From positions 2,356,001 to 2,420,000 of the forward strand of contig JASSKH010000021.1 in NCBI GenBank assembly GCA_031763025.1: DNA of 64,000 nucleotides, written 5' to 3'. A model generated the notes under the pieces. The model worked only from the letters and a program-made list of their open reading frames with translations. It was not told where the DNA came from and made no database searches. A program made the position numbers and the translations under genes. Each line of letters begins with the position of its first letter. The stretch's first letter is position 1. The DNA is from Macrocystis pyrifera. Taxonomy: Eukaryota; Sar; Phaeophyceae; Laminariales; Laminariaceae. This document shows, piece by piece, positions 1 to 64,000 of this stretch.

Positions 1-1440
1 AGCAGCCACCTTACCACTGTCGTCCACGGAAGGATTGAAGCCAGGTTTCAACTTCAATATTTCTCTGCGTATCTTCGTGTTTTTATTTGTTTTTTATATT
101 GCAAAATCACAAACCTTTCGCACGCTGAGTTTCGCACGGTACGATGGACTCTCTTACCGGTGAGGGGCTGTCCCTCCACCGACGAACAAGAGAGCGGGAC
201 TCATGATTCCCATGGTTATCCGCGAGGTTCGTGCATCGGCCATCGGGCACCTCGCTGGAGAGAGACACCTAGCTTGAGCATGACGACGTATCGACGGCGG
301 CCTCTGGACGTCACGACGACCAGTCGTTCTTACCGCCACCGGCCTCGGTGTCTCTCGAGCGTGCTCGAGCGCAGGCTGCCAGTGGCCGACAACCTCCGCA
401 TCCCTCGGCTGGCCCGATCGAACACTGCCAGGCAAGCCCCGCATTGTGCCCCGGCTTTGTCCCTGCACCCTGCGTTCTCCTCTCGGTGACGTCAAGACAG
501 CGCTTTGTTCTGCCGTTCGGTGTATTGTTTTCGTGGGCCTTCGTCAATCGAGTGGTTCCCAGCGCCTTTCCGCCGCCACAGCTGCCGCTTCCGGTCGAGG
601 GCCTCGCCGTGCCGATGCTTGAACCCGCGAGGTCGCATCAGCCCCTGCTTCACCCGTTGCAACTACTGTAGCGGTTATTTGGGTGTTCGGCACGCCGTTC
701 GATTCACAGTTGACGAGGCGACGGTAGAAGATCATAATTACCACAGAACACCAGGTATATGACCAATATTATTAGCATGCGGATAACTCGGTTGGTGGTA
801 AACGGTCGTAACTTGTCGATGTTTTTTGTGGAGCTAGGTTTGTCCGTCCCTTGAAAGGGTTGAATGGCCTTCTATTTTGAGTTGGGCAGCTAAGAAGGCG
901 CTCGGCTTTCAATCTGACTGTTGTTGGTGAACTTCCTCTTCGTGCAGAGACAGTACCCTTCTTCGTTCGATAATTCGATGTATTTTGCCAGGTTTCCGCT
1001 TCGTTTGGGCCATTCACGCTTTTTTTCATTGGGTCTGGGGATTTTGCTAAATTTGATGTTGATGAATAGTAAATTATTGGTTCCCTAACCAAGACCAGCC
1101 TGAACGACCAGTAGAATTTTCCATGGTGTGGATAAATCAGTTTCTAGGAATATTCTCCATAAAAAAGCGGGAAAACAATACAGGCCCCTGCTTGGCTCTC
1201 CTGATCCCAACAGAACCTGATCCCACCCGGATGTGGTCCCATATGGCACCCTGCTTCCACCCGAAAGGTGCAGAAATATAATTAGCCGTCCGTACGAGCC
1301 TCCGCAGGCCGTGAACACGAAGAGCGAACCGTAAACGGTCGGAAATCGTCGAACGCGCAAAAGCCGTCGAATGCAAAGAAACAAAACCGTCATAATCCCG
1401 GAATAGAACCAAACATGTACGTACCGTAGTGGGGAGGAGG
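1..1440. other. No gene recognised
   Basis: Bases 160-760 are GC-rich and open in several frames on both strands, the pattern expected from composition alone. None of the translations (up to about 110 residues, rich in R, P and S) contains a motif I recognise. From about 770 to 1440 the sequence becomes AT-richer and again holds nothing assignable. An exon of a split gene could be hidden here, but I see no convincing splice-bounded reading frame. Confidence 0.4.
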
Positions 1441-1445
1441 GACGA

Positions 1446-1866
1446 GTGCCCGCTTTGACATTATTGTCTTTTTTCGCGACATGCCGTGGCATGCCTTGGC
1501 ACCACTTGCGGCAAAACGTTCCACGGCATCTTCCACGGCATACCACGGAACCGTGCACTGACCTCCACGGCATACCATGGGACCCTAACCCTAACCCTAA
1601 CCCCAACCCTAACCCTACCCTAGGTGCCGTGGACACTGGGGTGCCGTGGGGGCTGACATGACATGCGGTGGGGTTGCCATGGAGTGCCGTGGCGGTAGCC
1701 GCGGGGGTTGCCATGGTACTACCCGTGGCATGTCATGGCAACCCCCACGGCGTGCCATGGAATCTTATGCCCCACCATGGGATGCCGTGGTGATGCCATG
1801 GTATGCCATGGGCGGTACCATGGCAATGCCACGGCATGCCCACGACAAGATCAAATAGTGTAGAAC
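1446..1866 (+). repeat. CCACGGCA/CCATGG module, copy 1 (direct)
   Basis: A low-complexity module is built from short words such as TGCCGTGG, CCACGGCA, GGCATGCC and CCATGG (at least eight CCATGG palindromes). It holds an interstitial telomere-like run near its middle and ends with CAAATAGTGTAGAACCCTG. Copy 3 (2570-2917) repeats the same order: an ATTATTGT opening, GGCAAAAC, the telomere-like run, CCTAGGTGCCGTGG, then the same terminal sequence. That co-linearity shows a defined repeated unit, not random simple sequence. The origin is unknown. A subtelomeric repeat or an uncharacterised mobile unit are both possible. Confidence 0.75.
1583..1620 (-). repeat. Interstitial telomere-like repeat (CCCTAA)n
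   Basis: About six CCCTAA units, one of them CCCCAA, lie inside CCACGGCA module 1. Read on the minus strand they are TTAGGG, the telomere repeat of brown algae and many other eukaryotes. The position within the module is shared with copy 3, so the run travelled with the module and is not a chromosome end here. Confidence 0.8.
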
Positions 1867-2087
1867 CCTGCCGCTTTGTGACCCCGGATTAGAGTTACAG
1901 CAGTAGTACTGGGACGGAGCGGGACGTAGTGCGAGGATCTTAAATAGAATGTAGAAAACCCAACAAACTAACAAACCAACCAACAAACAAACAAACAACA
2001 AAAGTACAGCATCTCAGAGCTGTGAGGAACCGGTAATCTTCAGGTTCTTCAGCCAGCAGAGTACCATCGCCGCTCGCCGGCAGTACC
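1867..2087. other. Spacer between modules 1 and 2
   Basis: AT-rich spacer with runs of AACAAAC/CAACCAAC simple sequence around 1960-2000. No gene is seen. Confidence 0.5.
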
Positions 2088-2385
2088 CAGGGTTCTACAC
2101 TGCTATTGGACTTTTCCGTGGCATGCCGTGGCATGGCAGTGGCACCACCCACGGCACGCCATGGCATCCCAACGGCATCGCATGGCGTGGCATCGGATTC
2201 CATGGCAAGTCGTGGGGGATGCCCGGCATGCCATGGGTGGTACCATGGCAACCCTCGCGGCAACCGCCACGCCACTCCATGGTACCCCCACGGCATGTCA
2301 CGGCAACCCCCACGGCAACCCCCACGGCACCCCAATGTCCACGGCCCCTACGTTAAGGTTAGGGTTGGGGTTAAGGTTGTTCCCG
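2088..2385 (-). repeat. CCACGGCA/CCATGG module, copy 2 (inverted)
   Basis: This is the reverse-complement orientation of the flanking modules. It opens with CAGGGTTCTACACTGCTATT, the reverse complement of the terminal sequence of copies 1 and 3. It continues through GCCGTGGCATGCC-type words and reaches a telomere-like run at its far end. With copies 1 and 3 it forms a direct-inverted-direct array. Confidence 0.7.
2353..2378 (+). repeat. Interstitial telomere-like repeat (TTAGGG-like)
   Basis: A short degenerate run of TTAAGG, TTAGGG and TTGGGG units lies inside the inverted module. Its strand is opposite to the runs in modules 1 and 3, as expected if the whole module is inverted. Confidence 0.65.
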
Positions 2386-2434
2386 AGCTGCTCGTGCAGG
2401 GACGAATTCCTTGGCGTTGGGGTTGAAAACAAAA

Positions 2435-2460
2435 GGCAACCCCCCCCCCCCCCCCCCGAC
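2435..2460. repeat. Poly-C tract
   Basis: A homopolymer of about 17 C lies just beyond the inverted module. It is one of several long G/C homopolymers in the first 11 kb. Such tracts are prone to length error in sequencing. Confidence 0.8.
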
Positions 2461-2569
2461 GCTGTACTTTAAGTGACAGGTTCACCAGCTAGGCCGCGCA
2501 GAGTTAGTTCCCTCTCTACCCAGCCCCAGGCTCGAGGCCCGTGAGGGTGCCGCTAGGCCGTTGCAGGTC

Positions 2570-2917
2570 TTGGTGGAACATGCCGTGGCATTATTGTGCC
2601 GTGGCACCACCTGCGGCAAAACCTTCCACGGCATACCACGGAACCTTCCACGGACCTTCATAGACCTCCACGGCATACCATAGAACCCTAACCCTAACCC
2701 TATCCTAGGTGCCGTGGGGGTTAGGGTGCCGTAGAGGTTGCCATGGCATGCCGTGGGGCTGGTATGCAGTGCCGTGGGGGATGCTGTGGCGGTCCACGGG
2801 TTGTCATGGAATCCGATGCCAAGCCATGGGAAGCCGTGGGGCTGGCATGGTATGCCATGGGTGGTACCATGGCAATGCCACGGCATGCCACGAGAAAGTC
2901 AAATAGTGTAGAGCCCT
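2570..2917 (+). repeat. CCACGGCA/CCATGG module, copy 3 (direct)
   Basis: Same orientation and internal order as copy 1, but shorter. It includes the telomere-like run at 2685-2707 and ends CAAATAGTGTAGAGCCCTG. The next bases are the 3' untranslated part of a minus-strand LINE that lacks its terminal few hundred bases, so this module abuts or has replaced the LINE 3' end. Confidence 0.75.
2685..2707 (-). repeat. Interstitial telomere-like repeat (CCCTAA)n
   Basis: Three CCCTAA-like units followed by TATCCTAGG occupy the same place in module 3 as the longer run in module 1. Confidence 0.75.
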
Positions 2918-5133
2918 GAGGGGATGTGGCAGGCGCTTGAAAAAAGCGTGATAAAGAAAGAAAAACACACCACTCTACTAATAAACACACTGAGACTCAA
3001 AACCAAGCAAGAGAATATAACAGGCGAACCGAAGCACCAAAAAGCACTCTCCAGGTAGCCGCAGCAGTTTGTGGTATGAGTGGAATAGATTGCCAGGTTC
3101 TCCCTACTAGTCCGCTTTGGACCTTGCTACCCTGTCTGCCGTCTCCATCCTGCGTTCGTCAACTATGCCCCGCCCCTCGGCGTCAGACAACACGAAACAA
3201 GCAAAGCCGGCTCGTCATCCACCCACGCCACACGACTCCTTTCTTAAGGCTTATCAATAGAAGAAAGGAAGAGAAAGAGATAAAATAAAAATCACAGAGG
3301 ATCAAGCGTAAAAAGAAAAAAGAAGACATGACAAAGGAAGACCACGTTCGAACCAGCTGCACCAGTTGGCAGCAAGAGTAGCATAGGCATGTTTTACTTC
3401 CTAGTCGGCCTGGTGCCTTGCTACCCTGTCTGTCATCTCCTTCCTACTTTCGTCCACCGTGGTTTCCCTTCTGCTCCTCCTCCTGTTCCCCCCCTCCCCG
3501 CATTCCCTTGGTCGGGTTTCCTTACACTCCCTCCTGCTACCCCCTCTCCCCCCATTTCCTTGGATCCCACCCACCGTGGATGCGCGGCGCTGCCTACTCA
3601 GCTGTGCCCCATCCTTGTGTCACTTTCACCATGAAACGTTCGGCTGCTTCAGGGACCCCCGGTATCGATTCCCCGCCTTTTTTGCTGTAGAGGACCACAG
3701 TGTGGTCTTAACTCCAAATACTAAGGGGGCAAAAAAGTTCCGTTGACCCTTCTTTGGCGAAGAACTCCCTAAGGTCTTCGACTTTGCATCTATGCCAAGT
3801 CTTATACTGTCCGCCTTGTCTCGTGTTCTCCCCACCAGCTATCGTCCCGAGCATTTCCCGGATGGGTAATGGCTCCTTGCTTTGCCGTGTCACGGCCTCC
3901 GCAAACAAGAGTCACCGTTTACGGATGGTCTTTTTGATGCTCTCGCAACGTGTCATCATGAGGGAGGGCGTTCGCTTACGAGAAGGTGGCGTGTTCAGTA
4001 CGAAGTCGGCGCCGGAAGCCAAGGACCTGCAAATCGACTTGGTGGTGAGCCGTTCGAAGCTTGGCATACTGTCCCTCTCTGAGGGTCCACGCCACACACC
4101 GGTACATGAGGGTCTTAATCACCTCGGCCTTCAGCATTCGGACTCTGAGGCCAACGGGGGCGGTCGTCCTATAATACAACTCCGGGCCGAACCAGTTGAG
4201 GCATGCCCGCATGAGACGAATCCGCCGGTCGATTTCGAGCAAGAGGTCAGCGTGGATAATGCCGCCTAGGTATAAGAACTGGCTCGTCTGTGTGTACCTC
4301 TGGCCTGCTGCTCCGATGACGAGCGGTGGTGCGAGGGTCGTCTGGTCTGGTGTTCGTAGAAGCATTGCCTCTGTCTTCTTTTCCGATATCGCGAGGCCTG
4401 GTCCTTCGAAGACAGCCACGATGACTGTAATCATTTTCGCGAGCCCTTCAGCCGACTTCGAGACCATTCCTGCGTCATAGGCATACAACATGCCCCATAC
4501 AGTCCTTCGCGCGCACGCCCATGACTCCTGCTCCTATGTTCCGACTACTCCAGCATCATCGAGTTGAACCAAATCCGTCTTTGTCTTGGCTGAGGCGTCC
4601 TAGTACGACGTGTAATAGCGCAGCAACGAAGGACACGTTCAACTGCAGCGAGCGGTGCATAGCACGCTGCCTTGCCGCAGCCCCTGCATAACATCACACC
4701 ATTCCGAGTGCTCGCGGTCATCCGTACGCATGCGAGCGCCCGCATGCCTTCGTGAAAACTACGGGTAATTGTCAGCATCTTGGTTGGTACGCCAAAGCGT
4801 GTGAGTACCTTCCATACGTACGAGCAGTTCTCGGTCGACAGAGTCGTACGCTTTCCGCAGATCGATAAAGCACACGTACGTACAGGGGGAGTTTCCTCTG
4901 TGGTGCGAGCTCTTGCGACCGGCGCACGACGAGCAACATATCAATCGTTGATCATGCGGGGCGGTAGCCGAACTGTTCCTCCGGGAGTAATCCCTCGGTC
5001 TCGCAGAAAGTAGTTGCTGAGGCGGGGCGCGACGATTGTCAACCACAAAACCTAGCCTGTGTGGGCAACAAGCGAAATCCCTCTGTACTATAAATAGTTG
5101 TTGCAATCAGTGCGGTCCTTTTTCTTGTGAAGG
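2918..5133 (-). mobile_element. Decayed LINE (non-LTR retrotransposon), copy 1
   Basis: Minus-strand remnant of the LINE family whose best copy is at 14249-17160. At the high-coordinate end the reverse complement encodes a trace of the [12 protein letters not shown] motif (near 5130), then the [15 protein letters not shown] segment near 4840-4890. A longer open stretch (4491-3976) covers the region after the catalytic centre. From about 3800 to 2918 lie the C-terminal and 3' untranslated parts, including the GATAAGCCTTATTGAAGGAG block seen in the copy at 18787-20111. Stops and frameshifts interrupt it, and the catalytic YADD has become YAYD, so it cannot be functional. The 5' part (N-terminal and any endonuclease region) and the extreme 3' end are missing. 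Confidence 0.85.
3976..4491 (-). pseudogene. Reverse transcriptase fragment, LINE copy 1
   Basis: A 171-codon open fragment reads [16 protein letters not shown], then [36 protein letters not shown] and LKAEVIKTLMYRCVAWTL. It aligns by eye with residues 381 to about 555 of the RT ORF at 14848-17070. The second catalytic position of YADD is changed to Y (YAYD), which removes an essential metal-binding aspartate. The fragment is bounded by frame breaks on both sides. Confidence 0.85.
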
Positions 5134-5221
5134 ACAGACGAGTACTGCTGTGTGTATAGGGAACGAAAGTAAAAACACACACACAATACGCCCCTACATG
5201 ACCCCCAAAGTATTTAGTACA

Positions 5222-5491
5222 TTTGGTTGTCCACTTCCACGAAAAAATGCTTGATATTAATTGAAGAAGCCGAAATGGTGGGGGGGGGGGGGGGCTGCCC
5301 TGGCCCGTCCCCCCCCTGCATGCGTACGCCTTCCTTACCCCTATATAAAATAGGCGGAGGGAAGAGAGAAAAAGGGGGGGGGGGGGGGGTCGCCTCGTCC
5401 CTTTTCGCTTGCTTACGCCTCCCCCCTTCTCCACACAAACGAAACGCGGTCGACCTCCTTACCGGTCGCGCTCCGCTAGTGGAACGCCTCC
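5222..5491 (-). repeat. DIRS element terminal repeat B2
   Basis: Nearly identical to 6284-6542 (B1), from TTTGGTTGTCCACTTCC to GTGGAACGCCTCC. The differences are mainly in the length of two poly-G tracts (longer here). This is the 3' outer end of the element. Confidence 0.9.
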
Positions 5492-5960
5492 TCAGACGCC
5501 TCCACGCCGGGGACCCACCTCGACTGCCAAACGATTATGAGTGTAGTGATTCCGTTTCAAACGGCCCGTGCGATCGGGATTAAGCCCCTACTAATCGACC
5601 ACTATGTGCTTGTGCTTTCGGGTGGTTCCGTTTCTAACGGCCCGTTCGTACCGGGAACCCACCACGATTGCTAAACGATTATGTGATGATTCCGTTTCTA
5701 ACAGCCCGTGCGATCGGGATTATGCCACCACTTAATCGACCACCACTTACGCGTGCTTTCTAGAGGATCCGTTTCTAACGGCCCGTGCGATCGGGAACCC
5801 ACCACGAAAACCAAACGATTAATATGTAATGATTCCGTTTCAAACGGCCCGTGCGATCGCGATTAAACCATTACTAATCGACCACTGTGTCTCCTTCCCC
5901 TCCGTTTGCCCATCTGCCGTAGAAATTTGTTGCGGGAGGGGGGGGGGGGAAAAAAAAACA
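5492..5960. repeat. About 140-bp dimeric tandem repeats in the A2-B2 spacer
   Basis: The motif TCCGTTTCWAACGGCCCGT recurs at 5551, 5637, 5691, 5768 and 5833. Alternating spacings (86, 54, 77, 65) sum to a higher-order unit of about 140 bp, present roughly two and a half times. Two alternating tails follow the motif, one GGGATTA-like with AATCGACCAC and one GGGAACCCACCACGA-like. The array lies between A2 and B2 of the DIRS element, where related elements usually have nothing. A poly-G/poly-A stretch closes it near 5939-5958. Confidence 0.8.
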
Positions 5961-6284
5961 ACAACTAGACGACTCCCTGACGTCCCTTGCCCGGTTCTAT
6001 TCAGCTCGTGCAGGGCCTTGCCCGTCAGCTATCTATCCTGGATACTCGCTGCACCGACGACCCCGCTTCACACCGCTCTACCGCTGCTTGCTCGTATCTG
6101 AACTGCGTTGGTCTTTCTTCATCAATCATCCGGAACTTCTATTAGTTTTCATTCTTACCCCCGTACTAAACATCCCTTGTTATTATATGGGAAACCCTCC
6201 GAAACCGTCTCATTCCTTCACTGGTTTATCTTTTCTACCCGTTACCCTCCAAACACCAGGTTGCCCCTACGACAACCTTCCTCT
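5961..6284 (-). repeat. DIRS element internal repeat A2
   Basis: This matches A1 throughout. Bases 5961 to about 6134 correspond to 11114-11286, and the rest to 13199-13351. It abuts B1 directly at TTCCTCTTTGGTTG, forming the B1-A2 junction expected from circle-mediated replication of DIRS-type elements. Confidence 0.9.
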
Positions 6285-6542
6285 TTGGTTGTCCACTTCC
6301 ACGAAAAAATGCTTGATATTAATTGAAGAAGCCGAAATGGGGGGGGGGGGGGCTGCCCTGGCCCGTCCCCTCCCTGCATGCGTACGCCTTCCTTACCCCT
6401 ACATAAAATAGCCGGAGGGAAGAGAGAAAAAGGGGGGGGGTCGCCTCGTCCCTTTTCGCTTGCTTACGCCTCCCCCCTCCTCCACACAAACGAAACGCGG
6501 TCGACCTCCTTACCGGTCGCGCTCCGCTAGTGGAACGCCTCC
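6284..6542 (-). repeat. DIRS element internal repeat B1
   Basis: Direct repeat of 5222-5491, located just downstream (minus strand) of the recombinase reading frame. It includes two poly-G tracts that are shorter than in B2. Confidence 0.9.
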
Positions 6543-6659
6543 CCTCACGAGACCGCGGTTCCTTTCCCCCTTCGTCTAGATATGTGTAAGGACTGTTCGG
6601 GCACTTTGCAGCCTCCCAAGCGGTTCTTACTATACCGGGCGGAGTAGCACCTATAGTAT

Positions 6660-7790
6660 TTAACCCCATCTCGTCCCTTGTCCTGGCTGTCTGTCAAACT
6701 CCCCCCCCCCATGCTCCAACACCTCTGATACCCATACCGGGTCTTCCATGTTAGCCCTAACGTACACCATAAACGAGTCCGACGACCATCTCCCTTCTTT
6801 CTTAATCACTGCCTCTGGCACTCTTCTCGCGGCCAGTCTGGTTGCCCCCCCTATTCTCCCCGAATGCAACGCGAATTCTTCCGGAATCAGACTTGCCCCC
6901 GCTCCTCTCCCCTCTTGCTTCCACCTCCTCCCTACACTGGCGAGACCCTTCCTCCAGCATTGGGTTGCCTTCCCCCTGGCCCGACCCTCCAACCGTCCGT
7001 TCCTCGATATGACATCAAAGGGGCTTCCCTTGTCAACTCCCCGTCATTGTACATTTCGAAAGCTCCACCAATAGCCCCTCTGCCCCTCCTTCCTCTCCTC
7101 CACCCCGTCCTGATCTTGTCCTGACTAGTACCGCTCCTTTTCTTCCTTGGTCTCCCTTCGATCCCCTGAACCTCACCTCTACCTTATTTGCTTCCGAATG
7201 CTACCCTCCGCCAGTTGATCGTTATCTCTGAAAAACGCGACATCCCCCCTTCTTATGCAGTATACCTTGTGATACACCCCTCTCTCCTTGTCAAACAATT
7301 CTGACGCTCGCAACATAAAAAAAATAGGACAGTGTCAGACCTATCCATAACACCCTCCCCCCTTGCCCCCATGATGCAGTGCTTCCTTGCATCCCCTTCA
7401 GCATCCCCCAAGTCAATGGTCTTCTTACCCTCTGCTGACTACCCGTCTCTACGTGTGCCCTCTTGATACCTTGCCTCACCGATCTGATCAATGGGTCACT
7501 CATGGGCAACGAAAGCCCCACGAACCGCTCATGGTAGAAATTAATCGCCACTAACTTGCCTACTACCCTCGACTCCTTGTTCCCTTTTTTCTGCGCAGCA
7601 GTACCCCATGAACTCGACCAACTCCCCCACTAACTCCATCTCCCCCATGTCTTTCTGCAGCCAACACCCCTTCCCGACCAACAATCTCCAGCTCACCCAC
7701 ATCCTCCAATTCGCCTCGTAAGTTTTTCGAGACGAAGCTGCAACTCTTTCAAATGCGTAGTCTCTCGCAATATCTCCGAACACACTAGCT
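6660..7790 (-). pseudogene. Tyrosine recombinase of DIRS element (frame-broken)
   Basis: Phage-integrase-type recombinase proposed to integrate the circular cDNA of the element. The N-terminal helical DNA-binding part (FGDIARDYAFERVAASSRKT and on) ends the RNase H frame near 7780-7541. A second frame (7551-7291) carries the middle part (YHERFVGLSLPMSDPLIRSV). The catalytic part is in a third frame (6992-6660): H43-S-G-R46 of that ORF, then W69 and the candidate nucleophile Y77, giving the H-x-x-R...W...Y order of the family. Three frames are needed to cover one domain, so the gene is broken as written. Confidence 0.8.
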
Positions 7791-7899
7791 GCTCCCCGAT
7801 CCCAGTTCCTGCACCTGCCAAGCGATTTCGGGACATTCTGCGTTCTGTTTCTCGGGAACCTGTTCCTCTCGCCACCTAGCCAGACCATCTGCCAACCTG

Positions 7900-8382
7900 T
7901 TATCGACCCCCCGTACGTGCCTTGCCTGAAACACCACCTTCCCCTTGCTTCCAACGCCCCCATCATTCTCATCAATGCCCCTACCCTCGCTTGTTTCTTA
8001 CCCCCCCCACGACACCTCTTTACCCAGGTTACAGCTGCTTCGTTATCTGCCCTCATCAAAACTGCCTCCCCCTTCCTACCCGGTCTCTCCCCCCTCATGT
8101 CCACCATTACGAACGCCGTCATCCCCATGGCCATGACCTCCAACAGGTTAATGGAAATTAAATCAGCTACCGCCTGCCCCCCCTTTATCGTACGTTTCTG
8201 CACCTCTTCTGGCAGGGCGAATCTCCAGTACATCCCCGTTTCCATGCACAACCCCCTATCGCTGTCAATGAAGCGTCCGAAAACCAGGTTCTACTCGGCC
8301 GCTGCTTCACGAAGCTGAAAGACGGTCCTGTTATGCTCTCTCCCCCGTACCCCCCCCCCCCGTCTCCAAAAACCATCTCCAC
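7900..8382 (-). pseudogene. RNase H domain of DIRS element (frame-broken)
   Basis: Located between RT and recombinase, as in DIRS-order elements, where it degrades the RNA strand of the hybrid. The first catalytic block SDASLTAIGGCAW lies near 8225-8285. After a frame change come ISINLLEVMA (catalytic E) and LMRADNEAAVTWV (catalytic D) near 8010-8160. All three acidic blocks are recognisable, but no single frame carries them. Confidence 0.75.
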
Positions 8383-8451
8383 CCTCCCACGTCTGCCATG
8401 AACTCCCGCGACAACCGTAGAACTCGTCTCGCTTCCTTCTGCTTTCTGAAC

Positions 8452-9460
8452 CTACTCCACGCACCCCCCCCCCCCCCCCCCGGCCCGCTCCACCCCAGCA
8501 AGATGCAGATTAGATAACTGCAGAAGCCGACGAACGAAGTACCGTCCGGGCCGGATTACAAAGGATGCGTGGTGCAACTTTCCTGCTAACACTAGCACCT
8601 CCCTCACCGTTACTGTCTGCCGCCCTGCTGGCCAATCTGCCAATCGCGCGCGTAATTCGTCCACTTTCGTTTCGGGAGAGCAATAGTCATGCTCTCTGTG
8701 TCAACATCGTACCCCAACACCTCTTGTTGCGTTGCCCAGCCTGTCACCTTTTTTTTTTCGAAAGCAACGGCTCCTCCCTTTCTGACCTCTCGCCCATAGC
8801 CTGCTCGTGGATTCCCGCTAGCGATCGAGACAAGTCCAAACACCGCGCCCCTTCCGGATCCCACTGAACTTCTGCTGAGATGGCATCATCCATAAAAAAA
8901 TAAAAAACACAAGGCTGGGTCGTCCTGCCCTCCCCCGTTCGCTGGCCGCGCTGCGGCCACTGGGCTACTGGACGCCCCGTTGCCTGCGCAACCGTCACGT
9001 GCTCTACCGCGCGGTTCCCGCCCTCGAGAACGAAGCGGATGCTCTCGTGGTGTTGCGTTGCGCATGCTGCATCGCAGCTGATATCACGCCCCACCACCCC
9101 GGACTACCCCTCCACCCAAACTGCAAGCGCAAATCGACGTAAAGGTACTCCCCCCAATACGTACCCGGGACACCCGCAGTCCCGGAACCTTCTCTGCTTG
9201 CTTCTTTGGGAAAAAATCGCCCTGCCCCCCGCCACGTCCACAACCGCTTTTTCCCACACTGCGTCGCTAAATTTCTGCGCGCTTGAATGGTTTCCGTATG
9301 CAAGTTCCTGTGTAAGGTCCCCCCCTGGCCCAACGTCTACCGGTTCCCCCACGCGCGCTATGTGCCTCAACTTGTCGATTTCCGGGAATTGGTGCTTGTC
9401 CCCGAAGAACGCTTGTACGCGCTCTGGGTCCATGTGGGGTGCTGTCAACGAACCCCCCAA
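8452..9460 (-). pseudogene. Reverse transcriptase of DIRS element (frame-broken)
   Basis: Minus-strand pieces in several frames keep the order of a DIRS-type RT. First comes LRHIARVGEPVDVGPG, then YLYVDLRLQFGWRGSPGWWG near 9120-9170 (compare the LPFGWRGSP block of the group). The FMDDAI active site follows near 8885-8900, then EVLGYDVDTESMTIALP and VREVLVLAGKLHHASFVIRPG, the latter typical of the thumb/connection of this group. The two catalytic aspartates are present. At least three frame changes occur, some beside poly-C tracts (8464-8480). Confidence 0.8.
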
Positions 9461-9934
9461 CCATTACACAACCCTCCCTACCCCCTCTTCCCCCCCCCGG
9501 TTACCCGCGACAAAACCGCCCCAGCCGTCGTAGCTAAACTCGCACTAAGCTTGCTGCCTTCACCGATTTCCCCGACACCTTCCCCAACAACCCCTGTGCA
9601 ACCTCCCAACGCTTCTGATCTTCAACGCGCCGGCCGGATATCGCACCTGTTTCTGACAAAACCACCGCGCGCTCCCTCCCCCGAAGCCAAAATGGTCCCT
9701 CTGCGCGAAATTCCGCACATAAATGTTGCTCAGCGCTGCTACCTGCTGTGTCCCTTCCCCCTTGACGATGAAAGTCCCTATAATCGTACCCAAGGCATCC
9801 GCCGAATCAAAGGGTGGAGATTTCCCATCCCCGCGCAGTGATGACCAGACCACTGTTGTGCGGTTGCTCTTGCGCCACATCGTCTCCGCTACTGATGGCT
9901 TGCTTCCCCGCTCCCCGCCTCCCCACCCCCATCC

Positions 9935-9957
9935 CCCCCCCCCCCCCCCCCCCCCCA
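9935..9957. repeat. Poly-C tract
   Basis: About 21 C with only minor interruption, within the DIRS 5' coding region. It is a likely site of slippage or sequencing length error. Confidence 0.8.
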
Positions 9958-10356
9958 ACCTTGCAACCCGGACGAGAAATTCGATGCTCCCCCCTCCCCA
10001 CACTGCGGCCTGGTGCTGAGTACTGAACTGATGCCGTCCCCCCACCCCGGAGTTGCTTCGTGCTGCGGCTGCCGGTGCAACCTCCGTGCTACCCTCTCCC
10101 ACGGACTTGTCTCCTCCCCCGCCCACCCCCACTGTCCTTCGGGTGCCCCCATCTGCCGCTGTCGCGACCCCGACACGTCTATCTCCCACTCGCTTACATC
10201 CCCGAACCCCCCCCCAGGCCTGACTGCTGCTGCTGCTGTAGCCGCATGCTTGGCCGCTGTTGCTGCTGTCGCGGATTCGGTACTTCCCCGCCCCAACCTA
10301 TCCCCCCCCCCCCCTCCTCCCCCCCGCGTTTTCCTTGCCGCATTGCTCTGATGCCC

Positions 10357-10361
<5 letters not shown>

Positions 10362-10411
<50 letters not shown>
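10362..10411. repeat. (CTG)n trinucleotide repeat
   Basis: About sixteen CTG units, read as CAG on the coding (minus) strand of the DIRS element. A second run of about eight lies at 10518-10540. Confidence 0.9.
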
Positions 10412-10412
<1 letters not shown>

Positions 10413-11113
10413 GATCCCCCCCCCCCTCGTATGCCCACCCTTTTTGCTGTGGTGCCCACTCTTGCTGTAGCTGCTGTGGTGTGCCCCGGCTATGCGGCTG
10501 CTGCAGTGCCTACCCCTGCTGCTGCTGCTGCTGCTGCTGCGGCGGGCCTCCCGGGCCCCAGGGTGCATGTGAGGGCCCGTTAAGGGTCGTGAGCTGATGG
10601 ATAGCCCGCCTCCCTCCCGCCTCCTGCTGATACGAACTCCCTCCCCCCGACCATGGGGGGCCCTGAAACTCGTTTCCGGGAAAAAAATTGGTCGTTGCGC
10701 TGCGATGGGGCATGTTGCATGGAGTTGGACTGCTCGCGGTTCCCATACGAGCCGTGCCCCCGCCCCCTACCCGACCGCATGGGAGCTCCTTGGTGTACTG
10801 TCTGGCTACCCTCAAAGTGCACGTTCCTACTCGTACCCAGGCTACTCAGGGTATTTGCTCGCACTCTACCGTCGTCGTTGTTGCCCGACCCTCCTGCTGA
10901 AGACTGATCGTCCTCCGCGTTACCGGCCGCCCCGTTCCCTTGGGTCGACCCCCCGCCTTGGCCCTGGGCCTCCCACAAGATTGTCGTGCTCCTCGTCCTG
11001 CTGCTGTATCGCGGTAAGAGGTTCCCCCCTCCTGATCGTCGACCCTCTCAAAGCACAGGCTCAATTACTGCTGACCACTTGACGACTCCTTGACGTCCCT
11101 TCCCCTGTCAAAA

Positions 11114-11286
11114 ACAACTAGACGACTCCCTGACGTCCCTTGCCCGGTTCTATTCAGCTCGTGCAGGGCCTTGCCCGTCAGCTATCTATCCTGGATACTC
11201 GCTGCACCGACGACCCCGCTTCACACCGCTCTACCGCTGCTTGCTCGTATCTGAACTGCGTTGGTCTTTCTTCATCAGTCATCCGG
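11114..11286 (-). repeat. DIRS element repeat A1, inner part
   Basis: Matches 5961 to about 6134 (A2) almost base for base, from ACAACTAGACGACTCCCTGA to CATCCGG. The match stops at 11286 and resumes at 13199, marking an insertion. Confidence 0.9.
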
Positions 11287-13193
11287 GCTCAGCGACCATA
11301 GGTAGGGGTCTAGATTTATGTATCAATTTTTCGCGCGAAGCGCGAAAAAAATATAAAGGCGTTTTTCTCGGGAGTGTTCAGCGCAGAACACTTATTAGCC
11401 CCAAGAAAAAATAAGAAACAAGAATGCCGGCCCAGGTTGGATTTCTTATTATTGAAAATGTATTCCACAGATAATAACAGTACAAAGGATCTCGAATTTT
11501 CTTATTGTCGTATAATATCTCTTTTTTACTCCTCGTGTATATAATGTGTAAAAATACCTATCTGTACAGTACAAGTACTCTGTTTCCCTTGTGTTCATCA
11601 TGGTGTCATGACAGAAGAGCAGAAAAACTTTCACAGCGATATAAGTCGATTTCAAGTAATGGTAGGTAGCTCTTCGAGATAAGGTCCGATTGACAAGCGG
11701 TTTTTTACGTTTCAATCTTTGGCACTATTCGGATGAAGTGGTTGGGTGGGTGTTTTTTTGAAGGTAAGGTGTTGTAGAGGCGGTGCGGTCAAAGTAGGCA
11801 ACCTCAAAGATTTAAACGTAATAAGTGCGACATCAGCGACCTACTGACAACTCTATAATATAATGAAAGGATGTCGTGACAAGTAACGACCAAACACGAT
11901 TCACCGAACTCTTGTGTACCGGGATTCTCATTTTATTCGACTCGTTTACAACACAAATCTTGAATTTATCAAAACTCACAGCATTTAACGACACAACGCA
12001 CACAAATGCACCATCTACCGTTTACAGCCATCTGGCCCTCTCCAAGCTTCGCCCTAAGAAACGAACCCTTCAAGCCTGAGCGATGTTAGCCCCCCCCCTG
12101 ACAAAATAATAAAATAATCTCTAGGTAGGTTCAGCGATATTTGCACAAAATCTTTATAACGGGCGTTTTTGGCTATGTAAACGTTTTTCTTGGGCGAAGT
12201 ACACTACAAAACACTTGATAATAGTGAGGAAAAAAAGAAGCAGGAATGCTGGTCTCGCCCGAATTTCTTATTCGGGAAAGTTACGTTCTATACTGACTTC
12301 AGTACAACCGCTGTCAAACTTCTTATTTTCCTGTCATTTACTTTTACAGTGGGCTCCTTTACCTGTGTTCTGGTATATAGAGGGCAAGATTCTGTTGTTT
12401 AACGTCAAAAGTCGACTTCAAGTAATAGTGCATATCCGCGCGAGATAAAATCCGATTGCAAAACGATTTTTCACGTTGGATTCCCTGGTACTTTCCACAT
12501 AGACTGGCAGTGCAGATATATTTGATGCAGATGAAGGGTTGTGGGGGTGTCGTCACAAATACAGGCAACGAAAAACAAGAAAAAAACATTATGTACGACT
12601 GCAGCTATTAATAGCTGCTCTAGAATTTTATCTCGGACGACACAGAACGATCACACGTACATGAGATACTCACCGCAACGTGTCCGAAGGAAGTGGTATC
12701 TCGTAAAATATACCACTATGTTAAACACGGATACATGGAGAGTTGTCTGGTGATATAATGACGAAGTTCACTGCATTTTAGACAACATATACAACGCAGA
12801 TCTACGTCGCCCTCGGCCTTCTCCAAGAAAACATATTGCAATACACGGAAAACGCCGAGACGTTCCTTAACAAGTACCTGGTGGACGATTTCAATCGAAA
12901 AACGTATTTTCAGCAGCAGCCAGGGCTACACTAAACCCTGCACGTTAGTCCATGTTTAACATCAGTGGCAACTAAAGACAATCGCCTCTGCGACCACGAC
13001 AGCCATATTTAAATTCCTCGTACGACCCACGGACCAATGGGAACTTGCAAGGAGGAAACTCAATTTTCCTCTGCGTTCGTTTTCCTTCTCAGGGCGAGGG
13101 TCAGCAGGCACGATACGTCCTTGCTCGTCCAAAAATGGGTCCAGGGTCGATCTGAGACCATCCACCCTTGCGTTGTGCGCATTCCCGGCAACT
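11287..13193. mobile_element. 1.9-kb insertion inside A1, two diverged tandem copies
   Basis: This segment interrupts the A1 repeat and is flanked by TCCGG on both sides (11282-11286 and 13194-13198), consistent with a 5-bp target duplication. Its first 1.6 kb is two diverged units of about 0.8 kb (about 11290-12090 and 12110-12900). Shared blocks include GGCGTTTTTCTCGGG versus CGTTTTTCTTGGGCG, GAATGCCGG versus GAATGCTGG, and GAGATAAGGTCCGATTG versus GAGATAAAATCCGATTG. The remaining 0.3 kb is single copy. I find no coding domain and no TG...CA ends, so its class is unknown. Confidence 0.65.
11329..11352. repeat. Perfect hairpin in the insertion
   Basis: TTTTTCGCGC, a three-base GAA loop, then GCGCGAAAAA: a perfect ten-base-pair stem at the start of the first tandem unit. 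Confidence 0.8.
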
Positions 13194-13198
13194 TCCGG

Positions 13199-13351
13199 AA
13201 TTTCTATTATTTTTCATTCTTACCCCCGTACTAAACATCCCTTGGTATTATATGGGAAACCCTCCGAAACCGTCTCATTCCTTCACTGATTCATCTTTTC
13301 TACCCGTTACCCTCCAAACACCAGGTTGCCCCTACGACAACCTTCCTCTTT
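13199..13351 (-). repeat. DIRS element repeat A1, outer part (5' end of element)
   Basis: Resumes the match to A2 (about 6135-6284), ending TTCCTCTT at the element's 5' outer terminus. The two A1 parts sum to about 326 bp against 324 bp for A2, supporting a clean insertion between them. Confidence 0.9.
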
Positions 13352-13430
13352 AGAACGGGGGTATCACAAACAAGGTGTACGGTTTGTTTAATACCGGTAC
13401 CAGATGTTGTCATTGTGGTTGTTCTCACAT

Positions 13431-13526
13431 TTAACCCTTGTAGGTCTGCAGTCCCATCTTGGAGACAATCCATTCAATTTTCACGTAGCTCTTGCCCAAA
13501 ACGGGACTGATGTACTAAAAGAAGTT
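13431..13526. repeat. TTAA-type MITE (family 2), copy 1
   Basis: An imperfect palindrome of about 95 bp. It begins TTAACCCTTGTAGGTCTGCA, contains GTCCCATCTTGGAGACAA and returns through AAAACGGGACTGATGTACTAAAAG. It lies 80 bp from the DIRS 5' end. Confidence 0.7.
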
Positions 13527-13603
13527 AGTCAGTGGGCACGAGTACAGGTAGTCGACAACAGTTTTCGATTTTCGATGGATGGTCTGCACCAGGTCGCCTG
13601 CAC

Positions 13604-13945
13604 TTTTTTTTCTATTATTATTTTTTTTTTATATCATCACTTTTACTTTCCAGCCCACTCATATGAGGTTTTACCCTCGACGATCTTCTGGACAAGCCGT
13701 GGTCACAGGTGTCGTCCCTTCTCCCCCCCGGTACGTGCCTTTAGTTTTTATCGCGCATAGGGTTCAGCATTCCCATTGCTCGTCGATTTTCATCGAAGGT
13801 ACAGCTAACTCACGCTCTCGCGCTTTCCGCTAATCAATTTTATGCAAGAAAAAATCCCTATGAGCATGCACTCGGTGAGACTCGAACTCACGAAATTGAT
13901 CTTGATAGGCTCGCGGACCACCTACCAAGCCACCGGGGACACCGG
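13604..13945 (-). mobile_element. tRNA-derived SINE, copy 1
   Basis: Minus-strand copy. The 5' head (about 13945-13870) is tRNA-like, with an A-box-like TGGCTTGGTAGG and a B box GGTTCGAGTC-like sequence. The body contains GGAAAGCGCGAGAGCGTGAG and CGGCTTGTCCAGAAGATCGT, and the 3' end is GGAAAGTAAAAGTGATGA plus an A/T-rich tail. Five further copies in the window share the whole unit. Pol III transcription from the internal boxes is inferred. Confidence 0.85.
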
Positions 13946-13980
13946 CTCCACGCGTATAAATACTAAAGGAATTACATACA

Positions 13981-14074
13981 GAATACGCGCGTTCGGTTTA
14001 TCACAATAAATACTTGTAAAAATCGGTAAAAATGGAATATATATAGGCGAGGCATATTACGCAGCTTGCAAAGT
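13981..14074 (+). repeat. Inverted repeat, left arm
   Basis: About 94 bp that reappear, reverse-complemented with roughly 85-90% identity by eye, at 17486-17578. Shared blocks include CGGTTTATCACAATAA, TACTTGTAAAA and TACGCAGCTTGCAAAGT. The arms bracket the LINE at 14249-17160. Confidence 0.75.
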
Positions 14075-14248
14075 CGAGTACGCGTACGTATCAACTATTT
14101 AACGAGTCGAACTCACAGCTGACGTATTTCAAAATTTATAAAACACCAAAGCAATTGCTGCAGCACCCGTCGCAGCGAAAACAAATATTACGGGGGATGA
14201 TCGCAAAAACGACCGAATATTGTTAGTAAAAATACGTAAACATATGTG

Positions 14249-17160
14249 TGTGTGTGTTCTTCACATTAAACCGTTCTTCTACTCGTCGACATCCAGCAAG
14301 CCCAGTGTCCGTGCTGATTCTTCACCCTAGGAAGATACGAGCTCTGTGGTCACAGACTACGACACAGAGATAACACACCGTAATGCATTAATAGCCTACG
14401 CAATACCATGCCTTCGCACTAGGTGCGGCCGACACAACATACATACATACGCCAGCAACCAAAATACACCATAAAGAAAGAGAAGCAACGAAAAAACCAA
14501 ACCGAAAAAGAACAAGAAAAAGAAAAAGAAAAAGAAAAAGAAAAGGAGAAGAATCCCAAATAAATAAATAAAATGGGAAGCCAAAGCTCAGACACATACA
14601 TACTTACCCCGAGCATGAGCCAAAAGGGACGTGCAAGGGGAAAGATACGAGAAGGAAAAAGGGGACTATGCATCCCGGTGAACACTTAACTAAGTAAAAA
14701 GAGCAATAGTGAGTGGGCCAAAATACGCTCGTCACCCACCCACTATGTAGTACTTCTTTCATAAGGATAAGAAGGGAAAAAAATCAAAATGCATACCGAA
14801 CGGCCGCAGCAGTTGGCGGTACGAGTAGCAAAGAAACGTCCAACCTATTAGTCGGCCTGGTACCTTGCTACCCTATCTGCGGTCTCTCTGCTACTCTCTT
14901 CTACCGCGGTTTCCCTTCTACTCCTCCTGTTCCCCCCCCTGCCCCTATACACTTGTACGGTGTTCCCTCTACCCCTCCTGCTGTTACCCCTCCCCCCATT
15001 CCCTCTAACACTACCTGCAGCGGATGCACGGCGCTGTCTACTCAGCTTTGCCTCAGCCTCGTGCCACCTGCCCATGAACTGTTCAGCTGCTTCGAGGATT
15101 CCCCGGTACCACTTTCCCGTCTGTTTTGCTGCAGTGGGCCACAGTGCGGTCCCAACTCCAAAGACTAAGGGGGAGTCTTCCGTTGATCCCTCTGAGGCTT
15201 TGAACACTCTAAGGTCCTCAGCAATTGCCCTAGGCCAAGTCTTAGGCTGCCCGCCTGGTTTCGGGCTCCCCCCACCAGCGATCGTCCCGAACATCAACCG
15301 ACTGGGCAATCGCCCCTCGTGTTGCCGCACCACAGCCCCCGCAAAGAAGAGTCGCCGTTTACGGATGGTCGTTTCGATACTTTCGCATCGTGTTATCCTG
15401 AGCGCCTTCGCATACGAGAGGGTGGTGTGGTCGGTGCGTAGTCGGCGCTGGAAACCAATGACTCGCAGAAGGACTTCGTGGTGGGCTGATCGAAGCTTGG
15501 CGAAGTGGTCCGCATTGAGGGTCCACGTCACGCAACCGTACAGCAAGGTCTCAATCACCTCGGCCTTCAGCATCCGGACTTTCAGACTAAGCGGTGCGTT
15601 CGTCCTATCGTACAGTTCCGGACCATACCGTTTGAGGCATGCCCGCATCAGACGGATTCGTCGCTCGATTTCGAAGGAGAGGTCAGCGTTCTCGTGGATA
15701 ATGCCTCCTAGGTACAAAAACTGGGTCGTCTGTTTATACTTTTGGCCTGCAGCTTCGATCGCGAGCGGTGAGGTGGTAAACGTCTGATCCGGTGTTCGTA
15801 GGAGCATCGTCTCTGTCTTCTTCTCGGATACCGTGAGACCTACTGCTTCGAAGACAGTCACGATGACTGTCATCATTCTCCCAAGGCCTTCCGCCGACTT
15901 CGAGACTATTCCTGCATCGTCTGCATACAACATGCCCCACACAGCCCTTTGCACGCATGCCAACGGTTCCTCTTTTCCGACAACCCTGTCCTCTTCGAGA
16001 TGAACCAAATCCCTTACGATGCATTCGTCTTTGCTGAAGCGTACCAGCACGATGTGTATCGCAGCGGCGAAGAACACGTTGAACAGTAACGGCGATAGTA
16101 CGCAGCCTTGCCGCAGTCCCTGGGTTACATTGAACCAGTCCGAGTGTTCACCGTCATCCGCACGCACGCGAGCCCGCATGCCTTCGTGAAAATTGCGAAT
16201 GATTGTGAGCATCTTGGTTGGTACACCAAGGCGTGTGAGTACCTCCCACAACAGTTCTCGGTCGACAGAGTCGTACGCTTTCTGCAAGTCGATAAAGCAC
16301 ATGTACAGGGGGATTTTCTTCTGCCGCCCGAGCTGCTGCAACCGGCGCACGACAAACAGCATATCGACTGTTGACCGTGCGGGGCGGAAGCCGCACTGTT
16401 CTTCAGGGAGTATATGCTCGGTCTCGCAGTAGCTGCTTAGACGGGACGCAACGATTTTCAGCAACACCTTGCCTGCGTGAGCAACAAGCGAAATACCTCT
16501 GTAGTTGTTGCAATCAGTTCTATCCTTCTTTTTATGAAGGGTTTTTATGATCGCATCTTTCCATTGCTGGGGGACTTCTCCCGTTACCCAAACGTTAACA
16601 AGGATACTGTGAAAATACTGCACGAAAGCGGGGTGGTCAAGTTTCAGTACTTCGACCGGGAGACCATCTGGTCCAACGGCTTTCCAGTTTGACATACCCT
16701 TCACTGCTTCCATCATCTCGTCAATGGATGGTTCATTTCCAAGGGATAGTTTCAGCGGTCGTGGTGGCACTAGGTCGATGATCGTGGGGTCAAGTTTCAG
16801 CGATTTCGTGTTCAATAGTTTGTGGTAGTGCCCCGCCCATCTTTCACGAATTCGCGCTTGATCTCGCAACAGCGTGCCATCCTCGTCCATGATTAACTGT
16901 TCACTCCTCGCTTTCGTACCTTGCAACCCTACCGTACTCTTCAGGTGCTTGTAGAACCCTCGTTGATCGGAACTCGTGAGGAATTTCTCGGTTTCAGCGA
17001 GGTACTCTTCAAAATACGCATTGACTCCTGCGGCGACCACTTCCTGCAGATTCGCACAGGCGGATCTCAACTTCTTCCACGCTGTACTATCTCGGGGGTA
17101 GACACGCAGGAGCTGTCTCGCATCCTCCCTCGCTGTCCATGCTACTTTGAAAGCGGCCGC
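14249..17160 (-). mobile_element. LINE (non-LTR retrotransposon), copy 2, 5'-truncated
   Basis: Best LINE copy of the window. The minus strand carries a long uninterrupted RT frame (17160-14848) followed by about 600 bp of 3' untranslated sequence to 14249, ending in TTAATGTGAAGAACACACAC. The 3' part (14249-14876) is almost identical to 23657-24273, differing mainly in the copy number of an AAGAAA run. At the 5' side the frame is cut off at about 17160, next to a damaged MITE, so any N-terminal endonuclease domain is absent. Confidence 0.9.
14848..17070 (-). CDS. LINE reverse transcriptase (5'-truncated ORF)
   Basis: 740 codons without a stop. The frame stays open upstream to about 17160 (reading [17 protein letters not shown]), and codon 1 as listed is TTG, so no true start is present and the protein is N-terminally incomplete. 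RT motifs in order are [18 protein letters not shown] (178-195), [14 protein letters not shown] (226-239), [13 protein letters not shown] (259-271), [14 protein letters not shown] (317-330) and the YADD active site (382-385). Then come TPDQTF and FLYLGGIIH. The C-terminal 100 residues are basic and Gly/Arg-rich. It copies element RNA at a nicked target. All catalytic residues visible are intact, so loss of activity would come from the missing 5' part. The clade cannot be fixed from this much sequence. Confidence 0.9.
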
Positions 17161-17180
17161 CGTTAGATTTTTATCTATAT

Positions 17181-17278
17181 AACATAGGTCCTAGTAACTA
17201 TGGTATACATAAAAACCTATATTTTTACCTATTTTTACTAACAAAATTTGGTCCCGTTAACTATGGACCCCCGCAATA
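17181..17278 (+). repeat. TA-type MITE (family 1), copy 1, 5'-damaged
   Basis: The interior (TATACATAAAAACCTATA, TTACCTATTTTTACTAACAA) and right terminus (GTTAACTATGGACCCCCGCAA) are typical. The left terminus is rearranged to CATAGGTCCTAGTAACTATG and lacks the GGGGG end. It abuts the 5' truncation point of LINE copy 2. Confidence 0.85.
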
Positions 17279-17404
17279 GTTGGTGTTGCTCTAATGTTGA
17301 CTCACACATGTACATAAACGATATATGACAGTTGCCCATATTGAGTAATGGATAAAAAGAAACCCAGTCCGTGGTTACCAAGCACGGCGGTATAGGCTCC
17401 ATTT

Positions 17405-17482
17405 TTGTTGTTGTTGTTGTTGTTTTCTTCACATTGAACCGTTCTTTCTAGCCGTCGACATCCAGCACAACCAGTGTAAGTG
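17405..17482 (-). mobile_element. LINE 3'-end fragment
   Basis: The terminal 75 bp of the LINE family in minus orientation (TTCACATTGAACCGTTCTTT, GTCGACATCCAGCACAACC). It starts at a (GTT)n run, which is (AAC)n at the 3' end of the element's sense strand. Confidence 0.75.
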
Positions 17483-17485
17483 CTC

Positions 17486-17578
17486 AACTTTGCAAGCTGC
17501 GTAATAATACGCCTCGTCTATATTCCATTTTCACCGAATTTTACAAGTATTATTGTGATAAACCGAGCGCGCGTATTC
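17486..17578 (-). repeat. Inverted repeat, right arm
   Basis: Reverse complement of 13981-14074. LINE 3'-end fragments flank it on both sides, in opposite orientations. Confidence 0.75.
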
Positions 17579-17579
17579 T

Positions 17580-17848
17580 ATATCTTTGTTTTTGTTTTTG
17601 TTTTTCTCTTTGTTTCGTTTTAGTTTCTCTAGGTCATGGAATGGGTATGTCGTGCCTGCCGTACGCAGTATGATGACATGGCATTGCATTGCATACGTGG
17701 CAACGTAATATCTCTATATCTGTGGCGTAGTTTTGTGACCACAGAACTTGTATCTCTCTAGGATTGAAGAATCGGCACGGACACTGGTTGTGCTGGATGT
17801 CGACGGGTAGAAAGAACGGTTTAATGTGAAGAAAACAACAACATATGT
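17580..17848 (+). mobile_element. LINE 3'-end fragment, plus strand
   Basis: Corresponds to the last 270 bp of the copy at 18787-20111: TTTCTCTAGGTCATGGAATG, CGTACGCAGTATGA, TTGCATTGCATACGTGGCAA, GGATGTCGACGGGTAGAAAG. It ends in a short (AAC)n run near 17848. It is 5'-truncated, as is usual for LINE insertions. Confidence 0.85.
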
Positions 17849-18017
17849 GATTCCTTGTCAAAGATATTGATAGGCCAGCGGCTCCCCTGGATGCTGCCCG
17901 GGTCGACAGGACAATTCTAAATAAATAATCATTCTGCGCACTTATACTATATAACCCGAACAAGGGATATTGATATGATGTTGCAACATGTTGAAACCTT
18001 TTCTATATATACATATA

Positions 18018-18350
18018 TGTCCCCGGTGGCTTGGTGGGTGGTCCGCGTGCCTGTCAAGATCAATTTCGTGGGTTCAAGTCTCACCGAGTGCATGCTTAAG
18101 GGACTTTTTCTTGCATAAAAAATTGATTAGCGGAAAGCGCGAGAGCGTGAGTTAGCTACATTCGATGAAAATCGACGAGCAGTGGGAATGCTGAACCCTA
18201 TGCGCGCCAAAAAATAAAGGCACGTACCGGGGGGGAGAAGGGACGACACCTGTGACCACGGCTTGTCCAGAAGATCGTCGAGGGTAAAACCTCCTACGAG
18301 TGGGCTGGAAAGTAGAAGTGATGAAAAAATAAATAAATAAAAATAAAATA
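18018..18350 (+). mobile_element. tRNA-derived SINE, copy 2
   Basis: Full-length unit: tRNA-like head with TGGCTTGGTGGG (A-box-like) and GGGTTCAAGTCTCACC (B-box region), body with GGAAAGCGCGAGAGCGTGAG, and 3' tail GGAAAGTAGAAGTGATGA followed by (AAAT)n. The tail runs directly into LINE sequence. Confidence 0.88.
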
Positions 18351-18700
18351 TATATAACAACAAACCATCGTGCCCCCCGTGCAGGGGATCTGGCAGACAC
18401 TTGAAAAGAACGAGCTGGAAGAAAAGGAAAAACAAGAAAACACCACTATTAATAGTCGTCGTCAACAAGACTAAGAACCAAGGGAAAATAACGCGCAAAC
18501 CAAACAAAGCACAAAGCATTCCCTCCAGGTAGCGGCAGCAGTTTATGGTACGAGTAGCGCAGCCAGGGTCTCCCTGCTGGTCCGCCTGGTACCTTGCTGC
18601 CACCCTGTCTGCCACCTTCGTCCAGTGTTCGTCAACTATGCCCGGCCCCTTGGCGTCAGACAATACGAAACAAACAAGCAAACCACATGAAGTAGAAGAA
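18351..18700 (-). mobile_element. LINE 3' untranslated fragment, minus strand
   Basis: Reverse complement of about 19450-19800 of the next LINE copy. Matching blocks are GGCAGACACTTGAAAAGAAC, CCAGGTAGCGGCAGCAGTTT and GTTCGTCAACTATGCCCGGC. Both ends of the LINE are missing, so this is an internal remnant left after nested insertions. Confidence 0.8.
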
Positions 18701-18786
18701 ACTCCAGGAGAAAAGCAAATAAATACTATTATTATACCCTGGTACCTGGTATCAATTATACCAAACACATCGACTGCCGTACCAGG

Positions 18787-20074
18787 GAACCCGAGACCTG
18801 GCGGACAGGTTAAGACTTCGCATAGATAGATGCATAGTCGAAGACCTTAGGGAGTTCCGAGCCACTGAAGGGTCAACGGAACTTGCTCCCTTGGTGTTTG
18901 GAGTTGAGACCGCGCTGTGGCCCACTGCTGCTGTAAAAAAATGGGGGAAGTGGTACCGGGGGATCGTCGAAGCAGCCGAACGGTTCATGGTGAGGTGGCT
19001 CGAGGCTGAGGCTGAGCTGAGTAGGCAGCGTCGCGCATCCGCCGTGCGTTGTGTCCAAGGGAATGGGGGGAGGAGGGGCAACAAGAGGAGTAGCAGAAAA
19101 CCCGACCAAGGGAATGCGGAGAGGGGGGGGAAGAGGAGGAGTAAAAGGGAAACTGCACTGCATGCAGTGGACGAAAGAAAGTAGGAAGGAGATGGCAGAC
19201 AGGGTAGGTAGCAAGGTACCGGGCAGACTAAGAAGAAGTAGAACATGCCTATACTACTCGTACCACCAACTGGTGCAGCTGGTTCGAACGTGGTCTTCCT
19301 TTCTTTGTCTTCCTTTTGTTTTTGTTTATTTTTGTTTCATTTTATTTTCTTCTTCTTCTTTTTTTGCGCTGACCCTGTGTGATTTTCAAATTATTTTCGT
19401 TCTCCTCCTATCTCCGATTGATAAGCCTTATTGAAGGAGTCGTGTGGCCTGGTGGGTGGATGACGAGCCTGCCTTGTTTGTTTCGTGTTGTTGTCTGATG
19501 CCGGGGGGCCGGGCATAGTTGACGAACGCTGGACGAAGGTGGCAGACAGGGTAGCAAGGTACCAGGCGGGCCAGCAGGGAGACCCTGGCTGTGCTACTCG
19601 TACCATAAACTGCTGCCGCTACCTGGAGGATGCTTTGTGCTTTGTTTGGTTTGCCTCTGTTATTTTCCCTTGGCGTCTTACTCTACTCTGTTGACGACTT
19701 TTAATAATAATAGTGTTTTGTTCTTTTGGTTTTTTTTCCAACTCGTTCTTTTCAAGTGTCTGCCAGAATCCCTGCGGGGGGGGCATGATGGTTTGTTATT
19801 GTTTGTTCCTCTTTCTCTTTCGACTTGTCTTTTTTTTTTTCTCTCCTTGTTTCGCTTCGTTTCTCTAGGTCATGGAATGTGTGTGTATCTCGTGCCTGTC
19901 GTACGCAGTATGACATGTCATTGCATTGCATACGTGGCAACGTAGATCTCTGTGGCGTAGCTTTGTGACCACATAATAATAACTTGTATCTCTCTAGGAT
20001 TGAAGAAGGGCACGGACACTGGTCGTGCTGGATGTTGACCTGTAGAAAGAGCGGTTTAATGTGAAGAAAATAGA

Positions 20075-20110
<36 letters not shown>

Positions 20111-20111
20111 C
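18787..20111 (+). mobile_element. LINE copy 3, 5'-truncated, plus strand
   Basis: Starts inside the RT C-terminus and ends in a perfect (AAC)n tail at about 20072-20111. At 18840-19190 the translation reads ALWPTAAVKKWGKWYRGIVE and AAERFMVRWLEAEAELSRQR, the counterpart of the C-terminal region of the RT ORF at 14848-17070, then breaks frame. About 900 bp of 3' untranslated sequence follow. The 5' truncation plus microsatellite tail is the classic product of target-primed reverse transcription. Confidence 0.88.
18840..19184 (+). pseudogene. LINE RT C-terminal fragment
   Basis: An open fragment from about 18891 encodes the basic C-terminal region of the LINE protein ([20 protein letters not shown], then [20 protein letters not shown]). 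It contains no catalytic motif. It is a dead remnant inside LINE copy 3. Confidence 0.8.
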
Positions 20112-20161
20112 GTGGTATATACTACTAATACAAAGGATATTACAAAGGAACACAGGAGAGC

Positions 20162-20508
20162 CGGCGTCCCCGGTGGCTTGGTAGGTGGTCCGCGTGCCTG
20201 TCAAGATCAATTTCGTGGGTTTGAGTCTCACCGAGTGCATGCTCGTAGGGGCTGTTTCTTGCATTAAAGAGATTGATTAGCGGAAAGCGCGAGAGCGTGA
20301 GTTAGCTACATTCGATGACAATCGCCGAGCAGTGGGAATGCTGAACCCGATGCGCGATAAAAAATAAAGACACGTACCGGGGGGGAGAAGGGAAGACACC
20401 TGTGACCATATGGCTTGTCCAGAAGGTCGTCGAGGGTAACACCTCTTACGAATTAGGCTGGAAAGTGAAAGTGATGAGTAAAAAAAAAAAAAAAAAAACA
20501 AAAAAATA
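20162..20508 (+). mobile_element. tRNA-derived SINE, copy 3
   Basis: The head carries GGCGTCCCCGGTGGCTTGGT and GGGTTTGAGTCTCACC (B box decayed at one position). The body is conserved and the tail is a long poly-A (about 18 A). The A-rich tail merges into the left end of a family-1 MITE, whose own terminal GGGGG is absent. Confidence 0.88.
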
Positions 20509-20603
20509 GTAAATAGGACCTGTGGTAGGCACAAAAACCTATATAATTATCTATTTTTACTGACAATATTTGGTCCTATTTACCATGTATGATCCCCCGT
20601 AAG
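20505..20603 (+). repeat. TA-type MITE (family 1), copy 2, left end lost
   Basis: It starts at AATAGTAAATAGGACC in the poly-A tail of SINE copy 3 and ends TTTACCATGTATGATCCCCC GTAA. The left 12 bases of the terminus are missing, which suggests the SINE inserted into or beside the MITE end. Confidence 0.8.
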
Positions 20604-21253
20604 GTTATATATTTATAATTTGTATACATCAGTACAGCTAGTGCAACATCATCATATGTTGTGGAGATGTGTACAAGTAAAAGTGTTCGAGCAGTTAGTC
20701 TTAGACAACAACAGTATAGCAACATGGCGAATCACACCCTTCATCTCAGTCAGGTCCAAAACAAGCCCAGCAACGGTGGCCAGAGTTGACCGTGTTTCGT
20801 GTTGGAAAATTAAAAATTAGTTCATTTACATGGTGTATTTTTCGAGTTCGGGCACACTTTCATTTTATTTATTTTTTGCGACTATCCGCATACGTTTTTG
20901 TACGTATCGAGCACGTACGTATATTCTAGTACATAACAGTGCATAATATGTTGGAAATACTGCTGTAGGGTTGTTACCTATCTTACCAGGTAAGTACATT
21001 TATTATTATCCAGAAAATACCTGGTACCAGGTATGACACCTGTCCGTAAATATTGGATTCGATTTTATAAACTTGAGTACGAGTACGTATAGAAGTGGTA
21101 CCTTGTTTTCGGGACAGAGTGGTTATTGCTACTGCTGCTGGCTGTGTGCATTTTCTGGTTTATCCACTCGTCGACTTATTTATTCCCTGGTGGCAGGTGG
21201 CGATTAGAAAAAACGAAAACATTTCGGAGACATCGGGAACATCCACATGCCGC
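20604..21253. other. No gene recognised
   Basis: AT-rich sequence. A 66-codon open frame at 20620-20820 has no recognisable motif. CCAGGTAAGT and similar donor-like words occur, but no exon can be supported. Confidence 0.4.
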
Positions 21254-21368
21254 TATTACGGGGGACCATAGATAGTAAATAGGACCAAATATTCTTTGTA
21301 AAGATACCTAAATATATATAAGTTTTTGTGTGTACCGTAGGTCCTATTTAATATGGTCCCCCGTAATA
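21254..21368 (-). repeat. TA-type MITE (family 1), copy 3
   Basis: A-type termini on both sides (GGGGGACCATAG...CTATTTAATATGGTCCCCC). Flanked by TA duplicates in the context C-TA...TA-G. An extra GATA lies in the left terminus. Confidence 0.92.
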
Positions 21369-22624
21369 GTACATATATTTTAGAACATATTCGAATTCTC
21401 TGTGAGTTGCCATACCATACGTACCTGTGACGTATTGACAAGTATCTCTCTTCTAAGAAATCCTGCTTGCCTCATTATTGCTTTGAGGCACACACTCGCC
21501 CGTTCTGTTTAGTTTTACTATTACCACCTGTTTCTCCCTGCCATTTCTGCTAGTAGGCCACCACAAGTATCACTGCCACTGCTTCTACGGCTGCTACTAC
21601 TGCTACTGCTCTTGCGGCAGAACGTGACTGGGCGAGGCAAAAGCAGGCACGGCAAGCTGAGGTAGGTCTTCAGCCTGCATGGGTATGGTCGCTAAATATC
21701 GTACATTTTTGAAGCTCAGTTCTTCGTTTTTAGTGCTGTGAAATGGCGTATGGTAGGTTTCATGTGGTACTGCCTGGCAGGGTCGTGGAGATTATTTTTC
21801 GAGGGGTCGCAGTTCTCTTCATCATGGCGAGGAGAAGGGTGGGGTGGGCAGGCAGTCTTAGCTTGTTTTGCCCTCGCGTTCGTCGATATCTTGGTTTGTA
21901 TATAATATTGCAGTACTGCACTGCTGTGGGTGAAACCGAGGCTTCCAGCGTCGCATATAGAATTGCATAAAACGGGTAACGAATGTTGTCTACGATTTGT
22001 CAGTAAACTACTGCCGATCTTCAGTTCGTACGTCAGGAAGGCAAGCACCAGGTATTACATACGTATAAACTCTATATTTCTTTCCAGTCGAAGCGAGGCC
22101 TTGCATTGATGTCACCGATAGATAGCTCAACATGAATACTTGTACCAGCGTATATTATTACGTTAATATTTTAGCCCAATTGCATTGCTGCTGTACTATT
22201 TTACTGGAGGCCCATATAATTTTATTGGTGTGATAGCAAGAAAGCATGAGTTGTTTAAAATCGCCTCGAGAATCGACGAGCTGTGGGAAGGTTGAACGCT
22301 CGGCGGGGACGGCTGAACACTCTACCAGGTATACCATACGACACAGCAGCAGCAACACCAGAGGGCATAATATGATATCCGGGGCAGGTGGACCCTAGAT
22401 GTGGCCTCAGCGTGTTCAGAAAACATTTGAGTGCAAATTATCTTCTCAACCAAGGTGTGCGAGAAAGGCTTGGGCCCTTGGCGTGCATATGGTTCTGTGG
22501 AGTGTAACACGGCTGCTCTTAGGCTTGGTCTCACATGCCATGCGTGTCTTTACTTTCTCAAGAGGTTACCATCTGCCATCTGGAACCGAACCAGCAGCAC
22601 AGCAGTAGTACTACATCAGGTTTA
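21369..22624. other. No gene recognised
   Basis: Short frames on both strands (for example 21743-21970, reading MAYGRFHVVLPGRVVEIIFR) show no domain. GCTGCTACTACTGCTACTGC simple sequence lies near 21590. Confidence 0.35.
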
Positions 22625-22733
22625 TATTACGGGGGTCCATAGTTAATAGGACCTATGGTATACATAAACACCTATATATTTATGTATTTTTACTAACAAA
22701 ATTTGGTCCCATTAACTATGGACCCCCGTAATA
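22625..22733 (+). repeat. TA-type MITE (family 1), copy 4
   Basis: T-type termini (GGGGGTCCATAGTTAATAGG and CCATTAACTATGGACCCCC), full-length interior, TA duplicates on both sides. Followed by ATTAATTAATAG. Confidence 0.95.
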
Positions 22734-23656
22734 TTAATTAATAGTCTGTCGTTTACTTGGGAGAAGGAGTTTTGTGTGTCCGCTCAGGTTGTAGGTTTGT
22801 GATCTCTTGATGTCAGCAAAACAAAGCGAAAACACTGGCATATATCGGCGTAGTAGGTAGGCTCATCATGCTCTGAATGGCGACACATATATATTTTTTT
22901 GCCGATAGCAGGTGCAGCACGGAATAGTATGCTGCAAACAATGCACAACAAGTAAATATAACCGGACAACAGCAGCACTTGGTTGTCAGTGAGCCAGACC
23001 TTTCGACATTTACTTACTGCTTAGTTAATGCTCGCACCAACTTTCCTCGGGTTATTTGCGATACAGACAGACAAGTACCTGGTAGTCGATAAGTAGGTGG
23101 GATATTTCGTCTCCCCGACTTCAGAAATATATAAATATTCTGCTTTTCTGTTTGTTGATCACAAGCGCAACACCCCACACAACCGTGCGTTCATATTCAC
23201 AAGCGAAAATGCACCACACAACCGTACCTTCATAAAATCATATCACGTAGTTTCAATATTTCAAATTCGAATATATTTCAAGGTCATACCTTTACGACTT
23301 TCGTTTGCTATTAATACGTACACCACTACTTTCGTAATTCTACCTTCCGGTACTACGTACAGCAATAATACTTGAACTCGTACAGCAGTAGTAGTTCGAC
23401 CTTCCGGTACTCGTGGCGTCAGATGTTTTATGTCTTGGCTCCGATCCGCAATGAATAACGTCTGCATTAAAAAAAAGTGTCAATAGTATAATTATGCCCC
23501 ATTTAGATTTTTTTGTTCCTTTCCAGAAAAATGTTGAAGCTTTTGTCTTGTGTGACTTGTACACTCGTGGGCATACTCTTCTTTTCTGCTCGCATATACT
23601 GCTGGAAATGTTGTTGTTGTTGTTGTTGTTGTTCTCACATTGCCACAATACAATGT
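22734..23656. other. No gene recognised; (GTT)n near end
   Basis: No supported gene. TATTAATA occurs at 23309-23316. A (GTT)n microsatellite at about 23608-23632 lies just before the 3' end of the following minus-strand LINE copy, suggesting the LINE primed at or generated this run. Confidence 0.45.
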
Positions 23657-24273
23657 TTGTGTGTTCTTCACATTAAACCGTTCTTCTACTCGTCGACATC
23701 CAGCAAGCCCAGTGTCCGTGCTGATTCTTCATCCTAGAAAGATACGAGCTCTGTGGTCACAGACTACGACACAGAGATAACACACCGTAATGCATTAATA
23801 GCCTACGCAATACCATGCCTTCGCACTAGGTGCGGCCGACACAACACACATACATACGCCAGCAACCAAAATACACCATAAAGAAAGAGAAGCAACGAAG
23901 AAACCAAACCGAAAAAGAACAAGAAAAAGAAAAAGAAAAGGAGAAGAATCCCAAATAAATAAATAAAATTGGAAGCCAAAGCTCAGACACATACATACTT
24001 ACCCCGAGCATGAGCCAAAAGGGACGTGCAAGGGGAAATATACGAGAAGGAAAAAGGGGACTATGCATCCCGGTGAACACTTAACTAAGTAAAAAGAGCA
24101 ATAGTGAGTGGGCCAAAATACGCTCGTCACCCACCCACTATGTAGTACTTCTTTCATAGGGATAAGAAGGGGAAAAAAAATCAAAATACATACCGAACGG
24201 CCGCAGCAGTTGGCGGTACGAGTAGCAAAGAAAAGTCCAACCTATTAGTCGGCCTGGTACCTTGCTACCCTAT
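23657..24273 (-). mobile_element. LINE 3' copy, 5'-truncated, minus strand
   Basis: Almost identical over about 620 bp to 14249-14876. Differences include a shorter AAGAAA run and a few substitutions. It stops at GCTACCCTAT, where the other copy continues into the RT frame. Such high similarity between two 5'-truncated copies points to recent movement or a recent duplication. Confidence 0.9.
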
Positions 24274-24448
24274 GCATTCTGTGGTCGCAGGACACGCTCC
24301 AATAACTCTGGGAGTGGAAGAATGCCTCGCCCGGTAACAATGAAAAACAACCAAAGAATATTATACGTATGATACTGAAATACATGTCATCTACGTACAC
24401 CTCAGACAAAAATAATATAAAGAGGTCCGCGCACGTACGTATCAGGTG

Positions 24449-25138
24449 ATGCGGTACGCTGTACAAGTCGCCATAGAAACCGAGAAGACCGCATACTACC
24501 CAGGAAGGAATAGGAAAAGGATGGAAAATAAAACAACTCCACGTCGAAAAATCGAAAGCGAAGTCTTAAAAATAAAAAATAAAAAAAGGGAAGCAAAACA
24601 ATCAATTCGAGTAAGAAAGCAAGAAAGCAAGCTGAAGAAAGGAAAAGGATGCACAAGAGAGTGCGCAGATTATCGCAGATCTACTATTAATACTCATGTT
24701 AATACGCGAGAAGTGTACCAACACGTAGCCTTTTATTCCACCTCACTGCTGTTTCTGTCTATTTCTGATTTAGGACAGCAGTGCAGAAATTATACCATTA
24801 TGGAAACGGGGAAATATACTGGAATATTATTATTAGAATGTTCCGGTCTGATGAGAGTTTTTTGTGGTCGAATAGGTAAAAACAATACCCCTGTTTTTAT
24901 CGAGATAAAGCTCAAGTGGGTGTGGACGGGGTCGGAGTTACGTAGGGTTAAGGCCATATCGTGCCTAAAGGTATTTTTTTTTATGATACCTGGAATTAAT
25001 ACTTGGGGATGTTTCGGAACGTCACTACTTAAAACACTGGAGCTACTCGCGGGCCGATGCTGCTTCTTAAGCAGTAGATGGTGTGCTTGTATTATTTTGG
25101 CTACGAATAATAATGCGATAACAACGACAACCCAATAG
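24449..25138 (+). CDS. Unassigned lysine-rich open reading frame
   Basis: 229 codons from ATG at 24449 without a stop, the longest open frame outside the transposons. The first 70 residues are very basic and Lys/Arg/Glu-rich (KRMENKTTPRRK, KIKNKKREAKQSIRVRKQES), and could form a charged helix. The rest is mixed, with a hydrophobic stretch LKVFFFMIPGINTW and an NNNAITTTTQ end. I recognise no family. The A-rich composition explains part of the openness. It may equally be a chance frame. No neighbour suggests a function. Confidence 0.2.
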   Translation: MRYAVQVAIETEKTAYYPGRNRKRMENKTTPRRKIESEVLKIKNKKREAKQSIRVRKQESKLKKGKGCTRECADYRRSTINTHVNTREVYQHVAFYSTSLLFLSISDLGQQCRNYTIMETGKYTGILLLECSGLMRVFCGRIGKNNTPVFIEIKLKWVWTGSELRRVKAISCLKVFFFMIPGINTWGCFGTSLLKTLELLAGRCCFLSSRWCACIILATNNNAITTTTQ

Positions 25139-25542
25139 CATTACGGCCATCATGGATAAGCGCAGGAGATCACCTAGTAATATATCTCCCCACAGCCCAG
25201 TTCCAAGGTAACTGCTGCGGTCCTCGGACACGTATAACACATGAACTAAGGGCCAGAGTCATGTGACTGATGGGCAGTATAATACTGACCGCCGTGAAAC
25301 CGGAACAGCAGTATGACGTGTACATATCTCTATCTATGTTTCAACTGGGCAGTGAGCGTGAGGTCCTAGAGCTGGCCGTCAAGGCTAAAATGTGTCGACG
25401 ACCAACCACGGGTCTAGCAATTGGTCAGAAACAGCAGACAGACGACAATTTGTTTCTTGTTTTTGTCGAAACGAACCGGTTTTAGGTTGGTAAACAGTAG
25501 TTGTAGTAACCCCAAGGCATGTCTGTGGAAAGTGTCGCGCAG
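25139..25542. other. No gene recognised
   Basis: Unassigned sequence between the lysine-rich frame and SINE copy 4. Confidence 0.4.
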
Positions 25543-25860
25543 ACTTTCATCACTTTTACTTTCCAGCCCACTCGTAGGAGGTTTTACCCTCGACGATCTT
25601 CTGGACAAGCCGTGGTCACAGGTGTCGTCCCTTCTCCCCCCCGGTACGTGCCTTTATTTTTTGTCGCGCACAGGGGTCAGCATTCCCACTGCTCGTCATT
25701 TTCATCGAATGTAGCTAACTCACGCTCTCGCGCTTTCCGCTTATCAATTTTTTATGCAAGAAAAAGTCCCTACGATCATGCACTCGGTGAGATTTGAACC
25801 CACGAAATTGATCTTGATAGGCACGCGGACCACCTACCAAGCCATCGGGGACGCCGGCTG
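25543..25860 (-). mobile_element. tRNA-derived SINE, copy 4
   Basis: Minus-strand full unit. The 3' end (TCATCACTTTTACTTTCC on the plus strand) lies at 25548. The tRNA-like head ends at about 25860 with GGCGTCCCCGATGGCTTGGT on the sense strand. The A/T tail is nearly absent. Confidence 0.88.
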
Positions 25861-26962
25861 CGTAGGACTAATGCCGAGTCACATGTGACGTCAAAATTTA
25901 TTTTATCCCATTCGGGAACTCAGTCATTGCGAGGCAACGACTTTTTTTGGAATGTCTTACCGCACTCCACCGCACTCCAACCAACCCGTGTTTTGGATGA
26001 TTATAGACCCTGACATGTGGCACGCGTTCTATGAACCCCTGCAATGCCTTTTTCGACGTTTTTTTTTATTCTTCACGGAAAAGTTGGATATGACTTCAGA
26101 TCCAAATATATATACTCGTACAAAAAACATTTTTATGTCAGGGATTGCCAGTGGCTCCCATTAATATAACTACCTGTGGTATGTGCCAAAAAACATTCCT
26201 CCGAAAGACGTGATATATATCGGAATCTGAAGGGATTTCATACGATTGTATTTGACCAGCGCGTATTTGTTGTTAAATTGGCCTCAAATATTGGCCCCTA
26301 CGAGTTTATATTTGTTAAGTGATCAAAACAGCAGCGTTGTGAGGTCGAGGTTTTCGTCGCGAAGCTCATCATCTTTGCAGGCTGGCTGTGTGTGACACTA
26401 TCAATATCAAAATAGTTATACTAGTGATACTTCGATCGGCCGTACTACGGGCTTTTTATGATCTCATGCAATATGTACATTCTGTATATATATCAGGAAG
26501 ACAAGATCTAAAGCTGCAGAATCTAAGGCGTGTGTGTGGGTCTGTATAAAAAAAAAAATTGAACATAAATAATGATAAGTTTCCAAGGTTGCACGTAGCT
26601 TGCCACGAGTGGGGAATTTGTAGTATTTATTCATACTATTAATAGAAAGCGTGGTACCCGAGTGCCTATCAATCGTGCATACTTCACTCCTACTACTGCC
26701 GTTTTCACCTGGTTTTATATAGCCATCGACATATGCCTGCAGCAGTCAGTAGAATTCCATCTACTCGTACAGATGCGTTTTAATCTGCTTGTTGAAGACC
26801 CCTTCCTCTGCGTCGAGGCCTCCGGCTCATAGCCAGCAGTGTTGCCTTGCTTTGGTGTTACGCCAAAATTTCCGACATCGATCATTTTGAAATTTGAAAT
26901 TGACATCGAAATATTAAATACGAACTATCGCCTCGGATCGGAGAATTTGAGGTACGTGTATA
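25861..26962. other. No gene recognised
   Basis: AT-rich, with no supported gene. TATTAATA occurs at 26637-26644 in the context C-TATTAATA-G. Confidence 0.4.
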
Positions 26963-27071
26963 TATTACGGGGGACCATAGTAAGTAGGACCTACGGCATA
27001 AACAACAACCTATATATTTCGTTATTTTGACGAACAATATTTGGTCCTATTTACTATCGTCGTCCGTAATA
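26963..27071 (+). repeat. TA-type MITE (family 1), copy 5
   Basis: A-type left terminus GGGGGACCATAGTAAGTAGG. The right terminus has diverged (ACTATCGTCGTCCGTAA), so the palindrome is imperfect. TA flanks are present. Confidence 0.88.
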
Positions 27072-27120
27072 GGATGTTATTAGACAGAAGTAAAACTTTC
27101 ACAAACCCAGTACGTCTTAT

Positions 27121-27223
27121 GATGGGACCATATTAAATAGGACCAAATATTGATAGTAAAAGTATATAAATATATGGGTTTTTGTCTTTACGGTAGGTCC
27201 TATTTACTATAGCCCCCCGTAAG
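27121..27223 (-). repeat. TA-type MITE (family 1), copy 6, degraded
   Basis: The left terminus is reduced to GATGGGACCATATTAAATAG. The interior (CCAAATATTGATAGTAAAAG) and right end (TTTACTATAGCCCCCCGTAA) are recognisable. It lies only 50 bp from copy 5, in the opposite orientation. Confidence 0.8.
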
Positions 27224-27780
27224 AGTACATAACTTCGTAACGTCTTCCCTGTTGTAAAAAGTACAAGGCGGTTTGCTTTCTTAAACGTAACTCGCTTCAG
27301 TGAGAATTCTGACAAACACCCCTCCCTGGACGAATCCGTGTTCGGTTTATCCATGTTCTCGCGGCGGGAATAGTCGATCCGATGGTGGAATTTCGCAAAA
27401 AATAGTTTAATCTCATATCGTACTCGGGGTATGTATGCCGAAATATCTTTCCAGGTAATATTTTGAGGAAGAAGTGTACTTTCTTGATCGGGGGTTTCGT
27501 TCACGGCTCCTACGGCGCCTCAAGCCTCAAGTTGCCTGCGGCATCTATTGTATTGGTAGAGCATCGGATAACCGGTTCACCGCCGTGACCGCTATTAAAA
27601 CGCGGACGCTCCTCCGATCCCTCTCCAGCAACCGTCGTAGCAATGAGACGTCGATGACCTCTTATTCTGCCCTCTTTGGTCAACAAAGGCGCGATGCTTG
27701 TTTTGGCCAAGAAATGCGGAAATTAAATCTCCCCTCTGTCTCGAAGTATTTGGGTCTCTTCTGTACACGTTCATGCCTAC
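27224..27780. other. No gene recognised; locally higher GC
   Basis: Bases 27490-27710 are GC-richer than their surroundings and open on both strands (minus frame with HRRLIATTVAGEGSEERPRF). No family is recognised. It could be a gene or element fragment trapped between MITEs. Confidence 0.3.
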
Positions 27781-27889
27781 TATTACGGGGGACCATAGTA
27801 AATAGGACCAAATAATGTTAGTAAAAATAGGTAAATATATAGGTTTTTATGTACACCATAGGTCCTATTTACTATGGTCCCCCGTAATA
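27781..27889 (-). repeat. TA-type MITE (family 1), copy 7
   Basis: Near-perfect A-type copy: GGGGGACCATAGTAAATAGG and its exact inverse CCTATTTACTATGGTCCCCC, with TA on both flanks. It is a good reference for the A-type consensus. Confidence 0.96.
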
Positions 27890-28191
27890 TTAATATTCTA
27901 AAATGTAATCGAAACGGTCGTCCTCAGTCCTATTTCGGGACAGAGTGGTGCCGAAGCGAAGACTTGGGCCGCTCTTACTCCATTGTTCTCAGTATTTTGC
28001 CCCAATTCATGGGTATCGACGTTGAGGGGTCACGGTAATCGTGTGGTTTGTATCTAGCAGAGGCCGAGGGCGGGGGGCGTTTGTGTCCGCGTTTGGTCCT
28101 CTTGGTTCTTTGTTTCAGTCTTTTTTTTGCGGTGTCTGCCGGACGGAAGTGATTCCGGCAGCACCACTCCAGACAAACCACTATTTCGGGA

Positions 28192-28290
28192 GACCATAGT
28201 ATATAGGACCTTCGGTACGTACGAAAACCAATATATTTCCAGATTTTTTCGTGGAATATTTGGTCCTATTTACTATGGTCCCCAGTAATA
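28192..28290 (+). repeat. TA-type MITE (family 1), copy 8
   Basis: Shorter, diverged A-type copy (TTTCGGGAGACCATAGTATA at left, CTATGGTCCCCAGTAA at right), flanked by TA. Confidence 0.88.
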
Positions 28291-29870
28291 GTTTTTTTTA
28301 TTTGGCCGTTGAACGGGGTATCAACCTACTGACTGTTGGACCCCTGGAAATAAGAATTACCTGACCTATTTACCTGACCTATGTCTCTCACATATCCTAT
28401 CTATATATATGTCAGGCACGAAGTATGCGATGTAGTACCGGTACTATTAATAGTTTAGACGGCTTGGAGCTTTTCAGGAGGACGGGCTAACTTGTGACAA
28501 CAGTCACCTACAGACAGAATATTGTTGATATCGTATAGCATTCGCAGTTCTTACATCAACAACGAGACACAGATAACGTCGAATGCAATCTCCCCTACGA
28601 AACAACCCTGAGGACTCTCTGTTCAGCTTTTTCTGTCCCCGCGGGCTTGACAATCCCTGAATACAAAAATACCTGCTGGCACGTACATGTTTTGGGACTC
28701 TCCGGTCACATTCGCTCGGTCTGCCGCCGTCAACCAGTCAGTGCTATAGTTGCATCGCCGCGAACAAGTACAGTAGTTTGACACCTCCGTCCGGATGCGC
28801 TACCAGGCTGTATTATTGGTTTTAAGCGCGGACTACGTCTTCTGTCGTTCCTACAGTTGGTTCGGATGGAGGCACCGAGTATCGAGTATGCTGGAATTGC
28901 CGGCTGCTCCGCTTGGCCTTTGGCCTCTCCCTCTTACACGAAGTACAAAATGATCCTACATCGAGTCCTGGCGCGCATGGAGTGCAATCCTCCTCTAGCG
29001 CACATACGAACTATTATACTTTGCGAGTGCAACATAGCAGAGCCCGTGAGCTCTCTGCGTGGTCAAGTTGGTATGTTGGTCGAGTCAAATAAGATGGAGT
29101 GTGCTATTAGAAATAGGATTCCGAGTCGATTGCGACAAGTCATCGTAGTTACTGCTAACTGTGTGGTGTTGTTTCGTTTGAAATTGTTTGGAAGGGGCAC
29201 TACTGTACTGTTGCGACCAGTCGATTGCCCCTGCTGTACTCCGCACTTCGGTATACTACACCACGCGACAAACGCATGACAAAGCAACGCACCAACCACG
29301 AGCGCACAGTCGTGACGACCCGCTTTCGTGCTCTCCTTCGCATCGCGATCTGTTTTACGATAGGGTTGGCGCTTTGTTTGCCTTATCCTCCTCGTGGTAC
29401 TTCACAGGGGGAAATTGACGATTAAATATGACGACTACAGCAACGACCGCTGCGTATCATGATAAACAATCAGGTGTCCGAGTTTCAACGCAAGCAGTCG
29501 TACGGTCGGCACGGGCGCAGCATGATAATCCTATCCTACCCTTGCTTACTGGGCGTTGACGCTGCTCGTAAGCAGTTGATGTCATCACCAATGTAGTCGT
29601 TGTTTTATTGTTATAGTAGTCGCTATCTTCAACTCCTCAAGGGGTGTGAAGAGGCAACATTTCGGACTGAGGAACTACCCAACATCTATCTTTTGTTTCA
29701 ACAAGACATTTCGTTGCAGACCCACTGCCGTTGGGCCATCAATAGGGCCCATCTTAACGGGGAACGCTAAAATTTCGTCACTTGGAAATAATGTTTTCAT
29801 GTTCAATGAATTTTTATTTGATTTTGAAAAAACAAACTAACGTGTTTGTGTCCTATCGGGAAACGGCGTA
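28291..29870. other. No gene recognised
   Basis: The open frame 28857-29279 (about 140 codons) has no motif I know. TATTAATA is at 28445-28452 in the C...G context. Nothing else is assignable. Confidence 0.35.
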
Positions 29871-29900
29871 TTAACCCCTTTAGGACTGCAGTCCCGTCGT
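29871..29900. repeat. TTAA-type MITE (family 2), copy 2, left half
   Basis: TTAACCCCTTTAGGACTGCA followed by GTCCCGTCGT, then interrupted by a family-1 MITE and a SINE. The matching right half appears at 30342-30361. Confidence 0.65.
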
Positions 29901-30004
29901 GGGGTGACCGATATTAATGGGACCAAAGATTGTTGGTAAAAATAGGGAAATGTATAGGTTTTTGTGTTGACCGTAGGTCCTATTTACTATGGTTCCCCGT
30001 AATA
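29901..30004 (-). repeat. TA-type MITE (family 1), copy 9, left end degraded
   Basis: Left end GGGGTGACCGATATTAATGG, right end TTTACTATGGTTCCCCGTAA. It lies between the left half of a TTAA-type MITE and SINE copy 5. Confidence 0.82.
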
Positions 30005-30034
30005 GAACTAATCCCAGATTTGTGTACATGTGCT

Positions 30035-30341
30035 ACCGGCGTCCCCGGTGGCTTGGTAGGTAGTCCGCGAGCCTATCAAGATCAATTTCGTGAGTTCGAG
30101 TCTCACCGAGTGCATGCTCATAGGGACTTTTTCTTGCATAAAATTGATCAGCGGAAAGCGCGAGAGCGTGAGTTAGCTGTACATTCGATGAAAATCGACG
30201 AGCAGTGGGAATGCTGAACCCTATGCGCGATAAAAAATAAAGGCACGTACCGGGGGGGAGAAGGGACGACACCTGTGACCACGGCTTGTCCAGAAGATCG
30301 TCGAGGGTAAAACCTCCTACGAGTGGACTGGAAAGTAAAAG
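30035..30341 (+). mobile_element. tRNA-derived SINE, copy 5
   Basis: The head carries TGGCTTGGTAGGTAGTCCGC and GAGTTCGAGTCTCACC. The body is well conserved. It ends GGAAAGTAAAAGTGCAG with no A-rich tail, running straight into the right half of the family-2 MITE. Confidence 0.88.
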
Positions 30342-30361
30342 TGCAGTGCTAAAAGGGTTAT
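30342..30361. repeat. TTAA-type MITE (family 2), copy 2, right half
   Basis: GCAGTGCTAAAAGGGTTATA, the expected mirror of the left half at 29871-29900. Confidence 0.55.
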
Positions 30362-31787
30362 AAATGTCAAACAAAAAAAAAAGATGGGAATAACCTGGAC
30401 TAACGCACCGCGTCACACAACGCCCAGTCGACAAATAGCGATAAGTGTAGACTAGACAGAGCGAAGGTTTGCGTTGTCGCGTGCGCGCCGCCGCCGGCCT
30501 CTTTTTCTTTTTGGTGGCGTAGGACAGGAAGCCATCACTCTCGGATTGTCTTGGGTGGGCGGAGAGAGCCCTCAAGCGCCACGCGCGGAACAGCAACGGT
30601 GATGCAGCTATCATGGTCTCGAGCGTATCATCTCTTTTTTTGTTCGTTTGCTCCGTTTTCGTGATGGTTGGCCGATCGAGCAGGCCGAAAAAATCGGCTT
30701 GCGGCCGCCATGATTCGCCACAGCCGGGGTACGATGCGTTTTGTTGGTCTGTGGGCGTCGGCGTGGCTATTGATCGGGTCGTCTCTCGTTGAGATTCGCG
30801 TTTTATCGCCTCGATCGTGGTCACCGAAGCGGCCAAAAATCACCCCTGACTCCACCGGGGGTGTTGACCCACCACGAACATGCTACATCAAGGCTCATCA
30901 ACTCCCCAATTTCAACTTGAAATTCAAGAAATCGCACGAAGAAGTCTCAAGAAAGACTTTTCACTCAATGGTAATTTTTTAATTTTCATTGAGAATGCCT
31001 GCTTGGTGATTCACTCTTCGGCCAATCAGATGCAAATTAAATTAGAACAAAAAAAAAATGATATTGAAAAAGATAAACGTCCACGATAAGATGTGCCCTC
31101 AGGAGATTGCTGATGGGGTCAAGTATGCTATTGTTTTCTGAAGAAAGTAGGTTTTCCGTGTTGTATGGAGATCCTCGGGCGAGGACCCTCAGACGAATGC
31201 AAGTGCACCGCCACCCTATACAATATCATAGCTTATTGCGTCGAACACGGAGTACGCCGCGGTTTTCTTAATATTGCACCTGTCCGCTGCGAAGCACTTG
31301 CTGCCTTTTCTTACGTGCTACCTATTATACCGACCATATTGTGGTGCTGGTATTGCCCTCTCAAAGGACATCGGTGCCCCAAACTTGGGCGAATACGCGC
31401 CAGGGCCACAGGTGTATATTGAGGTACACCAGCGCGAATCGCGAGTCTCAATACCACCGTGTACAACATCCACCACGAAATATATGCGTTGAAGCCACAA
31501 AGCCTTCCGGACGGCCAACCGCGAAACGTCCCCGTCTGCTTTGGTCGTGACGTCTCTCGCTTTCAGAGAGTTGCGACGTCAATCGAAGACTCTCTTCGTT
31601 CCCTAACCGGACCGGCTGTCATCCTTGCTGGTTAGATCGTTGGGTGTTCGAATCCTGCTAATACCATCTGTCTGCTTCGGTCGATCAACTCTGACGTCAA
31701 TGAAAAACTAAATCCCATACCTGGTACTATTTTAGAACTATTTTTATTTCCGAAAAGTGGGCGGCCATACCGTTATTTTTTTAGCAC
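30362..31787. other. No gene recognised
   Basis: Bases 30470-30870 are GC-richer and open on both strands. A plus frame (MRFVGLWASAWLLIGSSLVE, from about 30734) resembles a hydrophobic leader but has no continuation I can follow. A separate small frame 30880-31089 (SLKKDFSLNGNFLIFIENAC) is of unknown nature. Confidence 0.3.
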
Positions 31788-31896
31788 TATTACGGGGGAC
31801 CATAGTAAACAGGACCTATGGTACACACAAGAACCTTTATATTTACCTATTTTTACCAACAATGCTTGGTTTTATTTACTATGGTCCCCCGTAATG
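31788..31896 (+). repeat. TA-type MITE (family 1), copy 10
   Basis: A-type termini, full-length, C-TA on the left. On the right the duplicated TA has become TG (GTAATGG). Confidence 0.92.
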
Positions 31897-32874
31897 GAGC
31901 GCCTGTTGACGTGATTGGGTGATTGTAGACGGTCACCGGGAATGCGTAAACGTTTGCGCGATGGAAAGGACGGCATTCACTGTACCGGGGGCTGGACACG
32001 AGGACGCCAGTGACCGCGACTTGTTCACAGTCACTGAGAGCGTGAAAAATAGGGCAGAACTAGGTAGCGCTTTATCTCGCCCGTTGCTCCCCTTTGTGAA
32101 ACATAATTCATTTCGGGGACTGGGAATACACATACCATTCATGCGTAAACACCTCCCGAAGCTGAAACGAACGGTATGAAGCCTGAGTGTGGTCTGATCT
32201 GGTTGGTCGCATATACCATTCAATACCTTGTTTGTGTATATTGAGTTTTTTTAGAGACGGTTTTGTTCGCACGCATGGACACGGGCCACGCCAGCCGATA
32301 ATTATATAAATCCTTCATCAAACAGCGCGCGATTCGTATGTTTCGTGTACAGCGCCGCGTGTTGTCTCAAAGGGAATACGTGTACCGTGCAAACTCGTCC
32401 GCGTTGCCGCGGCCACGCCGGCCGCGCAACCAACGGCAACTCGCGCTACCTGTGCGAGGACAGCAACGTTGTATTACGCGGCCGTTTTCGCGTTGATAAT
32501 TGACACAGAAGTGGAAGTAGGCTGATTTCGACTCCGTTATAACTCCTACAAACACCGTTTAGGGAACCATGTACTTGGGACTATTGTACGATGATTATGC
32601 CTTCGTTCTAAAGCAGCAGCGCAACGACTACGCACCAGGTAGTCTACATGTAATTATTTCCGTGGATGACGAAGAACATGCCAGGTATACTGGAAAGAAC
32701 ATGCCAGGTGTACTGGAACCTAATACATATGAAGTAAAAACATATTCGAGGTGATTTACATTTTTGCCGACATCTGCATTTCGACCCCAAACGATCACAC
32801 CATGCAGGCCGTCACACATCTGGGAGAAGCCGAAAACAGCAGCTTCCGGCACAAAGGCAACCTAAAGCCCAGCT
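31897..32874. other. Region upstream of the LNR gene
   Basis: No gene recognised. An imperfect duplication of ACATGCCAGGTRTACTGGAA occurs at about 32678-32720. The promoter and 5' leader of the LNR gene should lie near the right end, but no TATA-like element can be assigned with confidence. Confidence 0.35.
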
Positions 32875-35800
32875 ATGAAGGCCCAGCGCTATCCTTCTCT
32901 CGGCCTCGCGGTCTTGGGCTACGTGCTGATGCTTCTTTCTAGCAACACCGTTATTGCCATGAGCAGTTCGAGCGCCCCATCAACGGAGTGCACTGAAGCG
33001 ATAATCGGGGATGGCGACTGCGACCTAGGGAACAACACCGAGGAGTGCGGTAAGCCCCGAAGGCATCCATCGTACGGGAAGGGGAGGGTACCTAGGTGTT
33101 TTGTCAGGTTGCTCACAAGAGGCAGAGGCGTGCGAGGAAGATGACCAGTGTCCGTGTTTTCGTTTTTTTTCGTGAATCGGAGCGAATTCGGCCAATTTAT
33201 CGGAGCAGTGTATATTGGAATGGTCAACAATCCGGCCGACGTTTGTCAGAGGTGAAACATCGGCAATAACTCGTCGCGATTAGCAATACTCAATTAGGAT
33301 TCACTCACATTTACAATAGAACAAGGATTCCGAACAAGGATTCACTCACATCTCACATACCGGATTCGTCGAATTGTCGGACATCGGTTGCGTCTAAAGC
33401 CGATGCACTGAATATCGATCAATGTAACCGATTGTCAGCCCTATTGGTTTACACAGGTCTCGTTCGGTGCGCTTGGCTTTCAAGGTAGCAACGCTCTACA
33501 AGACGCACCCAGTCCAAAGCACATGTTAGGAAGAGACTGTGTGCGCAACCCGACGCGAACTCCCATTGGCCGGCATACCGAGAATATAACCATCGACACC
33601 CATTGGAGGTGCATCGCAGTAGAGCCTACCGTAGTACCGGCCGGCATACCGAGAATATAGCCATCGACGCCCATTGGAGGTGCATCGCAGTAGAGCCTAC
33701 CGTAGTACCGTTTGTTTTCGGGAGATAATCGACGAAGTATGTGGACGAGGCAAATAGTTTCGGCCCTAATGACTGCTTCACTCTGGTTGGGGTTAGGGCT
33801 ACGGTAGCGTTAGGTTACGTTTTTTTTACCCCTGTACACAGCAGTGTTCGTCAACTATTTCAGCGGATCAGCGGTTAGCTAATCTCGTGCGCACAGTTCC
33901 CACTTATTCGACCACATAATGTACACTATCACGCATAGTGCCCACGAAGGTTTGGGCAGAACAAAGACCGGTCCGCCTATATCTACGACGTATCACCACT
34001 GTTTCGGCGCACAGTCCGTCCAAACTACACATATATATATACCCGTCGTTACACCTGCCTGATGCGAATATCGTCATCTCATTTGCGAGGTTCAATTGTC
34101 TGAAGTGACCATCTCCCATCAATATTTGAGCGATACAGACTCTGCTGAAACTCTTATCTCCACTATTTCTTGTTTGTGTACACTCGATATCAAAATCTTT
34201 TTCCTGAGCTAGCCCTTGTTCCGTTATCTTCCTCGCCGTCCGCGGTGTCGCACTTCTGCCGGTTTCCGTTGTTGTCTCAGGGTATGACGGTGGTGACTGC
34301 TGCGATTGTACCTGCGTCGCCACCGCGCAGTACGTTTGTGGCACACGCTCCGGCTTCTCATGCCTCGACCCCAGCGCCTCTTGCTTCGTCGACGACGGCG
34401 ATGATGACGGCATCACTCTCCCCGAACCGACAACCATCTCGTCGAGCACCTCAACAGAAGAAACATCGACAACCACCTCGTCACCGTGCGTCCCCGACTC
34501 TTTGGCGGACGGCAGCTGCGACTCGGACAACAACAACGAGGATTGCGGTGCGTCGCGATTAGCACCCCTGCAGGCTGACAATGAAACAAAGTGCTTAACC
34601 CCGTCTTGCTAAAAAATAATAGTACCCGTAGTCACGTACCTTAGTGGAGAGGCGGGAGGAGAGCCCACTAGGTAACCCTGGATCGGAGTTACGACTGTTG
34701 TTTAGAGAGAGCAGGAGAAAAAAAGGCGAACAGCATAATGGAATGGCTAATCGTTTTGTGTACATGCTGTCAATCCTGTACGATGTATCGATATCTATCT
34801 ATTCATACCGGATTTTGCGGGACCCTGAAGAAACAGTCTAACAGAATGAGAAGGCAAGTGAATCTTCGTATTCTGCAAAGGCCTGGTTGTCGGCTAACCC
34901 GCAGAGTTTGCTTGTGCGCATCGTATGCCAACTTGAAAAGGCCACCTTCACGTATGGCAATAGTCAATAAAACGCATACCTCCGTTAATTTTGCCATGCA
35001 TAGGTGCACCGATAATCGGCTCTGTCGAACATGGCAGTTCGTTTTGGTCACGGTTTTGGTGTTGAGGCATTCGTTTGTGAATGCATCGATTCTGGGGATG
35101 AAGTTGACCTTGAATAATCAGTTTATTATTCCTCCTTTGTCTCGAGCTATTTCTCTGAACCCATGTGTTTTCACGCACTGCTGCTGCCGATGCTTTTGAT
35201 ATATAGGTTTCGACGGAGGTGACTGCTGCGAGTGCACCTGCGTCAGCACCGCGAACTTTACCTGCGGCGAAAACGCCGGCTTTGACTGCGTCGACCCGAG
35301 CTCGTCTTGCGAAGAAGATCTTGTCGAGGCTGGGACCAAGACCACCGTTTCCACGTCAGCGAATGGCTACGACATGCGCTCGGGAGCAGACACCGGGATG
35401 AACGGTTGCCAGGCAAACGGGTGTGAACCGGAGCTAACCCGAGACGGCGTTACTGCTGTCGATGCCGAGTCGAGGTGGTCCTGCGCAGCGACGCTGGTCC
35501 CCGGTGGATTGCCGTGCGCGATAGACTTCGTGTTCGAAGACCCCCAGGATATCATGGAGGTGGAGGTGGCCTTTTACAAGGGAAACGAACGCACGCGCAC
35601 GGTTGAGGTAAGTGGAAGAGATGGCTCGCAATCCGCCCACACCCTGAGGGCTTAGTTGTTGTTTGTTTCATTCCGCTGGCGATTGGGTAGAATAAGAGAA
35701 CCACAGTTCCACGCAGACTCATGTATTGTGTGCCTATTTATCTCTGTAGCGCAAGCTGCCGTAACCAACAGCCTCCGTAGCTCAAAAGTGCTGTCGGCAA

Positions 35801-37171
35801 GGTGACGAATGCATATTTTGGCCATATTTACTGCCGACAAAATTGGCGAACCTGGCGCCCAAGCGGTTGTGATAGCGATTGTTATGTTCGAGTTGCCATA
35901 TACGTACCCGTGACACCTGCAGATGGTTACCCGGTAGGCCCTAACGAACCGCGTATTACGTTGGGCGTTAAGTAATCCTTCATTGCAATATTTATAAAAT
36001 ATTTTTGGATTCGATGTGCGACCCCCGAGCTGGCAGTCCGCGCTGAGTGCCAGGTCAAGGGTTACGTTGTTGAGTGTTGTATTCCGTACTATTCTTGCCG
36101 AACCTACAGTCATTATTTCAACTCGACGACAAAGATTATAAGTAGCTTGTGTTTCCCGCCGGAGCTACTTTGCATTGGGGGCGAACTACGCTACAGCTAT
36201 TTGGTTTTATTTTAAGATGCAGCATGCGGCAACAGCTATCGAGTGATCGTTTTCGATTTTACGCAGGCAGGCAAAAAACGTTTTCTATCCCTCCAGCTAC
36301 ACGAGATTGTTCCCTGGTGGTATGTTTTGATGCCGGGAAATTGATGCTGATGATTCTGCGCGTGTGATTATTGGCGTCGCACAGGCAACGATCAACGGCG
36401 AGGTCGTCGGTGAATTCGACTCATCCCCAGGATCAACCTTCACCGCACTCGGCATCCAGGGCGTCGCGGTAGAAACGTTGACGCTCACGTCGGTCGGCCT
36501 CGCCGAAGGCGACTGGATCAGTTTCTCTGAGGTCAGTGATGCATGCCGCTGGTCTGCGAAGCCCAACGGCCCCGCTGTACACCGCGGATCTGTAGTTTGA
36601 CCAGTACAAGCGCCATTGCAGACTGATTCACCAAGAACGGATGAAGAACGCCTTGATAGTATATCCATGTTCTGTCCCAATATTCCGGGACATACCGCTG
36701 TAGTATTTTATAGATACGCCCTGCTATGATGGGCAATATACCCTTGCGAATGTAGGGTGTCTATGGCGCATACGTCCACAGTAGATGCATTCGTAGTGCT
36801 TATGGTTTCCGAGGGTTCGTCACTTGAAGAGCTCTACACCTCATCCGACAAAAGACTTGAATAAATGAAAGCTGTACGCAAAGCCAGATACAAAGGACAA
36901 TTGTGCTACAGCAGTGTAGTAGGTAACGAAACATATAGCAAAAACTCGTATCGAATAATGATTTACTGGGTTGGACCTCAATCGAGGAGCAGCTTGGCCG
37001 ATTCCACGTGTTTTGGGACTACCTTAGCGCGTTTCATTTTTTGAAACAGAAAATGACATGGTTACTTCGAATTCGAAGACGCACGCGAGTATCTAATACA
37101 TGCTTTTGGCTTTTACCGTGGGTTGTTGTCCACGTCTCCACCTGCAGGTGCGCTTCCTTGTTGAGCCCTGA
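32875..37171 (+). CDS. Secreted LNR (Lin12/Notch repeat) protein with C-terminal F5/8C-like domain, five exons
   Basis: Predicted exons are 32875-33049, 34281-34547, 35207-35607, 36385-36531 and 37148-37171 (TGA). They sum to 1014 bp, exactly 338 codons, for a 337-residue protein. All introns are GT-AG, with phases 1, 1, 0, 0. Residues 1-28 look like a signal peptide (LAVLGYVLMLLSS core). LNR 1 spans about 39-70 (CTEAIIGDGDCDLGNN, then CGYDGGDCCDCTC) and LNR 2 about 128-159 (CVPDSLADGSCDSDNNNEDC, then GFDGGDCCECTC). They are separated by a Cys-bearing segment and a Thr/Ser/Glu-rich linker (about 105-126). Residues about 195-337 (SRWSCAATLVPGGLPCAIDF, then VEVAFYKGNERTRTVE) resemble a galactose-binding-like (F5/8 type C) fold. 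An extracellular or cell-wall role is inferred; ligand unknown. No other gene on this strand can be linked to it. Confidence 0.8.
33050..34280 (+). other. Intron 1 of the LNR gene
   Basis: Begins GTAAGCCCC and ends TTGTTGTCTCAG. It interrupts LNR 1 after CG of the CGYDGGDCC block (phase 1). It contains a 71-bp tandem duplication. No MITE lies in this or the other introns. Confidence 0.8.
33571..33710. repeat. 71-bp tandem duplication in intron 1
   Basis: Two units (33571-33641 and 33642-33710) are nearly identical, from CGGCATACCGAGAATATA to CCTACCGTAGTACC. There are two substitutions by eye. This is a recent local duplication. Confidence 0.9.
34548..35206 (+). other. Intron 2 of the LNR gene
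   Basis: Begins GTGCGTCGC and ends TTTTGATATATAG. It cuts LNR 2 at the same codon position and phase as intron 1 cuts LNR 1. Open frames inside it are chance frames. Confidence 0.75.
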
Positions 37172-38765
37172 AGATCTGCCTCGAGCACTGCGCGATCAAG
37201 TCGGCATCCGAGCGTACGTTAGTGAAGCCGTAAGGTTTCAGCCAACGTGGTGGACGTGGCACGTTTCTAGCGTTGCGTTTTTCGAGGGATGTGTATGGTA
37301 CAACTCGTCAAGCGAGTCTCAGTGCTGTGGCCGACATCTGTAGTTTGGTGGAATCTGTACTTCCCGCCAACGGCAATGTTTTGTTGCGGGCATCGGCGCT
37401 AACTCTGGGCGATTTGAATGCGTGAGAATCAAACGACGTCGTTCGTGGTTCGTGAGATGGATTCCAAGATTACTGCTTCTTTGACGTCTGTGTGTATATC
37501 GTGGAGAGGCTTGACCTGTATCAAGGAACGTGACACTACTGGACAGCTCCGAATAATGCGGAGAATTATTTACTCCGCGCGCGCCGTGCTTTTGACTGCC
37601 GAGCAGGTTTTGGTTGGACGTCCACCGTACATGCACGCTTATGTAGGGTATATTTCGTGTCTTGGGAGTAAGACTTCGACGTTCTGAATTCCGACCTAGT
37701 ACATTGCCCATCCCGCCTTAGGGGTTGTTCATGACAGCTCTTACACGGCTCACGGTGGGCTCGGGCATATCATATTGTCTTCTAGGTTAGGGTTCGAACC
37801 ATTGTCCGAGTCGGCATTGTACTCTAGGCCAAGATGCCGTGAAGCAGGGGCATGGTAGGCACGGCGCCCGGCAGTTGGTGCCCTCTATCGGATGCTAAGA
37901 AGGTTCCGGTTGGTAGTACGAGCTCGAAGGCAGCAGGTATGAACCTTTTAGACGAAGTATAAAAAGGGGGGACGTGTACTGCGATAGGGGGGAATGGTTT
38001 GGGCTCACTACTTGGAGCTAGTGCAAACTACGTTTATCCGGTACCATCAAGGGTTCTGATTGACTCAAAGGTCAGTTTTAGGCGAGGTACAGATGCCCTT
38101 TATGTGTAATAGCCTCGGCATAAGGTGATACGCCTTCTGCGGTAGCATGCGTCGGGGGCGGGGTGTCTTTGGCCAGGAAAACCCGAAGGGATGTATGTAT
38201 GTATTGAAGAGGTATGGAGAGTATAGGCGTAGTACCACATCTCCGCATTGAAGGAGCCGTAAAATATCCCACACCTCGGGTTCTAAGGAGGTGAAAAAAT
38301 ATTAAAACGAAAGCAACTGCCCGTCGTTTATCTCCGCTGCTTGTGTTTCGAAGTTACTTGCTGAAATATGTTTCTTTTTTTTGGTTTGCAACTGGCATGC
38401 GATTTACACTTAAATGCCCCCTCCGTGCGCGCGGAATCGAGACCACAAGGATGCCTGCTTTCATCACCTGGCCGAAACAAAATCATCCCTTCGGGCTCGC
38501 TCTACGGAACACTCGCCGCCCACGTTTCCCCTCTGACTTCTCGTTTCGGGGAGCTCCATAGCCTCATACCCAACCGCGCACGGCTTTCGAGATGAGGTGT
38601 AGGCTGCCGTATCCCCCGATACACAACTACGTGCTCACAGAAAAATAGCGTAAAGCACACATCTGTTTTTATACGTATCGGGCAGCCCCGCCGGCGAACA
38701 TCTCGTCAATGACACACGACCCACGCTGCGCTAGGAGTGCAACCACGTTTTCTTGGGTTGCTCAC
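37172..38765. other. Downstream of the LNR gene; no further gene recognised
   Basis: Minus-strand and plus-strand frames of up to 130 codons (37319-37711) have no recognisable content. No clear polyadenylation signal can be assigned. Confidence 0.35.
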
Positions 38766-38862
38766 GGGACCCTTGTAGCACTGCAGTCCCGTCTTGTGAA
38801 CAAAGTACTTAGAAATTGAGTTGTTTGTGACCAAGCCGGGACTGCAGTTCTAATGGCGTTAC
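38766..38862. repeat. TTAA-type MITE (family 2), copy 3
   Basis: Imperfect palindrome: GGGACCCTTGTAGCACTGCA, GTCCCGTCTTGTGAACAAAG, then the mirror CAAGCCGGGACTGCAGTTCT. The outer TTAA has decayed. Confidence 0.7.
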
Positions 38863-39264
38863 CAGTTTGGTGCCCAAAATAATGCGTGACTTTGAGGAAA
38901 CCTAAAAAGAGTGCGACACTATGGCGCCGACATACCAGCGAACACACCAGGTCAGAGTAATGCCACAGTAGCAGGCGGTGGTGCCTTATTCAACGAGTCC
39001 CTCACATGGGGAGATCAATAGTTCACCGGAAACATCACTTCGAGGGACCTTTTCATCACGACCCGACCGATGTTTTCTAACCGCTACCTGTACAAGTAGC
39101 CCTGAAGATGTATACTTGTGAAGTATCCTGTGAACAGCTGTGCATTTATGAGACTATCCGGTAGTTAGTTGCTCACTTCGCGGTGATCAATCCGTCAGAT
39201 AAAGTTGGGCCGAAAAGTGAAACTCGTACCGCAAGTGCACGGACGATATTGGGTGGTACCTCAG

Positions 39265-39364
39265 TTAACCTTTTTAGGACTGCAGTCCCGTTTTGGGCAC
39301 ATATTACTTGGAATTTGACTGGTTTCTCCCCAGAACGGGACTGACGGCAGTCCTAAAGGGGTCA
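39265..39364. repeat. TTAA-type MITE (family 2), copy 4
   Basis: The best preserved terminus pair of the family: TTAACCTTTTTAGGACTGCA with GTCCCGTTTTGGGCACA on the left, and AGAACGGGACTGACGGCAGT with CCTAAAGGGGTCAA on the right. Confidence 0.8.
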
Positions 39365-39563
39365 AGCGGCCTCGACAGTCAAAGCCTTATCGCCCGACAC
39401 TCGCTACGCATACCGTAGGACGCGTTACGTACTACGGCAGTACCGTAAAAAAAGCTCGAAAGGTGCAGCCCCTTCCAGCAGCGCGCCTCTTCGAACCTGC
39501 CCGGGTTGATAGGCGTGCCCTGCCTAACAGGCGCCTTGAGCGCGCGTTGGCTCCGCCTCACGG

Positions 39564-39566
<3 letters not shown>

Positions 39567-39595
<29 letters not shown>

Positions 39596-39596
39596 C
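39567..39596. repeat. (AT)n microsatellite
   Basis: About fourteen TA units in an otherwise unassigned region. Confidence 0.9.
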
Positions 39597-39751
39597 GCAG
39601 TATGTACGACCTCTTCTGCCGCCGCATCATCCATCAAAAACAACACGTGTGTGCATCGTGCTCCATGTGTGTGTTGTGCCAGCAGTTTATAACGGTTGTT
39701 GCAGTAGAAGCGTTCTAGTATAGAGGTTCACCGTGTTGTTTCTGGGGTGCG

Positions 39752-39956
39752 CTTCACTTGAGGAGCTCCATACCTCACCCGAAAACTGACTTCAGCAAAA
39801 ATCAAATTGCATGCCGATGATTAACCTCATGGCCCAAGTATACATAAAAGTCGATTTTCGAAACAAGATTTTGGCATTTCGACGATTTTTCCCCGTCATT
39901 CAGAAAACATTTTAGCGGAAAATATGTGCTATTAATACCTCTATTTCAGACTGCGT
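39752..39956 (+). repeat. R3 repeat, copy with TATTAATA in place of a MITE
   Basis: Matches the reverse complement of 63430-63612 at roughly 75-80% by eye, and a further stretch of 63300-63318. Shared blocks include GGAGCTCCATACCTCACCCG, ACTGACTTCAGC, CCATGNCCCAAGTATAC and CCCGTCATTCAG. Where the other copy has a complete family-1 MITE between GTGC and CCTCTAT, this copy has TATTAATA (39930-39937). Confidence 0.8.
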
Positions 39957-42008
39957 CAGTACAGAGCGACGGTTCGGCCGCGCGGCCTGTGAACCCCGTT
40001 CGAGACTGTCATGGAACTTCATCGCACGTCATCGCATTTCATGAGACATCATCACGGCCTCCACGCGATTGGCATGATGACATCATGAGCGGCGATAACT
40101 CTTCGTGAATTGTGTTATGGGAGTTGCTAGATTGTCATCTCAGCACATGACACCTCATGCACTCAATGTTGTTTGCATCGGCTTTCTTGGTGCTCTAATA
40201 GCACGTCCGTCGAATGCGTGCCCCGTCAAGATGAGTCACGAAGCTCGCGCTCATGCCAGCGGTGATAGGAGAAGCTACAACACCGGAACTCCAGAGTGGA
40301 CGAATAGCCCAGGAAAATGTCTCACCTTCAGATCGTAAACGGCACCACTCTGGACCTAAATGTAACGGTAAGTGGCCGTATGATCCGAACAGTCTTGGCC
40401 GAACGATTACTTTGTATCCTCGCATGAGAAGTACGCATCGTCACTGAAACACACCTTATACCTGAAACCGTCCTCTGACGGAAAGTTAGGACCGTTTGGC
40501 CGGGACAGATCGGACTGACGGCACTTCTCTAGGCCGAGGAACTACCCGTCCCACTCGTATTATCCGACATGAAGCTTCGTGCACCTAGAGCCATCAGACT
40601 TTTGATCGGGGGTTAGGCTTGGTTTGTTTCTCAAACCCTGTGCGTTGGTGAGGGAAACAGCTTTTGGAGCGAGGAGACTCAGAAAGTGAAGGTGCCACCT
40701 CTAACGTAGCTTGCGCGCCAAGGAGGAAATCGGCGTACGTATAACCCATACATGGCCTAGATGCACGATTTTCAACCGGAACCGAAGGGGCCGAAGGAGA
40801 AGTGAAAAACAAAACAAAACAAAACATATCGCATCGAATAAATGTATCCAAAAATAGAAATGGAAAAAATACAGGAGGAAGGGATACGAACGAGAAAACG
40901 TGAAGAAATGAAGGGCCAGGAGGCCGCCAGAGATTCTAAAGATGCAGCATGCGGCTTTCTTTTTAGGAGAATGGGGCTTCATGCAGTGCCGTTGGGTGCC
41001 ATGATGAACAATAGTACGTTGCACTACCGTGAGGTTTCAGGAGGTGCCTAATGACGCCAAGGTATTTCGTGATGTGCCCTGAGCATTTGTGCGATGCACG
41101 CATCGTTATGCGATGTTTGATGAGCTGCCGATACGTTACATGAAAGGTCGCGAAGTTTCATCAGGGGCCATGAGGTTTCCGGAAGTGATACAGGAGTGAA
41201 ATCAAGGGTAAACCGTGGGGTTTAAGGGGTTCAAGGGGTTTCAATGTGGTGTCATGGCGTTCGACGAGACCCCACCATGAGGCTTCTTCGGGTTTGCTGA
41301 GGTTTGCAGAGGTTACAAAATGTAGGCTTAAGTGCGCTACCGGTTCGCGACAAGCCGCGGTGTTTTCAATGAGGGCCACGAAGAAAGATGATGTACCATG
41401 TGCTGTGTGGACTGGCATCCCAACCAATGGCGTCGCCTTGCCCTATTACGCAATTCCGTAACACTTCTATGGAGCTGCTACCGTATCCCAGCTTTATGGG
41501 CGTTCATTTGATATTCATACTCGATTCATTAAACCGGCTGACACGAAAACTGCCGTGACACTTCCATTCAAATCGCCCATGGGCATAGCATAGCCATAGG
41601 AAAGGAATGACGAAACGGGAGACGGAGCTTTTGACAAGCACGATACGAGGTTTCGAAGCGTCATGGTGTTTAGCGAGACGTCATAGGGTTGACGAGGTTG
41701 CGATGACGTACACTGAGGTTCCTTGATTGAGGACACGATGCGGTTGCTTGAAAGGTTCCATGGGCGTTCATGATGTTGCTACGTGGCGCCTCGGGCTTTA
41801 GCGTAGTGCCATGGTGATAAAATATGCGACACGCAGAGACACAAGACGCCATGTTCCTTGAAAACCTTACTTAGTACCAGCTCTTGGCATTCGTGTGATA
41901 GGGCACTTCGTGACATTTCATGGCGTTTTTTTTCGGGGCTACTCTGAGACGTGTATGGGCCTCCGGGAGATCCATATACCACGACCACAATTTTTTCTTT
42001 GATGTTTA
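39957..42008. repeat. Degenerate TCATGRGG-type repetitive region, no gene
   Basis: Between about 40970 and 42000 words such as CATGAGGTTTC, GGGGCTTCATG, GGTTTCAGGAGGTG and GGGGTTTCAATG recur irregularly. Bases 40980-41050 resemble 42270-42370 (GGGGCTTCATG, GTACGTTG, GAGGT.TTCAG). It looks like an old minisatellite. No reading frame is supported. Confidence 0.4.
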
Positions 42009-42121
42009 TATTACGGGGGGACCATAGTTAATAGGACCTACATTTCCATATAATTACTAGCAATATTTCCATATAATTACTAGCAATATTTGGTCCTATT
42101 TACTATGCCCCCCCCGTAATA
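42009..42121 (+). repeat. TA-type MITE (family 1), copy 11, internal duplication
   Basis: The termini are intact (GGGGGGACCATAGTTAATAG and TTTACTATGCCCCCCCGTAA). The normal interior is replaced by two tandem copies of ATTTCCATATAATTACTAGC plus AAT. TA flanks are present. Confidence 0.92.
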
Positions 42122-43161
42122 GTGTGTTCGTAGAACAGACTGTCATGCCAGTTTCATGGTAGATGTCTGCCACCCATGGCACTGCCGTGGCACAAGTGTC
42201 GGTGTGGCATCAGCATGAAATATTTTCGAGCCTCAATTGTCGCGAGAACGATATACAGGTAACGCGAGGAATCATGGGGCTTCATGAATTGACGATAGGT
42301 ACGTTGAGGATACATCGTGTTTTTACGCCTGTTCCTGAAGCAGCATGATGAGGTGCTTTCAGGCTTTAAGAAGTGATATGGTGTGCCATGGAGCTCAACG
42401 AAGAAGAGCCGGGGCGCTAAATTACACATTACACTGCACGGTAACTTACGGTGATCCCACGGCGTTGCCTTACCATACCCGGCAGCAGTGAGGACTCTCT
42501 TATTTTGGCTAAGGCCTGAAGTTTAATGTTATGTTAACGTTGAGCATAGGCGCTTAAAAAGCCAGTAGTACCGAATCAGAATCGCGTTTCTCGCTGAGCA
42601 CAAATACTCAGCTGTAATTTTGCTAGTTTCAAACTCATGTCAAGCTGTCAGATTCTTAGATGTCGAATTCTGGACACGTGTCGCGTACTGCAGCAGTTCC
42701 TCCTCCTATTGGCCTCCCATGTGGCAAACCCATGGGCAGCGCCGTGAACGTGAATGCACGTTCATGAACCTAAATCGCTGTCACACGAACCGGCGACGGG
42801 ACTGCCGAGGGATCACCATAAATGGATGCATTGTTTCAGAACGGCTGCATGCAGAGTTCTTCATGCACATGGCTCACCCCACCGGTAGCTCACATGTGTA
42901 CACACACATTCGGCTCGTATAGCATTGTATTTATACTGTAGTATTTATCGACTGTGTACACAGACTCGCGTGCTGCCATTGCTCTCCCGAGCACCAGCAG
43001 TAGCTATGGGTAGCGCCCACACGTTAGTATAACTTCCGGCACGAGCAACTCGGTATCATACATGCAACCGCGCAACTCATATCAACAAAAAGTTAGGAAC
43101 CAAGCCGAATAAGCAAGCGCGTGCGACATACACCCAACGAATCGTACTGTAAAACTACTAC
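42122..43161. other. No gene recognised
   Basis: The first 300 bp continue the degenerate GGGGCTTCATG-type sequence. No gene is seen in the remainder. Confidence 0.4.
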
Positions 43162-43261
43162 TACTGGAAACCATAGTAAATACGATCAAATATTGTCAGT
43201 AAAATACTCAAATTATATGATTTTGTGAGTACGACAGGTCCTATTTACTATGGTCCCCCGT
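43162..43261 (-). repeat. TA-type MITE (family 1), copy 12, left end degraded
   Basis: Left terminus CTGGAAACCATAGTAAATAC, right terminus CTATTTACTATGGTCCCCCG. The interior (TCAAATATTGTCAGTAAAAT) is typical. Confidence 0.85.
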
Positions 43262-43683
43262 GTTTGGCCTGAGTCCCTAGCGGGAGTGCTGTGGAAAGAC
43301 ACACGATATCCAGGTCTAATGAATGAGTAGAAGGAGCGCCGCAACCATATGTTCACTGCGCTAAGGCCGCGTGACTTCAACACACGCGAGGTGAAGCGCT
43401 GTCTCCAGGACTGCGTCTGAGCTATGGCAGGGTAGAGCTCGTACTTTTTTGCTGTAGTGTTTATCACCCTCCGCTGGAGAGCTAGCCCGTACATCTGTGT
43501 CTGAGGTTGAATCTTGCAGCACTTGCTTCGTTGTATACCTAGCCCAGCTGGGATTGATGTATGCTGCGGTAGAAGTAGCACCTGAGTGTTCTGTGGCTGC
43601 TCAATTGAGAGGCAAGCGCATAGACGTATCACTCGAATTTTGGCACCTCCCTCATTGTCGAGGAAGACCTGCTTTACATTCAC
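43262..43683 (-). other. Unassigned open frame, minus strand
   Basis: About 135 codons are open upstream of, and running into, MITE copy 12. They read FTSRVLKSRGLSAVNIWLRR, SFYSFIRPGYRVSFHS and VLLLPQHTSIPAGLGIQRSK. No family is recognised, and the frame's final codons are MITE sequence. It may be an old gene or element remnant, or a chance frame. Confidence 0.2.
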
Positions 43684-46600
43684 AGTCCTAGGTAGCGTGT
43701 TACTTCCTCACACGCGTTATATATTGTAGACTGACTGCACCCTTTATCCTTGATAGTGTGCACAATGGGCCCGCCGATACAACCGCCTGGCCTGAGCAGG
43801 CCCTGACAAACGCCCCTGTGAAATGTTGAAACGTACCTGGTACGTCCGATACAAAATCTCACAGGCAAGGCCACCTATCGAACATCCCATCAAAGTTACA
43901 CATAGGGTTCATCCATCGATATCAGATGCATGCTACAGTACAGGGTATCGCATTCTGGCCAAACTGTGTTTCACACAGATGGGGTGGGGTGGGATCCACA
44001 GTTTAATAACTACCTGAAACATCGTAGGAATCAACATTCGGAATTTCCAATATCCATGGGATGGTTGGTCGAGCACAATATTCCCGATGGAAGTCAGTGT
44101 TTGGGCGTGGTATATCGAGCTCCTTAAGGGACAAGGTTCTCACAAAATGTAGGTGCACCCCAAAAGTAGTAAGTGTCAGCCAATGTGACATGCCGGGCGT
44201 GCTAGGGTAGAGGCAGCTCTTTGTTTTTCCGACGCTCCATACTCGAAGAGTTCTATGCTTCACTCAGCACGCTATTCTGAGAAACTACGAAAACTGAGCG
44301 GCATGCATAAAGCCAGAGGTTTCTGTAGCTATAGAGCGAAACACAATTTAAAATGACACTTTGGGTCCTTCGATATTGGGTAGTTACTCAGTTGCGGAGC
44401 CCGATCAGTGCGACATGCTTGTTTGGAGTCAGAAGTGCAACCCTCGCCGTGGCATACGCAAAATATCGTCTCCGGCTGCGGAGTGCGAGCGTCCATCGCT
44501 ACCGATGTGTGTTTCGGTGCTGTGGGGGGCATCCGCATCAAGACCTGGATGTGCGCCAAAGCTGTGCCCTTACCCGTTGCACTTTCCCTCCCTAACCCAA
44601 GAAAAAACCAGTGAGGGTATGGTGGCCTCCAGGATATCGCCGGTGATCGACAAGTTGCACGATAACACTTTCCCCCCAGACTACCTCATCCTGCATTCCA
44701 CAGACAGTTTCCTATTGCGCAACCACTAGACTCCAATCAAAGCCATGCTGACAACGGTGCTTGCCGTGAGCACACGAAAATGTTTTTTCGCTCGGACCGA
44801 GAATGGCTAGGCTCTCAACCCAAAGAGGATTGGCTATGAGGACGCGACCTCCCCCTGTAACTGAACTGCACAGGGTTCGAGGCAAACGCCGATTTGTGAT
44901 GAAAATGCGGTCCGCTTGCTGTTCCGACGATTGGGCTAACCATGCAGGCTGGGAGCTGTCACCACAAAGTCTAGTGACGCCACTCCGGTGCTAATGCGGC
45001 GTCAAACGTTTGCCCATAGTACCCACTTGATGGTGGATGCCACCGCGTCTGATAGTGTACCCATGCACAAAAGGCGCCGGAAACTGCGACTCTATGGAGA
45101 TCTCCTACTCTTACATTTCGCCAGAGTACACGTCGCCGGTTCATTCACTGGCGGAAGCCGCCCTAATATCTTGTTCGAAACTACTGCAGCGTTTCGCCGA
45201 GGAAAAGTTACGATTATCCGAAAGCTGCCAGACGCTTGAAACCTGAGGCATGCAACGATAGGGGTAGCACCAAACCCTTTCGAGGATCATCGCTGTACCC
45301 GTCCAAAATCCGGCCGAACACCTGAATTTGTGAAACCCTTGAACGTCAACCCGATGACCAACCCCATGGCCCAAATACGTGAGAGGGGCGGGGCACGTAG
45401 ATCGCTTTTAAATATCAGGTTTGTTCAGACGTTGTGACGAACGGAGCAAGGGGTTCCCTTGAGGCGGTGCATGATCACTCCAGTGATAGGGGACAGATTG
45501 CTTTGAAATACGTACCGTTACTAAGCTTTTTTGTTGTTATTTTTTGTTGCCTCGACATTTTGGCGCTGATGTTGCTTGTACTGGTACTTATGTCCTCCTA
45601 TGTGCTTGATACATACCACCGGCATCATTCCGTTTGCTACTCACGCATACCACATGCATTCAGCAAGAGAAGCAGATATCAAAGGTGCGTGCCCGGTTGC
45701 AATATCGTGCTATCGAACGCTTTATATTTGAGAAAATCGTTACACAGTGAAAAATATCGTTGCGGGCCTCACGCTGCTCGTGGACGGTTGATGACACGAC
45801 AAGTAACACAGTTGCAGTCGCCATCTAGAGCTCTCGAAGGGGTTGGATCCCTGCATGCGGTGTGCCCTAGGAAGCCCCGAGGTCTCATTTATTTTTTCCA
45901 ACTCGCACGAGCCTCAGACATGCCGCCGTATATCCTTGGACTAAACCGACCTTAGAGTACCACGATAGGATTTGCACATTTTGGCTAAACTATTTCTGGC
46001 TGTCCGGGGTCCTGAACCCGATGTCGCTGCGGTAGGTATCCTTGGAATAAATACCGGCACTGTTTTATTTCCATACAAGCCTAAATGAAACGTTCGTTCG
46101 ACGTACATGGCGTCCAACGGCAATAAAATCCATCTAGAATGTTCTCCAAAATGGAGTGGGAACAGTGGTACTCACGATGGAAGAGCAATCCGTTCACGAG
46201 AAGTGCCGAAAAAAAGCGTTCAGTTTGCACAAGGATGCGATCGGTTTTCGGCGCCCGATCGTTCCAAAACGATAGGAATCGCTAAAACTGAACAAGGTGT
46301 CTTGAGAGAGATCTGGTCGAACGCCTGCCGAAAAAAATAATACTCGACTTGACACCCTTGCCCTTGCCTATTGAAAAGGAGCTCTGGAAAAAATCGCACT
46401 CCTGTCCGAACTCAAGGCTGTTTGCGGTGCTGGTTTGAGAGAAATCAAAGATCTTGACGCGTGAGCGGTAAAAGCCACGGGGCACAGCTGTGGAGGAACG
46501 TTAACAAACGCTCAGGCATCAACATGGAGTCTACACGATCCACACCTTTTCGTCGGGAGTGGTGTACAACACCACTCCGGTCAAAGAAAATTTCGGGGTT

Positions 46601-47836
46601 AAGAGTGATCAAACAGGCCTGACGCACACACGACACTCTCAAGCCGCGACCCCTTCTTCTGTATTGCCACTTGCTATCACGCATGTTCGAATTATAATCG
46701 TACCAAATAATGCACGCAACTGTACGTTTGTATACTATTCGTTGTGTGGATGCATTCATTTATGCTATTCATTGTGTGGATGCGTTGATAATATGTTCTT
46801 ATTGATATGAGAGGATATTACACATTCCTACTGCATCAGTGTTTCTTTACGTGCCGAGGTATTGAAGCAGGCGCGTGGTGTGACATTTCGGCCGAACGTT
46901 TTGTGGCCGGGTTCCTAAAATACCAAAGTTATTTTATAGCGTGTTTCGCCGTGTAGCTGTACGAAAGCAATGCGATGGTTCTCCGTGCTAGGCCTTCACG
47001 TCTTCTCAGCTCGAGGTCTCGGGGTGACGTATTCATCAGCTTCCTAACCCTTGTACTACAGCAGCAGTGTAATACTAGTGTAGTGCACTGTGCAGAAACC
47101 CGAATGTGACTCTAATTCCAAACAATGTGTCAGCATGACGGGAGCGCATTCCTGAAGGGGCTAAAGGTGTAGCCGCAGACAATATAGGCACACCTCTATA
47201 CCGTAGCATGCGTCGGCACACATAGCCCGAAGGGAAAGCCTTCCGCCTAAATAGTAAACCCACCCGCCACCGCCTTAACAGAGCTAAGGCACCTGTGATC
47301 CACCCAGTCCCTCGACGTATTCGCGGGTATATAGTGCATTTATTTATAGCTGAAAAGACTAATAGTCAGACGGGAACAGCGCAACGCCAGCCCCTCCCGC
47401 TATGTGGTAATCAAGCTTACTTCAGTAAAATTAGTTCTGTAATCGCGTTTGGTGGGCGAGTGGGTATCGATGTGCTGGCCTCTTTTCGAAGAGGCTGTTA
47501 TGCGCGATTATAGCTCGGTGGAAATTTCGTCGGGATATCAGTAGTAGTGCAGGGTGGACGAGATACCCGCTATTCGAGTTCAGTTTAGGGGGTCGACGTA
47601 TGCTACGATGGCGGTAGCTGCAATGATTGACGTATAAACCTTCGTGCGACATGCCCCACGGATACTGTGTTTGGGCGTTAAAATACTGCTTCTTTGCATT
47701 CTTGGGTTTGTGCTGGCACATCGTAATAGGCGCGTCACATTTTATTTGTCTGTCGTACCTTTCGTTGCATCAAGGAGCATACATGCGTTCGACGATTTTT
47801 TCCTGCCGAAAAAATATATCTTCCTGGATTTGATCT
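43684..47836. other. Long stretch without a supported gene
   Basis: Several open frames (44361-44729, 45037-45246, 46107-46340) show no recognisable domain. Short fragments of the R3 repeat occur at about 44120-44165 and 45330-45385 (CCCATGGCCCAAATACG). A small duplication of TTCNTTGTGTGGATGC lies at about 46737-46785. Exons of a gene with long introns could be concealed. Confidence 0.3.
45434..45955 (+). other. Unassigned frame with a hydrophobic segment
   Basis: 173 codons without a stop, but the first codon is GTG, not ATG. Residues about 27-58 are strongly hydrophobic (YVPLLSFFVVIFCCLDILAL, MLLVLVLMSSYVL), enough for a membrane span, in a T-rich stretch where such residues arise easily. 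The remainder is basic and featureless. No family is recognised. Confidence 0.15.
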
Positions 47837-47950
47837 TATTACAGGGGAACACAGCAAACAGGACCTACGGTACACACAAAAACCTTTCTACTTACCTATT
47901 TTACTAACAACATATGGTCCTATTTACTCTATAATGGTCCCCCCGTAATA
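47837..47950 (+). repeat. TA-type MITE (family 1), copy 13
   Basis: Diverged left end (ACAGGGGAACACAGCAAACA). The right end contains an extra CTATAATG before GTCCCCCCGTAA. TA flanks are present. Confidence 0.88.
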
Positions 47951-48126
47951 GCTGTGCCTGCCCGCTTCACGTAAACATCCAACAAGGGGGTGCCGGAAAC
48001 CCCTGACCGCGACTGATTTTAGTGGCACTTGTGTGTAAAAAACATACCAAGTACTGCAATATTTACGTGTACTTCTGTACGGGTATCCGGTGCAAGCAAA
48101 CATTCAACTAGCCTAAGGGATCTAAC

Positions 48127-48235
48127 TATCACGGGGGTCCATAGTTAATAGGACCTATGGTATACATAAAAACCTATATATTTATATATTTTTACTACCA
48201 ATATCAGATCGTGTTTACTATGGTCCCCCGTGCTA
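48127..48235 (+). repeat. TA-type MITE (family 1), copy 14, hybrid termini
   Basis: The left end is T-type (GGGGGTCCATAGTTAATAGG). The right end is A-type (GTTTACTATGGTCCCCCGTG). The two ends therefore come from different subfamilies. Confidence 0.9.
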
Positions 48236-48957
48236 ACACTTCTTCTGGTCTGGAAACCCCATCTGGGCATTCTACGTTAGGGGGGGACTATTGTCGGCCA
48301 CAAAAAACCTGACGGACGGGGGTGCCTTTGCAACCAATTACATGAATTTGCGTGCTTAAACTTTTCTTGTTCTTCGTACCTCCTGTAATTCACGTACGTC
48401 CTTTCCCTCATTGAAGTGAAATGCACCTTACAAAGCGTTTTTGAGGAAGGTTTATTTCGAAACTCACACATTGCGTATGCAAACTGAGATGTAGAACTTG
48501 GTTGTCGTGCGCGCTGCGGGAAAAATGCATACGACGGAATGAAGGGCATACACACCTTCAGCGACCCCGCTGTCTAATGTAAATACTCTACCGCTGTATT
48601 ATTCATTCACAGATCAACAGGGCTGACAGGACGAGTTTAGCCCCCGTTACTGTGGCATAGGGTGGCGTGTGCGCACACGCTTAATATTCTCAGAATGAAT
48701 GCCGATCTTCGGGCAGGGCACACAGCAGGACAGGAGACTTATCTCTGATAAAACGAGCAATAAGAAAGGCAGGTTGATGGTTACGAGAAAAAAGTACAAA
48801 TTCGAGAGTCGAGATAATTGAATTCAGTATCGTGTAGAATAGCATGCTTGTGTCATCAAAGAAGTATCATCAGATCAGCTATGTTGACGTTAAACCGCCA
48901 GACACCGCAAGTCTCAGATTACAGTAGGAACCCGGGGAGAAACTGCAATAGTAGTAG
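48236..48957. other. No gene recognised
   Basis: Unassigned sequence. A minus-strand frame at 48277-48555 has no motif. Confidence 0.4.
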
Positions 48958-49075
48958 TATTACGGGGGACCATACATAGTAAACAGGACCGAACATTTTT
49001 AGTAAAATTTCCTAAATACAGAGATAGGTTTTTTATGTATGCCAAAGGTCCTGTTAACTATGGACCCCCGAAATA
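48958..49075 (-). repeat. TA-type MITE (family 1), copy 15, hybrid termini
   Basis: Left end A-type with an extra ATAC (GGGGGACCATACATAGTAAA). Right end T-type (CTGTTAACTATGGACCCCCG). Confidence 0.9.
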
Positions 49076-49520
49076 GTATAGGAGCATTTGGCGACACGTT
49101 TTCGTATAATATATATATATATAATTACATATATAATAATTATAATCTTACAGCACAAACACACGGACAGGGTATTTGTTGAGGGTTTCGTTCCTTACGA
49201 CTCATAACACATCTCGCATGTTGTTAAAAAAATCGTCTGATCCCAACAACATAGAGGGTACGTATTACCGTTGTACGTGCAGTTAGAGACGAGAGTTAAA
49301 AACAGGCATCCTTTTCCGCCCATCAACCCTCAGTTGGGCGTTGTATGCGGAGATTTCCCTTTCGCCATACGTAGATATAGGTATTGGCCGAGCAGCAAGC
49401 AAACACGGGAGTGCGGGGATTCGGCTCCTCTTTTCCTGTAACACTCCCTCCCTCGTCCCAGCCTGATGGATGGAAAGCCAAGTTGAGCTGTCTGTGCCCG
49501 TGCAGTCACAATTATTCAAC
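49076..49520. other. No gene recognised
   Basis: Includes an (AT)n run at about 49109-49123 and no supported gene. Confidence 0.4.
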
Positions 49521-49642
49521 TATTACGGGGGACCATAGTGAATAGGACCAAATATTGTTAGTGAAAACAGGTACATAAAATAATATGTACGTAGATTTTT
49601 GTTTTGATTAGTAGGTCCTATTTACAATGTTCCCCCGTAATA
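49521..49642 (-). repeat. TA-type MITE (family 1), copy 16
   Basis: A-type termini with TA flanks. It is longer than usual because of inserted AT-rich sequence (ACATAAAATAATATGTACGT) in the middle. Confidence 0.93.
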
Positions 49643-50496
49643 GCTGTTGCGAGAAAGGGTTTGTTTGGTGCAGTACTCCTGCTGTTGAGAAATTGACACA
49701 GTGTTCCCAAAGAGCGCGCCCTGCTGCCGTGCGGTTTCGCCCAGCTTATTGTATGAAGCGTTGGAGCCTGTGTCGTGGCCGCACGGATAGGACCACACAC
49801 GGCAGGGTGGGCTACCGTATAACGGTTGTTGACTGGGAGAGAATTTCTTTCAACGACCACAGCGAACGTCTTTAACACGAACAAGGGTGACCCCAACTCT
49901 TGGGGAAAACCACAGCCAGCAACAACGATAACGACGACAAAATAACGGCGGCAACAAAGACAACAGCTACAACAACTACAGCAGCCGCGTGGGCGATTTC
50001 TGTTTTTCATCCGAGACACGTCACCGCCGCTGGTGAGGCCACTGCCCCTGTTTTCAAGCACTTGCTCCTAGACCACATGTATGTACGTTAGACTCTAACT
50101 TTACTGTACATCGCACAAAAATATAAGTAAGTGTTCGTCGCACGGAACGACTTATTGGGTCGGCAGTCGGAACAGGAGTGCTGGACTACTACCGTACAAG
50201 CGCATACAGAAATATTAACAGAGGCACTAGGTACCCTGTTTACACCTTTTTGCAGTGACTGGGCATCTTGATCATCTACCTTGCGTTCCTCAAACTGTGG
50301 TTTTGATCTTTGGTTTGTCACACGTGAGAGAACACATACATACATGCAAGTCCGCATATATATGCGTCATCCTCGACTCTACGAAAATACACCAGAAAAC
50401 ACGAAGCAGTGTTGTGTCGTGTTCCTCTTGTCATAAAATTAATCAATCCAGACATCGAGTATGAATGATAGCTTGATTAATTAAGCGATTACAGTA
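49643..50496. other. No gene recognised
   Basis: An ACAACN-type simple-sequence stretch lies at 49915-49985 and explains a cysteine-rich minus-strand frame there. No gene is supported. Confidence 0.4.
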
Positions 50497-50606
50497 TATT
50501 ACGGGGGTCCATAGTGAACAGGACCTATGGTGTACATAAAAACCTATATATTTGCCTATTTTTACTAACAAAAATTCGTCCCGTTAACTATGGACTCCCG
50601 TAAATA
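50497..50606 (+). repeat. TA-type MITE (family 1), copy 17
   Basis: T-type termini with a one-base change at the right (GGACTCCCGTAAATA). TA flanks are present. Confidence 0.93.
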
Positions 50607-52163
50607 GTAGTAGTAGAATCTTCCAAATAAACTCCATCCACCACTGCCCTTGCGTACAAAAACACACCCCTCGGAATGTGTGCGGGATAAGTTTTGTAAT
50701 AATATATAGTGTTATTAATAATAGTGCAAAACAATCATACCTTGGTATGTAAATATTAATAAAAGATGTATAGAAACTCTTGTCGGTATACGTATAGGGA
50801 TGCATACAATTAAGGACTTACTTGATGACTTGAGCGAGTGTGGACCAATTGTTTGGGAATAGAGGGAAACGATTTGGATATATAGATAAATATGTTGTTG
50901 TTGTTGTTGTTGTTGTTGTTGTACTCGTGTAATAATATTGTCAGTCGACCGCTTCTCTTGAGGCGCAAAGCAGCGCACTTTTGGTACTGGGCACAATTTC
51001 GAAGAGGTGCCGTGCGATGTATAATATATATATAAATAAAAAACTATTAATGTTACAAGTATAACATATATATGTGAGATCAAGGATTTCGTCGAAACTC
51101 ATATCTATTTGCAAACTGCTGTCTGTGTGTAATGCTTCCATCGCACGTACCACGGGTTTTACGTGACCTCATTCATGCAGCACATACATACATTCCATAT
51201 GTACGAGAGGAGGACGAAATCTGCGACTGACTGCAGAATTCGGGAGGGGGTATGCGTCCATAGTTAGAAAGACGCAAAACCCAATTTGGGCATGTACTCG
51301 TAGTCCATGTTCGTTGTGGATGGTTGGGTATTATTAGTTGCTTGGTGCACGGCAAACACCTATCTGTAGGAGAGAGCCTGGTAAAATCCCTCCTCCTGTA
51401 TTAATAGTCGGTGGTGTTAGGTCTCTAATTAATGTGTCTATGTCACACCCACCACCGGCGAGGCTACAGCACAGCACAACAACAGTGACAGACGGTGGTT
51501 GTCCATTCGTCTGAAGTGCAATAAATATGTGCCCGACTGCGCCTTTTTTTTACGAAGGCGTTGCCTCTCCCGAAAGTACTTACTGTTGTTACAATCGAAA
51601 CGTATTGCGTTGAGGTATTTATAGCGTTGATATGCTACGCAAACTCCGTCATGAATACATTATTTCGACCACCCGTACCCCATTCATACTACAGCAGTAA
51701 TAAAATTATTGTTCCATACATAGCCATCTGACAATTTGTATTATAATAATAGCGCTTATTATTCCAATAACACGTCCGTCCACAATAAAAGACAACACAG
51801 CAGTACCTCGTGGGGGTGGTGCTTCATTCTCTGAGCTCTTCACATGAGGAGCTCATCATCTCGCCGGGAACACGCCTTTCGAAGGCTCTTGTTCGCGCAA
51901 TTTGATTGACCGATCTGTCAACGTGTCCCCAAACTCCAGGGGTAACAGCAGCCTCTGTTCTGAGATTGCAACGGGAGCCATGGGCTGAAATTGTAAGACA
52001 TAGCAGTTGTTCACAGTCGCGCAAATGCTTGATGTATTCTGATTGGCTGATTGGTATGATGTAGCTGCAAATTATCCAGGGGGCATATGCGGTGGGTTTG
52101 GTGCTTTGTTTCCCGGATGGGTTGAACGGGGAAGAGGGATGAGAGGCTTGACCTCACTACCAC
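50607..52163. other. No gene recognised; microsatellite and TATTAATA octamers
   Basis: A (GTT)n microsatellite is at about 50893-50922. TATTAATA occurs at 50713-50720, 50754-50761 and 51399-51406. The sequence is AT-rich and no gene is supported. Confidence 0.4.
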
Positions 52164-52274
52164 TATTACGGGGGTCCATAGTTAACGGGACCAAATTTTG
52201 TTAGTAAAAATAGGCAAATATATATAGGTTTTTATGTACACCATAGGTCCTGTTAACTATGGACCCCCGTAATA
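52164..52274 (-). repeat. TA-type MITE (family 1), copy 18
   Basis: Near-perfect T-type copy with the full palindromic terminus and the flanking context C-TA...TA-G. Confidence 0.96.
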
Positions 52275-52318
52275 GTACAAAAGTCTCGTCTTTTCTGGTA
52301 CCACAATGACTATACAAC

Positions 52319-52427
52319 TATTACGGGGGTCCATAGTTAACGGGACCAAATTTTGTTAGTAAAAGTAGGCAAATATATAGGTTTTTATCTACACCATAGG
52401 TCCTGTTAACTATGTACCCCCGTAATA
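52319..52427 (-). repeat. TA-type MITE (family 1), copy 19
   Basis: Differs from copy 18 by only a few bases (by eye: one interior substitution, a shorter TATA run, one change near CTACACC and GTACCCCC at the right end). It has the same orientation and lies 45 bp away. It is either a local duplication or two insertions of one source copy. Confidence 0.95.
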
Positions 52428-52445
52428 CAAACAATAATTAAGACA

Positions 52446-52482
52446 TATTATTTACCTATTTTTAATAACAATATTTGGTCCG
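52446..52482 (+). repeat. TA-type MITE fragment
   Basis: TATTATTTACCTATTTTTAA followed by TAACAATATTTGGTCCG matches the MITE interior only. Both termini are missing. It lies 20 bp beyond copy 19. Confidence 0.7.
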
Positions 52483-54289
52483 ACCTGAATACTTGACTCA
52501 TTAATACCTGCGGTACAACACTTCTGAGTCCCATTTATATCGTTTTGAGGCGATACCATCGTGTGCCTCGCACGCCGGTCGGTTCACGGCCCTATCAAGA
52601 TCCGGTCCCGTAACTTTCTTCGTCCGACCCAAACGGCCGTTTTCTACGCTCTCGCGACAGCTCAGCTCACCGGCGCAAAGCTGCATGCGACAAATATCTT
52701 CTTCGCTCGCAGATATACAGCCCAGGCGTCGAGCGTCGATGATGTCGCACGGATCGTAACCACCGTCACGCCCTCTCCCGAACCAAACTACTGCTGCAAT
52801 GCAGACAGAAAACAATCGCACGGAACGGCGGGACTGTGGCGCTGGTCAGGTAACCCCTTTCTTGATGAAAGATGCGTGATGGCTTCTTCTGTGCTCCGGC
52901 AACACTGAGTACGGCGGTCTTTTCGCTCAATAAGCCGAGCCAGATCGTGGATTTATACGCACCCGTACTTGGTTCGATGCAGCGAACACCGGATCGGATT
53001 CTGCTGCGCTTCTGGATTTTCACCCCCAATATTCCATACTGCTGTGCGCCTTTTCATGTGGCGTTCCCAATCTGGATGGATGCAGCTTTCAAAGCCGAAA
53101 TCAGCCTTTTAATAAGATGTTTCGAGACGAAATCTACAGGTTTGGCGTATAGTGTATAATCTACGACTATACAAAGTAGGTCAACACGCTCTCCTTGCCC
53201 CAAAATCGGGTGTGCGTAAAGAGGCTGAAATCCGGTTAACTTCACGCCGCCCCCCGCGATACGACAGTTGATGCTCGACACGATAAACGCTTCCCATGAA
53301 ACACTCAAAAGTAAACTTTTGTGCACGCGTCTTCTAAAACCGTAAAACTAATACATTAGTTTCTCATCAAGAACGACGAGTTAAATTCACACTGTGAGCG
53401 TCTTATTGTTGCCTTGAAAAAAAAATAGCACGTATAGGCTAGCAGCACGCAGATGCAGCAGGCACAATGCCCCGTCACTTGCCCAGCTACTGGGCGGTGT
53501 GAAAACAAACGTGCACGCAGCTGGGCGGCACTGCCTACGTTCGAGCGAAATCTAGCAACCGATTTGAAACGGACGTCATACCGCGCCACTGCCGTGTAGA
53601 CCCAATAACAAGAAAAGCTCAACAAGAACACGCGGCTCGCATTTTTCTGTTTCGCTGATAAGATTCAGATCAAGAGTTCGTTGTGCTCAGCGGCGACGAT
53701 AACACCGAACGCATACTAGATTTATATCATCCCACGCTCAAGATTGGGGGTCGTGACCGGTCCAACTATTAATAACGTATATCATTGAATGTCGGCCAAG
53801 GATGGTGTCATGATAAGTTTTTGAAGACTTGGTCAGAATATACGATTTTCGTTGTCGGGCCCATACTCCAGGAATCGACGAAATCCGACGCGTCGGCAGC
53901 GGGGGGACGCTGGCGATGGGAAACATGTTTCTACTGTTGTTGCTGTCAATCGTGGGGGTGGCGAGGACGCCCACACGGGCACAATTTAGCGGAGATGCCG
54001 GTGTGATCTACCAGTGGCAGCAGTAGAGTCCGCTGGTCTAGCTAGTTGTTTTTGTTTTTCTCAATTATATAGACAAACATTGTTCTGATTGATTGTAGTT
54101 GTATTAATAGCTGTTGGTTCCGTTCCTAGGGACAGACGAAGCGGTTTCTGTGCTGTACTGCTGTCGGCTGATCGCGTTGCCAAACCGTGGCCACAGGGAA
54201 GGGGCCTTTCGCCTTGATTTCAGCGTAAGATGTACCCTGTTCAATGCGTCCAGTTTAGTCAGCACTCCCAACGCCTGTCGAGAATATTC
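52483..54289. other. Possible exon-bearing region, no complete gene
   Basis: GC content rises between 52550 and 52900, where both strands are open (plus frame with AQASSVDDVARIVTTVTPSPEP; minus frame 52821-52501 with CDIIDARRLGCISASEEDIC, starting GTG). A donor-like CAGGTAAC lies at 52848. No family is recognised on either strand. TATTAATA is at 53767-53774 and 54102-54109. Confidence 0.3.
53916..54000 (+). CDS. Orphan first exon with signal-peptide-like leader
   Basis: ATG at 53916 opens MGNMFLLLLLSIVGVARTPT followed by RAQFSGDA: a short N-region, an LLLLLSIVGVA hydrophobic core and a plausible cleavage at T-R-A or A-Q. A GTGTGATC donor-like site follows at 54001 (phase 1). Reading on without splicing stops after 36 residues. 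I cannot find the next exon, so the product is unknown. The pattern matches the LNR gene's first exon (leader, then a phase 1 donor). The frame could also be coincidental. Confidence 0.3.
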
Positions 54290-54407
54290 TATTACGGGGC
54301 ACCATAATAGTAAATACTGGTAGGACATACGGTCTACACAAAAACCTATATTTTCCCCTATTTTTACAAGCAATATTTCGTCCCAGTAATTATGGTCCCC
54401 CGTAATA
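54290..54407 (+). repeat. TA-type MITE (family 1), copy 20
   Basis: A-type, with a diverged left end (GGGGCACCATAATAGTAAAT) and an inserted CTGGT. The right end is intact. TA flanks are present. Confidence 0.92.
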
Positions 54408-55067
54408 GCGGTGATTCCAGGTAAAAACTCCTTCCGCGCTTGCAGTACGGGAAAGAAAGAACGCCCAGGAAATGTGTCCATGATGGTTTCACCGTTGTTC
54501 GAACACTCAACTTTCCACGAGCTGGGAGAACCACCCGCCAACGGGGGGAAATCTGTGTACGTTAGCCTACCCCACAATCTAACTTGACACACACGCCCGG
54601 AAAGCCACAATCTGACCTATTTAGGAGCTACCAGGTACGCGTGTACGTATCTGCTTACACGTTGCCAGCTATGAATACGTACAAGAAATCGCACACATGT
54701 GAGGCACTATCTATCACGGACGTGTGCTGCCGAAGGTCAACATCAGTGTGCTGCACATCTGTGATGGCGAAGAGTAGCGCGAGTATAGCGTTTTGCTGAG
54801 AGTGCCCGGTACATCTTCTCGAGGGGGGTTCCTCTTCGACACCAATGTATCGACGCCGAGCCCGGCTGTGCTCATCCAATCGCTCCACGTGGTCGTTGCT
54901 GTTGCTGTGATCCTCACTAGCTCCGTCCATTTGCCGGCCTCTCATCCCCGAAAGCGGCTCGTGCGGTCCCGCTTTCACGAAAACTACCATAACGCGTGAT
55001 ATATATATATATATACAGTATTTCAATGTATATGTAGGCAGTGGTGCGTGACTTCAGGTGCATTGAC
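54408..55067. other. No gene recognised
   Basis: Bases 54790-54990 are open on both strands without a recognisable domain. An (AT)n run lies at about 54999-55015. Confidence 0.35.
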
Positions 55068-55176
55068 TATTACGGGGGTCCATAGTTAACAGGACCTATG
55101 GTATACATAAAAACCTATATATTTACCTATTTTTGCCAACAAAATTTGGTCCCGTTAACTACGGACCCCCGTAGTA
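55068..55176 (+). repeat. TA-type MITE (family 1), copy 21
   Basis: T-type copy close to consensus. The right end has two changes (CTACGGACCCCCGTAGTA). Confidence 0.94.
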
Positions 55177-56939
55177 CTACGTGCACTTTCAGTATGTACT
55201 GAACTTAATGTTGCCGGGGCCTCTTTCGCATCGGACACTTGTCTGCAAACACAAGGTATCAGGTGCGACGTATGTGACGTAGCGTACGCCAAATAGTTTC
55301 ACCTGCGTACGCATGTGGCTCTACGGTTTTCTCTACACCTGTGTGGCGCGTTGCAAGAGGCCCGTTTGGGGAAAGATTGATTGGTACCACGGTATGTGAG
55401 GCTAGGTCTATTTTTCACCGCGTCTAGTCCACTCGTGGCGCACTTGAAAGTAAGTGGAATGTACAGCGTAGTAACCTATATCCCATATCGGTGCCTACCT
55501 CGAATCCAAAAAAGGATGAAGGTTCAAGCCTAAACGTAAACAGGGCAGTCACTGGTTAAAGCGCCTCCAAACGAAATAAAATAGGACAAAAAAAAGACCC
55601 CCCCCCCCCCCCCCCCCCTGGCTGCAGCTCACTCTTCATGCGACTCGTCGGACACCTCACGGCGCTTCGCGCTTGGTGCAAGCATTGCCTGACTGGTCGG
55701 TGAAAACCAGACGTGCTCCGTCCCGGCATTGTAGGGATGCGAGGGTGTATGATCATACGACTACGGCCATGCATGAGATCGAGTACATCTCTCCTATCGA
55801 GTACACCCCCCCTGCCGCCCCTACTATACCACCAGCGCGAAGTTACACGTACTTGAGGGCTAGTTTTCTTCGTCGTATTTTGAGCTTGCACCAAAATATA
55901 TTGCACGTTCCACAATGTAGGCGAGGACTTATATTGCCTTTGTTTTCATCTCCCAAATATTTCCCCCGCAGCTTCGGCCTCGCCTGGACTACGCTATACC
56001 CTCTAGTGGGTTCGCGGCGCACCGAAGTGGGATGCCCCATCCTACGTCAGGACGTACATATTCCGAGGGGCGTACCTGAAAGGAACAAACTGTTGTACCG
56101 TGGGACGTGTGTCGATGTCTCGTGTAGTTAGACGAGCAATGGTGCGGCCAGTCAGTGCTGACAGGGCTCATGGATCTTTGGAAGGAGACACCGACCGATA
56201 CACATGCGCCTACAAACATCCGAAGCAACGAGTCTGTCTGTCAGCGTAGGAACGAGACGGCCCACCGCGTCGTTTCATTCAAACTATCTGTGCACATAAT
56301 GTGCTGCTGTATATGGCAGCCGTTAAAAGTCGTACGTCCTGCTGTCTCGTTAGATAAGACAACCATTGGACTGGTCTAGGTAGCTAGGCGGCTGCCTGAA
56401 TCGCTCGATGGCAGGTGTTTTGTGAGCGTACGATGGCATTCATTCGTTGGAGGCGGATTTCCACGGTGCTACCGCGATTCACTCCAGAACATTAATGTAA
56501 TCGCAATGGCTTTGCAATTGCAAATATAGTCCAGCTTGCGTTCGAGGCACCGTGTCTACGGGATGTGGCGTGTTTTGTTGGGGGTTGTACACGTTGCAAA
56601 AGGACTTCCGTAGTACAGCCTCCATGAGATTACTACTTTTGAGATGAATCTCATAATTTCCCTTGGCATTGCTGTTTCTTGCACTGCAGAAAAACCGATC
56701 TGAAGTCACCCCGCAGATTTGAACACGCGCTGATAGCGAATCAGAAGTAGCCTGGCACGCAACCTGACTGGACCTTTATAGTTGTGGTTTGGTCGACGGA
56801 CTTATCTCTGGTGCAAGAACGTGTTCATGATAGCTACACAAGGTTTTGGTATGTTGTTCGTATAAACTGCAGTATTCATCTATACTACTGTTATTTGCTG
56901 GCGCTCTGTCCTGAAATGCGTGGAACGCCCCATAAACCG
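55177..56939. other. No gene recognised; poly-C tract
   Basis: A homopolymer of about 20 C is at 55598-55618. A 152-codon plus frame (55673-56131) and a minus frame (55556-55915) overlap. Neither has a recognisable domain. Confidence 0.35.
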
Positions 56940-57268
56940 TAACGTCCCCGTTGGCTTGGTGGGTGGTCCGCATGTCCATCAAGATCCATTTCGTGGGTTC
57001 GAGTCTCACCGCGTGCATGCTCGTAGGGGCTTTTTCTTGCACAAGAAATTGATTAGCGGAAAGCGCGAGAGCGTATGTTGGCTACTTTCGCTGAAAACCG
57101 ATGAGCAGTGGGAATGCTGGAGCCTATGCGCGACAAAAAATAAAGGCATGTATCAGGGGGAGAGAAAAGTCGACACCTGTGACCACGGCTTGTCCAGAAA
57201 ATCGCTGGTGGGAAAAATCTCCTACGAGTTAGGCTGGAAAGTAAAAATGATGATTGAAAAAAAAGAGG
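56940..57268 (+). mobile_element. tRNA-derived SINE, copy 6
   Basis: The most diverged copy. The head CGTCCCCGTTGGCTTGGTGG and GGGTTCGAGTCTCACC (B box perfect) are followed by the conserved body, and it ends GGAAAGTAAAAATGATGATT with poly-A. The divergence suggests an older insertion. Confidence 0.86.
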
Positions 57269-58668
57269 ACTCATTTGAGGACCCACACGATATTCAAAAT
57301 AAAGGTCTCTAGACAAAGGGGTACCGTACATCTCGTTGCACTGCCATACGATGGTTCGCACTATGCGATCTGCAGCAATATATCCACTTGGTATCTATGT
57401 TAGAGATATTCATCGTAATTGTATTTGTCGATGTCAAACATTGTTTCGTACCGGTTACATCACCTACCCGCTCGTTGTCCCATACCCCTCTGTACCGAAG
57501 TAGATGGCTCGTTTTGATCAAGTCTTGACATATTTATACGGTCCTTGGTTTTCGAGATGGAGTGGTATACAAATGAAATGACGTATCTCATACCGTACAT
57601 ACCTTGGTACGCACTACGATATCACCCCCTACGGATCACTGGTACCCCCTCGTGGCACATCTACCCACCTGTAACAAGGCCTAGGCTTTTCGGAGAGACA
57701 CGCGCACCTGCACATCGCACCTGTCGCAAATTCTAAGCTTTTCGGCTTGGCGCGTTTCCTACCAATCACAAGTTAGAGGTTGTAACTTCTCAATACATAC
57801 CGAAAAGGAAGCATTATTCCCTGCGAAGCACAAAGCAGCAGATATATCAGTACCATTCGCAGCCTTATACTCTCCTTCTGCTCGAGCTCGCGTCTCTATC
57901 GTCATCACTACCATCGCTGTTGAGATTGCATGAGCAGGCCCTCTGCGTCGACTTGTCGCAACACGAGTTCTCCCTGGTGGTGTATCCGACGTCGACCGCA
58001 GGAAAACCTTGCTGCGAGCCTTGCTGCGCCGCTCGCTGTAGGGCCCCACACTCCTGAAACGTCGAAGTCCTTCCTGGGTCTACTGCTACTACTGCGGCCA
58101 TCCTACCTCAGGTGCGAAACAATCGAGGTCGAGGGCTTATTTCGTGGGTATGCAATGCCAAGAACGCTAGACGCCATGTCAATCATACGTTATTTGGAGG
58201 ACAAAGACTTGTATGCTTCCCGTTAATTTGGCCACAGCGCTAACAACCCAACCTCTATGCCAGGCTCGGGGCAGTATCTCGTTGGCCTGCGTTGCTGTTT
58301 AGAGAGGCTGCAAGTTTGGGGTTGCTCGTCACGGTTTACGCGTTATAGGCAACTGTCAAGACCAGATGGGTATGAGAAAATGACCCCAACGCGGGCAATG
58401 GTATTAGGTTCCCGTGCTCATGTTGATAGAACGTTTTTTTTTTTTAATTGGTGAATCAGACGTAGTACTAAAAACTCTAAGTAAGAGATTGTGTCCTCCC
58501 ATTTGCACACAGGCAACACGAGTTTTTTTTTTCTTGTCACACGCAGAACCACAAATCTGTCCGGTAGAAAATCACTCCCAACCCTTCCCTACGGTATCTT
58601 CCTCCTGGCGACGCCCAGCGCATTCCGGAGAGTAACCAGGCTTCTTCTATTGTGGTCGGGCCAGGGCT
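57269..58668. other. No gene recognised
   Basis: Bases 57860-58110 are open on several frames (minus frame with GFPAVDVGYTTRENSCCDKS) without a recognised family. Confidence 0.3.
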
Positions 58669-58768
58669 CTAAACCCTTTAAGTACCGCAATCCCGTTTTG
58701 GAGACAACGTACTTAAAAATTGAGTGGTCGTTCCCCAAGCGGTACTACTGCAGTTCCAAAAGGGTTAA
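58669..58768. repeat. TTAA-type MITE (family 2), copy 5
   Basis: Left end AAACCCTTTAAGTACCGCAA with TCCCGTTTTGGAGACAA. Right end CAAGCGGTACTACTGCAGTT with CCAAAAGGGTTAA. Confidence 0.75.
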
Positions 58769-58833
58769 CGACAAAAGGAAAGCCCTCTTCGTTCTGCGAT
58801 TTAGTAACCCAGCGCGTATCACGTACGTACTGG

Positions 58834-58944
58834 TATCACGGGGGTCCATAGTTAATAGGACCTATGGTATACATAAATACATATATATGTTTACCTGTTT
58901 TTCCCAACAATATTTGGTCCTACTTACTACGGTCCCCCGTAACA
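58834..58944 (+). repeat. TA-type MITE (family 1), copy 22, hybrid termini
   Basis: Left T-type (GGGGGTCCATAGTTAATAGG), right A-type-like (CTTACTACGGTCCCCCGTAA). Confidence 0.9.
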
Positions 58945-59437
58945 GTGCGTTCTGGTATACCAGGCATATATACCTATGTAAAATAGGTGACGGATGGATG
59001 GAAATAGAATATCGATGACCTGATACGAAAAAAAAAAAGAAGTGGATGTGGCAACAGAGGGAAACGATATACAACGGGCCTGATCGACAAAGTCGGTTCG
59101 GCAGAATTTAAGCACTGCGTGTATCATTCAAGCCCTGTATCATTATCGTGTATTTGCCGGAAAATCGTGATTGAACCGAAATTTCTGTACCCAATGGCAC
59201 CCAGCACACAAGAGGGGCTCGAAGATCTCTCCTTGATGTGTTCTTAGCAAAATAGTGAATTATTTTTTCCACGAAGTACGGGACGACAGCGAGCGTTTGT
59301 ATGCATACACTCAGTGCCGGACACCTGGCAACGAAAGTAACAGACGATCTAACCTGGGTCTCCGGCACGGGAAAGGATGTGTTCGATGCTGGTTGCAGGA
59401 AAATAATCGGGGACTTGATACACCACGAACTTGCAAC
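58945..59437. other. No gene recognised
   Basis: Unassigned sequence. Short frames only. Confidence 0.4.
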
Positions 59438-59548
59438 TATTTTACGGGGGTCCATAGTTAATAGGACCTATGGCATATATCAAAACCTCTATATTTACCT
59501 ATTTTTACTGACAATATTTGATCCTATTAACTATGGACCCCCGTCGTA
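59438..59548 (+). repeat. TA-type MITE (family 1), copy 23
   Basis: T-type termini. The left begins TTTACGGGGGTCC with one extra T, and the right ends GGACCCCCGTCGTA. Confidence 0.93.
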
Positions 59549-60892
59549 TGAGTTTCGACGAAATTTCCGGTCTCACCTTGATTTTGTTTCCTTTTAGCTT
59601 TCAAACGTACGTACTTCGTGTACCATGCGAACTTTCCACCCCGCATGTCAGTGATCGTCGTATTCTTAGAACGGTAATGAATGGTAAGTTTACGGTATTT
59701 TTATTGCTGTTCTATTTCGCGAAATGATAGCGATGGCCCTAGTTGTGCAACACCAGGGAGGCGTGTGGGATACGTGTCACAAAGCGAACAACATGTACTA
59801 TTATGGCATACACGTTGTACACACACGTACATCATGTCATTGACATGTTCCATGTGACAAAGAGAGAAAAAAAAATATGTACCCGGTATCACCTGGTAAA
59901 TATATTACATAGGAATAGAAACGAACACCTCTGCATTCTGGAGATGGACTCAAGGGCAATTTAGAGGTACGGGGGGGCACAGTACCCGTACAGGTACGTG
60001 ACTGCAGGCAGCAAGGAAGCGCGAAAGAAGGGAGGACGACCACAAGAAAAAATATCCGAGAAGAAATATTTAACGCTTCCTTTGGATTTCCCCCCCCCCC
60101 CCCCCATATATTCAAAGAAAGAAGTAGCCAGGGAGCTTGTACGAGCTTGTCCGTGAACAGCTACGCAGAATACATTCATACTTGCAGTATTTCCAAGGAG
60201 AGAGTGACTGCATGTACAGCATGTAGGTATACGTATACTTGCACGAGTAGCAGAATCATACCAGGTGTACACTGGTAACTTGTACCCGTTTCCAGGCAAT
60301 CGGAATTGATACAAATAATATGACGAGCTGCGGAATCTTGCTACCAAGGTATCCACCTGCTCCGTCTTGCTGGTACGTTACGGAATAGGACTTGAGAATT
60401 TGGGAGTTTGTTTTGACAAAAGTCGCGATATAGGAGCGCCCCATCGCAAGATGGCCGAAGCCATTATTTACTTTCATTGAAAAGTTGATTCTGTCTGCAC
60501 TTTTTTATGGAGTTCCAAGATGTTTTTTTCTGTGTGAAATATACACACACATTGATTTCAACGCGCGGGCATTTAAAAGCGCTTCGAGGCGAGAGACATC
60601 CACGTGTGCCACTCGTAACACAGACTACAGCGGCTGCCTGGAGGTTGTTTGTTGTTGTTGTTTTTTTTTAGTCCTTGGGTTTTGCCAGTTCGCTCCTTCG
60701 GTTTAGTCTTCTTACTCCGTTTGTATGGGGTGGTATTTTTGTCTTTTTTGCTCGTTTCGTGTGTTGCCCGCCACATCTCCTTCTGGGGGGCACGGCACTG
60801 TGTAGGCTTTGGTTTTTTCTTCCATAGAACGTGAATGCTGTGGTTTTCGTATCGACAGCATTCTCTGCTCTGCTTGCTGTATAACAACGTAG
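59549..60892. other. No gene recognised; poly-C tract
   Basis: A run of about 17 C is at 60090-60106. No gene is supported on either strand. Confidence 0.35.
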
Positions 60893-61001
60893 TATTACGG
60901 AGGGCCATAGTTAATAAGACCTACGGTACACACAAAATCCTATATATTTACCTATTTTTACTAACACTATTTGGTCCTATTTACTATGGTCCCCCGTAAT
61001 A
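60893..61001 (+). repeat. TA-type MITE (family 1), copy 24, hybrid termini
   Basis: Left end T-like (GGAGGGCCATAGTTAATAAG), right end A-type (TTTACTATGGTCCCCCGTAA). TA flanks are present. It is followed directly by a LINE 3' remnant. Confidence 0.92.
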
Positions 61002-61003
61002 GT

Positions 61004-61128
61004 ATCTCTGTGCAAATCTTTGAGACCACGGAGCTTGTATATCTCTACGGTGGTAGCTTCGACAACGACACTGGTTGTGCTAGATGTCGACGGGTAAAAA
61101 AAAAAAAACGGTTTAGAGTGAACTAACA
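61004..61128 (+). mobile_element. LINE 3'-end fragment, diverged
   Basis: Matches the last 120 bp of the LINE family with many substitutions: GAGACCACGGAGCTTGTATA, CACTGGTTGTGCTAGATGTC, GACGGGTAAAAA and GGTTTAGAGTGAA. This is an old 5'-truncated copy. Confidence 0.75.
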
Positions 61129-61345
61129 CAAACACATTCACAGCACCCAACGACGCATACAGGTGGACGACAGCTATAATATATTCTGCTGGGCGAGTTC
61201 CTAGCGACATACGTGGTGGTATATATACTATCTTACTTCCAGGTTGGAGATTTAGGCGGAGATACAAATCTGTCCATTTGTATCCTGAAAAAAGAGTAGG
61301 ACACACCCTGCCTTAAATAAGCGGTCGAGCCTGGCCCAAAGTACG

Positions 61346-61444
61346 TCAGCCCTTGTACCTTGTAAGACAACCCGCTTTGGAGACGAACCACTCAGATGTT
61401 GAGTTTTTTCTCCTCAAGACGGGACTGCAGTACTAAAAGATTTA
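61346..61444. repeat. TTAA-type MITE (family 2), copy 6
   Basis: Diverged left half (GTCAGCCCTTGTACCTTGTA, CTTTGGAGACGAACCACTCA). The right half is better conserved (TCAAGACGGGACTGCAGTAC, TAAAAG). Confidence 0.65.
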
Positions 61445-63318
61445 CGTGTTGTCGCATAGTGAACAATCGCTTTTTGGCCAGTTTGATTAGTTGGAACGGA
61501 ACGAGATGAAAGGTAGATGGTTTCATGCCAATCCAGGTCAACCGACCGTGAGCTCGACCTGATTATTTACGTATCGATGATAATCAAACAACATTACGAT
61601 ACGAAACAAAGAAAATGCTTTTGAATGAAGAGGGGGGTATGCATACGGTCGAAAGGACGTAGCGAGCACCTCTGACGAGGAATAGGTACACGATAATTAT
61701 ATCAGTGGTATTTCTTAAGGAGACGATAATAACATAGTTGATCGATTCACTTTCCATGAATTTTCCACACTCACTCCAGGCACGCGACGTATCTTACCTC
61801 GCAATAAGTAGACAGCAGGCATGTCTCAGACGAGGCTGGTCGACTAGAAGGAGCTACCCGTGTGGCATCCTCTGGAGTACGACCACTTCGTATATTTAGC
61901 CTACAACGTCTCTCTCATCGTTTCGGCGTTTCGGCTGGACGGAATGGACGATGACCAGTTGTGCTCAAGTCGGTCCTGGCGACTGTAAAGATTTCGCTTT
62001 TGCGTCCTAAATATTCTTCTCGTCGACGGGGCTAGTCCGTTGAAGCACCCGAGATATTTCTTAGATCCAACGCATATATTGTACACGAATACTGTTCGGT
62101 GTGGTGGCGCTGGCGGTGGTGGTGATGGTGGCGATGCCTGCCTCCTGCAGTTGAAACCTACAACTGCTGTAGCCCTTGGGGCTGCGTGATTCTGGCTTAG
62201 CGTACATACCCAGATTTATGTGAGTGATGAATAGACCCCCTGGAGTGAAGAGCCTCGAAGGTGATAGGCTACCGTATATCCAGCTTGTTCACCACCAATC
62301 AGTACAATTCTTCTCGTGAGTCGTCTGTAGACGATAAATAGCGAGGTCGCTTGACTCCCGCTGCAGGAAATCATCTGTCGGTGACATAGGGGCACTAGTG
62401 CTCACGATACGTGTGCTCCCGCGTACTCCCACGGCCCTGCTCGCAGAGGCATGAGTGATCAACGTATCTCCGTGCCCCGTCGCCACGCTTTCCAACGGAC
62501 AGCAAGTGGTCAACGTAGCCCCGCATCCCGCTGCCGCCTAACGGAAATATACCTTGCTATACGTATACCAATCGTCTGAATGTCAATGACTGCACAGTCT
62601 ACCATGTACCTGTTCGGTACTCGCACAACAATCTTAAAAAAATCATCATTGTTTTGTTGTTTGTTTTGCAGAAATCACGGCAATATTCGTTTCCATAATT
62701 TTTATTGAAATCGCGGTATAATTGCGCGTCTGTTTAGTGTGTCTGATGAGAAACCTTCCGTTCTGTCTCTGAATGTGAATACGTTCGTTGCCTTATCTTA
62801 ATATTCAAACATTCTTTAGTATTCGGCACATACAAGTAGTGGTACACGTTTTGTGTACCTGTTGCTTTTATTTTTGGCCTCCAGCACTTGCGGCCACAGT
62901 TCACTACGCGTCCAAAATTGTTCCATCCCAATCGTCGGAGTGCTATTTGAAGGGGATATAGACAATAACTTTCACGATCGGCGTGAGAAACACACGTGTT
63001 TCAATAGTCTAGCACCACCTACTTGCTACCGAGAGCTCCATTTCCCTTCCGCGTCATATAGTAGTAGGGTTCTGCACTGTGTTCATGTTGCGCAGCAAGC
63101 GTCCTTCGCGTCCCAAGTTTATTTATTATTTGTCCGTAGATTCTTTGAGCCCCGCAGAAGACTTTCCGGTGCAGCTTGGCCTTGTTTTCGCGCCGTGGAC
63201 CGTTGGGAGTAGGCGAAAACTTGCAGAAGGATCCCCGCTTTTCGTGGCATTTGACAAACGAAAAAAAAATGCCAGATACCCTCATATTATATACATCAAA
63301 CGCGTTCTATGATAGAGG
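61445..63318. other. No gene recognised
   Basis: Frames up to 119 codons (62853-63212) show no recognisable domain. GGTGGTGGTGATGGTGGCGA simple sequence lies near 62110. Confidence 0.35.
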
Positions 63319-63427
63319 TATTACGGGGGTCCATAGTTAACAGGACCTATGGTGTACATAAAAACCTATATATTTTCCTATTTTTACTAACAAAATTTGG
63401 TCCCGTTAACTATGGACCCCCGTAATA
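63319..63427 (+). repeat. TA-type MITE (family 1), copy 25, inside R3
   Basis: Perfect or nearly perfect T-type termini and TA flanks. It sits inside the R3 repeat at the point where the 39.75-kb copy has TATTAATA. Confidence 0.96.
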
Positions 63428-63612
63428 GCACATTTCCGCCAAAAAATGTTCCTGAATGACGGGGCCCCTTAACCCAAAATCGTCGGAATGATGCCAATCT
63501 CGTTTCGAAAAATGACGTAAGTATTTGTATACTTGGGTCATGGGGCTTTTCATCGGGATGCTTTTTGATTTTCGCTGAAGTCAGTGGTCGGGTGAGGTAT
63601 GGAGCTCCTTAA
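63428..63612 (-). repeat. R3 repeat, MITE-containing copy
   Basis: Reverse complement of 39752-39929. Its continuation beyond the MITE (63300-63318) matches 39936-39955 (TACCTCTAT and on). Confidence 0.8.
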
Positions 63613-64000
63613 GGTCAGTCAAGTGAAGAGCCTCAGAAAATGTAGGGTGAACCTCTATCGAAGAACGCCTCATCAGTGTTGTACGTCGTCTGGCCAACAT
63701 TTAAAAACCTTTCGATACCAGGGGACTGAAAAAACATCGGTTACCGATCGTTATATTTTTTTGGGGTCTGCACGCTTTTGGAAATCGATTCAGGCCATTT
63801 TCCGTTACAATGTTGTCCTCCAAGAGATCCTCTCATATGTTCATCTGCGGTAATTCTGTAGTGCTCTACTATATTTACGTGCTTGCACGAGAACTTGTTG
63901 AAAGTGGCGTTCGTATTCTCCCCTAAACCTTGGGCCTACCCAACGTAGTGCAATCCACACGGTACCAGCGCCTGTACTGCAGTACCTCGTGCAGAGAAGG
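63613..64000. other. No gene recognised
   Basis: Unassigned sequence to the end of the window. GAAAATGTAGGGTGAACC near 63635 extends the R3-related sequence slightly. Confidence 0.4.

Follow-up and report, generated by a model that had tools for sequence, protein, structure and literature searches.

A recurrent octamer in the genome of the kelp Macrocystis pyrifera as a probable excision scar of a short TA-inserting MITE family

Over-representation of the octamer

The octamer TATTAATA occurs 13 times in the 64,000-nt window of Macrocystis pyrifera DNA analysed here, where about one copy is expected. The initial annotation, reckoning with one or two copies from base composition, had listed 12, all recovered in place; a thirteenth starts at 27888 (Table 1). 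It had read the octamer as TA+TT+AA+TA, a duplicated target holding two bases from each end of a MITE that moves by cut-and-paste.

In dinucleotide-preserving shuffles of the window, TATTAATA appeared 0.98 times on average and at most four times, and none of 100 shuffles attained 13. A 264 kb sample, consisting of the window and pieces L005 to L024, contained 73 copies versus 1.94 expected from an order-2 and 5.9 from an order-3 Markov model. The three most over-represented 8-mers of this sample (order-3, at least 20 copies) were ATTAATAG, CTATTAAT and TATTAATA itself, the first two being C/G-flanked shifts of the third. Genome-wide, 94,130 copies were counted, whereas the word read backwards has 7,522, a 12.5-fold excess. 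The enrichment proposed from the window therefore held against Markov, shuffled and reversed-word controls alike. Some TATTAATA do arise by chance, as the reversed word itself numbers 7,522, and a minority of sites lie in AT-rich sequence, among them those at 50713 and 50754, which may be of chance origin. For the bulk of sites, an origin by chance, by base composition or as an AT-rich motif with a function is hardly credible, being contradicted by the excess over the reversed word, the shuffles and the target-like flanks described below.

The extended word CTATTAATAG (C-TATTAATA-G) was found at 20 of the 73 sample sites (40 over both strands versus 0.17 expected), and four of the 13 window octamers carry both flanks. 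The C..G context, described at first as frequent, is therefore a strong preference and not a rule.

Table 1. MITE copies and TATTAATA octamers in the window
Feature	Position	Strand	Remarks
MITE	21254..21368	-	intact TTACGGGGG MITE, both TA
MITE	22625..22733	+	GGGGGTCC-type end; continues rightward into TATTAATTAATA
MITE	26963..27071	+	
MITE	27781..27889	-	closest copy to sample consensus (4% divergent)
MITE	28182..28290	+	ends mutated
MITE	31788..31896	+	
MITE	42009..42121	+	23-bp tandem duplication inside
MITE	47837..47950	+	
MITE	48127..48235	+	
MITE	48958..49075	-	
MITE	49521..49642	-	
MITE	50497..50605	+	
MITE	52164..52274	-	recent; 99% identical to 63319
MITE	52319..52427	-	97% identical to 52164
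MITE	54290..54407	+	
MITE	55068..55176	+	
MITE	58834..58944	+	
MITE	59440..59548	+	mutated left target TA
MITE	60893..61001	+	
MITE	63319..63427	+	recent
Octamer	12606..12613	.	flanks C..G
Octamer	18447..18454	.	flanks C..G; paralogue 19853-19473 reads TATTATTA; ancestry ambiguous
Octamer	23309..23316	.	
Octamer	24685..24692	.	
Octamer	26637..26644	.	flanks C..G
Octamer	27888..27895	.	first TA is right target TA of MITE 27781-27889
Octamer	28445..28452	.	flanks C..G
Octamer	39930..39937	.	
Octamer	50713..50720	.	AT-rich flanks, weak
Octamer	50754..50761	.	AT-rich flanks, weak
Octamer	51399..51406	.	
Octamer	53767..53774	.	
Octamer	54102..54109	.	

The MITE family and its footprint

The candidate source is a family of short, non-coding, near-palindromic MITEs of about 105 bp, inserted at TA and bounded by the terminal inverted repeats TTACGGGGG...CCCCCGTAA. 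The commonest length is 105 bp (18 of 38 paired-end rows) and the preferred target context is TAC-TA-GTA. Under a flank matrix trained on 47 MITE-end flanks, the octamers scored +0.55; the remaining 1,330 TANNNNTA sites scored -1.15 and TA sites as a whole -1.47. The target preference of the MITE is thus common to the octamers, and it is absent from most other TA-x-TA words tested.

When possible footprints were arranged as a matrix of combinations, TATTAATA accounted for 73 sites (146 over both strands versus 3.9 expected), and other combinations with MITE-like flanks reached at most 14 versus 4.4 expected. One footprint is therefore dominant among the recognisable scars, and both its scale and its uniformity are surprising. 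Hairpin-mediated deletion of a near-palindromic MITE during replication or repair, with no transposase involved, would be plausible in principle; however, the retained ends would then vary in length, whereas one product dominates (73 versus about 1.9 expected) and the others are far lower, which makes this origin very improbable. The footprint of a three-base overhang, TATTATA/TATAATA, was only mildly enriched (67 versus 29), and it was rejected because its flanks are not MITE-like (0.22; -1.32). Of 351 distinct insertion contexts scanned, 21 had the TA-x-TA form, and among these TATTAATA was the commonest (3). Double scars, TATTAATATTAATA, are also present, as would be expected if a good target were used twice.

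The octamers could also be scars of another TA-inserting family that has ends beginning with TTAA or similar and the same target preference. Genome-wide, TATTAATA outnumbers the perfect MITE ends (94,130 versus 71,328), and octamer density between 10-kb pieces does not track MITE density, L008 for example having eight octamers and no TTACGGGG/CCCCGTAA. Against such a source, the TTACGG family is the sole recurrent one starting with TTA among the TA-flanked inverted repeats found in the sample, the flank logo of the octamer agrees more closely with this MITE than do the other TA-x-TA words, and the TTACGG MITE itself occupies the exact place at a paired locus (see below). Another family is therefore an unlikely source. 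TACC(A/T)GGTA, apparently a second scar word, numbers 121,279 genome-wide versus 2,421 for its reverse, and TAC(A/T)GTA is likewise enriched (119 versus 41 expected).

One site in three states

A single site within a tRNA-like SINE was found empty (CCTCC-TA-CGAG), MITE-filled (CCTCC-TA[MITE]TA-CGAG) and scarred (CCTCC-TATTAATA-CGAG). The aligned empty copies read TA in seven of eight cases and TG in the other. The filled word AAACCTCCTATTACGG has 29 copies; among 20 fetched, the MITE lay between both SINE flanks in 10 as judged by eye, and eight of these 10 carry TA on both sides of the MITE, the right one being CA in the remaining two. The scarred word AAACCTCCTATTAATA has 128 copies, and 16 of 20 fetched were clearly within the SINE. 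Reversed controls of both words gave 0 copies. Among 69 longer variants of the site, the commonest was TACGAGTGA (7), which is not of TA-x-TA form.

Two other superfamilies do not fit. PIF/Harbinger (Tourist) MITEs make a 3-bp TAA/TTA target duplication, whereas the SINE site is TA when empty and, when filled, has just one more TA. piggyBac elements duplicate TTAA and excise precisely, whereas filled copies have no TTAA flanks and the scarred sites are 6 bp longer than the TA-empty site.

Paralogues and empty sites

At one paired locus, one copy (L076, on C209) carries TA[TTACGGGGG..CCCCCGTAA]TA, and two paralogues (L077 on C134 and L078 on C199) carry exactly TATTAATA. Identity of the flanking sequence amounts to 90-91%, across 622-670 bp to the left of the site and 644 bp to its right. 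The comparison of an intact MITE with an octamer, first proposed between strains or species, could thus be made within one genome, with the predicted outcome. Two independent insertions at one TA could in principle give the same picture. A second candidate pair, L009:26 and L009:5288, was discarded because the left flank (L025) had no match. The duplicates L002 and L003, 98.5% identical, hold the same MITE and octamer and are uninformative.

Four octamer sites were informative as to the ancestral state (L013:8392, L010:7971, L018:8717 and L007:8039), and at each of them relatives were found that do not have the 6 bp. Neither these sites nor the SINE site thus point to an octamer that is ancestral and independent of the MITE. 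At the duplicated octamer site L009:5863/7703, the relative in L018 is of octamer length but mutated, and no TA state was seen among the relatives shown; there, the octamer state would either predate the duplication or not be a scar. Empty relatives were obtained for three of the 37 MITE sites queried: L012:743 has TA in four of six relatives, L013:3042 has TC in all six relatives shown of 11, and L005:8419 has one relative, with CA at the site. Among the relatives of MITE sites shown, none has the octamer.

These comparisons bear on the idea that TATTAATA is a preferred target, entered between TATT and AATA with no target duplication, so that the octamers are empty sites. As a string, a filled TATT-ACGG...CCGT-AATA fits such an insertion equally well, and the flank preferences of octamer and MITE agree. 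Yet the relatives are mostly plain TA, both at the SINE site and at L012:743, those of four octamer sites do not have the 6 bp, and the octamer is in no relative shown of a MITE site. The relatives in the TA state contradict the view of the octamer as an empty target site, which is highly improbable.

Within the window, no clear empty-site relative could be paired with an individual octamer, and an 8-kb window query revealed no long duplication among 145 matches, chiefly to the MITE. The site at 18447, regarded from the start as the weakest case, is indeed ambiguous. The octamer at 27888 is part of a MITE-plus-octamer junction, where a MITE either adjoins a scar or was inserted into one.

Excision model

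Taken together, the flanks, the SINE site and the C209 locus indicate cut-and-paste movement of the family at TA sites, typically with two bases left per end, as the initial annotation had supposed in both respects. We estimate at about 95% the probability that most genomic TATTAATA are excision scars of the TTACGGGGG...CCCCCGTAA MITE family, in which case former element positions can still be read from the genome. The MITE inserts at TA, duplicating it, and would afterwards be excised by a trans-acting transposase. The strand with the 3' end of the element would presumably be cut at the exact border and the opposite strand two bases inside, so that each chromosome end would carry a 3' overhang of TT. 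If host end-joining retained the two overhangs in tandem, TA-TT-AA-TA would result. The TA duplication, the scar string, filled and scarred versions of one locus, the common target preference and the dominance of one recognisable footprint were observed directly. We infer the exact cut positions, since 2+2, 1+3 and 3+1 yield the identical string, and likewise the transposase and the joining pathway. A transposase with TTACGG ends was not found: a PF13358 profile search gave no matches (three candidates scored), and a PF03184 search gave 39, but the 10 loci fetched around PF03184 matches (1.5 kb on each side for four, about 2.5 kb for six) had no TTACGG ends enclosing the gene.

Comparison with known elements

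Tc1/mariner elements (IS630-Tc1-mariner; Tc1, ISY100) share with the kelp MITE the duplicated TA, terminal inverted repeats and an excision footprint in which a few end bases separate the two TAs, and the scar of nematode Tc1 is 2+2. TAC(A/T)GTA, which shares the TA-x-TA principle, is the footprint of Sleeping Beauty, whose overhang is of odd length and gives a mismatched centre, whereas the TTACGG scar is an even 2+2. Strings of TAC(A/T)GTA occur in PMC4378557 and PMC3432063. The ISY100 transposase is described as cleaving precisely at the 3' ends, while its cuts at the 5' ends fall two bases within the element (PMC2170065), a pattern that would give exactly the kelp scar. However, TTACGGGGG matches none of the published ends compared, no transposase is linked to the kelp family, and its scars number in the tens of thousands.

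The Stowaway MITEs of grasses are also short, non-autonomous, inserted at TA and, in described copies, palindromic, with footprints given as one to four end bases between the TAs (PMC1925063). The kelp ends are TTACGGGGG and not CTCCCTC, the rice Mariner (DTT) end consensus in Table 1 of PMC4423477. In that rice study, which pools all superfamilies, just two target copies remained in 8 of 94 excisions and the others had deletions and/or filler, whereas one 4-base footprint is dominant among the recognisable kelp scars. In the brown alga Ectocarpus, Mariner-Tc1 elements are reported as mostly non-autonomous, with 11,912 copies over all families (PMC12477816). They include TcMar-N1 and TcMar-2_Ec32; TcMar-N1 is 217 bp long, as against about 105 bp for the kelp MITE. 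The main text of PMC12477816 nowhere uses the terms footprint, excision or MITE, and the matches listed from the open-access literature included no report of excision scars in kelp or brown algae, or of TATTAATA as a footprint.

Implications

A broader interpretation, offered tentatively, is that the ends of kelp TA elements are joined so uniformly that each family has its own fixed word. More than 200,000 scars (TATTAATA plus TACCWGGTA, after subtraction of the counts for the reversed words) would in that case record past transposition as a ledger across the genome, and an end-joining route, either the kelp's own or one recruited by the transposase, would protect 3' overhangs against the trimming reported in rice. 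If true, this ledger would include families with no surviving intact copies. As a caution, a strongly over-represented octamer need not be a regulatory motif, since it may be a scar. Excisions are usually hard to count, as footprints are variable and decay. One exact word, target-like flanks and the empty SINE references make them countable and mappable over the 537-Mb genome, so that rates of MITE departure versus arrival, double-strand break repair in brown algae and the genes that have lost an element become testable.

Excess of the octamer and the MITE family

All 12 TATTAATA octamers (TA + TT + AA + TA) listed in the initial annotation are present in the window, which spans C202:2356001-2420000, together with one more at 27888. 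Dinucleotide-preserving shuffles of the window gave a mean of 0.98 octamers, and 13 was reached in 0 of 100 shuffles. In a 264-kb sample composed of the window and 20 fetched pieces (L005 to L024, 14 of them on contig C202, a non-random choice of contigs), 73 octamers were found versus 1.94 expected under an order-2 Markov model, and the octamer and its C/G-flanked shifts headed the list of enriched 8-mers. Genome-wide counts, which cover 537,376,219 bases in 223 contigs, gave 94,130 octamers versus 7,522 copies of the reversed word, so that about 8% of the octamers are present by chance, provided that the reversed word gives a fair measure of background. The excess over background that had been roughly estimated from base composition was thus confirmed in the window and in the genome.

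The TA-flanked MITE is most commonly 105 bp long between its TAs (18 of 38 paired-end rows, including those of L001 to L004), with termini TTACGGGGG / CCCCCGTAA. Divergence from the consensus ranges from 4 to 30% among 35 aligned copies. Nine of these have a nearest neighbour 93-99% identical, and window copies have some genomic matches elsewhere at 97-99% identity, which points to a young fraction of the family. Perfect ten-base ends (TATTACGGGG) occur 71,328 times in the genome (35,586 + 35,742) versus 559 for the reversed pattern; they allow at most 35,664 MITEs with both ends perfect, a ceiling that leaves out those with mutated ends. At two places in the window (see table) and at L009:20, a MITE directly adjoins an octamer or TATTAATTAATA, as though an old scar, or a position next to one, had been used for reinsertion.

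Empty sites in the sample

The flanks of 76 octamer sites were joined by TA and used as queries, and in five cases at least one relative passed the filter. The 6 bp are missing from relatives of L013:8392 (eight, six of them shown), L010:7971 (five) and L018:8717 (two); the 13 shown carry TA (11) or TG (2). L007:8039 has one further such relative. The sites L009:5863/7703 are both copies of one inverted duplication, and their relative in L018 is a mutated form of octamer length, so that here the octamer state is older or is not a scar. When 37 MITE sites were put through the same query, three had relatives: TA was found in four of six for L012:743, TC in all six shown of 11 for L013:3042, where the expected TA was absent, and CA instead of the expected TA in the single relative of L005:8419. 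The TA-x-TA form was seen in 21 of 351 distinct contexts of 3-12-base insertions in the sample, TATTAATA being the commonest (3), followed by TACAGTA, TACATA, TACTA and TAATA (2 each).

Three states at one SINE site, and a paired locus

The repeat around site L013:8392 has an A-rich tail and segments resembling tRNA boxes A and B, and we take it to be a SINE on these sequence features. Its copies serve as empty-site references. Aligned at the site, empty copies read CCTC(C/A/T)-TA in 7/8 cases and TG in 1/8. A gap pattern across this TA recovered 69 copies with added bases and none with the reversed control. The TA-x-TA form accounts for 39 of the 69, with TATTAATA as its commonest class (6), followed by TACCAGGTA, TACCTGGTA, TACTA and TATA (3 each); the commonest of all variants, TACGAGTGA (7), is a change further right and not of this form.

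With the left flank alone fixed, the filled state AAACCTCC-TATTACGG occurs 29 times in the genome. In 10 of 20 fetched places the MITE was seen by eye between both SINE flanks, its right TA being intact in eight and CA in two; in the remaining 10, no more than one SINE flank could be recognised, the right flank was incomplete (L045), or the place lay elsewhere. The scarred state AAACCTCC-TATTAATA occurs 128 times. Twenty places were fetched from 100 listed, of which 16 are in the SINE, one (L072) probably so and three outside; two of the 20 (L063 and L074) carry double scars, TATTAATATTAATA. The fetched octamer-bearing copies differ in their flanks and are therefore different SINE insertions; their scars may be independent events. 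All three states, empty, filled and scarred, were thus observed at a single homologous base pair.

Outside the SINE, the filled place L053 matched octamer places L059 and L068. Longer stretches confirmed the match, among paralogues of the one genome: L076 (C209) has an intact MITE with both TAs, and L077 (C134) and L078 (C199) have TATTAATA at its position. L077 and L078 are 99.9% identical and were counted as one event; left (622-670 bp) and right (644 bp), their flanks show 90-91% identity with L076. A single insertion and a later single excision would explain the locus most simply, while independent insertions at the same TA are conceivable.

Target-site preference and form of the footprint

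TATTAATA is preceded by C at -1 in 57% of ends, A at -2 in 51% and T at -3 in 58%; for the MITE end TATTACGG these values are 56, 51 and 44%. With a flank matrix trained on 47 distinct MITE-end flanks, the 73 octamers scored +0.55 (s.e. 0.19), versus -1.15 for 1,330 other TANNNNTA sites, -0.55 for TAC(A/T)GTA, -1.40 for TACC(A/T)GGTA and -1.47 for all TA. Single-substitution relatives scored between (TATTAGTA/TACTAATA +0.13, TATTGATA/TATCAATA -0.33), and part of the C/G flank bias is kept by TATCAATA/TATTGATA (0.44 versus a background of 0.21), as should be the case for decayed scars.

Combinations of 0-6 bases per MITE end between two TAs were then compared, an approach that detects clean footprints only and misses excisions with deletions or filler. 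TATTAATA (73 sites, 146 on both strands versus 3.9 expected) had a C/G flank fraction of 0.57. Raised fractions were also found for TATTACTA/TAGTAATA (14 versus 4.4 expected; 0.39) and TATTTAATA/TATTAAATA (8 versus 1.4; 0.38). TATTATA/TATAATA (67 versus 29) and TATTTA/TAAATA (238 versus 119) are twofold enriched, with background fractions of 0.22 and 0.20. The octamer string is the same for 2+2, 1+3 and 3+1 bases from the MITE ends; symmetry favours 2+2.

Taken together, the three states of the SINE site, the paired locus and the flanks uphold the excision-footprint reading for the family, and strongly so; each octamer of the window is a putative scar. ISY100, a Tc1/mariner relative, is described as cutting exactly at the 3' ends and two bases inside the 5' ends (PMC2170065). 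If the MITE were cut in this way, each chromosome end would carry a 3' TT overhang, and TA-TT-AA-TA would result when the two are joined untrimmed; cut positions and joining route are inferred.

A six-frame search of the genome, in which introns were not handled, gave no match to DDE_3 (PF13358). DDE_1 (PF03184) had 39 matches, and TTACGG ends enclosed the gene in none of 10 fetched DDE_1 loci. DDE_1 transposase genes about 98% alike lie in a longer repeated unit in L080 and L081, on the small contigs C162 and C32, and in L082, close to the end of C194. Tandem repeats of about 160 bp are found in L082 as well.

Other scar-like words

For TACC(A/T)GGTA, 121,279 copies were counted genome-wide, against 2,421 of its reverse. 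Its centre base in the 264 kb is A (32), T (30), C (8) or G (1), relatives carry plain TA at two sites (L009:3726 and L018:8558), and the word also occurs at the SINE TA. The word appears to be a second type of scar, commoner still, that arises from a 5-base overhang with mismatched bases at its centre; in the 264-kb sample, no abundant parent element was evident. TAC(A/T)GTA, which has the form of a Sleeping Beauty-type footprint, is about threefold enriched (119 versus 41 in 264 kb) and was found inserted within MITE copies (L013:3057) and once at the SINE TA. TACTCGTA/TACGAGTA (51 versus 9.2 in 264 kb; once at the SINE TA) is possibly a further scar class. The window also contains a LINE and related copies.

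Features located in the window
Feature	Positions	Strand	Remarks
SINE copies, tRNA-like	13604-13956, 18014-18324, 20161-20481, 25547-25857, 30035-30377, 56943-57255		about 320 bp; box A/B-like 5' part, A-rich tail
MITE adjoining octamer or TATTAATTAATA	22625-22744, 27781-27895		
TACC(A/T)GGTA	18743, 20984, 21018, 21025, 22323, 23076, 31718, 43834, 54629		
TAC(A/T)GTA	664, 11565, 28769, 29201, 42934, 43145, 43934, 48920, 50102, 50490, 55014		
TACTCGTA/TACGAGTA	10828, 14820, 18549, 19255, 19595, 21078, 24217, 26113, 26762, 51295		
LINE	14848-17190	-	780-aa open frame; reverse transcriptase domain RVT_1 (E 1.1e-34)
Copies related to the LINE	3738-4529		

Scale of the probable excision

Octamers outnumber perfect MITE ends in the genome (94,130 versus 71,328), and octamers outnumber MITE ends next to the AAACCTCC left flank. 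Duplication may inflate the octamer counts: at C197:3491349-3589840, five octamer places sharing this flank lie 16-28 kb apart, in what looks like a segmental duplication array. No earlier description of uniform readable scars at such density was found among the literature matches listed. In rice, only 8 of 94 excisions from all superfamilies are reported to have left two target copies alone, the others having deletions and/or filler (PMC4423477), and Triticeae Stowaway footprints are given as variable, of 1 to 4 bases (PMC1925063). In the kelp, by contrast, a single 4-base footprint prevails among the scars that can be recognised.
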